Assembly: GCF_963675165.1 (NCBI RefSeq)
Contig: NC_087388.1
Coordinates: 4,283,047 to 4,347,046, forward strand
Origin: Halichondria panicea
Lineage: Eukaryota > Porifera > Demospongiae > Suberitida > Halichondriidae
DNA: 64,000 bases
Reading direction: 5' to 3'
In this document: piece by piece, positions 1-64,000 of the stretch
Layout: the number at the start of each line of letters is the position of its first letter
How positions within the stretch are numbered: the first letter of the stretch is position 1
Position numbers and translations under genes: made by a program
Notes under the pieces: generated by a model
Seen by the model: the letters and a program-made list of their open reading frames with translations, nothing else
Database searches by the model: none
Told to the model about the DNA's origin: nothing

Positions 1-314
1 TACATATATTAATTGTCATACATTTTTTATTTTAGTCGATTCTCTGCCGTCCAAAGAGATAGTTCATTATACCCGACCCGTAGGTGTAATTGCAGATAAC
101 TCCATAGACGAAAATTAATGTATGGTGCTTCTGTGTCTCACAATGGTAAATAGTACACCAACATTCATGCAGCTATAGATCTACCACATATGATATTCAT
201 CGACTCAGAGCTAGGTCACCACGCCTATAATTATAGCCTAAGTGCTTGCATAGATCTATAAATTACATGGATATGAAACGCCTCCGTAAACAGACGTTTG
301 GGCTGGGATGATGA
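1..314. other. Left edge, no gene seen
   Basis: No coding exon is recognised here. A segment near 250-283 containing TACATGGATATGAAACGCC recurs in inverted orientation near 2072-2105, so part of this stretch is a dispersed repeat. The last nine bases, 306-314 (GGATGATGA), are the target-site duplication of the following transposon. Confidence 0.5.
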
Positions 315-932
315 TAGCCTCGACCCCCGGCCGATCCGTCTCCAATTGAACGCTAGGTCGCCTACTAGGCCTGGTATTGATTGTATTTGGGCGTGATCTG
401 GGCGTGGTTTTTTAATACATAAAACAAATTGACTCGTGGTACAACAAAAAATGAATCCTCCAACAGTGGTCTTCAACAACAGCCTCTGGGGCAGTATACA
501 GCAGGAAATACTTCCCAGAAGACACTTCTTTGGCAGTGGTAACCAAATCTTTGTCGATTCCTTTATTGCTACTGAGGATGGCAGCAGAAACACCTCTATT
601 GTTTAGACTCTTGATCTGGTCAATCATGAGTCTCATGATGAGAGATACAAGGGGAGAGACAATTAACAAGAACAACACTTTTGTCAACAGGAGGAGCCTT
701 GGTCCTACCAGAGATACAAAAGAAACATGACACGGAGCTAAATTACTGTAACTTTTACGGGAGTAAAATGCCTCTACGTACACCTTTAGTATTACAGAAA
801 AAAAGCAGGAAACAAAATGTAAAGAATCACTGCTTTTGTTTCCTGTTCCTGCCACGCCCAGATACAATCAATACCAGGCCGTATTTTTCAACTTCGTTCT
901 ATTAAAAAAAAATCGGCCTGGGACCGAGGCTA
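315..932 (-). mobile_element. Mutator-like TIR element with RecQ helicase fragment (deleted copy)
   Basis: A terminal-inverted-repeat element running from TAGCCTCG to CGAGGCTA, flanked on both sides by the same 9 bp, GGATGATGA (306-314 and 933-941). A 9-bp duplication is typical of the Mutator superfamily. On the minus strand it encodes a fragment resembling RecQ-family helicases after motif I, with residues such as VSPLVSLIMRLMIDQIKSLN and LLYTAPEA. Compared with the copy at 44405-45208 it lacks about 0.2 kb, including the exon with the Walker A motif. No transposase is visible, so the element is non-autonomous. The helicase piece looks like captured host sequence and is not expected to be functional. 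Confidence 0.8.
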
Positions 933-941
933 GGATGATGA

Positions 942-2376
942 TTGCCTCGGATGTAACGGTCTAGTATACGAATTTTTCCAAATAAAAATGGCTACTGAAA
1001 GTGTGTCTCTAGTTGTTCCAGCTCTGAGAGCGTCTCAGACGACTTTTGAAAATTTCTGACAGAGAATGATGATGATGGAGGCTTTACAATAACAAGGATA
1101 CACTTTACATGTGCATTCTGGGATTTAATATAGCACAAAATATTATTATTATTTAATTAATAACAAAAACTATGTGTCTAGATAGATTGGAAATGAATGA
1201 ATCATGATAATGCTTGGCTATAATAGCTGATGTGGAGTAGAGGCTTTGACATAGACATGTGGACGTCACATTCTTGTGTCATTCTTTCGCCAGTCAATGA
1301 ATGGTTCCTTCTTCTCGCGAGGCATTGTCTGAGGTGTAGTCTGGCTGCAAAAAATAAGCAAACAGTCAAGTATGACATTGTAACTACTATAATAATGAAT
1401 AATAATTATGTAGCTATATTTCATAATCGAAAAATAATAAATAATCAACAACAATTCATTGAGAGCGTGAATTTTTAGTACATTTGAACTTGCTTTTTAG
1501 CCAAACTAAGACATGTGCATCAATAAAACTTAGTGGACCCGGTGAACATGCCCTTACTCTACGAAATAAAACTTAGTACAGACATTCAACAAATGTGGTT
1601 CAAGAAATCAACTGACACAAAGAAGGACACTTGAAAACACCTTCAACTGTTTGTAACCAGATAGTTAAAAGCATACACAAGGTCAAAAGTAAGTGGACCC
1701 AGTACCTATACCTACTGGCTAACTACTACACAAAAAATAAACACAGTAATTCTTTTCAAACAGCAGATCAACTAACACAAAGTTATTAAAAGAGTGAATA
1801 TAGCCATTTTCAGCTCCACAAATCAGCTACAACGCTCTAACTGGAACAATCATAACTAAAACTTAGAACAATCATAACTAAAACTTACTTTACAGACCTA
1901 GTTAAAGCCAATCATAGTGGTATCACTTCAGCTTTCAATCGTAGACTCTTGTGACAACAGATTCTTTGCTTGCCAGTAGCTCTTCATTTTCTGGTACATG
2001 TACATGTAGCTGTGAGACAATCCTCCTCCCAGCAAAACTCCGGATACTATCTGGAATCACTGTAATCTAGAGGCGTTTCATATCCATGTAATTTATAGTA
2101 TATATCTATGGTGCTTGTCTTCTAACTTTAGTGCAAAAAGCCACGGCACCCACTAGTACAGTACAGTCGAGTCAGTCTCTGGGTACGGGTGAAAAGCTGG
2201 CTACATCAGGCTGGGAGTGACTCAGGTTAGCTACCCGCGTATACCCTCATGGTGTTTGATTTTAGTATTATTAAATTGTCTTCAAAGTTGTAAATATAGT
2301 CTAGCTTATAGCTACACCATGTACAGCTTTAGTTAAGTTGCTGATCATCATGCCTTTTTTCCTTGAAATACACAGA
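942..2376. other. Intergenic, no gene seen
   Basis: No exon with convincing splice sites and homology was found. It contains a 22-bp direct repeat (1844-1865 and 1866-1887, unit beginning GAACAATCATAACT), AT-rich runs, and the inverted copy of the 250-283 repeat near 2072-2105. Upstream non-coding or further coding exons of gene A could lie here but cannot be shown. Confidence 0.4.
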
Positions 2377-5300
2377 ATGTCTATAAATAAAATCCTCTCA
2401 ACAACAGATGAGGTCCGAACATTTGACAACACATCTATATCTGATATCGTCAACACTAGCACTGCATCCAATGGCAGGTATTTAATAGGATGACTCTATA
2501 ATTTATACCGGGACGGTCTCATACTCGCACATTAGTGTGTATTGGGGGTTTCGGATCAGTGCTTTTTGTATGCTTAGACCACTGATTGGGTTTCGTATCA
2601 GCGGTGTAAGTGTTACGTATAGTTCAGTGACCTTTCTAGTAAGCATACTAACTGAGTTTTCTGATGTAATAGTTTGTTTGGATCTCTGCCAAGAAGTGCA
2701 TTACCCGTGAGAACCCATTAATATCTGTATTATCGATCAGATTCTATACGTATTGCTCTCTTGCTACAGAATTGCTGAGCAACCCAAGGAAAGGATACAA
2801 GTAGTCGGAAACATCAGTCAGTTCTCAAGCGCTCAGGAGAAAGAAAATTTGAGATTTATTGTTGGAGGTATACTCCTACATCTAGAGGAAGAAACCCCTG
2901 AGGAGATTTTCAATCTCTTACTTGACAAGTACGAGACTTCTACACCGTCTGAAGAAGAACCGACAATTTCAACTGAACTTTTTCGCGAGGCATTAGAGTG
3001 TGCCATATCTAATTGTACTAGTGATAGTGCGAGTGAGACTGCGTCCCGTCTTAAAAGTCTCGAGCCATTCTGTGTCTCGGGAAGTTTTGAAAATAAAGAA
3101 AACATAACAGCACAATTCTGTTTTCGAAAGCAACTCCTTAAAATAGGATGTCAAATAACTACTGATGATGAACTTAAGAAGATTGTTGACAAGTTTGAGG
3201 AAAAGGAGTTGGGTAAAAATAAAGATGATGTCAAAACTCCAATGGAATTGTTCAGATGCCTACTGCGTAAGGGAGTCATTTCACCGGATGATCCTTCATC
3301 AATTGTTTCTTTTGAGCAGAAGCTAGGAATTTTTAAAGGTATAATGCATACTTGTATGAAATGTATTTTTGTGTTTACTGTTACAGCAGTATAAGGTCGT
3401 GCATGTACGTGACAGTAATAACCTATGTGCCTTCGGTCAACCTGCATGAATTGAATAGCGTATTATGTGTGCAAGTCATGTGTGTATGATTTGGACACAC
3501 ATAATTTTATATTGTTTGTTATTGTTGGCTTTTGTAAAGGTCACCTCAGTAGCATTACTATAAATGAAGTTGTACTTTTGCAAGTACATGTAGTTGCTGA
3601 ATTAAGCGCTCCCAGATTATAATTGATTATCTGTTATTATCATACAGTGGAACCTCCATAAAATGGACACCATTAGGGAACAGCCTTTTGGTCATTATAG
3701 AAAGGTGGTCTTATTTGAGAGGTTTGATTGCCATCCGCATGCAAGCAGGCCGGATGTGCCCACACTGCATGGTCGGGGTGGTCGGTATAATACTAACCAC
3801 CTCCATAATGTTTGCTGATTCAGGGTGTGATCTGGGAGGTTATTTTCAATAGCTAAAGCTGATATTGGGGACTAGAAAGTTGCTCGTTGACGGAGTAGAG
3901 AGCTGCGTGGCTGTTCCTAAGAGGTTGCTTTACAAAATTATTGTATAGTTTCAATCCTGACCCGAGTTTCTTGGCCGTTTTATAGTGGGTAGTTGCTCTT
4001 TGAAGGTGGTCATTAGTAGCTAGAGGTTCCACTGTAAATTATTTTCTGTTCTCAGTAGTTGTGTTGACCAAGCGACCTACTGAACAATATAGATTTATAC
4101 GTATTACTAATTGTGTACGTAAATGGTCACCATTACCGTACAATGCTCCAGAGTAATTGTGTATGTGTATAGCACATACATAGATTTGAGTGCTGTAATA
4201 TTCTATGTATACGTCGTATCTAATAACATTGATTTCGTTTCTCCTAATTAGTACATAAAATCATGTATACTTTTCTACTGACATGCAGCAGCAGGTGTTA
4301 CAACTTCGGCAAAAAGCTTCCAAGGTAACAATATCCACATAGATACCATGCATGTACAATCATACTGTATAGTACGAACACCTGCATAGTACGAACACCT
4401 GCACAGTTTTTATTTTGGGATTGTCATTGTATTATGCTGTATGCTGTGTTTTGTATTGTGCAGCTCTAAGCAGCGAAGGACATGCAGTTGATGGAGGGTG
4501 TGGTGAGTCTCACGCAAGGCTTTATGGGTAACTCGTAATATAATTTATGGTGGGCTATGCCAGGGACAAAGAATCATGAAATTAAGGAGTCCTAACGGAG
4601 TGTTATGGTTCTGTAATAATTATAGGCTGGGGATGCCTATTGTTTGGAGTGTATAATTCAATAGATTTAGTCCCCCATACATTATAGAGATTTCGTTTGT
4701 GTTCATGGAGCTCCCAATGAGCTGCTAGTTTCTTTTTGTGCTCCTAGTAAACATTATGATCGAGTTATTCGTGAAATCCATTTTCTTTGGTAAGTATTCG
4801 TGAAATCCATTTTCTTTGGTAAGGAGAGTTATTTGTTGTTGGTATATAGATTTATGGATACATGGATGAGTAATTATTGAATTAACTTCTTTTTTTCACA
4901 GGTATGCATACACAGAAAGGATCGTACAGCTTCAAAAGTATTTCGTGTAAGTTATTACTATAGTCATACATAGGCGTGCATTATTAAGCAAGGGCGCCTA
5001 TAATCCCACATGAGGAAGGATATGTGCGCTTATAAGTTGAAGAGCGCCTAATAAGAAAACTTTTAGTGTATGTCATTTAGAAAACGAGTGAAAGCAGAAC
5101 TTGTGCTCAATGGCTGTGTATATGAGTGTCTAAATTCAAGCAAATTTTAAAATATTTTAGCGTATACCTTGTCACAAAATTTATGTTTTAGGTTATTATG
5201 CTTTCATCTTTTCCACTTACAGGTCTATTCGTTATTGTATTCTACGTGTTTGTAGCCGTGGCCCTGGTCGGATTCAGCCTCTACTGCGTCTGGCTCAGTA

Positions 5301-6154
5301 GCACCCAATCCCACACACAAGACGTGCTGTTCTACAGAAACAACACTATACTTGTAGCAAGAGAACCACTGAGTAGCGCTTTCACTGAAAGAGTGAACTT
5401 CACTCTAAATTCAAATCATCAGTCTGACCTTCAAGTTTGCTACTACGACTGTACGAATATCTCGCCGCAAACACGCTCCGTCTCAGTCAATGTGTCGAGA
5501 AGTAGCAGCCATGACCAAAAAAAGCCAAGCAGTAGCCAACGGAGATTGGTGATGTTTTCAAATAGTGTTGAAGTTACATTTGCTAGTGTCTTCATGCTAG
5601 GTGGTTCAAGTGTTGTCTTTTCGGTAACTGGCTTGAACCAACAGATAGAACTCTATATCCTGACTACCTTTGAACAGTGTAAATCCTTTTTGAGAGGATT
5701 TGACAACTCAAGCTTTGAACGTTTCGAATTAAACGCATCCAATGACTACAGAGTGAATTTTGTGGTCCCACAAAGTCCACACAATAATTATTGTGGTGCT
5801 TGGGTGATCCCACCAGAAATAATGAATGCAACATTTCAGTACATGATCAAAGGATTTCGAAATATTTATAATCTTGAGAGCTCTGTCAGCTCGAATGTAA
5901 CATGTGTGTCACCTTTCACATCACCCTCCTATAATTTATATATCCCCATATCGTACACCTTGAGACGCATGTGTGTGTTTTTAGCACAAATGGACCACAA
6001 TAGTTTTACTACTGGAACAATACAGACTTTTCCTACTCTTAAAAATCCTCTGTTTGGAGTTCCTATGAGTATTGGTAGTTTTTTATTTTTTATATTACCA
6101 ATAATTATTTGTTTTGTGATCAAATGGGCTTACAAACAGTGCAATACTTCGTAA
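2377..6154 (+). CDS. Gene A: two-pass membrane protein with tandem DED-like cytosolic domains
   Basis: Six exons: 2377-2477, 2770-3338, 4289-4324, 4464-4502, 4902-4946 and 5223-6154 (573 codons plus stop). The spliced frame is open throughout. Residues 34-223 form an all-helical region with two DED-like cores (ELFREALECA, then TPMELFRCLLRKGVI followed by acidic and hydrophobic helices), as in tandem death-effector domains. Three micro-exons (12-15 codons each, all phase 1) form a linker. The last exon codes TM1 (LFVIVFYVFVAVALVGF, about residues 265-287), an ectodomain with several NxS/T sites and paired cysteines, TM2 near residue 550 and a tail of about ten residues. No signal peptide is seen, so the N terminus is probably cytosolic. 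An acceptor-like sequence precedes the chosen ATG, so a further upstream exon is possible. It is paralogous to gene B and is followed by the small partner gene a. Ligand and function are unknown. Confidence 0.75.
3647..4034. repeat. TIR repeat element in gene A intron 2
   Basis: The ends ACAGTGGAACCTCCATAAAA and the inverted TAGAGGTTCCACTGTA form short terminal inverted repeats around about 390 bp without an ORF. It looks like a MITE inserted in the intron between the DED-like exon and the first micro-exon. Confidence 0.55.
4782..4823. repeat. 29-bp tandem direct repeat
   Basis: Two adjacent copies of a unit reading TATTCGTGAAATCCATTTTC followed by TTTGGTAAG lie in the intron of gene A between the second and third micro-exons. 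Both contain GGTAAG, a donor-like sequence, but no matching exon is seen. It is probably replication slippage. Confidence 0.6.
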
Positions 6155-6524
6155 TTTTTTTGTTTTTTATGCTTGTCTTTATAATTTGTTTGTCAATCAG
6201 CACTTTTATTTTGATATAATTATAGAATGATGTTCTTGGAGGTGTACTGTACGCAAATTGATACATTAATTATTGGTTTCATAACAAACTTGTCAGTTTG
6301 CATGGCCGGCAGGCTATACGTAGTTAGATCAACATTATAATTTAGTTACCGATCCCGAAGAAGTCTTCAATTTTCATATCATGCATGAAGAGCCCATGCA
6401 TGTGCCTTACCACGATGTAGAACAATGTATGTGTTTACTTAGCATTATGCACATGCAATAATATTGTTATTGCCACTGGGGAGTGTTGAGTCATACATGT
6501 ACTACAATGCATGGTAATCTACCT

Positions 6525-6583
6525 GGGATTTCCCCTAACCTGGGTTTACAACTGCATGTTACATAGTCCCTGGGAATTTTTCC
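6525..6583. promoter_or_regulatory. NF-kB-like sites upstream of gene a
   Basis: GGGATTTCCC (6525-6534) matches the kB consensus GGGRNNYYCC exactly. A second, imperfect site, GGGAATTTTTCC, follows at 6572-6583. They lie about 130-190 bp before the ATG of gene a and upstream of a TATA-like TATATAAG. Binding is inferred from sequence only. Confidence 0.45.
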
Positions 6584-6620
6584 ATATCTTATCACTTAAA
6601 ACAGCTCCAAGTCTTGCACC

Positions 6621-6628
6621 TATATAAG
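6621..6628 (+). promoter_or_regulatory. TATA-like box of gene a
   Basis: TATATAAG lies about 90 bp upstream of the chosen ATG at 6711, a sensible distance for a core promoter with a short leader. It is weak evidence in AT-rich DNA. Confidence 0.35.
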
Positions 6629-6710
6629 TTTCCCTAGTCAGGCTAGCTAGTGCAGTATAAGAAAATCAAGTTCTTGATGATCTGAAATAACAGTGTCTCT
6701 ACTTCTAACA

Positions 6711-7899
6711 ATGCTTTCTTCATTCGAAGTGATTTACTCGTTCCTTCAAACTGGTTTCCTTGCTTTTGCTGTGTATCTTTCAGCAATCATTCTTAAAACA
6801 TTGCTGCCAGGAAAATCTCTGCTTTGGTTTTGGTTCAATCATACACAGTCTGAGTGTCATGATGCAGATGAATGTATTGATGGTGGAGGAATTGATGGCA
6901 CTGATGATGCCGGGGATCCTGACAAGATCGTATCCATTGTGCTTCAAGTCCCTCGTATTTTGCCAACCACTTCCCCCACGACATCAATAAGTAGTGTGAT
7001 CGACAGCTTACTGGAGCCCATTGATGAAGTTGTCGATAACATGCTGTTTACTTCAAGCAAGTTTATTTCTCTTAATAATAGTGTTCAAGAATGTGTCGAG
7101 GTGAGTTCCTCTATTATATGCATGCATGTTTATAGTGCACAATACTTAGTGTAATGCATGTGTTAGTGCTTGTATATACACTTCATTTTACTATATATAC
7201 CGTATAAATTCTGTTGGTAGGAAGTGATGGAGAGAAACAACGAATATAATTGGAACTCTATTGTGGATGTGCAAGACTGTTATTATTCCAGTGGCATCAT
7301 TCAGGACACACTCAAACCAGTCGTAACTATTAAAGATATCTACTACACTGGGTCTCCACGTCTGGAAAACGATGAGGCTATTTTTAAAGAACTTTTTTGT
7401 GCATTGACTGAGACTCTTTGTTCCAAAGTTTGGAATGGGAAAATCCAGTAAGTTATAATAATTATAAGTGCATGCATGTAGAAACTTGCAAGCATAGATT
7501 GATAATTAATAGTGTGGCTATAAGAGTGCAATAGCACATCCGGTCTAGTAATTGCACATCGTCATTGACAGCATGCAATTACCTGTCAAGTAATTGCACG
7601 CTGTCAATGACAACGTATTGTTTTCGAATAATGACCGCGGTCGAAAATATTAATAAAACTGCAGAGAACTTAATCATGCATTCACTATTAGCTAATAGCT
7701 TCAAGTTGGTTTGCTTTATAGATCTTACATTAATAATTATACATGCATGCACCCCTCAACATTTATTGACTTTTTTCACTACAGTGTGACTAGTACAAAG
7801 AACAAACAAAGCCCTCGGCTTTCGACTAGATTTTCTTACGCGTCCACTTTTCAAAAGCCTCATCTCAGGAAGGTGGATACCATAACACTACGTAACTAA
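6711..7899 (+). CDS. Gene a: small three-exon partner protein, unknown family
   Basis: Exons 6711-7100, 7221-7447 and 7785-7899 (243 aa). The product is not recognised. It belongs to a four-member family here (a, b, c, d) defined by the same intron phases (0 then 2), an N-terminal DPDKI or equivalent segment leading into VLQ-P or SI-IP, a middle exon with a W-x-V strand, and a third exon starting with VT or VY followed by a basic, serine-rich tail. Uniquely among the four, gene a begins with a hydrophobic stretch (about residues 5-40, including LAFAVYLSAIILKTLL) that could be a membrane anchor, then an acidic segment (DADECIDGGG). It lies 557 bp downstream of receptor gene A on the same strand. 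Downstream of the ATG the frame is open across both splices. Function unknown; a role beside gene A is inferred from pairing only. Confidence 0.6.
7515..7640. repeat. Dispersed repeat fragment (TGCAATTAC family)
   Basis: Short arms such as AATTGCACGCTGTCAATGAC repeat here in both orientations and recur in the longer copies at 40935-41290 and 63744-64000. It is a truncated copy of a palindromic element inside gene a intron 2. Confidence 0.5.
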
Positions 7900-8791
7900 T
7901 GCTGCCAGCTGATACAGACTTTATAATTATAAATTATATACCATGCATGCATGTATATATTATATATATACTATTATTTTGTAATGTCACAGCTAGTGCA
8001 AGCAGATTAATAGCGCTGTTTGATCTTTGTACGTATTATTATAGCTATACTGCATTTTACACACTGTATATGTGACATGTATATCTCAGTGACAATGTTT
8101 TTTGGCTTCTGGAAAAATTCTGCGGTAACAATTTGATGAATTTATCAGTGTCCATCATGCAAATCCTCACTCTGGTATAGATCTATGACATAGACTATGT
8201 ATATATAATGGACTGAACTGCTCTGTTTCGAAACCCATCATTCTGCCACTCAGATAGAATCAGGTCGAGATGGCTTTGTAGCTCGTGGACTAGCATTTAT
8301 ACCTCGGACGTATTCCATACGGACGAGGTATGCATGACGACTGAATACTTGAAGCCACTGGTGTAGGCCGTGTGAATAAGTTGGTGTCACCTCACTGTAC
8401 AAGGAGAGAACCATACACTAAGCTATGGGGGAATTGATCTCAGTGAGAAGATTATTCACAGTGACTCAGCAGACTTGAGTAGCCCCACCCCTCTTTTCGT
8501 GTGGTCACCAGATGATGGGCGTCGCCCTACAGCTAGCTAGCGTGATGATTATGATAGAGTATAGTACCATAGTGAGACCTAGACCTTAGTACCTGAGTGA
8601 TGAGACTAGCTAGCCGGCTCTCGATCATTGGCACCTGTACCCTGGATCTACTACTATCTCTGCTACCCGATACCCAGCGCTAGATCTCTCTGGACTCGGG
8701 ATCGAGCTTTATCAGTATTAAAAGCAACGGTAATGAAGATTTGTGACCTAGATTTTGTCCACTAGCTATACCATTATATCTTTGCACAGAT
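7900..8791. other. Intergenic between genes a and B
   Basis: No coding exon is identified. There is an AT-rich dinucleotide-like run (near 7930-7970) and many short direct repeats. A splice-donor-like GTAATG near 8730 and an acceptor-like TTTGCACAG just before 8790 suggest that a 5' leader exon of gene B may lie here. Confidence 0.35.
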
Positions 8792-11700
8792 ATGTCATTC
8801 ACTCTGAATGGTGTGTATACTAAAACGTACGAAGCTCGGAACAAATGGCGAAACATCCTTCTGGCTCTGAAAGTGGACCATGCTACCATTGACAGCATTG
8901 GTGCGAAATGGCGAGACAATCCTGACGACTGCTATCGTGAAGGACTGGGCGTGTGGCTGAGAGGTGAGGAGAAAAGCTGGAAAGATGTGGTGGAGGCTTT
9001 GTCCAGCCATACCGTTGGTTACAGTGGCATTGCCCGGGCCTTAGAGGAAAGCTACGTACACCAAGAGGAGAAGAGGGGTGGGACAGGAGATCAAACAACA
9101 GCATCAAATGTTGTCCAACATGACTCACCCCATGACAGGTGAGACCTTGTTTAACTTTTGTGGTAAATTGTTAGGGAAGTTTATAACCACACCAAGTGGC
9201 AATTTAGTTTCAAGCTCTATATATAATATGCCGCCCGCATTCAAATTTGCAACTACTTCCCTGATTTGAGGATACCATATAGCAGGTATATTTCGAGGGT
9301 ATAAATTTTCGCGGATGTGCCTTTAGAAAGTTTTTTGCAGATTTAATTTTCGTGGAATAGCGCCTTTTTTGCAGCATGCATGCATGAAATATTCAATTCG
9401 CGGTTATAAATGTTCACGGTTCATGCCTAATCTGCGAAAACCACGAACATTTATACCCTCGAAATATACCCTCTATACGGTAATCATTGCATACGTAGTA
9501 ACATAAAATGTCATTTGCGTGCCGGCAAGATGTCATGTTAAAGTTGTTAGTGTGAGCATAGATTGAAGAGAAAGGGATTGGCAACGAAGTGCACTTCCGG
9601 TACCATCCGTGTTTCACCTTGAGGCTTACTTCTAACGTGGGAGCCTAAACATGATAAGAATTGTTTTTGTCGTCTGTAAAAAAGTCTACGAGCAGTTCTG
9701 CTGCTAAACATCAACTTCACCTCATTTGTGTGGCCATTTGGGACATAGCACACTACTTAGTAACACAACCTTAGCTCTATCATAGGTGCTATAGGAATTA
9801 CACAAGCATGAAAAAGCCTCTGACAGAGGCTCTGTGTACCTCTAGCTACTTCACGAAAATCAAAAAATTATGTTTTATTTATTTCTGTGATACCTACCAT
9901 CAGGGGGCATGTGTTTAAGTGCTGGAGGGCTTTGAGAAGTAGGCATTAGACACAATAAGTTTCCCGGGTTTTCGCGGGAGTTTTAGGGCGAAATACGGAT
10001 GGTTTCAGGCCCATCTGTGTACATTCAATGTAAAAGCATCACGTGAACTGCTTCCGTTGCCAATTCCTTTCTCTTCAATCTATGGTGTGAGCTTGTTTTG
10101 AAGCCACACAAGCTAATTTTATGATAAATTATGACATCATAATATCCTATATATCCTCCCCCGTATCTATATCTGCAAGGAAGGGAAGCTGAAACTAATT
10201 TACCTAGGAGCTTTGAGTGGCCTAAGCTCAATTCACCAAAAGTATACAAGTGCATGGTGAAGTAACGACCAATGTAGTATAACTGGATTGTCACTGTGTT
10301 CTCTGCTCGTATCACAGCTCTACACCTGTATCCAGTTCTACAAGTGAGGAAAGTGGAATGGATGTAGGTCAAACCACACCCAATCCTTTACTAACAGCCA
10401 CTGAGGCCGTTGAGGAGAGTGGAGGTCAAGCCAAAGTTATTGCAGCTTTAGCGACCGCGGATGGAGATCAACTTTATTGCCAAATCCCGAAGCAACAATT
10501 CCAACCAGGTGTGTAGCACATTTTTACCTCAAGGTGTTTATATAGTGCTTATTTATTGCATTTTTCTGCACCACATACATAATTATATAGTGTCTACTGT
10601 TAGTGCCACTGACGCCACCCAGAGTAGTCATGACGAGAGTGGTAACGAAAATCAGGACGAACCTTTAGCTTCAGCACGTCCAAGACGTCCAAGGTATGTG
10701 TGTAATCAGTAACTGTAATGTACGTTGGTTACCTACATTACAGCTTTTTAGTGTACATGCACGGTACTGGTATTGCTGTCACAATTTCCAACCCCTTGCA
10801 GCAGTGCTTTTGACAAACAGGTTAACTCGGACATTGAAGGTGTCGTGACAAGAATAAGTCCACTGATTAGTGATGTAAACACAGAGAGGTTGCAATTAGT
10901 TGCTGAAAGTATTCTGGATGAAATTCTCGATGGCAAGAACGCTCTTGAGATTTATCTAAAAATTTCGAATAAGTATGAGTCTCGTGGACAAGCAAGTTTT
11001 GCAGCAACTCTCTTTCGGGAAGCCCTTATATATGCAACCAATACGAAAGAAGTGAAAACCCGTTTCAGTCACCTCAACGACCTTTGTGACCCTGAATGCC
11101 TAACGAAACAGATTGCGTTACTAGAGATGTTGAAATCACGGCAAAGTCTTTTGGAGTTTGGGGACAATGAATTAGGTGGAATGCAACTAAACGCTTTCGT
11201 TGAAGAGTTTAAAGACACTGAATTGGGTACGTCAAGAGACAACATTACAACACCGACAAAATTGTTCAAGTGCTTGCTTCGTAAGAACGTGCTACCATCA
11301 CAGTCACCTTCAGAATGGATTACAATATTGAAGACAAAGCTGTCTAATGCAAAAACAGGTATAATACTGAATGTGTCGATATTGTTTGGGATACAATCAC
11401 ATTCATACTACTAAATTAATATTATGTGGCTGAGAAGATGTGTATATATACACCTGGGATTTGCTAATCACATGCCCCAACTTGGTATTGTATCATACTA
11501 ACCTACGACACGTGTATCTCGATTAGTAAAATTGAGGTATTTGGTCACATGCAACAATGGCTTTACTGTTGCATTTTACACATTACTAGGCCTATAATTG
11601 AGGTATACTCGTAACTCTCGGTCTGTCTGTTTATGCTCTATGCATACTACGATTATATGCTCTTAACTCGTAAATACTACATTATGTGGAGCTGCATGTA

Positions 11701-14700
11701 TAGTCTAACTATACACATTGTTACAGATTTGTTGTCACACCCAGAATATTACCAATTACAATTGTCAAGACACAATGGAAGCAATAATGATTATTATACA
11801 TGCTATGCTGTACGTGGTCCTTATAGATTGTTGGGAATGAAAGATCACTGTACATATATAGCATACATTGTATAAGATGACATATTCGTGGCTTGGTTCA
11901 AAGCATGTGATTCACCAATAATTGTGTTGTGGTATAGATCAATAACAACAACAGATGTCCACCCATCCATTATTATGCCTCAGTGCATTTGCGCAAGCGA
12001 GGTATACGGTAGTGTGTTTGTGTGTGCATGTGTGTCCTGCTCAAGGATTAATGAAGTGAAACTGAGAGTTTCTATAGGCTTCTAGGCACATTCACTGACA
12101 CATCAGCATGCATGCACCCGCGGTGCTTCCATATACTTATACAGAAATCACATTAGATCTACATGTACTATATATACGTACATCAGTACTACTACATCAC
12201 TTCACCTATATATAGTCAGCTTGTCTCTATAATAACTTGTTTTTTTTCTCCTAATACAGAAACCTCTCCTACAGAAACCTCTCCTACACAGGGTCTTGGG
12301 ATAGAAGAGCACTATGCTGGTAAATCACCATTATCAATTGTCTGTAATATATCATGTACACGCAGAACCTCGATTATACGGCCCTCGATTATCCGGCTTG
12401 ACAATCGCGTGTCCCTATATACCTGGACACAGGCATTTTATCTTCTGCGCATCCACATAGACTAAATTTGCCCTGCTGTTTATCAATTATGTGGGTGGAT
12501 CAAGGTGTGGTTTATCTATTCGATTGCATGTCCGGTATATTCACTTATCCGGCCTCTCTGAAACCAAAGTGTCCGGATAATCGAGGTTCTATACTTTACC
12601 ATATATAGCGGGTATATTTCTAGGGTATAAACTTTTGCAGAAAGACTGTTAGAAAGTTTAATTTCCGTGCAAAGGCTCCTTTGATTGATGAAAATTCTAG
12701 TTAAGTGTGACCTGCGCATGCTGCAGGCGTGCCTGTATGACATCAGAAGTGTTATCTGAGCCGGCTATATATTTGCTTTGTTACCTTTTTTATTGCCCTG
12801 GGAACTAGGCTATAGGTATATCAGCCGTATGCACAATGTCATAGAGATGTACATAGCAGCTAGCTTATTGTAAAGGAGCACGAGTCCCCAAAAAAATAGC
12901 CGGTTCATGGCATACATGAATATATATATATACATACAGACAAAATTGCAGCGTTGAGCAGTACTACGCTCTCCCCAATTACCAATTATATGATTGAACG
13001 TTATTCATCTCAAATTTTTTTTTAATAGGAGATGGCGCTGGAGCAAAAGTCATGAACCCACTCAAATGTGAAGGTAAAATTTATACCTCAGATATGCACC
13101 GTCACTGTTTGGATTCCAAGTGTTGTTATGTTTACGTACCTTCATTGTATGGCATACGATTTGTTTTAAAAGTATGCACCACAAATTGAGCGATAAGCTA
13201 AAGAAGTGGCGCTAAACTTTGTGTTTGTGTAGCGACAAGCTAAAAGAGTGGCGCTAAACTTTGTGTTTGTGTAGCGACAAGCTAAAAGAGTAGCGCTAAA
13301 CTTTGTGTTTGTGTAGCGACAAGCTAAAAGAGTAGCGCTAAACTTTGTGTTTGTGTAGCGACAAGCTAAAAGAGTAGCGCTAAACTTCGTGTGCTACTAG
13401 ACTTTGTTTGTGTGGCGATAAACGTGGTGCTTGTTTGGTGGGCTAAATTTAGTGGTGCTAATTGTGTGATAGCATGTATAAGCTAAAACAGGGCGCTAAT
13501 TTTGTGCAATTTGATTTGTGATAAGCTAAAAATAGTGGCGCTGTTGTTTTTTTGTTCTGGGGGTGGCATGACGAAAGGAGGTTTAGGTTTGAAGCCTCTT
13601 TGGCTAAATCTTAGAATACTTCTAGACAATTCAGCAACACACTGTTACAGTATCAAAAAAGCATTGAAAGTTGTGCTTGATCTATATGTGCCTCTGCCTA
13701 GAGATCAGCATTTCTTCTAGTAGTTGTCCAATTAAGTTCAGTTAGGCAACATCTTAAACTTAATTACAGAAAGTCTGTATGTCTATAGTTGAGGAACATA
13801 TCCTCAGTGTTAAAGTGTCAAGGCACTCTGATATTACAGATAATGATATTACAGATGAAACGTGACTGACCAACCACTTCAATTATTTTCTTATTGGGCG
13901 TGGCCAGACCTACACCTAACCTCCTTTTGTCATGCCACGCCCAGACAAAATTATATCGACCAGCTTCAGTGTCGCTATACAAACACAAAGTTTAGCACCA
14001 CAAAGTTAGTGCCACTCTTTTAGCTTGTCACCCACACAAGCACAAAGTTTAGCGCCACTCTTTTAGATTATCGCCCATTTTTGTGGTGCATACTTTTGTA
14101 TGCCATAACCTTGTCAGTAGTACACATGCATAATTATACCCATGCATCTTTGTTATAATGTAGATGTTGATAGTACGTCACAAGACAAATTACTGAGTGA
14201 TGAAGGTGAGTAACATATACCAATCTTTAATTACCACATTGTGTAGAAATTCAATTATAGAGTGGTGTTTAGGCGAGATTCATTTTATTTTGTAGTACTT
14301 GCACTATATAGTTTGTACCTTAATTGATCTAGAGGGAGAGACAGTGAAGGAGCAGCTTTTATGAAAAATGTGGAAAATTGGATTGGTGTATCTTTGGCTA
14401 AATCTTAGAAGTCTACTTCCATAATAATTAGACAATTTAGCAAACACATTGTATCAAAAAGGCATTGAAAGTTGTGCTTGATCTATGTGCCTCTGCCTAG
14501 AGATCAGCATTTTAAACATAAATTTAATAATACAGAAATTCTTTGTCTATAGTTGAGGAACATATCCTCAGTGTTAAAAGTGTCAAGGCACTCTGATATT
14601 ACAGACCGACCAACAACTTTATTCACTACTAGTTGGGCGTGGCCAGACCTACACCTAGCTAACCTCTTTTTGTCATGCCACGCCCAGACAAAATTATCTA

Positions 14701-17700
14701 AAAAAGATGCACATGGCTCATATCACAAAATTACATTTAGCGCCGCTGTTTTAAGCTGCTTGTCACTACACAAACACTAAGTTTGGCGCCCCTCTTTTAG
14801 CTTATTGCCACACAAACACAAAGTTTAGCGCTACTCTTTTAGATTATCGCCACACAAACACTAAGTTTAGCGCCGCTTTTTAGCTTATCGCCCATTTTTG
14901 TGGTACATACTTTTGTATGCCATAACCTTGTCAGTAGTATACACATGCATAGTTATTATACCCATGCATCTTTGTAGGTCCGTCACAAGACAAATTACCG
15001 AGTCATGAAGGTGAGTAACATACCAATCTTTAATTAACACATTGTGTAGAAATTCAATTATAGAGTGGTGTTTAGACGATTCTTAATTAGTAGTAGTACT
15101 TGCACTGTAATTATAGTTTGTACCTTAATTGATCTAGAGGGAGAGACAGTGAAGGAGCAGCTTTTACCAAAAACGTGGAAAATTGGATTGGCAGTAGTAA
15201 TAGGTGTGTTTATATTAATAAGGACAAGCAAAGTGAGTTATTTGGTTCTCAACCTTTTCAGCAAAATTTGATGTAAGGGGAAGCAACTTTTTTATCAAGA
15301 AAGGTCACAAAGTTTAAGTCAGGCATATCAAAGGTCAATTTTTAAGCCATTAAATTTTGTTTTGACGATCTTTACAGCCTATCGCAATAAAAAGGAGATA
15401 TAGTGGTGTAAAGAAAGTGGGAACCAAGTAATTTACTTTGTCTGGCCTAATACTTTGCACTTGCAGCTATATAAGGAACGAGTGGTGCAAGCTGCGCTAT
15501 GCTAATGCCTCTCGCCATGTTTTGCTTTCGCTCTAGAGTGATATAGAAGAGGTAACTAGTTATGCCTCGAGGCGTAGCCGCACGAGGAATACGGTAAAGC
15601 TGACTGTGTGTGTGTGTGTGTCTGTCTGTCTGCGTGTCTGTTCCAGCTGTAACTGCTCAACGGTTGCAATGCAACAAAAACTAACAACTTCTATAGGCTT
15701 TTAGCCATGTTCACTGGGATTTTGATTCGTGGATTAGCTAACTAAAGCTTTTTTCTCTAGTTTGACTCACATTGAAGGCTATTGCAGTCTCTTCAGAATC
15801 TTTCATAGCATCATCCGTTCGCACAAACTTTCTATTCAACATAATAATGAGTTAACCTTGCACTAAAGCGCTAGCTTTTTGTTAGCTACAAGAGTCAGAA
15901 AAGATCTGTTAAGCATCTACCTATAGTAGTCACTTGTGAACTTGATCTCTTTGCAGACACACCCTTTAATAATTATTCCTGGATGTAATGCGCATGCGTG
16001 CTCACCCTGGCAATTAAGTGACTCTGATGAGGTTTCCACAAGGTTGAACGAACTTACTTATTTTTCTTGAGGTCCTGATATACCAGTAAGCCACAATGAT
16101 ATACCATATAGAATAGATAGCATGTACACAAGTCTGGTAACAATAGATACATGTACACAAGTATTTTCTCTGCTTGTTTAGATATACTGTGCTCTGTGCC
16201 TATGACAAAGGTTTGCTCCCACTATTTGGCTACAGACCATTATTTTGCGTTGTTTCAGTATCGTTGAAGATTATTCATCAAGCCATCAGATATAGGCTTC
16301 TGCCATTCAGCTCCTCTCCTATAATATGACTGTCTGTAATTCAATTCTGTCAACAATTGCAATCAACAATAATAACATATAATTATACCTCTTCACCTCT
16401 TCTAATGAGTGAAAGCAAAACAACAGCGAGAGGCATTAGCACAGCGCAGCTTGCAACACTCGTTTACTTTGCAGTGGCATAGGCAGAGAGGGGCTGATAA
16501 AGCTGGAGCCTCCCCCCCCCCTTTTAGGCTCCAGAAACTCCAACTCATTGGATCTGTCATCTAATCCTAGTAGATGGAAAAACTGTTTACCTTAGTAAAA
16601 TATCTTTTTTACGCTTTATTTGTCCTGCTCACGCAATAACGTTTTATGGTAACAAGAACCCCAGTTGAGCACTGCCCACCAAAAATCCTGGCTACCCCAT
16701 TGCAATGTTAATGTAATGTTTAGTAGGATATACCACACCTACAAAAGGATATGCACTCATTTATCCTTCGCTACCGTGGTTACTTCGAGGCGTAGGTATG
16801 TAACCACGATACCAGGTCACCCCTTCCATCTTTGCACATTAAAGCAGATAATTTTAATTAACGAATAATTTTCTTTTCGTGTAGGGATGCAAATTACCCA
16901 CAAAAACAGAGAAAATTAAGCCCTTCAAAAATTTAGCGGTAGATCAGGGTGCCTCATTGTTTTTGCTTGGTGATGAAGTTGCACATATTTTCATTTTTAA
17001 AGGAGCTATAGCTAACTGCATGTAACTTTACATTTCCCATAACTTTATACCGAACGTTTTCTACAGAAAAATAACTGCATGCCATTGTTTGTTTTTCTTC
17101 GCAGGTGTTCTGCTGGCAGCCATCTTTGTATCCCTACTCGCTTTCAGCTCTACATCTGGCCTATCTAGTCAAGGGTCCCACTTTGAAAACACAAGCCTCT
17201 GTAGAAACACGACTATATTGGTATCAAAACGTCTCAACACTCAATACTACGAGAGAATCATGTTTACACTCAAGCACGATATTGCAGAATTTCCAAACAT
17301 AACAACATGTGTGTTTGACTGCACCTATTCTGAACCACAGCTTTTTACTGCATTTGGGACCCACAACTTAACAAGTACCCACTCTGCTGTTTTTGATCCC
17401 CTCCCAACTCGTAGATACGCTCACATTCGTGAGAGTCATAATGTTCCAGAGCTAATATACATGTTGGAAGGTTCTACACTTCTGTTTTCTCTTAATAATG
17501 ATATTCCAGTGCCTCTACAACTTCACATACTAACATCGGCTGAGCAGTGTAGAGACTTTTACGCTGGGAAAATAAACTTGAGTGCTAGAAATTTCTCACT
17601 AAATGAGGCCAATAACTATACTGCTAATTTCACTGTACTCCCTGGTGAGCCCCCCTCATACTACTGTGGTGTATGGGTGATCGATTCGAATGTTACATTT

Positions 17701-18039
17701 AATTTCGCTGTTGAAGCATCTGTTGTAGCATACAACGTAAACTTTTACCAGCAGAGAGGATTTTGTCAACCAATATCGACACCATCATGCACCTTAACCT
17801 TTCCTTTATCTATTTTAGAGAGATATACATGTGTTCTGCTTTCTCAGCTTAACCCTTCAGCAACTGTATATAGTGCAAAAGTAGACGTTCAAACAACTTT
17901 TCCAAACCCAATTTTCAGTCTGTTTATTTCTCTTTGTGCTGTAGTTTTTACAATTATCATTGTTTTAGGTTTAAGTTGTGTTGTTCGGAAAGTTTGTAAA
18001 AGAAACCTTCCGACTCGACAATCATGTAGATTTAAGTAG
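8792..18039 (+). CDS. Gene B: two-pass membrane receptor with Death domain and tandem DED-like domains
   Basis: Nine exons: 8792-9138, 10318-10508, 10591-10693, 10802-11358, 12260-12319, 13029-13073, 14164-14205, 14978-15010 and 17105-18039 (770 aa, open throughout). Residues about 9-92 are a Death domain: W19, the IDSIGAKWRDNP segment, WLRGEEKSWKDVVEAL, then VGYSGIARALE. A Ser/Thr/Glu-rich linker follows, then a DED-like pair (about 214-399) with TLFREALIYA and TPTKLFKCLLRKNVL, paralogous to gene A. Four phase-1 micro-exons make a linker. The last exon gives TM1 (VLLAAIFVSLLAFS), a Cys-rich ectodomain with many NxT/S sites, TM2 (FISLCAVVFTIIIVLGL) and a basic tail. Death-fold domains recruit caspases or adaptors through homotypic contacts in other animals; here that is inferred. 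An upstream non-coding exon is likely. Introns are loaded with MITEs and a tandem duplication that copied exon 7 into exon 8. Confidence 0.8.
9276..9483. repeat. Palindromic MITE (CGTATAG-family)
   Basis: The ends ATACCATATAGCAGGTATAT and its near-complement near 9462-9483 enclose inverted copies of a TTTCGAGGGTATAAA segment. It resembles elements near 35.3, 35.5, 37.4, 51.1 and 52.4 kb that share a terminal TACCGTATAGC-GG core. It sits in gene B intron 1 and has no ORF. Confidence 0.6.
11970..12085. repeat. Dispersed repeat fragment (GCGAGGTATACGGTAGTGTG family)
   Basis: The sequence GCGAGGTATACGGTAGTGTG followed by a TG-rich run and GAGTTTCTATAGGCTTCTA recurs near 28350-28460 and, more divergently, near 15560-15700 and 30170-30310. 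It lies in gene B intron 4. Confidence 0.5.
12364..12595. repeat. TIR element ending AACCTCGATTAT
   Basis: GAACCTCGATTATACGG at the left and CCGGATAATCGAGGTTC at the right are terminal inverted repeats around about 230 bp. A related element lies at 52584-52870. Non-coding and intronic in gene B. Confidence 0.6.
13146..14107. repeat. Large TIR element with internal minisatellite in gene B
   Basis: The left end (ATGGCATACGATTTG...AAAAGTATGCACCACAAA) and the right end (TTTGTGGTGCATACTTTTGT then ATGCCATAA) are inverted repeats. From about 13187 to 13400 there are four to five tandem copies of a 42-bp unit starting GTAGCGACAAGCTAAAAGAG. Diverged inverted copies of the unit recur near 13960-14070. 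No transposase was seen. The right half is duplicated downstream (to 14932). Confidence 0.6.
13600..15110 (+). repeat. ~0.8-kb tandem segmental duplication carrying a gene B exon
   Basis: About 13600-14290 and 14390-15110 are tandem, diverged copies (shared landmarks include GTTGAGGAACATATCCTCAG and the exon sequence CGTCACAAGACAAATTAC). Exons 14164-14205 and 14978-15010 encode matching cores (SQDKLLSDEG versus SQDKLPSHEG), so the duplication added one micro-exon to gene B in frame. Confidence 0.7.
15470..16470. mobile_element. ~1-kb TIR element (GCATTAGCACAGCGC ends) in gene B
   Basis: Inverted ends near 15480-15540 (GCTAATGCCTCTCGCCATG) and 16405-16465 (GCGAGAGGCATTAGCACAGC) flank about 0.9 kb that includes a TG-rich run at 15605-15640. 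A right end of the same family lies near 30610-30670. No ORF resembling a transposase was found, so it is a non-autonomous DNA element. It occupies gene B's last intron. Confidence 0.55.
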
Positions 18040-18152
18040 CTTAATATTTTTTTTTAATTTTTAATAATAATTATGCTTGATACGCTAATTATTTTATTGT
18101 CCAGCATGCAATTAATGAGATGACGTAATTTGTATGCGTTGGGTAAAAGAAG

Positions 18153-18190
18153 GGGAAATCCCAGGTAATTTGTTAATAAGGGAAAGTCCC
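18153..18190. promoter_or_regulatory. Tandem NF-kB-like sites upstream of gene b
   Basis: GGGAAATCCC (18153-18162) fits GGGRNNYYCC exactly. GGGAAAGTCCC (18180-18190) contains GGAAAGTCCC, fitting the relaxed GGRRNNYYCC form. The two lie in a 28-bp tandem duplication about 170-205 bp before the gene b ATG. Binding is inferred only. Confidence 0.45.
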
Positions 18191-18213
18191 AGGTAATTTC
18201 TTAGCAATCTGCA

Positions 18214-18276
18214 GCGCACACTATACATGTGTATAGTGTGCGCTTTCTTTTATGTACGTGTGAACATAAAAGAAAG
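18214..18276. repeat. Two adjacent hairpins upstream of gene b
   Basis: 18214-18243 is a 30-bp inverted repeat (arms GCGCACACTATACA, 2-bp centre). It is followed directly by a second inverted repeat with arms CTTTCTTTTATGT and ACATAAAAGAAAG around an 8-bp loop. Both lie about 80-140 bp before the gene b start and could be a MITE remnant or a structured leader. Confidence 0.6.
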
Positions 18277-18356
18277 GCGCACAGCTTCAATTCAGAACGA
18301 ATAATTATACAGTTGTTAACACTTAACGTGCCAAGAAACAAATTTGACCAGAAACG

Positions 18357-19761
18357 ATGACCAGCTCTCCAGAAATTCTAGCCATTGATGGAAACCATGT
18401 GGACTCTCCGTACCAAATACTGACCATCTCCATCTCAATCCCCTCAACTCTGCCTCCAGTTACATGTAGCTCAATGAAGGAAGCTGAAGAAGAGTTGGAC
18501 CTCTTCACTGCAGACAAACTATATGATCTTGTGAAATGCATGCAGAAAGTTGTCCAAGTAAGTCTGCATGTGAGAATCGATCGTGGCATCAGCACTAAGG
18601 TTTAGTTACACGTTTACTTTTGAGACTAGTGTACAGGAGAACAAAAAACCGAATAAACTGGTGCTAGATCATAAGGGTGAAATGTCCAATTGAGGGTTTA
18701 CTAGTCTTTTACTTTTTATGGCTCTAGAAATATAACATGGCCTGCAATCAAGCACAATGAGTTGATCCCCATTATAGTCTCGTGGAAATCGCATAATATA
18801 ATACCTTTCCTAATTTTTGCTACGTGACACTGAAGTGCCAAACTGGAATAACATTTTTGCTTGTGCATGCATTGAATTGCTATAAGCTATAATTTGAAAA
18901 AGACAGCAGCCAGCCCATTAGCCTCGAGACCAGCCGTTCGTTATCTGAAAGAACGCCTGGTCAAGTTCCAATGTACAACTCGTCTAGCTGAGCCAGCGTT
19001 TTACAGCATCATAATGATATTCATGCATGGGTAATACACCTTGTGTGGGCAATTATCGGTTCAAGAAATTCCTGGACCAATTAGACAAGTTGTACATTGG
19101 AATTGACCAGGCGTTCTTTCAGATATCGAATGGCTGGTCTCGAGGCTATACCAGCCCATCATGCATTTCATGAGGGGGTGGATTCCTATACTAAATTGCT
19201 TTCCTATCCAGGATTTTGAGGTAAATGATGCTCCTCACTACTATGGTTGGAGGGTGGCTGTGAAGGCTATTAGTACAGCAGAGTTTCATGCTGGGTATGC
19301 TGATGACTGTATAAAACCAATCGTTGAGCTCACTAGCTTGAGCTGTAATCCTCCTGCTGACCAAATAATGGATACTGTGACTCAAAAGAAGTATTTTCCA
19401 AAGTTGATCGAATGTCTGCTTGGAGGTCTCAGTTTATGTTGGCAAGACAAAGTCAAGTGAGTCGCTGCTTATGTTTTTTCTCATTATCAGCATTTTTGAG
19501 GGGGAATTCCTGGTAAAAAATCTGCATACATGCATGGTTAAACATTTGCTATTGTGCAAAGTGGGGTTGTACAGTTATAAAAAAGTAGAGACAAAGACAT
19601 AACTCATCCCATTCCGTTATCTCCCATGCAGTGTGACCTTTGCTGGTTACAGCAAACAAGTTATTGGCTTTTCTAAGAGCCCAAGTGTATCGAGAACTAA
19701 TTCACTCTTTGCCTTCTGGCAACAACAGTCTTTAACCATGAATCATAATTATGAAACATAA
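18357..19761 (+). CDS. Gene b: small three-exon partner protein, unknown family
   Basis: Exons 18357-18557, 19212-19456 and 19632-19761 (191 aa). Intron phases are 0 and 2, as in genes a, c and d. Exon 1 has ILTISISIPSTLPPVT followed by an acidic helical segment (EAEEELDLFTADKLYDLV). Exon 2 contains YYGWRVAVKAIS and CIKPIVELTSL, matching the W-x-V and KPVVTI strands of gene a. Exon 3 starts VTFAGYSKQVIGF and ends in a Ser/Asn/Gln-rich tail. No known domain, signal peptide or membrane segment was recognised. It lies 317 bp downstream of gene B on the same strand, repeating the A-a layout. Intron 1 contains a 232-bp MITE with a 9-bp target duplication. Function unknown. Confidence 0.6.
18919..19150. 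mobile_element. MITE with 9-bp target duplication (intron of gene b)
   Basis: TAGCCTCGAGACCAGCCGTT at the left end and its near-complement at the right end are TIRs. CCAGCCCAT flanks both sides (18910-18918, 19151-19159), a 9-bp duplication of Mutator type. A close relative lies at 58167-58403. Non-coding. Confidence 0.75.
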
Positions 19762-20619
19762 AGTTTTAAGTTCTATAGCCTTTTTTCTATAAAGTTATAT
19801 AATTATATACAATGTGTAATTTTCCAAATATGTAAATGGAGAAGTGATTGGTTGATCAGAATGAAAACAATCAAAATTCCATATATACAGAGTTCTACTC
19901 CAGATTCTGGAGTAATTGTTATTCAGAGTCTACAATGGAGGGGAGTGTATACTTAGGGAATTCACATGCACTGTTTGCCTGTAAGAATAGGTCATTGTCC
20001 AACCTGAAAGTGCGTGGTGTATGATAGTGGTATACTAATATGGCTGGCTATAGTCGGCTTAATAAGATCATGCATGGTATATAGTATAGTTCAGTATAAT
20101 TATAGCTCTCACAATGTCCTTAATATACAGTTCATGATCATAATCTCTCGACTGCGGCTACATTAGGTCTCCTAAACAAGCCAAAAAATTAATTATGACT
20201 TTATAACAAATTCAAGATAATTACCCCCTATGCATATACGTATATTTGAAGGAAAATAGGCACCTCTGAGTGCAGCTCCTTATTAGTATACCCACTAACT
20301 GTGCATGCATATTAATAATCTCCCTGAAAGTGAATTTGAGGGTATAGTGCAGGTGGGGATGGGGAGTTGCAACCCATGCAAGGACAATGGCCCATTCAGG
20401 ATGTGGATTGGGTTCCACCCCATTACTAGAATAACAGACAATAGGTGCATGGTCTACTTTAACATCTCTATAATTATGTATATATAGGTGCTTGTGCAAG
20501 CAAACTGATGCTAGTAGATCTATAATTATAGTTATATATAGCTGAGACTATAATTATACTTATAGCTGAGTATATACTATAGACTTATATATACTAGACT
20601 AAGTATAATTATATGCAAT
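19762..20619. other. Intergenic between genes b and c
   Basis: No exon is identified. The stretch is AT-rich with many TATAATTATA runs just upstream of gene c (20520-20615). No kB-like decamer was found here. Confidence 0.4.
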
Positions 20620-21912
20620 ATGAGTTTGGATCTAAAAGCTTTGGAGACAGAGGTTCTTCCCAGGCTGAGGGGAATTTCAGATAGGACTAATAGTGATGAT
20701 CCAGATAAGATATGGGTGGTGCTGCAGTATCCTGACTCTCTGAAAGTGACAGCTAGTAAGCTGCATGATCTCCTGGAAGCCTTGAGAACTCACCCAGATG
20801 ACCGGGTGAGTGTATATATTATAATGCTGCCTGAATTACTTTATAGCTAGATTTCACTTCCTATAATAAATGTTATATACATAATTATAATACAGAGCTG
20901 TGAGAATCACATTAGACAATTTGATGTTTAGACTTTAGCTATATTATACAATGTCATGCAGTTGACTAAACATTAGTGAAAACCTTAATTAATACAAGTC
21001 TAGAGCAGAACTGTTGGCCCACAAAACTAATAGATATTTGTGGTTAATTGTACAGCATAATTATTTTACATTTTACCACACATAATAATTACAACACACT
21101 ATACCACAATGATTAACAGCTAGCAATGGATCAATTTGAGTGGACTCTTTCTGGGAGAGTGAACTGCAAGGAAGACCAACAGTCCAGTGCTGAAGAAACA
21201 GATGAAGCTCTCACTGTACCAATGGTGGAAATAGAGCCGGCTATCACAAGTTACTACAGCGTGACGGCTCCAGTTTGCAGAACAGTTGTTCCACCCAACG
21301 ATAAACACAGCGTGGCGTGTCACACCGAAACAGTTATTGTTGACATGCGTTATAAGTTTCTTTCTAAGCAACTACATGGTGTCGATACATGCGTCATACT
21401 CAATGACGTTGCTGACAAAGTTCGAGACATAATCACAAAGTACCTGATTTCTTCCTCTGACCTTGACAAGTACAGGTAGGTAGCAAACATATTAATTTTA
21501 GGAAGTAAGCTAATTATAGAAGGCCTTGGCTTATAATTATATCAGGGGTTGTGTTTTTGCTTTTCGTTAGGACCGGGGTGTATCACAGTGACTCACAAGG
21601 CCTTTCAGCCATTATAATTTATGACAATGCATAATTATATCCAGGCTGTATAATAACGAATTTCCTTCCTAAAATAACTCTGCACACAGTGTAAGTGCAT
21701 GGATAATCCAATGTTGCTAGGGTTCACAAAGAAGTGACTGTATGCATACATTTTGTTACTGTAGGGTGTATGTACTGAAACCACAACACCAGACTTCGTT
21801 TGGCATCTCTCCAAGAAGAAGTATGGAAATAACGGAATCATTAGGATTCCCAGCTATGGGAGATTTCATAGGCTCTCCTCCCCCTGAGAAAAAACTAAAG
21901 CTAGAAATGTAG
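20620..21912 (+). CDS. Gene c: small three-exon partner protein, unknown family
   Basis: Exons 20620-20805, 21120-21475 and 21765-21912 (229 aa). Exon 1 contains DDPDKIWVVLQYPDSLKV and LHDLLEALRTHPDD, nearly matched in gene d (DPEKIWAILYYPDAVKV). Exon 2 has FEWTLSGRVNCKE, YYSVTAPV, TVIVDMRYKF and a predicted helix (LNDVADKVRDIITKYL). Exon 3 has VYVLKPQHQTSFGISPR and a charged tail with PPPEKKLKLEM. The ATG follows an AT-rich leader. The gene is convergent with receptor gene C, with stops 120 bp apart. The mix of predicted beta strands and helices suggests a compact cytosolic protein, but no family was recognised and no function is assigned. Confidence 0.65.
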
Positions 21913-22032
21913 TTATCTTTTTATATAGTGTGTATTGTACGAATAATTATAATTATAATCATATAAAATATAGCTAGTTGATGTGATGAAGCTGTTAAGA
22001 TTGGAAAAAATTACAAAAATTGTCAAAACTGC

Positions 22033-24766
22033 CTAAAATTTTCTTTTGTGAGCCCGTGCGCAGTTACATAGACAAAAAATGTAGTAACAGCACAGAACTG
22101 ACACACAAAGGGAAGATACGCCAATACCTGATACTAGACCAATTGACCAAGTGTTCCAGAATCCACGATACACATTGTACTCTAAACTGACGTAATATGA
22201 CTTGGGGAAATTAGGCGGTGGAATAGAATAAACAAAAATACATGTTTTGAGTGTGTCCGTATATTCGTCAGTATGACTCACAGTAAATCGTATTGTGCAA
22301 GATTTTGTCGATTCTAGTAGACACGTTAGAGATGGAAAATCTTTTCTCGAATAGTAGATCTGTTGAACAGTTATTTGGAACCCGAATGTAACTGGCGAAT
22401 CTGATGGTCTGATTCCAAGAAAAAAGTAACCAGTGTTGGCAACCACTATCACTATTGAGAAAGTTTTTTCTTTTTCGTTAACTTGAACAGGATATATTTG
22501 ATAAGGGTTAGGTTTTTCTCCTCTTTGAAACGGCTCGTACAACTCTAGATCATTGAAGAGCAGAAATTCGACCGTGGTGTTTTGGTCCTTTTGCGGATAG
22601 AATGTCACAGATACTTTGATTTTAGAATTAGATATGAAGTAATTCGGTGATAACAAAATGTCATCATGTGTAGTAGTCAAACTATCGGCTGAAATGTTGT
22701 AGTAATTATCATCAACAATTATATCGTCGGGATAAAACGAATATATTTCCACTTTGCAATCAGGACAATGACTATCCTCAGCTTTAGAAATTTCGATTTC
22801 TTTATAGAGAAACGTGTCAAAGAAGTCAACCAGAACAGTATCCTCGTTGTCGACATCAACTCCTTTAAATATCGGCTCTGGTTTTGTTGATTTTACCCAA
22901 ATCATCGAGCCAAAAATGCTAATCAGTAATATTCCTATTATTATGAGTAAGCCAGTGGTTAGACAGCTCTTAAGAGAGGATTGTCTGCATATACCTGTGG
23001 GTGAATACGAAGAAGTGAATGATTCAACTCATGTGTATAGTACGTTTTAAATACAGCTTATAATTATGAGCTAGAGAAGCAGTTAGCAGCGCTTCAAGAT
23101 TCACTTGTAACAGGAATTGGCTCATGCATAGAGCATAGTATACGTGTGGATGGCAATCGATATCTCTCCGAATACCACCTATATATATATATATATATAT
23201 ATATATACTGTTCCCCAACGGTGACCATTAATTTTTATGAACTGTATATTACCCAAACCTTCAAACCGATATAACATATTCAACCACACTCATATAAACT
23301 ATTAGGATCAGTGTACTGCAGATAATATTTACATGCTGTGCATGCCATGCAGTGGGAGAACTATAATAATTATAGGCACATGAAATGTCAACTGACAGTA
23401 TTATGCAACTACATGAACTGCCTACACAGCGTGCAGGAAATACTATATAAGGTAATTACATGAAGCAACCACAAGTTCAGAGTCTGGGTGTTAGGTTCAT
23501 ATACATGCAGAGAAAATAAACTGTACTTCACTCACCTATATTTCTTGGTCGTCTTAGCAGTGTACTTAATAGCGGCGTCTCCTCATCTGAATGTACGTAC
23601 AAATACAAAAGACAATGTAGTAATAGCCAACTATACCAGTACGTGAGTTATCAATTAAATCCCTAATGGTAGTGCATGGTTACTTTGTACTTTCCCCAGG
23701 GCAGTCCCTTTTAATTATGACTCATAAATAGTCACAACTGTACTTGGTAACCACAATACTTAATTAGGAAATGTGCTGTGCGTTTGACAAATTATACACA
23801 CTGTATGCTTTGGCATGAAAACAAAAAATTTAATGAATCGCTAACGATATATAATTATATAGAAATGGGTAATTTCGGTTGAAGGAAGTGATGCAACTAT
23901 AGACTTAGTATGCGTTTAATTATGAGGAATGAGGTAATACACATCAGCACACAGCTAATACCTATACTTTGTTGAAGTGATTTCGTGATGTCAAAAGAAG
24001 TTGCAATGTTATGGCTTAGTATTGCTTAAGTTCTGTCTCACAATACAATTATTGTACACAAACAAATGCAGTTCAAAGCATTACATATACCCTCTCTTCT
24101 ATAGCGTAAAATGCAGCTTACCACTTGATGAGGTACTACGAGACCTTTCTGCCTGTATAGAGTAGACTGGAATGGATTGATGGTCGCCATGACGCTCCAT
24201 TTCTTGAACGGGGGTTCCACCTGCAAAGAAATTGTTCCACTATTAATACAGCTGCATTATTGACTAATGAATATCCACGATCGAGATCGAGTGCACCACA
24301 CCTCCTTTACAAATCTGAACTTATATAACAAACATTTTAAACACAGTAATTATAGCTAATGCCAATACTTATAGTCACTTTGGTTTAACAAACATGTGCC
24401 CAAGGTTTGTTGAGCTCAAACTGACTAAGTTATACGACAATAATTATGTGGTTTAACTGAATAGTTGTAAACCACAAAGACAACTACTGTCCGGTTTTAC
24501 GTAGCTATATCTGAAATATCTATAGTACCTTTTGCCACCATACTACTTGTAGTGCGCGTAGATTTTGGTATTTCGACTTCAGTTTCAAAACATGGTGTCT
24601 TGTAATTCGTAAATGGTCTTGACGAGCTCTCGACAGGAGGTTTGGTAGCAGTCACTCCTGGCACTAGTGCTGACTGGCCTTCCCTGTCAGTTACCTCAAA
24701 AGACTTACCATTCATTTTTATATCATACTCAAAAGCTGAATCAGTACTATCACTGTCTGTGTTCAT
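22033..24766 (-). CDS. Gene C: two-pass membrane protein with short GQSALVPG-containing tail
   Basis: Minus-strand exons 24766-24529, 24220-24122, 23586-23536 and 22994-22033 (449 aa, all junctions phase 1). The N-terminal 130 residues are low-complexity and Ser/Thr/Asp-rich (MNTDSDSTDSAFEYD) with the motif REGQSALVPG, conserved in gene E (RQGQSALVPG). No folded domain is recognised there. The final exon codes TM1 (GLLIIIGILLISIFGSM), an ectodomain with CPDCKVEIYSFYPDD, several N-glycosylation sites and an FF-GI strand, then TM2 and a Cys-rich basic tail. It is clearly paralogous to gene E over the whole length and more distantly to A, B, D and F in the ectodomain. It is convergent with gene c. 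It may act as a receptor without its own death-fold or caspase domain (inference). Confidence 0.75.
23178..23208. repeat. AT dinucleotide microsatellite
   Basis: About 30 bp of alternating TA lie in the intron upstream of the membrane exon of gene C. No other feature was noticed. Confidence 0.85.
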
Positions 24767-25378
24767 ATCTGTCAGACTTCAAAACAGATCAAGCTGGAAG
24801 CAACATGACATAGACCATAGATGTAACTCTTCAATCTATGCATAACCTAGAGTCTATACGACGTCCGGTAACGTTCAGTTGTGGTCGATGATACAGGAAC
24901 TTAGGAAGTACACATGATTATGTCATAGAACATCTAGATATCTACCAGAACTCTATGCCTGGCTAGGTAGCTGCCGTCTTACAAAAGTTCAGTGAGTAGT
25001 ACTATAGTAGATCTAGTTTTGTGTAGAACAACCATTTTACAAGCATACGTACGTACATGTAGCTGTAGATCTACTGTATAGACAATCCTAGCAATTTTTC
25101 ACATTGCAAATGTTTTTCTAGTCGGATAGATATAGGTCTAGCTGTGTTTAATTTGTGTCTAGATCTACCAAAGAGTGTGTCACCGGTTTGATTTGTGACT
25201 GTGCTATATAAAAAGACATGTCTATATATAGATTGTTTTGGTGATAATTTTCATTATAAGTGCATGCTGCTAGATATGGGTCTTGTACTTCAAAAAGATG
25301 CATTTACTGTGTGTTGGTATAATCATTATGTATATAGTCTAGATCTCAAGGTAATCAGTGCAGTAATAATTATATACG

Positions 25379-25553
25379 CATAGATTGATCTAGCTGTGAT
25401 CATTGCTTGATGATGCACTCTGACTGTGGTATAATTATAATCAACGCTAAATTTAGATAGGGATACGCATAGATTGATCTAGCTGTGATCATTGCTTGAT
25501 GATGCACTCTGACTGTGGTATAATTATAATCAACGCTAAATTTAGATAGGGAT
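25379..25553. repeat. 87-bp tandem duplication
   Basis: Two nearly identical adjacent units begin GCATAGATTGATCTAGCTGT and end AAATTTAGATAGGGATA. Only the second copy runs on into the kB-like sequence at 25549. The near identity implies a recent event. Confidence 0.85.
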
Positions 25554-25558
25554 ATTCC
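25549..25558. promoter_or_regulatory. NF-kB-like site upstream of gene D
   Basis: GGGATATTCC matches GGGRNNYYCC, about 80 bp before the gene D ATG, at the junction of the 87-bp duplication. Sequence evidence only. Confidence 0.4.
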
Positions 25559-25638
25559 CCGTTATTCTCTTGTGAGTTTGCGGAAATGAATGCATATTAA
25601 TTGTTATTAATCAATCTGTGCATAATTATACAGAAATA

Positions 25639-28600
25639 ATGGAAAATAATGGCAATGAAAATCCTGAGTCATACAAAAAGCAATCAGGTAAGCATATAAA
25701 CTCATGTAATTTTTGACAGGGTTATCTATAACCATGCATGCATACATTTGAATTAGGCTTCCCTCCTGGGCAGAATGAATTAGGATGTGATAGTCCAAAA
25801 GATAAATTACAGAGGAGTCAAGTGGAGAAAGCAAGCGACCATAGCCCAGGTATATATAATTATAGCATGCTGTTAATGTATGTGTTCACCGAGTGGTATA
25901 ATTATGTGCTTCAAAGATCTTCTGCGAGGCCATTAATTACGAGCATAAACAGTGCGTTTTCTGGTTTGTATATAGTCAGCTGATTTTATCTCACTCTTAT
26001 ACAGCTACCAATAGCTATATAACGCTCTAAAGTATTTGTGACCTTCATAATGTTGTCATGCATAACCTTACTGGTCATGTGCTTCACTGACATTTAATTT
26101 GTGTTAAAACTATATCTATGTATATATGATGTTTGACCTCGCCCATCTTATATGAGCATGTGCTCTCAGCTCACTACAGGTCTGCCTTTGCTATACCAGC
26201 TATCTGAGTAAAACTCCACACCCAACCCTCCCTTGGTTTCTATAATCTTCTCTGTCGTTACGACATGACTGAGCCGAGGCTATGACTGGTGGCTATAGGC
26301 CACATCTTTACCCCCAAGTACTTAATTAGGGGAGCAATATAATTATTAGAAATGCCTAATTATTATTTAACCAGCAGGGTTGCATTCCTCTAATTAATTA
26401 GAGGGGATGCCTGACCCTATAATTAACAGTCATCAGTCATGGTCCGGCTCACCCTCCAAAGAGCGTTGCGGTAATGGGTATATATGTTGTTGCTATAGCA
26501 AGAGTATAGCATCATTATACGTTTCTCGGAGTACCGAGATTAAGCTGCATGTAGAGTTGATAAGCTAAAAGCTAAGTAAAAGTCCCTGGCATACTTGTAC
26601 ATGCAATGTAAAGTTAATATTCAACCTTTACAGTCACTGCAATGTGAAGTGATGATATAAAAGAAGGGGGTGGCTTAACAAAGTGTGACTGACAGCAGGC
26701 ATCATTAATATGGTGCCCCTAAGTGTAAAATACATAATCTTATTAACACTATAGTTATATGCAGTTCCCGATACATCTGTTACAAGGACATATAGATATA
26801 GTGAAAAGTACACGGTATTTCAAGATCGAAGTGTCTTTCAAAGTGTTCTGTGAAATGACGAGTTAGATATATATACAAAGTAGGTAGGCCTAGATTAATA
26901 GTGGGCAGCGCATTCCAAAGCCTTACTATACGGCAGTAACGGGTGGTATTCATTGTAGTGAGATACATTGTGTACAAGCTTGTTGGAAGTTATTGAATGA
27001 GTTATTCTGCTTGAAGTATTCTTGGTGGCAAACTTGATGTACTGGGTTATGTCGAAGTTGTCAGCTGGCTGTTGTATGCATTTCACAAAGAACATGATTT
27101 CTAGTAATTTGAGCCAGAGTACATTAAGGGTAGCAATTTGAGCATGATTAAGTCTATCTTTGTACTTCATATCCCAGTTTTGTAGTATAATATTATATTT
27201 GGTGGCCTTTTGCTGGGTTTTTCCAGGCAAGTTATGTCTTGCATGTATATAGTAGGTTTGGATGCCACATGCACTTGAGAACAGAATGTGAATAACCAAT
27301 GTTATAGGTAGAGAAGTCTTTTGGTGGGGACAGGTGTAAGCGTTGAAACAGCACGTTTTGAGAATAGTATGCTTTGGAACAGATTGCATTGTAATGGTGG
27401 TTGGTCCATTGAGAGTTTAGTTGTCAAAACAATTCCTATAGGTCTCTTTGTTGGGTCACTGGTTGAAGTTGGTGGCCATTAACAACGTAATTTATGGTGT
27501 TTTTGCAGGGTTGGGCTAGTGAGATGTTGCACATTTGTCATGGTTAAGAGTGAGTTTCCATTGGTTACCAGGTTGAGATATCGTTAAGTGCAGTTTCAGA
27601 TGAGTCCATACGCTGTAGTATCTTAGTGTCATCAGCGAAAAGGTATATAATTATACCGTATTTACTTGATTAGACGCCCAATAAACACCCAGGGTAAAAG
27701 CTCTGTCTTTGTCAATAAACGCCCATCTTAATTATGGGGCGTGGCACTGTGGATGGAGCTGAAATAGCACATGAACCCAGTTGCAAGCATGCATGGCAGC
27801 ATAGACTTTTTATGATGCATCAATGGCAGCGAGAGAGTTACCGACACAGAGGGCACTCCTGACTTAAATTTAAGCTGAGAAAGAAATAGACATAACAATA
27901 AACGCCCTCCTGGATTAAACGCCCTCCTCGTTTAAACGCCCCCTCTAAAGACTTCGATCTGAAATAAACACCTGGGCGTTTAATCAAGTAAATACGGTAC
28001 TTGCATGGGTTAGCTATAATATACATAATATTATTGGTAGGTCATTTACATAGATCACAAAAGCAGGGTGTCGTACAGGGGAGGGGGGAAAGAGGGGATA
28101 CCCCCCCTAAACTTTGCATTCATGTACATGTACTATAGTTGGGGTCCATTATAATTATAGCTGGCAATATATAGTCTGCATGGGATTTAAAAAAATGTAA
28201 CTTGGAGAAATCAGGATACAACGTACTGCGGACTAATGCCAATACTTTGTGTATGCACGTCATTATTATAGCACTGCATGTGGCTATATCACAACATGGG
28301 CATACATAGGTTTTCCTTAATCTCTATGGTTTCCACTATACAAACTGTTATACCTCGACACGCATGCGCAAGCGAGGTATACGGTAGTGTGTCTGTGTGT
28401 CTGCGTAGACTGCTCAAGGATCAATCATAAAGTTCAAGTAAGAGTTTCTATAGGCTTCTATATAGTCATGTTTTCTTTGTGGATTTGCAAAATGATGCTG
28501 CTTACTTGGAATGCCTTTTCAGAAGAGTACGTATAGAAAAAATTATCCATGGACTGTTGCTACTCTACTTAATAGTTAGCTCTGCACTAGAACGCTAGCT

Positions 28601-31600
28601 ATTGGTAGCTGCTGCAAGGCTCTGCTGATGCAGCCATTACTTGGACATTTGGCATCGATCGTTTTTAACAACAATCATGGTCGATCATTACCCACTCTTT
28701 GAGTTTCCTTGTGATTCTGCCTGCATGTGGCAAAGTTAATTAATGCAAACATTTTCGTCTTGATATAATGTGTGTATAAAAGCTAATAGTAGCTTTATGT
28801 TATGGCACCTCCTCCGAGGTATCAGTACCCACTGTGCTTTCATTATTATTGTTTTCATCATACCCAACAGGCTGTGATGCTCTAACATATTTTCACAAGG
28901 AGAAGGATTTTGAAGGTATAAGTGTATACGTTGACTCATACAATGTACTTTATATTATTGTTTTCGATTCTATATAGAAAAGCACAGCTTGATTGAGATG
29001 CGACAGAAGAAAGTATCTATAGTTTTGGCCCCTATATCTGATGATGCAAAAAAATACAGTAAGTTTCTGTTTCCGTATACAGGTACATTTATAGGGGAAG
29101 AGCAAAGGAGGGCGGCCTCTACTCTAACCCATTCAAATCAATTAGATTTGCGAATTAAACTATATTCTCCCTGCAGTTCATTCCACTATTGATACTGTCA
29201 TCCAGCACAAGCATAACAAACACTGCCTCGGTGTTCTACTCCTCATTCACAATGACACTGCTCCACCGGCAATGACCAATTTTAAGGTATTAGATGGAAT
29301 GGGCAAGGGTGTGGAAAAACTGAAGATTGAATTCGAAAAACTTGGCTTTGCTGTTGTTTGGCTCAAAAACCCAACATCTGCAGAGGTGAAAGCTTCAATG
29401 GATTATCTTTCATCAGAAGAAGTCATCACAACAATCCCAGAGTCGTTTAAATTCTTTGGAGTGTACGTCACATGCCATGGAAACAATCGTACCTTCTTCA
29501 CAAAGGATGGATCTATGTCCTACGACTCAATTGCCAGTGTGGCAAAAAGGGACAATCTTCAGAAAAAGCTCCAACTTTTTCTCTTCATATTTGATTGTTG
29601 CAGAAGTAGTCCCGCAACTGATGTCGCTGCATACCCTGACGGTAAAATAAGTGAAGGTGAACCTAGCCTGCCGGAGAGCAACATGGATCCGAACACGATG
29701 ATCCTGTATGCGCAGTCGGGGGGAGGTACTACTTGGGGTCCAGGAGATGGAATTACGTACATGGCTCATGACCTGCTGGACCTCATTGGTACTGACATCC
29801 ATCTGGTGTCTCTGCCAACTAAGCTTCGAAAGAGGAATAATAAAAGGCCCTTGCCATTGACGATGATTTTGCCTTCTCATGACACTCTATGTAAAGAATT
29901 CATTCTTGTCAAAGAGAGAGATGACAAAAGTAAGTTCTGCACATGCATGGCACATTAATTTATTAGCGTCTGGGAGAGATTTCACAACTGTACAATCGCC
30001 ATGAAAACGCTGATGCAATGAATTTTGTGCAGCGATGCATGCATCTCATGCATGCATGGGGTACATATTAGCTATCGTAAGGCGAAGCTCACATTTGGGC
30101 ATTTTAAAATATAATAATTACTGTATAATTATATAGGTTGGTGTGCATAATTATAGGATTGGCACTGTAGTTTTTACACGAGGCTGTGCATGTGTGTGTC
30201 TGCATGTGTCTATTCCAGCTGTAACTGCTGAACGATTGCAATGCAACGAAAACTTATATACTATACTTATAATTATATGTATATATATATAATATATAGG
30301 TTTCTAGCCATGTTCTCTTGGATTTGAGTAGTGGATTTGCAAAATAAAGATTCGTTCTCAAGTTATTTTTAGTTTTTACTTACAGTAAAGGGTGTTGCAG
30401 TCTCTTCATAACCGTTTGTAGCTCCCTTCTATTCGAGTTAGCCTTGCACTATAGCTATATTTACAATGAATGTATGAGAGTCAGAATCTCATATAATTAT
30501 TATTATAGAAAACTTCTATCATCATAATAATTGTGCTTCTATCTATAGCTATATCCTGATCATCTTTAGCCATCAAACTTCTGTTATACATTAAGCTCCT
30601 CTTCCTAAGACATTGGAGCGAAGCAAAACATGCCGAGAGGCATTAGCACAGCGGGAGTTTGAAACATTTATGACCGTTTTCATGTAACTTAAGTTGATCG
30701 TAAAATAGGCGTAGTAAAGACCAGCAGGGTCTATAATATTGTTTGTGTGCATGCAGACAAGTATATATATTATACTAATTTTTTTATATCTATACCGTCA
30801 ACAGTGGCCCCTCGTCTGAAGGAACTAGTGGTTTTCTCTGGCGATGGTGCTGTAGCTGAGCTGCATGTCAACCCTCGTCCATCTGTCAACTCGGCACACT
30901 TTGAACACGAGGAATTTGACGTACAGATGAGGCCAGGCAGCACTGAAAACTGGCTTTCTCTGAAGATATACGGAGAGACCTCCAGAAAATATATGAGCAG
31001 CTCATGTAGCGCAGCATCAATTGGTTCCTCACCATCCTCTAGCACCGATGGCAAAGTTATCCTTACGGCTGTGCTGCCAGTTGATCACCGAACTAGAGTC
31101 TCGAATGCTGAGTTCAGAGTTATTTCCAAGATGTCTGGGGGGCTATGCTTGCCTTCCAATGTTGCAGTGGTTGCTCTACCTGAAATCTGTAAGTATATAC
31201 TATTATTGGGCTATATATAACTTGCAGAAATTATTTTTAGCACAACAAGAAATAATTATGCATCTATTTTGTTTTCATGCACCTCTTATAGCACAGCCAA
31301 AGATAACCAAGACGATCGTTTGTCTAAAGGATTGCCACCCTCTGGAGCTCCAAACAGCATGGCGTCTGGAAAACAAACTCTCACTCCAGCTATCTAAATT
31401 CTTGGTGCATGTCTTCAAAAATGGTACTGAAGTGCACACAACCGAAATACTTGCTGAACGCAACAAAGCGGAGTACTCCGTAACATTTGTTGTTCCAGAA
31501 GTGATTAAAAGTGAGACCGGTGATACATACGAGGTGTGTGTGGAGGCAGAACGTGAGCATGACAAGAAGAGAATCCCCAGCATTTGTATGAAGGCTCCCA

Positions 31601-34600
31601 GGCCGGAAAAACGTAAGCCAATTAATGCGATAAAATAGCATCTGTCTAACACTCTAGTGCATTCTTTTTATAATATCCAGCTTTCTTTCAAGGTTCTCCT
31701 CTTTAATCCCATGATTTGTTAGATTTTCCTAGCCTGAAAGAAGTTCAAATTTCTGAAGATGGTGCCACAGCGACTGCAACAGTTTCGTTCGAGTCTGTTC
31801 TAGATGATGAGACGCTCAATGAACAGCAGTATAACCTTGAAATGAAGGTCGAAAACGAACAAGAGTGGAAAACGCTAACAAAATTTCAAAATTCCACTCT
31901 GAGTGAACCGGTTCCGATTAATATTGGACGTCAATCTCCGATTGCTCTCCAAGAGTCCGCATCTTTTGCCCTTAGGCAACCAGCCACACCCGATCTCTGC
32001 CCTCCCGTGGCACGCAGCACTTCGATTGACAGCACCGATGCTCACAGAATGACTCTCACTGCACTGCTTCCATTGGATCGAAAGAAATGCGGAGTAAAAT
32101 TTCGGGTTATCTCTGAACGACACAACAGTCTATCGATTCCCTCGAGCTCAAGTCCTATTATAGATTTGGAGGAGATTGGTAAGTAAATAAACTGTGTTTT
32201 ATATGCACTCCAGGGTTTCATACAGGATTTTTAGCTGGGAGGGGGAAACATTTAATTGAGTGGGGTATGGGGGTCCTCTCCCGGAAAAATTTTGAGAAAT
32301 GGTTAATCTGAGGTGCAATTTGGGTTTTTTGTGTGCTTCAAACCATACATTTACTGATCGTGAGCAGACTTAAATGCAGTATAGGCATTTCATGGCTCGA
32401 ATATACATTTTTACTAGATAGCTTAGGTACAGTCTACTATAGCTGTAGCTTCACTATATGCAGGGCAATTCGAAGAGATATTTCGCTACTGAAAGCTCAC
32501 AAGAGGCTGTTTTCCTTGGCTCTGACCACCATTTTAAGTGGTGTTAGTCTACATATATTTTGTGAGAGTTTCTTGGCCTGAAAAGAAAAAACGCTTCGAG
32601 TTGCCCTCTAGAATGGTAAGAAGCATCGTATAAGAGCAAGAACACAGAGCTAGAAGTGTTTTTGGAAGCTACTAGTTTGTGTTGTTTCTAGTAAACTTGA
32701 TGATCGCTCAGAGCTTCCATGCACTGAAAGATGTTTTGAAGATCAATGATACTTCTCATACAGAGTGATACACCAATAATTATATTTATCATGTACAGTA
32801 TTATAAAGTGTGCATGTTTTCACCTCTTACAGCACAGCCAAAGATAACCGAGACAACCGTTTGTCTCAAGGATTGCCACCCTCTGGAGCTCGAAACAGTA
32901 TGGCGTCTGGAAAACAAACTATCACTCCAGCTATCTAAATTCTTGGTGCATGTCTTCAAAAATGGTACTGAAGTGCACACAACCGAAATACCTGCTGAAC
33001 GCAACAAAGCGGAGTACTCTGCAACATTTTTTGTTTCAGAAGTGATTAAAAGTGAGACCGATGATACGTACGAGGTGTGTGTGGAGGCAGAACGTGAGCA
33101 TGACAAGAAGAGAATCCCCAGCATTCGTATGAAGGCTCCCAGGCCGGAAAAACGTAAGCCAATTAATGCGATAAAATAGCATCTGTCTAACACTCTAGTA
33201 CATTCTTTTTATAAACAAAATTAGTATGCAGCTTTCTTTCAAGGTTCTCCTCTTTAATTCCATGATTTGTTTGTTTGTTTTGCATTCCAGATTTTCCTAG
33301 CCTAAAAGAAGTTCGAATTTCTGAAGATGGTGCCACAGCGACTGCAACAGTTTCGTTCGAGTCTGTTCTAGATGATGAGACGCTCAATGAACAGCAGTAT
33401 AACCTTGAAATGAAGGTCGAAAACGAACAAGAGTGGAAAACGCTAACAAAACTTCAAAATTCCATTCTGAGTGAGCCGGTTCCAATTAATATTGGACGTC
33501 AATCTCCGATTGCTCTCAAAGAGTCCGCATCTTTTGCCCTTAGGCAACCAGCCACACCCAATCTCTGCTCTCCCGTGGCACGCAGCACTTCGATTGACAG
33601 CACCGATGCTCACAGAATGACTCTCACTGCACTGCTTCCATTGGATCGAAAGAAATGCGGAGTAAAATTTCGGGTTATCTCTGAACGACACAACAGTCTA
33701 TCGATTCCCTCGAGCTCAAGTCCTATTATAGATTTGGAGGAGATTGGTAAGTAAATGAACTGTGTTTTATATGCACTCCAGGGTTTCATGCAGGATTTTT
33801 AGCTGGGAGGGGGAAACGTTTAATGGAGGGGGGTCTGGGGGTCCTCTCCCGGAAAATTTTTTGAGAAATGAGGTGCAATTTGGGTTTTTTGTGTGCTTCA
33901 AGCCATACATTTTACTAGTTTATAGTTTTATTGATGAGATTGTAGACATTTTTAAGGAGAAAAGTCATAAACATTTTATTATTACATCATTAAATTTTAG
34001 ATTTCTAGGGGGAGGGAATTTTGGCTGGGGGTGGGAAATCCCAGGGCGCCCCCCTCTGTATGAAACCCTGCACTCGATACAAGTATACATTCCTATATGG
34101 TGCAAAATGTTCGCTGTTTTCGAGGGTTAACAATCCTCCAGAAAAATAGGTCCACGAAACATTATTAACGAAAAAAACACAGACCAAATTTAGACTAGAG
34201 GCCATTACACGAAATTTAAATGCCTCAAAATTGCGCGCTATACGGTACTTATAAAATAATTTTATATATCACACGCACAGCCAAACCACAGGTTCAGGAG
34301 GATGGCCATGTTCGTTTCTACAATTGCCGCTCACCGATGGCCACTGGTAAATGGAAAATTCAAACACCATTGAGCGTTCAACTTTCAAAGTTCACCGTTC
34401 GCATTTACAGAGGGGATGAAGAAGTGGCATTGTGTTTCGAAGATGTTCCATACAAACGTGACGAAGTTGACTACTGTTTTGAAATCCCTATTGCTGAATT
34501 AACCCAGAAAGTGGATCGAGTAAACCAATATGCTGTCTGCATTGAAGCAACTCGTACAGATGATAGTGTGATTAAGAGTGATAAAGTTGATTTGACTACA

Positions 34601-37600
34601 AAACCAGGTATTTGAACGTATAGTTGGTGTTTTGTAGCACGTATGTAATTCATTCACACGCGCACATGTTATTACATACTGAATCTACCAAGGGCGTATA
34701 AAAGAGAAGAGTGAGCAAAAACTTAAGTGGTTTGTGGAAAGTACTAAAAATAGATATCTATTAATAGATTTTTGTGTATAGCGGTAATTTTCGTATGGAC
34801 TAACCATTTATAATTATTCGTACGACTCAGGATAGTAACGTTGAATCTATTGCGGTAGCCTTTTCATATATGATGCTCTTCAATACGAAATATACGAAAA
34901 TTTCCACCATACGAAAATAACCATGGTATATATTAGCAGGTAGCTATAAATAGATAAAGTTCATACTCACACCAAGTGGATTATTGTGAGTATTGTGAGT
35001 TGCATGCCCTCTTCTCTTTTATAACCGTATTACTAGGAATGTTTGCGAACATCAAACATATGCGAACTGACAACAATAAAATCGCAAAACCTAAATTATT
35101 ACTAGTAAGTATTATGATTATACACACGATCCTTGCCAGAACGCAATAGTTAGATTGCAAATTAAGGGTCAAATTTTTGATTTGGCTGATTCACAAAGGT
35201 TTTTCACCAGCAAAATATTCTAGTAATCTGATATGCCCTTGATGTTACTTTGTATACCGTATAGCGCGAAATTTTCGAGGGGCTTAATTTTCGTGGATTT
35301 CGTGGGTTAGCAATCCTACACGAAAATTAAGTCCACGAAAATCGTTCTTTACCTGCTATAACGTGCAAGATTTAAAGGCGTGGCTTCCGGTAAGCAGTCA
35401 TTCCGCGAACATTGTGCAACGAAATGGCTTTTAGAGGCCAATCCACGAAATATAAGTGCCTCGAAAATTTCGCGCTATACGGTATATATATACCGTATAT
35501 AGCCGGTAATTTTGGGGAGGGCAAACATTCGTGGTTGAGCAATTAGTCACTTGCTGCTGCACTGCAGGTAAAGGTAGGCAAGGTTGCTTCATTTGTCAGT
35601 AAAATAATTATTCGCGGTCAGAGCTTCAACCACAAAGACCACAAACATTTTGCCCCCCCCCGAAAATTACCAGCTATAATTAGATGGTATACCGTAATTG
35701 ATGTAATTACAGATTACAGCACCACGTCAGCATTAGCATAATTCTTGAGGTCCTAAAAGAAGAGCCTACCTTTTTTTCTGGTACTTGTTTGAGACATCAT
35801 CTTGCATCTTTGACTTCCATCATACTATACTGGATAGTTGTCTGACCCATAAGCTACAGTCATGAATGCTGTTTACGAGTAAGCTCTTATCGGTACAGCT
35901 AGCTAGCAAGTGAAACTGACCACGCCCATTTTCACTAAAGTGTCTATGTGTATACTAGCTATAGAGCATAAACGCCCAGGGTGTCATATACAGGGGGGGA
36001 AGGGGGGATATCTCTCCTAGCTCCAATTCCCTCCCCCCCCCCCCTAAAATTTGCATTCAGGTACTAGTTGGGGTCCATATAGCTATCAATTTTAACTTTT
36101 TTTTAGTAGTTACTTTTCTTAATTCCTGATGAGAATATGCAGTGCAATATTATCTATCTTGCTAGCAGGTGAGAGATCACTGACAGTTTTGATAACAACT
36201 TTAATACAACAAGACAGAACCAGCACAAATTAAGACAAAGAACTAAGAACAAAAAGACATAACAGACACTAATAAGAAAACAGGGCGCAGGGCCCTATAA
36301 ACAACACAAAAGACTATTGTTACAACTGCTCTCTATTAACAATAATTAACTAATTAACATTCTTAACAAAAACCATGGAAACTAAAACTAATTACTCTAA
36401 TTAAGTCATAAAGTCATAAGTGTACAGTACTATTCCAACAATTCCCCCCTCTACTTCAAAATCCTGTATGACACCCTGACGCCACCATAATTTATGCCCA
36501 GGGGGGTCGGACAAGGGTGAACTGTTACGTAAAATTTAGTTTGTACTCCTATAATTATGACGATTTGTTAGCTGAAATTGCGCCATAAGAATCAATCTAC
36601 GGCCCAACATTTTAAGGGGGAGCATATACTCCCAGACCCCCAGTTTGGCATGTACCTTCAGTGTACGTATAATTATGCTGCAGGGGGCTTTTCCCCTAAA
36701 TTAAATTTTTTAATTTTCCTAATTTGTCCTCTGACCCAAAATCATGGATACATGCAGCCTAGGCCGATTAAAATACGGCCTGGTACCTATTGCAGGGGTG
36801 ATAGTGCGCATGCGCTTCAAATTACCCAGAATATGGGTAATCGTACCACGAACGTAAAACCTTAGTAAATTATACTGGAAATTAGTCAGTTTACTAAGAA
36901 TATGTTCCGTAACACTTTATCTCTATGACTGAGTTCTGTGAAGCTGTGGCTTATGCTGTCTGTTGCGTTGGTCTAGAAGGCTTGAACACTAGTTTTAAGA
37001 CAAAAGAGGCTCTCATCTACGTCTAGGATGGTCCTATATAGCTGGGTTGTCTTCGCGAGTAGCAGTTTGAGGCACCATACACTTCCCATAGCCTGTACAG
37101 ATCCAAGGTAAGACATCCTGACCATACAACCGTCATAGAGGTAGATGAGAGCCTCTTCTGGTTTCAGACTAGTGTGAAAGCCTTAAATGGAACAACCCAG
37201 AGAGCTAAGCTGATGTACAAAGATAGAAAATAAGATGAGAGAAAGAAAAAAGGGGATTCCCCAGATTCTGGTGAATAAACTAACGCATGCGCACTATCAC
37301 CATGCAATAGGTGGTACCAGGCCGTATTTTAATTGGCCTGGAATCGAGGCTACATGCAGCCCTGCAATGATCCTTAATACCGTTGTCATATTTGCTCTAT
37401 AGACTGTAAAACCACATTGTGTCTATATACCGTATAGCGTGTAATTTTCGTGGGGTAAAATATTCGTGGTTTTCGTGGTTAGAGGTCTGACCACGAATAT
37501 TTTACCCACGAATGAAGCGACCTTGCCTACCTTTGCCTGCAGTGCAAGCAGCAACCACGAAAATATTACCCACGAAATGTCTCAATATTGCTGAACCACG

Positions 37601-38700
37601 AATATTTTGTCTCCCGAAAATTACCCGCTATACGGTACATAATACTCGTGTCATAATGATAGAGCCAGCAACATGTGGCTTATTAATTGGCTGTAATTAT
37701 GTACATATATACCTCTGCAGAATTGTGCTACAATATATGGACTCGCAAGTGTGTCTGCTACGTGGCAGCCATCTTTGCTCTCATTATTGGGGTTACGCTT
37801 GCAACAATACTGATAATTGACATTAACCCACATTATCTCAAATCTGACATCCCCTGGGCCCCGGCTAATCTAGTCTCGGAAATCCCCAAGCCCCCTAGAG
37901 ATTCCCTGAGCTCGCCGTTTAGGACAACTGATTTTACCCAAGAGATTGTTGAGAGAAAAAAAAATGATGAATTGACGATTTACTGTGCAGAAATTGAGAT
38001 CAAACGTTTGAATAACCATCAAAAAGTGAAGTACAAATTGTCATTCAATCAATTCAATCAAAACCTCACCGAAACCACAGCGCTTTTACCTCTGTCTCTA
38101 GCTAATCCCACAGCGTATTACGTCCTCTCACAGTCAAAGTTGTCTGTTTATCTTTGCCTTTCAGACGGAGAGGTGCATCCTCTATCAGTCAAGCTTCTTC
38201 TTTACAAAAGAATAGACCAAAGTTGGGAACCAGAAAATAATGTGGTCGTAGCTAGTCAAAATGTTACCTTTAATAGCAGTTCATGTGCCAACACTACAGT
38301 GATTGCCCCTGAAAGTACAGTTGTGTACCTGGCCCTGTCATCGCCCGATAGTGTGAGCTTTAAAAGCATTACAGGTAATGTGAAACAATTCTACTATGAT
38401 GAAACATCACTAGATATCGTGAACGTTTCCAATATTGTGTCAGAAGAACATCCAAAGATAATTTCCGGCTCTTCGAGTAAGAAACTTGTTTGTTATGTGT
38501 GGGGAGGATTCGACGACGATTCGAACATTTTCTATGAAATAATTTTTTTACGTGTCCCTGTCGTGTGGAAGAATTGGACACCTTCAGTTTTTATTCTGGT
38601 TTGTATTTGTCTACTATTTTCACTGTGTGTTTGTATTGTTTTTAGTTGTAGCTTTGCAGCTCGTAGGAGACATGTAACTCATAATTATACACTAGTCTAG
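25639..38700 (+). CDS. Gene D: membrane-tethered caspase-like protein with three FN3-like doublets
   Basis: Twelve exons: 25639-25687, 25757-25849, 28871-28915, 28978-29058, 29177-29929, 30805-31188, 31292-31612, 31723-32178, 32833-33153, 33291-33746, 34281-34607 and 37721-38700 (1,421 aa, every junction phase 1). Residues 90-340 are a C14 caspase-like domain: VTCHGNN gives the catalytic His (about 190), FIFDCCRSS the Cys (about 231), and ILYAQSGGGT...GPGDG the small-subunit-like strand. Six beta-sandwich, fibronectin-III-like units follow in three A-B pairs; A units end FRVISK or FRVISE plus PS, B units have YEVCVEAER or YAVCIEATR. The last exon has TM1 (YVAAIFALIIGVTLATILI), an N-glycosylated ectodomain and TM2 (about 25 residues before a short basic tail). 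No signal peptide is seen, so the protease is probably cytosolic. Pairs 7/8 and 9/10 are a recent tandem duplication. The 3-kb intron 2 is full of repeats and could hide another exon. Substrates are unknown. Confidence 0.8.
26780..27650 (-). pseudogene. Eroded LINE reverse-transcriptase remnant
   Basis: On the minus strand, frame-shifted pieces resemble the C-terminal half of a CR1/L2-type non-LTR reverse transcriptase. FADDTKILQRMDS (RT motif C, near 27620-27645) is followed by a stop. LNHAQIATLNVLWLKLLEIM-type text and RIVRLWNALP near 26915-26960 are typical of the LINE 3' region. Several stops and frame changes show it is dead. It lies inside gene D intron 2 in the antisense direction. Confidence 0.65.
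27655..28002. repeat. TIR repeat (TACTTGATTAGACGCCC ends)
   Basis: The ends ACCGTATTTACTTGATTAGA and its inverse near 27978-28002 flank about 350 bp with repeated CGCCC motifs. A related element with GCTTGATCAGAGGCC ends lies near 61347-61705. Intronic in gene D. Confidence 0.6.
28068..28170. repeat. Dispersed repeat fragment (GTCGTACAGGGGAGG)
   Basis: A G-rich then C-rich segment ending TAGTTGGGGTCCAT recurs as the left part of the element at 35980-36478. It appears to be one end of that family. Confidence 0.5.
28340..28720. repeat. Dispersed repeat (GCGAGGTATACGGTAGTG family)
   Basis: Shares GCGAGGTATACGGTAGTGTG and CTAGAACGCTAGCTATTGG-type landmarks with 11970-12085 and 49290-49560. Non-coding, in gene D intron 2. 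Confidence 0.5.
30165..30670. mobile_element. Copy of the GCATTAGCACAGC TIR family
   Basis: Contains TTCCAGCTGTAACTGCT-type sequence and a right end GAGAGGCATTAGCACAGCG in common with 15470-16470. It lies in the gene D intron after the caspase exon. No ORF. Confidence 0.45.
31255..33910 (+). repeat. Tandem duplication of an FN3-like exon pair in gene D
   Basis: About 31255-32340 and 32800-33905 are direct copies, offset by roughly 1.54-1.57 kb, covering exons 31292-31612 and 31723-32178 and their duplicates 32833-33153 and 33291-33746. Only scattered substitutions separate the copies, in exons and introns alike, so the event is recent. All four exons keep reading frame and phase. Confidence 0.9.
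33777..34075. repeat. TIR repeat (CAGGGTTTCAT ends)
   Basis: CTCCAGGGTTTCATGCAGG at the left and TGTATGAAACCCTGCACTCG at the right form inverted ends around purine-rich sequence. A left part of the same repeat lies at 32206-32340. Intronic. It contains a GGGAAATCCC string near 34033, showing that kB-like decamers can come from repeats. Confidence 0.55.
34777..34926. repeat. Palindromic MITE (CGTATAG family)
   Basis: TATAGCGGTAATTTTCGTAT at the left is mirrored by ACGAAAATAACCATGGTATA at the right. Related to 52392-52588, with which it shares TTCGTAC-type internal arms. Confidence 0.5.
35256..35690. repeat. Two adjacent palindromic MITEs (CGTATAG family)
   Basis: The first (35256-35483) runs from TACCGTATAGCGCGAAATTT to its complement. 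The second (about 35484-35690) runs from TATACCGTATATAGCCGGTA to a complementary end near CCAGCTATAATTA. Both are non-coding and sit in the last intron of gene D. Confidence 0.6.
35980..36478. repeat. TIR element (CAGGGTGTCATA ends)
   Basis: CAGGGTGTCATATACAGG at the left and CCTGTATGACACCCTGA at the right are inverted ends of about 500 bp without a long ORF. In gene D's last intron. Confidence 0.55.
36760..37352. mobile_element. Mutator-like TIR element with 9-bp target duplication
   Basis: CATGCAGCC occurs immediately on both sides (36751-36759, 37353-37361). The ends share GGCC-ATTAAAATACGGCCTGGTACC in inverted orientation and resemble the ends of the RecQ-carrying elements. The left end lacks about 12 bp (CCTCGATTCC region). 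The interior has no recognised gene. Confidence 0.75.
37423..37640. repeat. Palindromic MITE (CGTATAG family)
   Basis: ACCGTATAGCGTGTAATTTT and the inverse AAAATTACCCGCTATACGGT bound about 218 bp of arms containing ACCACGAATATTTT. It ends 80 bp before the acceptor of the gene D membrane exon. Confidence 0.7.
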
Positions 38701-40283
38701 CTAGATCTAGTGTTTTAATAATTATAATTATATAGTTTCTGGAATTGATTTTGCATACAACTATCATGCATGCATGGGTTCTACTAGGATATGGTTTTGG
38801 GGAGGAAAGAAGACGAATGAAGTAATGGACAATTTGAATGCTACTGATAATTATGGTAAACCCTCCTTAGTTTTAGATTAAGAATTTGTGGACTGTGGTC
38901 AGTTAGTGTGGTGCATGGATCAGGATTGCATGTGAGAAAGATGCTCCCACTATTATGGCTGCATGAAAATTTGCCACAGACTTATTTTGGAGGATTACAA
39001 AACCAATTAATGAACTGAAGTTTGGTGTGGCTGCATATATAATTATATAGCAATATCAAGTGAGTCATTGTTTCTTTTTTGTATTATATACAATTTTCCT
39101 TTTTTGATTATATACAGTCCAGGGGAGTTTCAGTGGTTTCCAATGAAACCCTCTTTTAAGTTTTATATGTGATCTGATCAACAACTCATATACGTAGTGC
39201 AGCAAACAGCTATTTGAAAGTTGAAAGTCCCTTTCCAATTTCCTGGATTCGCCAGTGATATAATTATACTAGGCTATAATTATACCGGGGTAGCTCATTA
39301 ATTAATTGGTAAACAGCTATATAGCTATATAGCTTTAGGATACATAGAAGAATTACAGCCCTGAGGGTGTTTTTCAGAAGAGCTTGCAACTGTCACAAAG
39401 GACGTCGAATGCACAACGCTTGGATTAGGAATGCTCCTGAGCATCTGTATTAAAGAGACGACGTGTTGCTTAAGTATAGCTTTTTGATGGTGGCTGTAAA
39501 ATCCGGCATAGTCTCGCTCTGTTTGCATGCATCGTGCAATGAATTAATTGTTGCTATTGGAGTTCCTATAATGCTGCGGTCACGTGGTATAAGTCAGATA
39601 TACACTTACTCAGAGGATAATGCACCCCCATATATCCTCCTCGTAGGTGGTATATATCCTATATACATACGAGTCAACATTAATTTTATGCAATAATTGC
39701 ATGCGCTGTCCAATCCTAAGTTGTAGTCTACTAGTGTCATCCCGTTGTTGCCAGTGACCTCTGCTGTGTCATCTTTCAGCCTGTATAGAAGTCACTCTAA
39801 CCAACCAAAATCCAGAAGTTCGCTTAAAAAGAGGGCGTTTCTAAAAATAGAAATCCCTCATTGTCCGTTTATTGCCTCTACTTTTCAGGCTGCGCTCATT
39901 AATATTTTCAAAGGAGAACACTCACTTTCGCTGTTTTTGCTGTGGTTGCAAGTGATGTTTTAGATTTATACATTTGTGAAGTAAAGTAAAATAGTTAGCT
40001 TTTAGTGTCTAGTAGCTTAAGTGCCTGCTAATACCCTCGGCCAGTGCTCTATAGATATAGTGTACAATGGTGGAATCACATTGTTGCCTACATTGTCTCC
40101 AATTTGAAAGTGTAAAACCACTAGTTGTGATAGCTTTCTCTATATGGTCAGCTTGAGATCAATGAGTGATAGCTTTATATGGTTTGTGTAGCCCTCTTTT
40201 GGGCCCACATTTGATTTGAGTATTCACCTTTTTAGACTAGTGTAGTAACCTTTCTGTAGCTAGATCTACCTGTTGTAATAGCA
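38701..40283. other. Intergenic between genes D and d
   Basis: No gene is clear. A stretch 39776-39962 behind an acceptor-like TCATCTTTCAG is open (core RSHSNQPKSRSSLKKRAFLK) and resembles the basic, serine-rich third exon of the partner genes; it may be a relic. The rest is AT-rich with TATAATTATA runs. Confidence 0.35.
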
Positions 40284-42086
40284 ATGGACACTCAGTCTGA
40301 TAGAGCTAGCTGTGTTATACAGCAGAAAGATGATTTTGATAGGCTAGCTTTGCCTTCTGTCTGTCCCAGTTGCAAAAGAGATAAAGTATCATGTGTTTGT
40401 ACTGAGAGGTTGGATCCAAATGACCCAGAGAAGATATGGGCGATTTTGTACTATCCCGATGCTGTTAAAGTCAGTCACAAGAAGCTCTGCACCTTGCTGA
40501 AGAAATTGAAAACTTACAACGATAATCAAGTGAGATTCTTGAGCCTAAATGCACCTATCAATGTGTTGCCCCACTATTTATATTCCCCCCCCCCACCCCC
40601 GGGACATACGGGGAATTTAACTATAATTTAACTATTGGCCCCATACTGGGGGATTTGACCTGGCTTTGCGTAGTAAAACTGCTTTTATAACCTGTTTTGA
40701 TGTTTGCAACTGTTTGGCAGAATCCTCCCCCACCATGGAGGGGGAATTTGACTTAGGTATGGTCAAATCCCCCATATAAGCCCGTTGGGCAACACATTGA
40801 TAGGTGCATAAAACACAGCATATATAATTACGCATACCTATAATTATAAGGCATGCACCACGTCCGTGCAGTTGTGTCCTATATACTGCATATACGTGAT
40901 TCTTAAGTATAATTAGGCTAGTATAATTAATAGTATGGCTAAGAGTGCAATATGGGATTAATAGCACGAGTAACAAGCAATGGCAAGGCTACATTGTACG
41001 AGGCGCAGCTGAGTGCTATTAACCTTGCCAGTGCTTGTTATGAGTGCTATTGATCCCTTATTGCACGAGTATAACCATACTATTGATTTCTAATCGTGAA
41101 TGATAAAGTTCTCTGCAGTTTTTATTAACATTTTCGGACGCGGCTGTAATTCGAAAAAATACGTTGTCATTGACAGCGTGCAACTATTTGACAGGTAATT
41201 GCACGCTGTCAATGACGACGTGCAATTACTGGTAATACGGGATTAATTGCTGTACACTCTCCAGTCGCTAATAGCACATCATACGATTTTATATAGCTAA
41301 TTAAGTAACGGAGGGTAAAATTAGTTGCAATATACCTTTACACAACTATATAACATGTATTGCAGCTTGCTATGAACAAATTTGAATGGACACTTTCAGC
41401 GAGAGTGAATTGTAAAGATGACGACCCCTCTCAAGGCGTGCAAGCATCAATAAACAACCCTCCTTGCTCCGACTGTGAGGCCTTACGTGTGCCATGTGAT
41501 TCTAGCGATCCCGTTTCAGACGACACTCCATCAAATAATGTTAACGGATACTTCTGTGTGACTGCACCAGTGGATGATCCTCCTAACGTGCAAAGCCCTG
41601 GAAATCTACATTATGTTTGTGACTACACGCACACGGTCATTGTTGATCTTCGGTACAGCTTCCAGCCAATTATAAGCGTGCCAATCTGTGGAAATGTGTG
41701 CTCCGTTTCTTCGATCTGTTATTTGAACGACATTGCTGATAAGGTGCGAGAGATTGTTATTGAGCAGCTCAGCCTCCAGGATCACAACAAGTACAGGTAT
41801 AATTAATTATATGAAGTGTATGCATGTGAAAAGTGAGTATTCGAAATCGATAATGATTGTATATACAATAATTATACTGATGCTATAATTATGAGTGACT
41901 ATACAATGAAACCGCCCCTTGCTCGATCATCAATAGTGTCATAATTATACATGCTCTCGCCCCCAATTCTATATACTTATACCAGCTAGTATGTTGCTGT
42001 ATATATGTAAATACGTACTTGTTCATTATAGGGTCTACGTACTCAAGCCACAAAACCAGACATACTTAGGAATATCTCCAAGGTGA
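40284..42086 (+). CDS. Gene d: small three-exon partner protein with N-terminal Cys cluster
   Basis: Exons 40284-40529, 41366-41796 and 42032-42086 (243 aa, phases 0 and 2). Close paralogue of gene c: DPEKIWAILYYPDAVKV in exon 1; FEWTLSARVNCKDD, YFCVTAPV, TVIVDLRYSFQ and LNDIADKVREIVI in exon 2; VYVLKPQNQTYLGISPR in exon 3. Exon 1 also has a CPSCKRDKVSCVC cluster not seen in a, b or c, possibly a small metal knuckle. The stop falls right after ISPR. Reading on in frame gives a further segment resembling the gene c tail (a Pro-rich then acidic stretch), so the tail has been lost by a stop or is joined by an unseen splice at AG|GTGAAC. Convergent with gene E. Intron 1 holds a long palindromic repeat. 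Confidence 0.65.
40935..41290. repeat. Dispersed element (AGAGTGCAATATGGG family)
   Basis: Starts GGCTAAGAGTGCAATATGGG and includes CAAGCAATGGCAAGGCTAC, TTGACAGCGTGCAACTATTT and palindromic arms. A nearly identical copy occupies 63744-64000 and a fragment lies at 7515-7640. It is intronic in gene d. Confidence 0.7.
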
Positions 42087-42349
42087 ACACCCCCACGCTT
42101 GGACATATGCGATGAAATGGGCGTAGAGTCCCCAGCAGAAGATTAAACTATATAATATTATAACTATGCATGCGTTTAGTTATATATAGTTACATGCAGT
42201 ATATTATATATATAGCATTGTTTGCTATACCGAACAGTTTTGAGTTGTATACATAAATACATTACTAAACTATATATACGGTTTTTCATTTTTCAGCAAA
42301 ATTCATTGAACAACACCCACACAAAAAAACACAGAAATGGAGCCAAAAA

Positions 42350-45300
42350 TTAGTTGATAGTAAGATAGTTATAGTTTTTCTTGTTTCTAGCTTTCACACC
42401 ACTACATACACACGAGCAAGCACAATAGAAGCATAGCAAAAGTACACACAAAGCAGATAGACACACGAGTGACAGTAGTATAATAGTATACATGTTCCAG
42501 AACCCACGGTATACGTTGTACTCTAAAGTCACATAGTACGATTCAGCCACTTCGTGGGGAGGAATGGAATAAACTAAAACACAAGTTTTCAGCGTGTCAG
42601 TGTAAGTATCAGTTGAGCTCGGTGTGAAAGGTACGGTGCAGGAATCAGTAGATGTTAGTACACATACAGGGGGTGGGAAATTGTCTCTTGAGTAGTGGAT
42701 TTGATGGACGATAACTGTAAATTGTAAGTTGACAGGAGAATCAGGCCTGAGTCCAATAAAGTAGTAACCAGTGTTAACAATTGTTAAAGAAAGTGAATAT
42801 GTTTTTTCTTTTTCGTTAACTTGTATTGGGTACGTTTCATAAGCATCAGGTTTATCACCTCTTTGGAAAGCTTCATACTGTTGCAGATTGTTGTACAGAA
42901 CAAATTCTATTGTTGTGTTTTGGGTTCTAGTCGGGAAAAAAATTGCTGTTAATTTCACTTTGGAGCCGGATATGAAATAATAAGGTGATAAAATCACGTC
43001 ATCGCGTGTAGCCGTTACGTTACCTGATGAGATGTTAAAATAATTATCGTCCACGATTAAATTTTCAGGGTAGAATGAATATACCTCAACTGTACACGCA
43101 GGACAACGATTGTGTTTCGATTCTTCAATAGTGATTTTATTATAGTAATATGTATCGAAATAATCCAACAACACCATATTTTGATTTTCGACTTCGATTA
43201 TTTGAGAAATTGTACCTGGAACAGTCGATATACGTATCAATATTGAGCCAAATGTTATTAGAGCAGCTGCATTTCCAAAGAAAACCACCAGAACGATAAG
43301 TTTCCAACACTTTAGTCCACTTTTTACTGTAGGGGAGCAAAATACACAGTTGAGATACAATTATGGATTATATACCCCACTTGGGGTCTGTATCATAGCA
43401 ACTGGGTGGGGTTTAACTACCATTAACCCCCGCATTCCTCATAAACTTCCTTGCCTTGAGGGCAAACTGATTCTATACTAGATCTACACAGCTAAAAAAA
43501 AGCTAACATTTGTTGACAAGGGCAGGACAGATGGGTGGGGCTCACCGCTTGGACTAGTACAAAGGCTTATAGCGCTGGCTACAAGCTGTACGGACAAGCT
43601 TTTTGCTCGTGTTTTCAATAGTTTTTAAGACTGTTAGCTAGTTGTATCCAAGGTGAGATAGAAAAAATCATTCCAGTGGGTATATAACACTTATTGTCCA
43701 CTACATCAGAATTTATGGCAGTAAACCTCCGAGGACGAGGGTAGTTTTGTAGGTTGTATATACACAGTTGAGATACAATTATGGATTTTAGAATAATTAT
43801 ATCCAACAAGTGCGTCTTCCTACGTATGCGTTGACAAATTGACTTAATATGCATGCAATCTGGCTTCTCATTAAATGCCTAGAGCCAACAATCTTCCTAA
43901 CAACAATAATTATGAAGATAACAACAATATGAAGCAACATCTTAAAACTCACGTACATTTGTTATTTTTCTTCAGCAATGGTTCCAGTTCTGTACAAAGT
44001 AAACAAACATTGGTAGTAGCTAGTCCATATTTCAATTAAAGTGGTCATTTTAGGGTTTGTGGTGTATGTAACTAGAAGAGGAATTTCCCTGGGAAGGTCC
44101 CCTTATTGTGAGATAGCCAGCTACAAACGAGGTATACAGGAACGAAACTGATACATACATGTACACTGTACATAATAGGAACAAACACTAGAATACAATC
44201 ATAGAGCTATAATAATTACAATGTATATATGGAATGTGGAATGCACTTTGTGTATTTAGAGGCTTTTATTTTATTTTATAGAGAATAACAACTAACTATT
44301 AGACTGAAATCCTTACAGTCATAAGAAAAGCACATACGAGCTAGAGTATAAATAGGAAGTAGAGACTAACTATTGATGGCATAATAATTAAGTCATATCC
44401 TACTATAGCCTCGGTCCCAGGCCGATTTTTTTTTAATAGAACGAAGTTGAAAAATACGGCCTGGTATTGATTGTATCTGGGCGTGGCAGGAACAGGAAAC
44501 AAAAGCAGAGATTCTTTACATTTTGTTTCCTGCTTTTTTTCTGTAATACTAAAGGTGTACGTAGAGGCATTTTACTCCCGTAAAAGTTACAGTAATTTAG
44601 CTCCGTGTCATGTTCTCAATTTATAGCTAGCTAGCTATGGCATGCAACGCGTTGTCTTGTTTGAAGCAAGATGGCCTCACTCTCATGGCAGAACAGGCCC
44701 AGGCTCTCAAGCTCCTGTTTGAGGGAAGGGACGTGTTTATCTGGTTCCCAACGGGGTATGGCAAGTCTCTCTGCTATATCAGTTGCTACCCTTTTTAATG
44801 GACTACAAGCTAGGTAGGACCAAGGCTCCTCCTGTTGACAAAAGTGTTGTTCTTGTTAATTGTCTCTCCCCTTGTATCTCTCATCATGAGACTCATGATT
44901 GACCAGATCAGGAGTCTAAACAATAGAGGTGTTTCTGCTGCCATCCTCAGTAGCAATAAAGGAATCGACAAAGATTTGGTTGCCACTCCCAAAGAAGTGT
45001 CTTCTGGGAAGTATTTCCTGCTGTATACTGCCCCAGAGGCTGTTGTTGAAGACCACTGTTGGAGGATTCATTTTTTGTTGTACCACGAGTCAATTTGTTT
45101 TATGTATTAAAAAACCACGCCCAGATCACGCCCAAATACAATCAATACCAGGCCTAGTAGGCGACCTAGCGTTCAATTGGAGACGGATCGGCCTGGGGTC
45201 GAGGCTAATCCTACTACATATAAACGCACAAACATAATAATATGCATGATCTCACTGTTTTAGTTTGTCTGGAAGACTCACCAGTTTCTGTTGTACCTAC

Positions 45301-45830
45301 ACTGTGTAAGTTCTCAGATTGAGAGGGGTACACTCTGACTGAGTTATGAGGTCGAGTCACCTCTTGTACTGGAAAAACTGAGAGAAAGCACAAAAATGTG
45401 AACACTATATAATTTATACTAGCACACTGTATATATTAATACTGTGGAAGTAGTGATTTGCTTGTGGATAAATATCCTAATCGTCATGCACACTTCACTA
45501 GCTGAATCAGATAAAAACATTGTAACATTATAATAAGACTTCAATCCTTTATATACCGTCTCCAGCTTTTATAGGTCCAGTTGTTGTGTGATTTTTAGCT
45601 TCAAACTCGACATTATGCGATACTTTGTAGGAAGTGAATGGTTTAACTTTGGCCACGTCTTCACCAGGAGTTGTTACAGCAGATCGGCCAGGCACAAGTG
45701 CTGATTGTCCTTGTCTGGTGTCAGTAACTTCTAGGGACTTAGTTCTCAGTCTGATGTCATCTGATTCAAACAATGCCGAGTCACTGTCCAGGAGTCCAAC
45801 ACTAGTGCTTTCATCATCTTTGTAATCCAT
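42350..45830 (-). CDS. Gene E: two-pass membrane protein with GQSALVPG-containing tail
   Basis: Minus-strand exons 45830-45557, 45377-45282, 43989-43957 and 43326-42350 (459 aa, all junctions phase 1). The start MDYKDDESTSVG was chosen because it aligns with gene C. Residues 1-134 are a flexible cytosolic tail with LEVTDTRQGQSALVPG. The 33-bp third exon (ELEPLLKKNNK) matches the gene C exon DEETPLLSTLLRR in position. The final exon has TM1 (KLIVLVVFFGNAAALITFG), an ectodomain with CPACTVEVYSFYPE, YYFISGSKVKL, several NxS/T sites and CVLVYSIPP, then TM2 with a Cys-rich segment. The RecQ-carrying transposon sits in intron 2. Convergent with gene d, repeating the c-C layout. Function unknown. 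Confidence 0.75.
44080..44101. promoter_or_regulatory. Pair of relaxed NF-kB-like decamers in gene E intron
   Basis: GGAATTTCCC and GGAAGGTCCC, each fitting GGRRNNYYCC, are separated by 2 bp and lie about 90 bp upstream (in gene E direction) of its third exon. Their intronic position makes a promoter role uncertain. Confidence 0.3.
44405..45208 (+). mobile_element. Mutator-like TIR element carrying RecQ helicase exons
   Basis: Runs from TAGCCTCGGTCCCAGGCC to GGCCTGGGGTCGAGGCTA and is flanked by ATCCTACTA on both sides, a 9-bp target duplication. The plus strand carries a helicase-like start (MACNALSCLKQDG...) with the Walker A sequence FPTGYGKSLCY, then motif-Ia-like VSPLVSLIMRLMIDQIRSLN and LLYTAPEAVVEDHCW. 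A stop follows the first part (CYPF), and an intron-like or deleted junction separates the two pieces. This is the longer of two copies; the one at 315-932 lacks the Walker A part. No transposase gene is present. Confidence 0.8.
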
Positions 45831-45878
45831 TATTGTTCTCTTGTTCAGAGATATATATATAGATCTAAACAACTCCCT

Positions 45879-46240
45879 TATGGAACGCCAAATAGGTCAA
45901 AAATACATCCCACTTCAAGGGGGTGTCTCACACATCTATCGGTTGCTTTGCACACATCGATCTTTACCCACTTGTACACTTTTGACATCTATTGACTACT
46001 TGACATTTATCGACTACTTGACATTTATCGACTAATTGACATCTATCGACTACTTGACATCTACTGCTACGTATACTTACATCTATCAGCTAGTTGCTAC
46101 TTGACATCTATCAGCTACTTGACATCTATCGACTACTTGACATCTTCTGCTACGTATACTTACATCTACCAGCTAGGTGACATCTATCCACTACTTGATA
46201 TCTACCATCACACGTCCACCACTCACCATGTACGTCGCGT
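45879..46240. repeat. Left arm of inverted repeat with CTACTTGACATCTATCGA minisatellite
   Basis: Starts TATGGAACGCCAAATAGG, runs through GTGTCTCACACATCTATCGG, then a minisatellite of about 18-23 bp units (GACATCTATCGACTACTT) from 45985 to about 46200. The same sequence is present in inverse orientation at 48541-48756, on the other side of the HECT gene. Confidence 0.85.
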
Positions 46241-46344
46241 CTAGGTCTAGGTGTATTTATATACGAGCAAGATCAAGAGTACATACTTAGATAGTGTCCT
46301 TAGTTGGGTGTGGCCTAACTTCAGGTGAACCCCCTTAATTAAGT

Positions 46345-46373
46345 CACGTGATACGCTTGCTTGGCCCCACGTG
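46345..46373. promoter_or_regulatory. Two CACGTG E-boxes upstream of the HECT gene
   Basis: CACGTG occurs at 46345-46350 and 46368-46373, 15-43 bp before the ATG at 46388, followed by an AATAAAAG A/T-rich element. CACGTG is the site of Myc/USF-type bHLH proteins; use here is inferred. Confidence 0.4.
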
Positions 46374-46387
46374 GAATAAAAGACAAA

Positions 46388-47815
46388 ATGTCGATTTCAG
46401 AAGAGCAAGTCAAGAAACTGGAGGAAGGAATAACTATTTTGAACACCATCCTTGCTAATCAAGCTCCTAGCTAACAGAGAGATGCTCGTAGTCAACAACC
46501 TGCAAGACACTCATCAGGTGTAGGTAAGCAAGCTGTACTTCGTTTAGGCCACTCCAACTTACAAATTAGTTTCCCGTCCACCTCCTGATAATTGATTTGT
46601 GTACATTGCAGGTGTGGGTGTGGGTGATGTAGGCTCAAGCTCATCTGCTTGTGGTCGTGCTATCGATACGCTGAGATCTGTGAGACAAAGTTTCAGTAGT
46701 GAAGCAAGGCTCGAGCAAAGAAAAAATTTTTCTCAGCTCAGTCCATGTTTGAGGGCCATGAGAACAGTAAGGTTGTGCGGTACGATTTATTGGCTTTGCA
46801 GGTATTTTGATGTAAAAGTGTGTATGCGTAGTCGCTGACATACACTTTTTTATACAGGGTGAGACGTTTCTTCTCGTAGGAAAATTGATGACCATGGGAA
46901 TCACTCAGGGTGGTAGTGGTTTCTCCTTTTTTGGAAGTAGTCTCTACGCATACTTGTGTGGTGTTAAAATCTGTGATATTGACATACCTGATGAAGAAGT
47001 ACCAAATACTAACGTCCGGATCCTTATTCAGAAGGTATATAATATTATCTATATAATTATGTGTATAATTCAACACTGTACCTGCAGATCAATGATGCTG
47101 CTGATGACAAAGACCTAAAAGATTGTATCTTTGATGAATGTGACACCATTGTGAATGCCGGGTACAGCAAGCCACTTTTTACCTCGACGCAAGCAGACAA
47201 AGTTGAGATAGTGAAGACACTAAAACTCTACTACACTCTTCTCGAGTCTTTAGCAGAGATTAACCAGCTCAAGGAGGGATTGCAAGTGAACGGTGTGGGA
47301 GAAGCACTTGTGAAGTACCCTGAACTAATGAGGCCTCTATTTGTGCACAATAACACACAAGTTCTGACTGCTGGTAAGTGTCGTGTGTAACTGGTAACCA
47401 TAATTAGTTTTGTTGTAATTATTGCAGAGACCATGAAGGCCATGTTCAAAATCACCCACTTTTCACCTAAGGGCTCAAATGATCTTGCTAAAGAAGAGGC
47501 TACTTACATGCTGTTTGTAGATTTTCTGTACGATTGTGAATGTGTTGAAGGTATGAACTATAATTACAGTGTGCCTGTTATCATTAGGCTAATACTGTAG
47601 GTGACTCGGAGGATTCTGTCAGTCTTAAGACCATTCTTTCTTTTACTACTGGTTCAGAGTCTGTTCCACCGATGGGATTTGATAACTCTTTGGGTCTGAG
47701 ATTTAACGATACCAATGTGTTTCCCACGTCGTCCACTTGTGCGTTGGAGCTAACCCTGCCCTCCAAGTATTATAACAATCCAGAGGAGTTTAAAAAGAAA
47801 TGGTATATGGTATGA
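46388..47815 (+). CDS. HECT-domain ubiquitin ligase-like gene (short form, internal stop in exon 1)
   Basis: Exons 46388-46523, 46612-46766, 46858-47034, 47088-47373, 47428-47550 and 47601-47815 join into one frame of 364 codons, with a single in-frame TAA at 46472-46474 (codon 29). The N-lobe part has LLVGKLMTMGITQGGSG and an FFGSSLYAYL helix. The C-lobe has FTTGSESVPPMGF, PTSSTCALELTLP with the thioester Cys (about codon 339) and YYNNPEEFKKKW. This resembles the G2E3-like HECT group, which transfers ubiquitin from E2 to substrate. At about 310 residues from the exon 2 Met region onward it lacks much of a full N-lobe. The stop means the first exon is mis-modelled, translation begins later (for example the Met in exon 2), or the gene is damaged. 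It lies within an inverted repeat and has an AATAAA signal downstream. Confidence 0.65.
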
Positions 47816-48540
47816 AAAACCATGGAGGATTTGGTTGCCTATAAGCACTGCAATAAAATGAACATATACTTTTTTTGTGTTTGACAAAACCTATTAACCC
47901 TGTATCACTTTCATACTTTATCATGATTCTTTCGAACATATTATACTCTTTTTGTGTTCTATTCACCCTGTATCACTTTCATACTTTATCATGATTCTTT
48001 CAATATCATTATGTTACATCATTCTAAATAGACAGACATCTAGCTAAGTCTTTGGTGCGACCAAACAACGATATGCCATAGTCATCACAAACAGCAAGTG
48101 GGTTCACCTCTTCTTTAAGCATACTAAACTGTGCATCAGACAGTGGGCAATTAGTGCTTGGGACTCGATACAAGGGAGGCCAGGCCGTTCCAATCTATTC
48201 CATAATCTCCCTGTAATAATAGTTAGGAAATAATTAAACACAATGCTTATACTCTGATCCACCAGTTTCAAATACATTTTGTACATTGTACTACATGCAC
48301 AGACTTCGGTAAACTAATGAAGGTAAACACATCACTAATACTTACAATTGATGAATCATCCAATACTCCTTGTAATGCTGCTCCATCTGTTGTTAGTGAG
48401 GTCATTCCCTGTACTCTGACCTAAAATTGGACCATGCCCTGTGGGGTGGGGCTACAATGGGTGGGGCCACGCCCAACTAGATCATGTACATGGATAGTGT
48501 CAAGTATAGTTGGGCGGATTCCAACTAGTGTCAAGTAGTA
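47816..48540. other. Intergenic downstream of the HECT gene
   Basis: Contains AATAAA at 47852-47857 and a direct repeat of about 60 bp (TGTATCACTTTCATACTTTA and TCATGATTCTTTC, at about 47905-47935 and 47970-48000). No further exon is evident. Confidence 0.5.
47852..47857 (+). terminator. Polyadenylation signal of the HECT gene
   Basis: AATAAA 37 bp after the stop codon, a normal distance for a short 3' UTR. Confidence 0.5.
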
Positions 48541-48756
48541 TCATATCAGATAGATGTCAAGTAGTTGATAGATGTAAGTATACGTAGCAGTAGATGTCAA
48601 GTAGTCGATAGATGTCAAGTAGTCGATAGATGTCAAGTAGTCTATAGATGTCAAAAGTGTACAAGTGGGTAAAGATCGATGTGTGCAAAGCAACCGATAG
48701 ATGTGTGAGACACCCCTATGAAGTGGGATGTATTTTTGACCTATTTGGCGTTCCAT
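48541..48756. repeat. Right arm of inverted repeat flanking the HECT gene
   Basis: Reverse complement of the left arm: GATAGATGTCAAGTAGTC minisatellite units, then CCGATAGATGTGTGAGACAC, ending TTTGGCGTTCCATA. The arms are about 2.3 kb apart and enclose one complete gene. Confidence 0.85.
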
Positions 48757-50096
48757 ACTCCCTACCCTGGAATTCGAGACTAACAACTCCCCTCACATCG
48801 ATTGCCAATTAAAATACGATTTTTCTCCTGTTAAAAGTTAAACATTCAAGAGAAAAATCGGCCTGGACTGTGGAAACATCTGCATTGTCATGTCCAGCTC
48901 AGCATTTTGTATCTAGCTCGGTTTGGGACGTACTTGACTAGACGCGATCTGATCTGAAAGTTGCTAAAAGACTTGCTGTCGAAAGAGCGATAGCTAGAAG
49001 ATAGCCTTGGAAGGTAAGTCTATGCTCTAGTTAACCAGTAGACTGACTATTAAATGTACCCACTGGTAGCTCTGTCTAGTCTGTGAGTGATTCCTACTAT
49101 ACTATTTTTATATCTGTGATATATCTATAATTTATGCTAAAGGCCCGCGCTACTATTCAGCTACAGTGCAGTGAACTATTTGATGGAAAGTCAGTGGAAT
49201 ATAAACAGTGTATTCAAATACTCCAGTGCCTGGTGCCATCTCCCAGATTGAACAAATTTCAGGTAAACTCACTGTAATTATTGTGTGTGCGTGTCTGTGG
49301 CCGTGGATCAATGTAAGAGTTTCTATAATTAGTAACGTTTTCTTGGATCTAGATTCGTGGATTTGCAAAATAATGCTTCGTTCTCGAGTTATGCCTATAG
49401 TTTTTTGCTTAGAATTACAGGCTTTTTAGAAGAGTCGGAGTAGGAAACTTATCCATGGAGTGTTGCTACTCTACTTAGTAGTTAGCTCTACATATGCACT
49501 AGAACGCTAGCTATTGGCAGCTGCAAGAGTGAGAAGAGAGCTGCTCGATGCCATTTGGACTTTGGACTTTTGACCAATCATGATTGATAATTTTCCACTC
49601 TGCAAAAATATTCATCATGATAATTATCATTCCCAAGAGTATATAATAGAGAGAGAGTATCGAACGTAGGCATACTGTGATCAGATGTATGCGGAGAGTA
49701 ACATGACTTCCTGTATCTGTCACAAGCTTGGAATTTGCACACTGAGCAATCCAAGTGTCGGTTAAAAACCATTGTTCCTCTACGTTCGATACTCTCTTCT
49801 CTCTATTATATACTCTTGGTATTAATAGTAGCTTTATGTTATGTAGCTTCGCCTCTACCAAGCTTTCATTTTGTGTATAGGTTAATACTAGCTAGTTTTT
49901 CTTATACATACTCATATTTAACAACACTGGTAATCAGGGCGTTATTCGTGTTGTTGTTAATTATCACACAGAATCTATCCTGAGCCACGTCTCATCTTTT
50001 TACCTAACACCTCCTGCCCTCTAATTGGCAGATCTCCCTTCATACACACCCCAAACACTTTCCTGGTTGGCTTGCTCTCCCCTCCCTCCAAAAGCA
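48757..50096. other. Intergenic repeat-rich region before gene F
   Basis: Holds a dispersed repeat at 49290-49560 (CTAGAACGCTAGCTATTGGC, shared with 28340-28720) and an inverted repeat with arms 49636-49672 and 49776-49823 (CAAGAGTATATAATAGAGAG and its inverse). No coding exon was recognised before the gene F start. Confidence 0.45.
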
Positions 50097-53000
50097 ATGA
50101 GTGGTGATAGTCAACCCAATAATATTTGGGCTCAAGGCAATTTTAATGGTACGTTTTCCACATAACTTTATTTTTCTGCACTCATTATTAATATACGGTT
50201 GGTGTGCCGTATAGCCGGTAATTTTCGGCAACTACAAAAATATTATCCACGAAATACTGAACCACGAATATTTTGTCCCCCATAATTACCGGCTATACAG
50301 TACGTAGAATGACAATAACTTTTGGGTTTATTACAGCCGGTATAACAGTTGTGACTGATCCCACTCCTGGTACTTCCCCGGAAGATGGAACCCTTAACTC
50401 TCAAGATGTTGCTGGTGATGGTGGACACTCTAGAGGCACTTTAGACACTGCTCAACCAGGTGTGTGGCTTAGTACGTCATCCTATTCTTATATACATAAC
50501 ATGTGTACTATCTTAGTGATGGATGTGATGCGCCCGCATGTTGTTGTATCTAAATACGAGTGGTCGATAACAACCTGTTGACATAAGGATCGAGGCATGT
50601 GACAATGCATGCCTATGAATATTAAAGTGTTGTAACTACTAGCCTAGCGCACATCCATTTATAGGCAAAAATGGATGCTGGCTTGCATTATGTCAACATA
50701 ACTGTATTTTCACTACAAGGGGCTGTTCACCATTCCCCAGGGGCTTGTGTCTTTGAACAGACCTCATTTCATGGACAGGCCTCAGAGGATGTGGGTTATG
50801 AAGTTGATGATGAAAATCGACCTGTGGAGAAGTTGGAAACAGGTATAATTATTGTCATCAAGCGTTGTTTTTATCCTGTTTGCTCTTAGTTTTTCAATGT
50901 ATTTTATTAGTGTTTGTTTTTCATTGTACATGTAGGTAAACAGGCTTTATTGTATGGCCTGACTTTAAGTGCTCAAGAAAGTCATGTACCAGCTTATGAG
51001 GTTACACCTGAAGAAACTCAAACAGGTACATGCTTATACAATACTGTGCATGATGTATCGTATAGCTGGTAATTTTCATGGGGCCAAATATTCGTGGATG
51101 AAGCTCTGAACCATGAATATTATACTCACGAATGAAGCAACCTTGCCTACTTTACCTGCAGAAGCAGCAACCACAAAAATATTATCCACAAAGTTGACTA
51201 AATATTGCTCAATGTTTTACCCCCCGAAAATTACCTCCTATATATATGGTATGTATACAGTGAGGCATAAATTATTATAATACTATGTTTTGGGGCTGAA
51301 GAAAGGATTTTGTTGACTGAATGTTACTGTCACAGGTCTCCAAGTGATTCGGTCATGTGTGAAAGCAAGTCCGAATGCCCTTGGGATGGCTCTGGTTGTC
51401 AGCCATCAAGATGTCCACTCATCACAACGTCTCGATTCTCTCGCAGGGATCGATTGTGGAGCCCAGCAACTAGAAGAGGCATTCACAATGTGCGGTTTGG
51501 CTGTTGTACGTCTTGTGAATCCAACAAAAAGGGAGTTGCTCGCAGTTATAAGAGCAATGATTTTGGACAGGGCGGACCCCATGGCTATCGAGTATCCCGC
51601 GTCGTATAAATACTTCTTCTTCTACACGACAGGCCATGGAGCAAACAAAGTGTTCTTCACCAAAGACGGGTCCATTTCGTACCAGGATGTGTATGACCTG
51701 TACCAGGGTTTTCTTTGTCAAAGATATTTCTTCTTTGACTGCTGTCGCTCTATCAGGATAGACTCGATGAGTTTGTACCCAAATGGAGATCGTGTCCTCC
51801 CTCCCTGTCTTGAATTCTCAATTGATCCCTACAATTGTGTTATCTATGCAACCGTTAGTGGGCAGCAAGCATTTGGACCAGGAGATGGTGTCTCCTTTAT
51901 GACAAAAAAAATGGTGGGTCTTCTAAAGAAGCAGATACCCATGAACAAAGTGCTGTATCGTCTTCAGGAAGAGGTAAATGATGCAACTGGGGAAATGAAG
52001 CAAGTGGTGGTGGTTCTGAATGCTACTCCTATATATAGCAAAATTCATCTTTGGAAGGAACAGGAGCAAGCCAGTGAGTTCTGTATAGTTTTGTAGTATC
52101 TAGATATGAAGCTTGTGTTTTTACATGTATTGTAAACTTCTTGTCTTTTCGTGTGCATGGTCTATAATTTGTTTCACACAGCTAACTTACTGCAGTTCAA
52201 TCCTTTCAGTGAATCCAAAACTTCAAGTTGTGCCCCATGTTTCTCGAGACAGTGCTGTGGTGTACCTTTCTGCCGAATTCCCTGCACCAACTACCACCTC
52301 CAAATTCCATCATCGAAAGAGCCTTCAATTTCAGGTACATAATTATTGTCGATTTGGCTGTTATTGGCTAATTACATAATGTATGTAACGTACCGTTATA
52401 GCGGGTTATTTTCTTCGTATGGTGGAAATGTTAGTATAATTATTTCGAATATATATATATCGTACGAAAATAAAATTATTCTACCGCAATATAGGTTCAG
52501 CGTTACTATTCTGAGCTGTACGAATATTTAAAATACTTAATTGGGTAGTTCATATGAAAATTTGCACCAACAAAAATAACCCGCTACAGTAGAACCTCGA
52601 TTATCTGGCCCTCCATTATCTGGAACCTCAATTATCTGGCTTGGCAATTTCTTTTAATAATTCAGAAAATGGGCCTGCCCTTAAATGCGCATGCGCGTTG
52701 CAGCTGTTACTATGAAGACAGGCCTACTTATCTTCTGTGCATGCGCACACAACCATGTGGTTCTTCAATAAAGTGGGTGGATCAAGGCGTGGTTTGTCTA
52801 TTCGACTATCCGTTATCTGGCCAGCTGTCTCTGGAACCAAGGTGTCCAGATAATCGAGGTTGTACTGTTTACGGTAGTCTGCTATCATGTACTTAGATCC
52901 GTGATTACTATTGCAGCAAATCTTTTGTTGAATGAACAGTTGCACACCTACAATCGTTTTATGTAGACCTGTTTTTTCTTCTTTTATATATAGATGAAAT

Positions 53001-54999
53001 CCCAGACTGGAACTTGGATAACTTTGTCTGATGAGTATCAGGAATCTTCTGACCCTGTTAGTATACCCCAGCCTGCAAGACGTAGGGCCAGCACTGCCAC
53101 GACTGCGTCTCAGCCCTCATATGTACCTCTTCAAGAAATTGCTTCGTACGAGAGAGGCCGTGATCTAGTGAGTCCTATAAGGCCAAGTCACTACAACAGT
53201 AACCAACAAGCCCCGAATGTGTCCCAAGTTACCCGTGCTCTGAAGATTCCTGTGACTGAAGTAGGGAAGAGAATGACCGAGTTCAGAGTGGTATCAAAGC
53301 TAAACGGAGGATTGGAGCTAGAGTCAAACACTGTGTTTGGGATTGTTGATCTAGGTATGATATCTTCACATTGATAAACCAAGCAAGCTAGGTGCATTGC
53401 ATTGTTATTTTGATTTCTATACACGCTGAATCAATATAGCTCTAGTGCGTTAAGCAGACTAAGGCTCCATAGCCTTTACATTAGTTCACCCCCCCCCCCC
53501 ACACACACAACACACACACACACAGTTCAACCAGTGATTTGTAAACATGACTCGGTAATCGAATTCGAGGGCAGCCAAGAGCCACGAGTCTCCATATGCT
53601 GGACTATCCGTCAAGTACCATTCACGATCTCCTACCAGCAATTCAGCATTCGCGTTTTCAAGAAGGGCAAGCAGGGCAATCTTCAATCAGTTTTCTCAAA
53701 GAAAATTGATTTCGACCCCCAAAAAGAGCATCATAAAGAGTCTTTTGATGTGCCTGATTTGAGTGATGAAACTGATGGGGATACTTATTTGGTTGTTGTG
53801 GAGGCCAAGCGAGTGGATGGTCAGACTGTTTGCAGTGAAAAGACCTCTTTGAAAACCTCTAAAAGTATGTGGAGTATCAGTATGGCTTCTGTTTTGATGT
53901 TCTTTATTCTTGTACATGTATATAAAACAGCATGGCGTATAAGTACTTATCTTGTTTTCACTGCATACATGTGAATAATTGAAGATTTTGTGTTGCAGGT
54001 TTCTGTCTCAACTGGCAACGCTTGGTTGAATTTGTGGCCTTTGTTCTTTTTTTAACTGCTATAATTGCTCTCCTATCAAGTATGATTGGCATCAACACTT
54101 CAGAAATGAATGAGTACAGGTACAATGCGTCTGCAATGTTGTCGTATACAACGCTTGGAATTCCAACGGCTCAAAGGAATGCCAGTTTCTTTGATTGTCT
54201 CCTGCACTTCGACTACAAAAACCAACAAGTGATCAAACATAAAGACATAGATCTCTACTGCGGTCAATTTACTAAGTTACAGCTGGCCAATAGTCGGGCA
54301 CCAAAGTTCTGTGGACCCAATGATATCGAGATCAATCAGCGAAACAAGAAGCTTGAGGTGCCTGTGGATTTCCTCCCAATTGGTAGTAGCATTCCAAGTG
54401 CTATAAATCTACTACCACGATCGATATTCTCCGTATATCTTTGTCTATCAGCACCTGTAGATGGAACGATTGTATTCGAGCTTTATCGGTACGAACACTT
54501 TACAACCTGTGAGCCTCTACAAAGGAAAGCCGTGACTTTTAATTACTCAACTTCTTGTAGCAACACCTCTCTCAATGTTTTGGAACCCAACCTGGTCATT
54601 GGTGCACTGTCGACAAATAGTACCATCCATCCGGAATTCACAATGATCCAAGGATATGTCCAGCAGTATTATTATGATGAGAAACATCTTGGGCTGATTA
54701 ACGACACTTACCTTGTAGGAGACCAGCCAAAAACCATTCCCGGGAGCATCGAGACAGAGCTAGTGTGTTATGCGAATGGAGATCGTAGCCGTACTGTTTT
54801 CTTGCATCTCTTCAGTGTACTTGTTCCGACTGCCTTGACACTTTGGAAGGTGATTGTGATTGCGACTACTGCCCTCGTGCTTGTTGTTGCGTTTATTTTC
54901 TGTGTTTTTCGCCGTACCCTAGTCAGATTCGTGTGCAACCAGTATAGACAGTGTAGAAAAAGGTGTGGACACAACTCATACATTAAACTTAATAACTAA
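50097..54999 (+). CDS. Gene F: membrane-tethered caspase-like protein with one FN3-like doublet
   Basis: Nine exons: 50097-50148, 50337-50459, 50720-50842, 50936-51025, 51336-52073, 52210-52334, 52994-53354, 53526-53864 and 53999-54999 (983 aa, open). Residues 1-129 are low-complexity. Residues 130-375 are a C14 caspase-like domain: FYTTGHGAN with catalytic His (about 230), FFFDCCRSIR with Cys (about 266), and IYATVSGQQAFGPGDG as the small-subunit-like part. Then comes one A-B doublet of FN3-like units (FRVVSKLNGGLELES; TYLVVVEAKR); here the A unit is split by a phase-0 intron, unlike gene D. The last exon has TM1 (FVAFVLFLTAIIALLSSMIG), an N-glycosylated Cys-containing ectodomain with VQQYYYDEKHLGLIN (VKQFYYDETSLDIVN in D), TM2 and a basic Cys-rich tail. 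The N terminus is probably cytosolic. It lies 158 bp upstream of a kinase gene on the same strand. Confidence 0.8.
50205..50300. repeat. Short palindromic MITE (CGTATAG family)
   Basis: GCCGTATAGCCGGTAATTTT and the inverse ATAATTACCGGCTATACAGT bound about 95 bp in gene F intron 1. Confidence 0.6.
51058..51250. repeat. Palindromic MITE (CGTATAG family)
   Basis: CGTATAGCTGGTAATTTTCA at the left and AAAATTACCTCCTATATATA at the right, with CACGAATATT-type arms as in 37423-37640. It ends about 85 bp before the caspase exon of gene F. Confidence 0.55.
52392..52588. repeat. Palindromic MITE (GTTATAGCGGGTTATTTT)
   Basis: ACCGTTATAGCGGGTTATTT is mirrored by AAAATAACCCGCTACAGTAG. Inner arms contain TTCGTACGAAAATA. 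It lies in the intron that splits the FN3-like A unit of gene F. Confidence 0.6.
52584..52870. repeat. TIR element ending AACCTCGATTATCTGG
   Basis: GTAGAACCTCGATTATCTGG at the left and CCAGATAATCGAGGTTGTAC at the right. Related to 12364-12595. Directly adjoins the preceding MITE in the same gene F intron. Confidence 0.65.
53490..53525. repeat. Poly-C/CA microsatellite forming a splice acceptor
   Basis: A run of about 12 C followed by CA repeats ends CACACAG, and its AG is the acceptor of gene F exon 53526-53864. The usual pyrimidine tract is replaced by this microsatellite. Confidence 0.65.
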
Positions 55000-55157
55000 A
55001 TACAATTATACATGCACCGTTCATCTTTTCTTTTGTGTGATTGTAAACCGTATGTGACTTTTTGTAAAAAAAATTAATGGCGAAATACTTGCAATATTGT
55101 CTGCGCATGCGCACAATTATATAATACACTACTATAATTATAATAAGTCCGACTGTC

Positions 55158-56090
55158 ATGGCTTCTAAAGAACTGATCCTCGGCCTCAGAGAGTATGAAC
55201 TCAAAGACATTGTGAGTAGTGGCAAAGTATTGGGAATTGGCACCTACTGCTGTGTTTCTGAGGTACTGCTAGGAGAGACTGTTTGTGTGGCTAAAACCAT
55301 GCACCCTGAGCTAGTGGACTTCAATGTGGGAGTTGATGCTTTCATAGAAGAGTGCAGAATCATTAGTAAGCTTCAGCATCCAAATATTGTTACGTTTATT
55401 GGCTTGCATTGGCCTGCTAAAACTGGTGACGATGATAAAGTGGAGACTCCATGGATAATTTTGGAATACCTGTCAACAGACTTGAGCCATTTCTTAAACA
55501 GAGCTGTTATCAAGCCTACTTCTGTGAAAGTCTCAATTTTGCTAGATGTAAGCAAAGGTCTGCTGTATCTGCATAACTATCCTGGCCATTTTTGTGAGTA
55601 TATAGTTCACTGTGATCTCTCCTCTTTCAATGTATTGCTAAACGATTCTTTGACAGCAAAGATTTGTGATTTTGGTAAATCGTTGGTGGTCACCTCAACT
55701 AAAACTGAACAGGTTGTAGATTGTGGTGCTTATTTTTTTATGCCACCTGAAGCTAATGTTTTTGGAAGCAGCGTGTTGTGTAGTCCAACGCTTGATGTGT
55801 TTTCATATGGTGTGATAATACTTCACACCATCACTGAGACGCTTCCAGGTAGTCTGGCATTGCATACATTCCAAGACAGTAATGGAAAGACTCAAACAAA
55901 TACGTCTATCGAGCAGAGAGCAAAGTATTATGGAATGGTTGATCAATCTTTGGATCCTTCCATTAGGTTATTGAATGACCTCTCCAAACATTGCTTGAAT
56001 GATGACCCTAAGCAACGACCTACTACAAATGAGCTAGTTTGTGTGTTGGAAAAGCTAAAAGATTCTTTGGAAATGGACGAACTTAATTGA
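55158..56090 (+). CDS. Single-exon TKL-type protein kinase
   Basis: 310 aa, no introns, almost entirely a kinase domain. Glycine loop GIGTYCCV (26-33), ATP-anchoring Lys in VCVAK (about 46), alpha-C Glu in FIEEC (about 65), catalytic loop HCDLSSFNVL (Asp 153, Asn 158), DFG at 171-173, MPPEA activation-segment end, and DVFSYGVIIL. The usual HRD Arg is Cys, which may weaken dependence on activation-loop phosphorylation, but all catalytic residues are present. General likeness is to the TKL/RIP/LRR-kinase-like group expanded in sponges. It follows gene F by 158 bp on the same strand. An adaptor-type role in the same pathway is a guess from position. The absence of introns among intron-rich neighbours could mean a retrocopy origin. 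Confidence 0.85.
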   Translation: MASKELILGLREYELKDIVSSGKVLGIGTYCCVSEVLLGETVCVAKTMHPELVDFNVGVDAFIEECRIISKLQHPNIVTFIGLHWPAKTGDDDKVETPWIILEYLSTDLSHFLNRAVIKPTSVKVSILLDVSKGLLYLHNYPGHFCEYIVHCDLSSFNVLLNDSLTAKICDFGKSLVVTSTKTEQVVDCGAYFFMPPEANVFGSSVLCSPTLDVFSYGVIILHTITETLPGSLALHTFQDSNGKTQTNTSIEQRAKYYGMVDQSLDPSIRLLNDLSKHCLNDDPKQRPTTNELVCVLEKLKDSLEMDELN

Positions 56091-56254
56091 TGACAGGTCC
56101 TTCTATGTTATATCATGCATATAATTTGTGGCTATAAATGCATATTTGAGTCTCTATCTGTTTTAGGTAAAGGTCCTTAACTCAACAAAACTTAATAATG
56201 CAAATCGCTGACGTGCGCAAATATTTATTTAAACGCACAGCTTGAAAAAGTGAA

Positions 56255-59200
56255 ATGGAAATCGACAAAAGAAAACTTATAGAGGCTATAGAAGGGATCC
56301 CATGTCTTTGGGCGTTGAAAGACAAAGATTACAAGGATGCAAAAGCAAGAGAAGAGGCCTGGAAAGAAGTGGCTTCCCAGGTAAAATTGCTTTTTATTTG
56401 AATACGAATGACTCGGTAATGGTAGTTAAATAAAAAAATTAAAATTAAGCTTGCAGCAACTTCACTCCACCAGAGATTATAGTCTCTAACTCCACATTTC
56501 AGATGGGTAATGCAGAAGCAGTTGAAAGGTTTATAACAAAATGGAAAAGTCTGCGAGACAGATTTGTTCGTGAGATCAAGAGGCTAAGGCTGGAGCAAGC
56601 AAAAGACCCAAACACCACCTACCAATCACAGTGGTTGCTCTTCGATAACATGCTCTTTTTGCAACATTGCATCAGACACAGAGAGTAAGTGAGGGGTGGC
56701 TTTAATAGTTGCATCTCAAAAAAAATTAATAGTGCGAAATAGTGCGAGTATGTCTGGGCGAAATATTCCGGAATTTTTGTTTTGAGAATAGGCAAGTCGT
56801 TTTCACAATTAAGAAATGAGTCCACATTTTTGTGCTATAATAATTATGTCGATTTGTGTAGAGTTGCTGTATGTATCAAGTTACTGTATGCATCTGAAGT
56901 AGTAGGTACCATTTAGAGACCTGAGAACAATTCTTTGCCCAGGCCTGATGTTACTGTGTAAAATTGCACACTCTGTGTCATGGTAAAATAATGTTTATGT
57001 CTAAAAATAGTCTGGTGGACTACTGCTGCAGGTCCATCTCACTCTAATTATATCGTTGCGGTGTGCACAAAATTAATATTAACCCGTTATACTGATTGAC
57101 ACTCTAAAGCATCATGAACTGCGACCATCACAAATACCACAGAGAGCACACAAAGTTGCTAAATCAAAGTATATTGTAAAAAGTTTTCGCCTGTGTTTGA
57201 GAGTGCTACCCTTATAAAATGTGTGATTTTGAAGTAGAGGGGGGAAATAAAGCATGCTTTTAAAAGAACTAAAAAACCGTCAACTGTTATTTCTAGGTAT
57301 GGACACTCAGTCATACAACTAGCACCTGAATGCAACTTTTAGGGAGGGAAATTGAAGCCAGAGGGGGATATCCCCCTTTTTTCCCCTGCCCCCTTATTTG
57401 GGGTTCGAGTGAGCTGTGCCCCACGCCTGTTTTCAGCATTTTAAGGTTTGAGTATCTCGAGACGTTATTTGCGGGGAGCCGACGACAAGGGTGTACGCTA
57501 CAGTTTGGTACCAACCTCATCATGTATTGATTATACTGTACTTCTTCTAAAAGAGGCGCCGTTTTTACGATATCAGCTAGGGCTATAATTAGAGACAGAT
57601 TTGGTTCAAACAGGCGCATAATTTGAAGGGCACCTTATAAATAGAGGTTATTTGAGCAAGTGGTATCCTCGATTTCAAGCAGCCCTATGGAACTCGAGGT
57701 TCAGGTATGTAAAATGATCCTGAAGTGTATCCTTGGCCTTCCAACTGGCCTTTTTGTGGCAACTACAGGTGGAGGATAATGCTTCTTAAGTGGAGGAGGT
57801 GTCTCACACATCCTCAAGCTTCCTGAAAAAAAGAAGTGATACTGGCCTCCATTTAGCAAGGCGCCACCAAAAAATAATCTCTGTAGCCACGTGGAGCTCT
57901 ATATGGAGACCTCATTGAGTCAAATTACTTTTCAGTCTAGGTGGCGCATAATTAGAAGGGTGCCTAGTTTTAGAAGAAGTACGGTAGTGTCGTCCTACAG
58001 TTCCATGAGCTTTTGAGGCCGAAAACATCAAGCACATTCCTACCATTATTTGCAAACGGGGTTTCACTACGGTATTTGGTGTGGCTGGATTGGGTTACAA
58101 ATGGGGGAAGGGGGGAAAGGGCCAAAATCGATGAAAGCTTGGTGCAGAAATCTGCACGTGATTGGGTAGCCTCGAGACCAGCCGTTCGTTATCTGAAAGA
58201 ACGCCTGGTCAAGTTCCAATGTAGCACTCGTCCAGCGGTCCAGGAATTTCTTGGACCGGTAATTGCCCGCAAAGGTCCGCCCAAGGTGTATTACCCATGA
58301 ATATCATTATGATGCTATAAAACGCTGACTCAGCTAGAACCAGTGCTACATTGGAACTTGACCAGGCGTTCTTTCAGATAACGAACGGCTGGTCTCGAGG
58401 CTAGTGATTGGGTGAAGTTGCCATTTTAGCATGACATTTTTGTGTGAATCAGCAGCAAGACAAATTAATAAATGTGATACTTACAGTATGCATCATGTAT
58501 TACATGTATAGATGTCGGCAGCGCACAGTGTAGTATTACACATGCAGCCCTAGATCCTTCATGTAGTCCTTGTTAAAAAGTGGGTGTGTCAGCTGTGGTG
58601 TTGTCACGGAATAAGACCGCGTCTCTTTTCCGAGACAACACAATTGATTTTTTAACAAGCCAAGAAAGCTCTTACTGCGTTCGCGAAATGTCTACTAGTC
58701 TACATCGCATTCTTAACGACCCAGGCTGTATAGACATTGATATTGAGGCAGCCTTGCTGACCAATCAAGAATCTAATACCGGTAGCCTATCAGAGAATGG
58801 AACAGTTACACTAGAGAATGGAAAGCCGCAGAATGAAACACCCCAGAATGAAACACCACCGCTGAGTGATGATACCCCCAGCACAAAGAGACGTCGCTAC
58901 ACTACCAGTTACTCTGATGTGTTTAGAGCTGAAGTCGCAAAATATGCTCTGGAGCATGGAAACTCAGCTGCTATTCGACACTTCAAGAATCGACTGGACC
59001 TACCAGAGAGCACTGTGAGGTCATTCAAGAAGAAGTACCTGACTGTTATGGAGGAGCAACGTCAAACTGGGGAAGTTGGGACCATTGTTTCTGTGCCTGC
59101 AAAGACAAAGGGACGAAAACCGGGCACCCCGAATAGAAAGCCGAAGATACCCAAGTCTATTTTGCCATGGTTAGCAATGCAAGTGTGTTTATTAGTCATA

Positions 59201-62033
59201 TAACGTTTGAATATGCTTGCGAGAGGTGCTATATGTACGTACATATGTATAAATACGGGCAAAATGTCCGATTGGCGCTTTATTCAGATGTTTAGTACAT
59301 CATCCTTCAGTGTAGGTCTGCCCGTAAGCTTACAGACTATGCTAACTTTTAAACTCAACATGACAATTGAACACTCGGGTAAAGGTCCTCTGAAGTAAAA
59401 GCTTAATGTTAAACAATAACCACAATTATGTCATGTGTTTTTTTGATAGCTTCTAATATTAGCACATTAGCTAGAAAAGTTTTAGGCTCAGGTGCTTTAG
59501 TAAATAATTTAGGCTCAGGTGCTTTATATAATCATGGCCACTGAAGTTTTGGAGGGTTTTTTACCTACCAGAAGGAAAAACTACACTAGGGAAGAGAAGA
59601 TGCTGGTCATATCTTGGCATCATGAAAATGGCAGAAAAATTTATCAGACTGCGAAACACTTTTTGATAAATACCAAGTCAATCATTAGATGGCTCAAAAA
59701 TGAAGCTAAGATCCGAAGTAGCAAGGAGGGCAGTATGCGGGTTACGTTCACAAAGGCTAACGGCACTAGGTCTAGCCCTCGGAAAAAGACACCACAGAAT
59801 TCCGACATCAAATTGAGGGAGCAGGACAGTGTGGTGTTAGGGCGGTACTCTAACAGGTAGCTATGGCTATCGGCTTGATCGTGTAGATAGGGATATCAGA
59901 AGTCTTCACATTATGGTGTACCTACCTAAGAATTATAGCGTAAATTTGTCGAATTTACGATAATGTTACAAGTTTTCTCGTATGTATAATTATACACTTA
60001 ATTCACCTCTATTATAGGAGGACCACTATTAAACAGTGAGGTTTAGATATGTATTGCATAAGTATGTGTGCTTAATAACTATATAGTACATGTAGATCTA
60101 TAGCTACATGTATGTTTATTGCAGGTCCACCACTGGTCTAGAAGAGTCGATGAGAGTGCAACCATTCGATGCTGATAGGTCCTCTACTGTCAGCTTGACC
60201 GGGTAAGTGACTGTGGTGATAAGTTAATTTGAGCAATATCGAATCTTTCACCCTTGTGTATATGCAAGTAGTTTTAAGTGATGCTTTTTTGGCTTTCTTG
60301 GGATCAGCAAATTGCTTATTTGTTTGCTCAAAGTATTATAATATAATAATTATGTGTACAGTAGACTCTCGCTAATCCGGCTCTATGTACGGTCACCTCA
60401 ATATGCCGTCGTTTCCTGTGGCACAGATTGCTAGCTTAATCATTACTGCATAAATCTTGCCCTGTAGTACAGCCACATCGCTATTCCGTATATTGGTCAG
60501 TTCTGGCTGCCCTAATGTAATTTTATACGTTTATTACGGCAACTGCAAAGTGAGTTATTAGATTCGAAGCATGACCGTTATTTAGCTGTGGCTATTTTCT
60601 GAAATGCAGCCACCTCGCTATTCCGGCCAAACTGCGCTGTTCCAAGGGCAACCGGACTAACGAGACTCTTATACTGTACAGAATTTGTAATTTGTATTCC
60701 TGTAAGACAATTATGCGTATTAACTCCCTATATAATTATGACCCCCAAAATGTACGGCAATATCTATTCTCTCCCCCAGATTGCAAGTCGCAGAACCCCC
60801 TATGCTTGCCCCCTCGCTACTATCGTCCATAACCGACCCCCCGTCCCCCTCACACAGCCACTCCTCTGATGACAGCTCCAGCAGCTCCCCACCCACCAAG
60901 CGCAAGAGGAGGCCTGAAGCTAACAAAACCTCAGAAATACTGCTCAAGATTCTCTCGGAAGTTAGCAACAAGTAGGTTTTCAATCTTAATGTACAGTGAC
61001 AAAGTGGGTTTTTCAAACATTTTTATGCGGGTGGCTTTAGACCTTAGGATGCTTGGCCATAATGTAGCATTCGTGTACTGTATATACATGTACCAGGGAT
61101 CTGCCTAAAAGTGACTATTTTTCAGTCGATTGTTTTTAATTACAGCCTGACCGTGTACTATTTTGTCTAGAAGGGTTAACCGACCACATGCACCATGACC
61201 GGTGTGGGCAGATACCTGCACTTAAATCTTGCTAGCATTCAGTGTCCCCATAACTTTAGTCTAAGATTGTAATAATGGAATCGGTCATAGGGAGTCAAGA
61301 TTTTTTTGCTTGTTAATTATTGCTCTCTAGTCAAAATACAAATTACCGTATATGCTTGATCAGAGGCCGTGGCTACTAAAGGTTTCATTTTGCTGGCAGA
61401 GGAGGCTACAATTCGAGAGAGGCGTTTATTACCGTCCCATCCCAGCTATAGTTCCACAACAACCTTTAGTTTGTCATCAAAAGTTTTTTCACCTGCACTT
61501 TGCCACAAATGAAAAAGTCTTCAAAAGCACTAACAAGCTGCTACCTAACTAGCTGCTACTGTATAGATACCAGTATCAATATATGGCTGATACGTGCAGA
61601 GACATAGCATTAAAGTTCACTGAGGGTACTATTTGAGAGCGGCTTCTATGATGGGTTGTAAGGGAGGCTACTATTTGAATGTGGCCTCTGATCAAGCATA
61701 CATGTATTATAATTATACGGTATATCTATATCATGCAAGTTGCGTCGTTTTTTCTTTCCATTATAAAATTAAAATGTAGGTAGCTGTAGGTATGGAGCTA
61801 TTGCAAATGTAGTGTATAATTATTAGATCGATTTTTTGTATAAATCTACAAATGTAACTTCGTTTATACTGCCACCCCCTCCCCTCCCTAGGGAGAAGGA
61901 ATTGGACGAGGAGGCTTTGTTTGCACTACAAGTCGCTGCTAACTTGAGGAGACTCTCCAGTAGACAGAAGGCCACTGCAAAGATCAAGATACAGCAAGTT
62001 CTACTTGAGATAGAATTCCCTACAGAGACGTAG
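56255..62033 (+). CDS. MADF-BESS domain regulator
   Basis: Exons 56255-56380, 56503-56684, 60125-60202, 60780-60971 and 61892-62033 (239 aa, open). Residues 1-100 form a MADF (Myb/SANT-like) domain: LIEAIEGIPCLWALKDKDYK, AREEAWKEVASQM, KWKSLRDRFVREIKRL and WLLFDNMLFL. A Ser-rich region with SHSHSSDDSSSSS and a basic nuclear-signal-like TKRKRR follows. The C terminus (ALFALQVAANLRRLSSRQKA...) resembles a BESS motif used for protein contacts. Such proteins act as sequence-specific transcription factors or chromatin adaptors in the nucleus. Intron 2 is 3.4 kb and holds two transposase-type DNA-binding ORFs and a MITE. AATAAA lies 43 bp after the stop. Confidence 0.8.
58167..58403. mobile_element. 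MITE with 9-bp target duplication in MADF gene intron
   Basis: TAGCCTCGAGACCAGCCGTT and its inverse bound 237 bp, flanked by GTGATTGGG on both sides (58158-58166, 58404-58412). Close relative of 18919-19150. Confidence 0.85.
58688..59203 (+). CDS. Transposase-type HTH DNA-binding ORF in intron
   Basis: From ATG 58688 the frame gives about 171 residues. A Ser/Thr/Asn/Glu-rich N-terminal half (with a duplicated PQNET repeat) is followed by a psq/pogo-like helix-turn-helix: VAKYALEHGNSAAIRHFKN then LPESTVRSFKKKYL, and a basic KTKGRKPGTPNRKPK tail. This matches the DNA-binding half of pogo/Tc1-type transposases; no DDE catalytic domain follows. The frame is open further upstream, so the start is uncertain. 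It lies inside MADF gene intron 2, same strand. It is either a transposon remnant or a domesticated DNA-binding protein whose remaining exons are not seen. Confidence 0.5.
   Translation: MSTSLHRILNDPGCIDIDIEAALLTNQESNTGSLSENGTVTLENGKPQNETPQNETPPLSDDTPSTKRRRYTTSYSDVFRAEVAKYALEHGNSAAIRHFKNRLDLPESTVRSFKKKYLTVMEEQRQTGEVGTIVSVPAKTKGRKPGTPNRKPKIPKSILPWLAMQVCLLVI
59534..59860 (+). CDS. Brinker/CENP-B-like HTH ORF in intron
   Basis: 108 residues starting MATEVLEGFLPTRRK. The segment YTREEKMLVISWHHENGRKI, then TAKHFLINTKSIIRWLKNEA resembles the N-terminal helix-turn-helix of CENP-B/pogo-type transposases and the Brinker DNA-binding domain. A basic region (SSPRKKTP) follows. No catalytic domain is visible. 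It is 0.33 kb downstream of the other HTH ORF and in the same MADF intron. It is possibly an independent small gene or a remnant of a transposon. Confidence 0.45.
   Translation: MATEVLEGFLPTRRKNYTREEKMLVISWHHENGRKIYQTAKHFLINTKSIIRWLKNEAKIRSSKEGSMRVTFTKANGTRSSPRKKTPQNSDIKLREQDSVVLGRYSNR
60361..60682. repeat. TIR repeat (CAGTAGACTCTCGCTAATCC ends)
   Basis: TACAGTAGACTCTCGCTAAT at the left and GACTAACGAGACTCTTATAC with ACTGTA at the right bound about 320 bp. Non-coding, in the MADF gene intron before the serine-rich exon. Confidence 0.55.
61347..61705. repeat. TIR repeat (GCTTGATCAGAGGCC ends)
   Basis: ACCGTATATGCTTGATCAGA at the left and TGGCCTCTGATCAAGCATAC at the right bound about 360 bp in the last intron of the MADF gene. 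Related in its ends to 27655-28002. Confidence 0.6.
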
Positions 62034-62075
62034 CTCATAATTATTGCAACTCACTTATAATAATTATAGCTATAA

Positions 62076-62081
62076 AATAAA
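62076..62081 (+). terminator. Polyadenylation signal of the MADF gene
   Basis: AATAAA 43 bp after the stop codon. Confidence 0.5.
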
Positions 62082-62305
62082 GTGTAACCTCATATTTCAG
62101 CTCATAATTATTTGTCTCTTTGTTTATCATTACATTAATGTCAGTTGCTTGCTTGTCATATAACGTGTCTGGTGTCTGGAAATACATGTACATGTAGCAT
62201 AGCAACATGCACAGACTTATCGTATTGGTGAGAAATTAATTGTCATGTTAGCAAATATTTCAAGGATATAAGCAAGGATACACCCTTGATATGAGTATTT
62301 ATACT

Positions 62306-62373
62306 AAAAATGTTCTAACGGTCATTCCGCGATAGTTTATAAACTATCGCGGAATGACCGTTAGAACATTTTT
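62306..62373. repeat. Perfect 68-bp palindrome
   Basis: Two 34-base arms with no spacer: AAAAATGTTCTAACGGTCAT then TCCGCGATAGTTTA, mirrored exactly. A perfect long palindrome is unstable in most hosts. It sits in the 0.6-kb gap between the MADF gene and the second kinase gene. Confidence 0.9.
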
Positions 62374-62492
62374 GCGGAATAGCAGCCTTTCTGCAGCATG
62401 CATGTATGCATGCGATATAAAATTTGTGGGTATAATCATAGATGATACAGTATGGTATAATCATTGTTGCTGACTTTGCACTGCACTGTTCC

Positions 62493-62545
62493 TAGCCTCG
62501 ATCCCAGGCCGCACTTCCTCGCTTAAAGGCCGATGAAGGAGGCTA
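62493..62545. mobile_element. 53-bp mini TIR element with 9-bp target duplication
   Basis: TAGCCTCGATCCCAGGCC...GAAGGAGGCTA is flanked by CACTGTTCC on both sides (62484-62492, 62546-62554). It has the family ends of the Mutator-like elements with almost no interior. Farther right, a second inverse end (GCGGCCTGGGATCGAGGATA, about 62600-62619) suggests nested or failed insertion. It lies just upstream of the kinase gene. Confidence 0.7.
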
Positions 62546-62659
62546 CACTGTTCCTTGATCAAGGGTCATCTACACATACAATAATTATGTCAATAAGTGC
62601 GGCCTGGGATCGAGGATAATCTCTGGTTTGCTCAGCGATCGTCAGAGACATGACAGGAG

Positions 62660-63705
62660 ATGGCGACTATTTCTAGGGAAACAGACTTGGATAAACTAGT
62701 AGTACAAGTGAAGAAGCTTAACCTAGACGCTCAGGGAAGTTCAGGAGCTTATGGAGTTGTCTACAGAGTGACTGTGGAGGGGAGAAAATGTATTGCCAAG
62801 AAGCTCCACAGCATCTTGCTCAAAGTTGGTGACTACTATCCAGTGGACCAGAGAGATTCCATTATTGAAAAGTTCCGCAATGAGTGTCGCATTCTGAGCG
62901 GCTTAGATCATCCAAACGTTATAGCGTTTGTTGGAGTCCACTACGGTCGAGACAAGAATGACATCAGTCTGATAATGGAGAGGCTTCAATGGGATGTGGC
63001 CGACTTTATCGAGAAGAATCCTGGCACAAGTCTCGTAACTAGAATTAACATCCTATACGATGTATCCAAGGGCCTTCAATATCTCCACTCGCTGACTCCT
63101 CCCCTCATACACCGTGACCTCACTGCTCCCAACATCTTGCTCACTGATGACCTCACTGCCAAGATTGGAGACCTGGGCGTATCCAGGTACGTTGATCCCA
63201 CTGCAATGTCACAAACCCTAACAAAGGCGCCTGGAAACGTATACTACATGTCCCCAGAAGCAAGAGACGAGAATCCGCAATACACTGTCAAGCTGGACAT
63301 TTTCTCCTTCGGTGCTCTCATTATCCACACATTCATTGGGAAAGTGCCAGATGTACATGATGTCCCATATGATCAAACTGCTGTACAGCTCAGTCAAGAG
63401 GGGAAAATCGAGTTGACAAGACGAAAAAAGGCTATTCAGCAGATGACCACAGACCACTGCATGTATCCTCTCATTGTCCGCTGTCTCCATGACAAACCCG
63501 CTTCACGTCCCACTACAGACGAATTATGTGGCTCTCTGGTTGATCTAATCCAAAAAAATGATGCTGTAAGTGAAATATAATTATATGAAGTTGATCAGTT
63601 ACGTCGATACACACTCGTCATGTACATATATAATTATAGGCTGTTCAAAAGACTGAGATTCAAGCCGCTCTTAAGCAACAGTTCAGAAAAGGGGATGTCT
63701 GGTAA
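62660..63705 (+). CDS. TKL-type protein kinase, two exons
   Basis: Exons 62660-63565 and 63640-63705 (323 aa). Glycine loop GSSGAYGVV (26-34), Lys in CIAK (about 47), alpha-C Glu in FRNEC (about 75), HRDLTAPNIL (Asp 153, Asn 158), DLG at 171-173 instead of DFG, MSPEA, and DIFSFGALII. All catalytic residues are present; DLG is tolerated in active kinases of some families. A short second exon adds AVQKTEIQAALKQQFRKGDVW. An upstream ATG at 62650 runs into a stop, so 62660 is used. It belongs to the same broad TKL-like group as the kinase at 55158 but is clearly divergent from it. The immediate upstream region is made of Mutator-like TIR sequence, so its promoter may be transposon-derived. Confidence 0.8.
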
Positions 63706-63743
63706 TTAAACATGTCTTCAAATTGATCATGTATTATAGTATG

Positions 63744-64000
63744 CATGGTTAAGAGTGCAATATGGGGCGAGTAACAAGCAATGGCAAGGCTACTAATTGC
63801 ACGAGGCGTCTAGCCGAGTGCTATTAACCTTGCCAGTGCTTGTTATGAGTGCTATTAATCCCTTATTGCACGAGTAGCCATACTATTGATTTCTAATTGT
63901 GTATGATGGAGTTCTCTGCAGTTTTTCTTAATATTTTCGGCCACGGCCATTATTCGAAAACAATACGTTGTCATTGACAGCGTGCAATTACTTGACAGGT
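63744..64000. repeat. Dispersed element (AGAGTGCAATATGGG family), cut by window end
   Basis: Near-identical to 40935-41200 (GTTAAGAGTGCAATATGGGG, CAAGCAATGGCAAGGCTACT, TTGACAGCGTGCAATTACTT). It continues past the window. No gene in the last 295 bp. Confidence 0.7.

Follow-up and report, generated by a model that had tools for sequence, protein, structure and literature searches.

A sponge family of predicted two-pass membrane proteins carrying DED-pair, caspase-like or tail modules

In textbook extrinsic cell death, a receptor, a DED adaptor and a caspase are three molecules that act in series. The gene family described here, from the sponge Halichondria panicea, resembles the Fas/FADD/caspase-8 system in that our working model involves receptor clustering, DED assembly and proximity activation of caspases; it differs in that receptor and DED module, or receptor and protease, would be parts of one protein with two transmembrane (TM) segments, and members D and F would need no adaptor. 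Death receptors of the TNF-receptor type have one TM segment and a C-terminal cytosolic death domain, in contrast to the two TM segments and N-terminal modules found here, and Pfam gave no match to TNFR Cys-rich repeats in 12 family ectodomains.

Other described proteins share parts of this design. A Trichodesmium metacaspase carries a CHASE2 receptor domain between TM helices and, like D and F, has an N-terminal caspase-fold protease predicted to be cytosolic and a TM-flanked receptor domain outside; it differs in being a bacterial metacaspase with CHASE2, four TM segments and no death-fold relatives, and the two ectodomains were compared through Pfam only, with no match (PMC3501461). In Crassostrea virginica, proteins with the order Cys-rich ectodomain, TM, DED and TRADD-N are, like the sponge family, lineage-specific membrane proteins with a cytosolic DED, but they have a single TM segment with the Cys-rich ectodomain N-terminal to it and the DED C-terminal to it, as well as TRADD-N and C-termini that vary (PMC8195603). 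The same source describes an expansion of death-fold/TRADD-N proteins in Amphimedon, with variable C-termini and some caspases; this too is a sponge shuffling death-fold units with effector domains, although the section describing it mentions no two-pass ectodomain and lists ankyrin, SH3-LRR, kinase, caspase and other C-termini (PMC8195603). A literature search exclusive of preprints and most subscription papers retrieved no description of a two-pass or TM receptor with a caspase or DED, including in passages of PMC8195603, PMC3501461, PMC12909245 and PMC6792448.

The window, a stretch of 64,000 nucleotides, contains six open frames of 320-338 aa, each corresponding to a TM1-ectodomain-TM2 exon: A (5192-6151, + strand), B (17026-18036, +), C (22036-23028, -), D (37687-38697, +), E (42353-43360, -) and F (53983-54996, +). 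In each frame, some 240-250 residues separate two strongly hydrophobic segments (best Kyte-Doolittle mean 2.1-3.3). The six ectodomains measure 239-248 aa, and that of A includes an additional weak hydrophobic stretch (1.66). Hydrophobicity, gene models and family profiles delimit last exons of the type TM1-ectodomain-TM2-tail at 5223..6154 (+) in A, 17105..18039 (+) in B and 22033..22994 (-) in C; they do so too at 37721..38700 (+) in D, which has a terminal YxxPhi motif (YTLV), and at 42350..43326 (-) in E, with YxxPhi in the tail. The last exon of F, 53999..54999 (+), delimited by hydrophobicity and gene models, also has YxxPhi in its tail, and its ectodomain is linked to the family via D. 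The six TM-ectodomain-TM frames, with their phase-1 acceptors, confirm that six genes share one last-exon type. In all six genes the module exons lie upstream of, and share a strand with, their TM exon, and they differ as the preliminary description had stated: DED in A, death domain plus DED in B, GQSALVPG tails in C and E, and a caspase domain followed by a/b doublets in D (three) and F (one). The gene finder was trained on the window; micro-exons predicted in A, B, D and E were left out of the parts list, and the stretch 6711-7447, which the gene finder joined to B, was treated as separate.

Within the window, sequence comparison linked only the pairs A-B, C-E and D-F, with A/B weakly tied to C/E; pairwise BLAST, shuffled alignments, two-row hhalign and a four-row HMM gave no link between D/F and the other four exons, and the other window pairs are only 11-18 % identical to E, so that a ligand common to the members would be speculative. 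The tie of D/F emerged only once outside members were added. The array first presented as six-membered does comprise six members in the window, but seven further family frames (G-M) lie outside it, six on the same contig (C12) within 0.28 Mb and one on C11; M is a partial frame for which TM1 was not found. Gene-finder models of H to M were fragmented and were used only for splice sites, as well as for the tail of G. Single-protein genome searches, a kind that can miss members, listed no family member at 4,357,001-4,478,000 of C12.

With a profile of four outside members only (H, I, J and K, no window rows), the four best-scoring of 250 window ORFs were E, C, D and B, and 0/1000 shuffles scored as well for B, C, D or E. 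Against this profile, 108/1000 shuffles were as good for A, falling to 0/1000 with an HIJKLCE profile, and 210/1000 for F, which larger profiles brought to 2-44/1000; with the largest profile, D did slightly worse than before, at 1/1000 shuffles. Leave-one-pair-out profiles recovered B (8.7e-10), A (0.0031), E (2.5e-12), C (2.5e-11) and D (0.0015). The proposed sharing of an ectodomain thus holds for B, C, D and E by the outside profile and for A with more rows, whereas F's probable membership rests on D and not on its own ectodomain score. Taken together, these comparisons support a single two-pass exon type with a homologous ectodomain of ~240-275 residues across the family. On the ectodomain tree A/B, C/E and D/F are firm pairs, each with its own module type; "interchangeable", the term first applied to the modules, is therefore an overstatement, as modules mostly follow these pairs.

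The ectodomain had no match in Pfam (12 members), a 12-row profile found nothing in PDB up to E 10, and C/E queries of GTDB genomes and IMG/VR yielded no confirmed relative. A pilin match seen with a six-row profile (0.0086) vanished with 12 rows. AlphaFold modelling of the last exon of F from a six-row alignment reached a mean pLDDT of 45; neither this model nor that of A's DED exon, both built without outside members, had a trustworthy match by Foldseek or VIA-align (best Z 5.2). UNC119/PDE6D-like, glycosidase and TNF-like structure rows from these comparisons were not counted as evidence, and the models were too poor to confirm folds.

Charge distribution in the 12 members (K/R at 56/270 residues on predicted cytosolic flanks vs 20/360 on ectodomain flanks) supports a predicted N-in/C-in topology. 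For the glycosylated ectodomain first proposed, N-glycosylation sites are in clear excess over shuffles only in B (p 0.0045) and F (0.02); A is at p 0.06, and C, D and E have no clear excess.

The DED-like pairs are supported as death-effector domains. Gene A has its DED-pair exon at 2770..3335 (+), with a phase-1 donor (AAAG|gtataa); Pfam DED matches its second half at 3.4e-5, below cut-off, and not its first half, and a profile of outside DED exons ranks it first among 250 window ORFs (3.7e-7). The exon of B (10802..11358, +, phase-1 donor) was recognized by its likeness to that of A (31 % identity); it has no direct Pfam DED match, ranks second with the outside profile (0.034) and would join the DED family only through A. 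Across the family, 7/8 exons match Pfam DED at E <= 0.1 (best 1.6e-8, all below the curated cut-off for the whole frame), including 6/6 outside exons (1.6e-8 to 0.019), and that of I reaches 37.0 bits in the genome search, above cut-off. FADD and c-FLIP are the best PDB relatives, FADD being matched by the eight-row profile at 2.3e-4; a two-row profile found no DED in PDB (best 1.5). The AlphaFold model of A's exon from a two-row alignment is helical (pLDDT 60) and had no Foldseek match. In 6/13 frames (A, B, H, I, J and L), on two contigs, the TM exon follows a DED-pair exon of the same strand, so the combination of DED pair and two-pass exon looks like the basic architecture.

In gene B, a death-domain exon (8792..9138, +), whose joining to B is a prediction only, was identified by a family profile that matches FADD in PDB (six rows, 0.003), which sustains the death domain first noted there; Pfam Death matches 3/6 family members (best 0.0057), B's own exon not being among them. 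This type of death domain has at least 150 scored matches in the genome, itself included, and the donor of B's exon is in phase 2, that of five relatives in phase 1.

Homology was computed for the ectodomain, DED, death-domain and C14 exons, as were exon order, strand and phase; from these we infer that the exons are joined in mRNA and that the products reach the surface and act as receptors. An unlikely alternative is that the TM exons encode two-pass proteins of their own, while the DED, death-domain and caspase exons belong to soluble adaptor or protease genes of the same cluster. Such genes do occur: a free DED-pair gene with its own stop (Gn) adjoins G on the opposite strand and has an intact copy on C4, and no TM exon was found downstream of the H2 DED exon in the DNA examined. 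In-frame ATGs ahead of TM1 in A, D, H and I (in A at 5198 and D at 37699, within the TM open frame but before its acceptor) also fit separate neighbours, as do the introns upstream of the TM exons, which at 1.9 kb in A, 5.7 kb in B and 3.1 kb in D could house gene ends. Against them, order and strand are identical in 6/6 DED cases on two contigs, and the DED exons of A, B, H1, H2 and J have donors in phase 1, matching the phase-1 acceptors with which the TM exons begin in A-H, J, K and L. In the window, the phase-1 acceptor lies at TM1 or just ahead of it in 6/6 TM exons, B having a second, weaker one in phase 2 at 17067, and the interval to TM1 lacks Met in all six; G, J, K and L likewise have no Met ahead of TM1. 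The intron between the FN3-like and TM exons of F (phase 1) is just 134 bp. Frame I has a phase-1 acceptor only inside TM1 and a weak donor, and L's DED frame ends with no recognizable donor.

We lean slightly towards a two-pass receptor family with cytosolic termini, in DED-pair, tail and caspase forms, that would signal by clustering. Both termini would be cytosolic, and an often glycosylated domain would lie outside between the two membrane helices. The commonest form would have a DED pair ahead of TM1 (A, B, H, I, J and L), to which B may add a death domain; in D and F its place would be taken by a caspase-like domain followed by spacers of FN3-like type, and C, E and G would have a tail only. 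Ectodomains might be clustered by a ligand or by a like molecule on an adjacent cell. Clustered DED pairs would then seed a DED assembly and draw in DED proteins from the cytosol, potentially including the products of two loci on C10 where DED pairs adjoin caspase domains, whereas in D or F clustering would itself place the attached protease domains side by side, with no adaptor. We infer clustering and protease activity, together with an outcome that might be cell death, immunity or self-recognition. The initial observation is confirmed and its overall interpretation partly supported, the better reading being a DED-pair receptor family of more than six members, one branch of which bears caspase domains while several members have tails only. 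If the exons are joined, some animals would have merged the receptor with its adaptor (DED type) or with its protease (D/F type), sensing and the cell-death signal would reside in one molecule, and the origin of death-receptor signalling would become a directly testable question.

Members C, E and G have tails only, with no DED or caspase module. Genome searches and gene models place the GQSALVPG tail exons at 24529..24766 (-) in C and 45557..45830 (-) in E, the sole similar sequence to C's exon in the genome search being that of E; these forms might act as co-receptors or dampers. A small exon predicted in C by the gene model (23536..23586, -) contains an acidic di-leucine (EETPLL), and [DE]xxxL[LI] motifs occur 23-40 residues ahead of TM1 in C, G, H, I and J (shuffle chance 0.02-0.18 each), while YxxPhi motifs occur in the C-terminal tails of D, E, F and K. 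Acidic di-leucine and YxxPhi motifs serve lysosomal sorting and also surface endocytosis. In the family they might direct endosomal routing, and both sets are compatible with a platform in endosome or lysosome membranes whose luminal loop domain senses the compartment rather than the cell exterior; we consider this quite improbable, as the same motifs also drive endocytosis from the surface.

The caspase-like assignment of D and F is supported. Their C14 exons, both phase 1-1, lie at 29177..29929 (+) in D (Pfam C14 3.4e-10; caspase-7 in PDB, 1.5e-6) and 51336..52073 (+) in F (Pfam C14 7.7e-9), score 40.4-40.5 and 35.3-36.0 bits against a curated cut-off of 21.4, and are ~31-32 % identical (E 4.5e-33). 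A PDB match of D's exon to designed "Pizza" proteins (9e-5) spans 18 residues and was attributed to chance. The catalytic His and Cys are kept, CHG/GHG and DCCRS aligning with the HG and ACRG/ACQG motifs in 17 further C14 domains retrieved from the genome. As Gly replaces the S1 arginine in both, D and F appear caspase-like and, by sequence, not Asp-specific. This Gly, along with scores (40.5 and 35.3 bits) far below the genome's best C14 domain (190.5 bits), would also suit dead proteases, in which the caspase domain serves a protein that is otherwise receptor-like only as a decoy or scaffold. We judge that somewhat unlikely, given that His and Cys are both retained despite ~31 % identity between D and F, and that S1 Arg, present in 8/17 of the other C14 domains, is absent from 9/17.

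A broader proposal, tentative and with the balance against it, is that at least 12 two-pass receptors, built on an ectodomain not described before, form a recognition complex on C12. Receptor-proteases would evolve there together with adaptor receptors of the DED-pair type and with tails that resemble decoys, possibly for sensing microbes or for self/non-self recognition. D and F would then be the first known animal receptors with a built-in caspase; we know of no other. The ectodomain family to which the locus points has no described relatives, and clusters of this type are often the genetic basis of immunity or self-recognition.

The regions between the caspase and TM exons of D and F, described as FN3-like doublets, do form exon doublets, and on C1 an exon related to F's b exon matches fn3 at 9.1e-4, below cut-off, but 0/6 window exons tested match Pfam fn3. 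F has one a/b doublet (52210-52334, 52994-53354 and 53526-53864, +), of which the piece 52210-52334 is present in one of two gene models and was picked for its likeness to D's a exon. D has three (30757..34607, +), formed by exons at 30757-31188, 31292-31612, 31723-32178, 32833-33153, 33291-33746 and 34281-34607, all phase 1-1, and its doublets include an internal 1.1-kb duplication of 93.4 % identity.

The six genes A to F (2377-54999) of the window (C12:4283047-4347046) had been described as sharing one type of last exon behind differing front parts, and both points held: each stop-to-stop frame (320-338 aa) carries two strong hydrophobic segments, TM1 and TM2, around an ectodomain of 239-248 aa, and DED pairs, a death domain, caspase-like domains and tails could be assigned upstream, their joins being predicted. 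In all six TM exons, a phase-1 acceptor lies at TM1 or a few residues ahead of it, and the upstream module likewise ends in a phase-1 donor (by computation in A, B, D and F; from gene models in C and E). In gene F, the gap between the TM exon and its nearest FN3-like exon is only 134 bp. The rival explanation that DED or caspase exons and TM exons are separate genes has to be weighed against these phases and against the lack of any Met between acceptor and TM1 in the six exons; an in-frame ATG upstream of the acceptor, in the same open frame, in A and D speaks for it. Counted over 12 family members, Lys and Arg make up 22/133 residues on the outer flank of TM1 (to which A and B contribute none), 34/137 on that of TM2, and 10/180 on each ectodomain flank, a distribution that fits an N-in/C-in topology.

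From the window alone, the proposed exon family stood in part: the pairs and, weakly, A/B with C/E are linked, D/F with the other four are not. Ectodomain-exon identity reaches 32 % for A-B, 53 % for C-E and 30 % for D-F, the last exons of D and F matching at 30 % identity with E 1e-26. Shuffle tests gave Z 7.5 for B-C, 5.5 for B-E and 4.6 for A-E, and at most 3.1 for D/F (the maximum being C-D). Two-row profile-versus-profile comparisons yielded weak signals, a profile of A, B, C and E was blind to D and F (494/1000 and 143/1000 shuffles equally good), and searches of the genome (131 Mb, 39 contigs) with F, B and E each found the pair partner and nothing else.

A genome scan for the DED family returned 31 matches, one of which (E 0.11) lay just upstream of the window on contig C12; reading that stretch added G, the seventh frame of TM-ectodomain-TM type (C12:4278416-4279525, minus; 248-aa ectodomain, phase-1 acceptor). 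With G, H and I as queries, and by reading the places found, we recovered H (C12:4495272-4496585, plus), I (C12:4515877-4517100, minus), J (C12:4483021-4484172, plus) and K (C12:4247753-4248823, plus); the same queries led to the partial frame M (C12:4244729-4245511, minus; TM1 not found) and to L (C11:2405013-2405975, minus; E 0.11 with I), which a profile confirmed (31.8 bits, 0/1000 shuffles as good). The search with H scored J at 7.0e-54, K at 1.9e-32, I at 6.5e-20 and G at 0.075. C4:6979679-6980612 carries a G copy that has decayed and is interrupted by stops, part of a copied block of G and DED pair (L033, C4:6972001-6982000) whose DED frame is intact (2020-2658, minus) and separated from the G copy by a retroelement-like frame, as judged by eye.

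The main test profile was built from H, I, J and K, with no window sequence included. Under this profile, B, C, D, E, G, L and M each outscored all 1000 of their own shuffles, and 108/1000 and 210/1000 shuffles did as well as A and F; among 250 window ORFs of at least 60 aa, its top four were E (4.9e-6), C (3.1e-5), D (0.0016) and B (0.0088). Adding L, C and E left 0/1000 shuffles as good for A and 8/1000 for F, and still larger profiles gave 2 and 5 of 1000 for F and 0 and 1 for D. With each pair omitted in turn, a 13-row profile still picked up B (8.7e-10), A (0.0031), E (2.5e-12), C (2.5e-11) and D (0.0015), and did not recover F, which is placed in the family because of its likeness to D. 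The outside-profile matches and the F-D likeness argue that one ectodomain family is very probably common to all six genes, the homology first suggested holding for B, C, D and E by the outside profile, for A with added rows and for F through D. Across 12 ectodomain members, no Pfam match was better than 0.024 and each such match occurred in one member alone; PDB sequences gave no match to a 12-row profile up to E 10.

The DED-like pairs of A and B were corroborated by a profile of outside DED frames, under which A came out on top of 250 window ORFs (3.7e-7), with B next (0.034). Pfam DED matches A's exon at 3.4e-5 (second half only, under cut-off), B's not directly, and the outside frames in 6/6 cases (1.6e-8 to 0.019, under cut-off), making 7/8 exons with A and B counted; an eight-row DED profile finds FADD first (2.3e-4), with c-FLIP and viral FLIP weaker. 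DED frames lie upstream of H, I, J and L on the same strand, thus bringing TM frames with a DED-pair exon ahead, A and B included, to 6/13; none was found ahead of K or M in the flanking DNA read. A phase-1 donor closes the DED exons of A, B and J and both near H (H1, H2), the donor being weak in I and none being found in L. Phase-1 acceptors recur in G, H, J, K and L, the sole one in I sitting within TM1. Beside G, on the opposite strand, lies a DED-pair gene that ends in a stop of its own. DED frames also cluster at C8:614001-634000, beside a frame with many tandem QYDEIVPMPTL-type tyrosine repeats resembling phospho-tyrosine docking sites.

B's death-domain exon belongs to a family of at least 150 in the genome (150 scored matches including itself, of 530 candidates), whose profile matches FADD best (0.003) and in which a kinase-like frame, by eye, follows the death domain in 3/5 fetched relatives (L005, L006, L007). 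Its donor is phase 2, against phase 1 in five relatives, and its junction with B's DED exon is a prediction. Such exons are often clustered, on C1 (15.5-17.4 Mb), C6 and C12 (5.9-6.1 Mb). The GQSALVPG tails reported for C and E are indeed exons shared by both, with no further match in a genome search; G is predicted to carry a tail only. A further rival, that the proteins form an endolysosomal platform, is to be considered beside the sorting-type motifs: [DE]xxxL[LI] lies 23-40 residues ahead of TM1 in C, G, H, I and J (5/5 examined) and is absent from the predicted A and B tails, and YxxPhi occurs in the C-tails of D, E, F and K.

The caspase-like domains of D and F were confirmed by C14 matches over cut-off, the only two on C12 among the genome's 33, with D's exon aligning to caspase-7 (1.5e-6). 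On the rival reading of dead proteases, an alignment with 17 other C14 domains points both ways: catalytic His and Cys are kept in both, and Gly occupies the S1-arginine position, where 8/17 of the others have Arg. A DED profile found no DED ahead of these exons. Downstream, D has three pairs of FN3-like exons (a/b doublets) and F a single pair. At 31280-33912, one b+a pair of D is tandemly duplicated (1.1 kb, 93.4 % identical DNA), so that two of its doublets derive from a recent duplication; dN/dS of the duplicated exons is 0.55 and 0.61. Beyond the window, a single strong relative of F's b exon occurs, on C1 (48 % identical), and a death domain (3e-5) lies ~0.5 kb downstream of that relative.

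Most likely, clustering of the ectodomains would drive DED assembly on the cytosolic side and recruitment of DED caspases, and in D/F the attached protease domains would be activated directly by proximity; steps beyond the domain assignments we infer from death-receptor biology. DED pairs adjoin caspase domains at C10:859830-862894 (plus) and C10:2921362-2923384 (minus), so candidate partners for recruitment exist. The layout nearest to D/F is that of a metacaspase from Trichodesmium whose CHASE2 domain sits between TM helices (PMC3501461). PMC8195603 describes oyster Cys-rich-TM-DED-TRADD-N proteins and an expanded Amphimedon death-fold family, some members with caspase C-termini, indicating that comparable domain shuffling occurs in marine animals. 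Text searches of the accessible literature turned up no animal receptor that combines two TM helices with a DED or caspase domain.

In a tree built from 13 ectodomains, the branches A+B, C+E and D+F are firm, the remainder being unsure with four long branches flagged. DED members fall on either side of the tree's midpoint, and the three module types require three changes (as few in 9/200 shuffles); we take this to mean that the DED form is old and that the caspase form arose once, and infer the direction. Gene order is repeated, X1 (+), C (-), D (+) and X2 (+), E (-), F (+), and X1 and X2 (20566-21475 and 40284-41806), small genes next to the TM genes, are alike (46 % over 26 residues), so the block has been duplicated. 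The X genes match no Pfam family; X-like exons, of pattern hhIKhxYPxxhGxV..LDxhLxAh, recur beyond the window at L028:1578-1871, L029:8435-8785 and L038:7649-8056. Polytopic membrane proteins with a common GLGEAGGFLFSMQ..TN (by eye) lie near cluster members on two contigs (L008:6955-8124, plus; L031:6446-7576, plus; L037:6315-7682, minus). Behind the array are two single-exon protein kinases (55125-56090 and 62654-63580; Pfam Pkinase 3.9e-31, PK_Tyr_Ser-Thr 2.1e-36). Two near-identical frames, 231-867 (minus) and 44814-45237 (plus), contain VGPRLLLLTKVLFLLIV... and YTAPEAVVED and are perhaps a helicase-like or mobile-element remnant.
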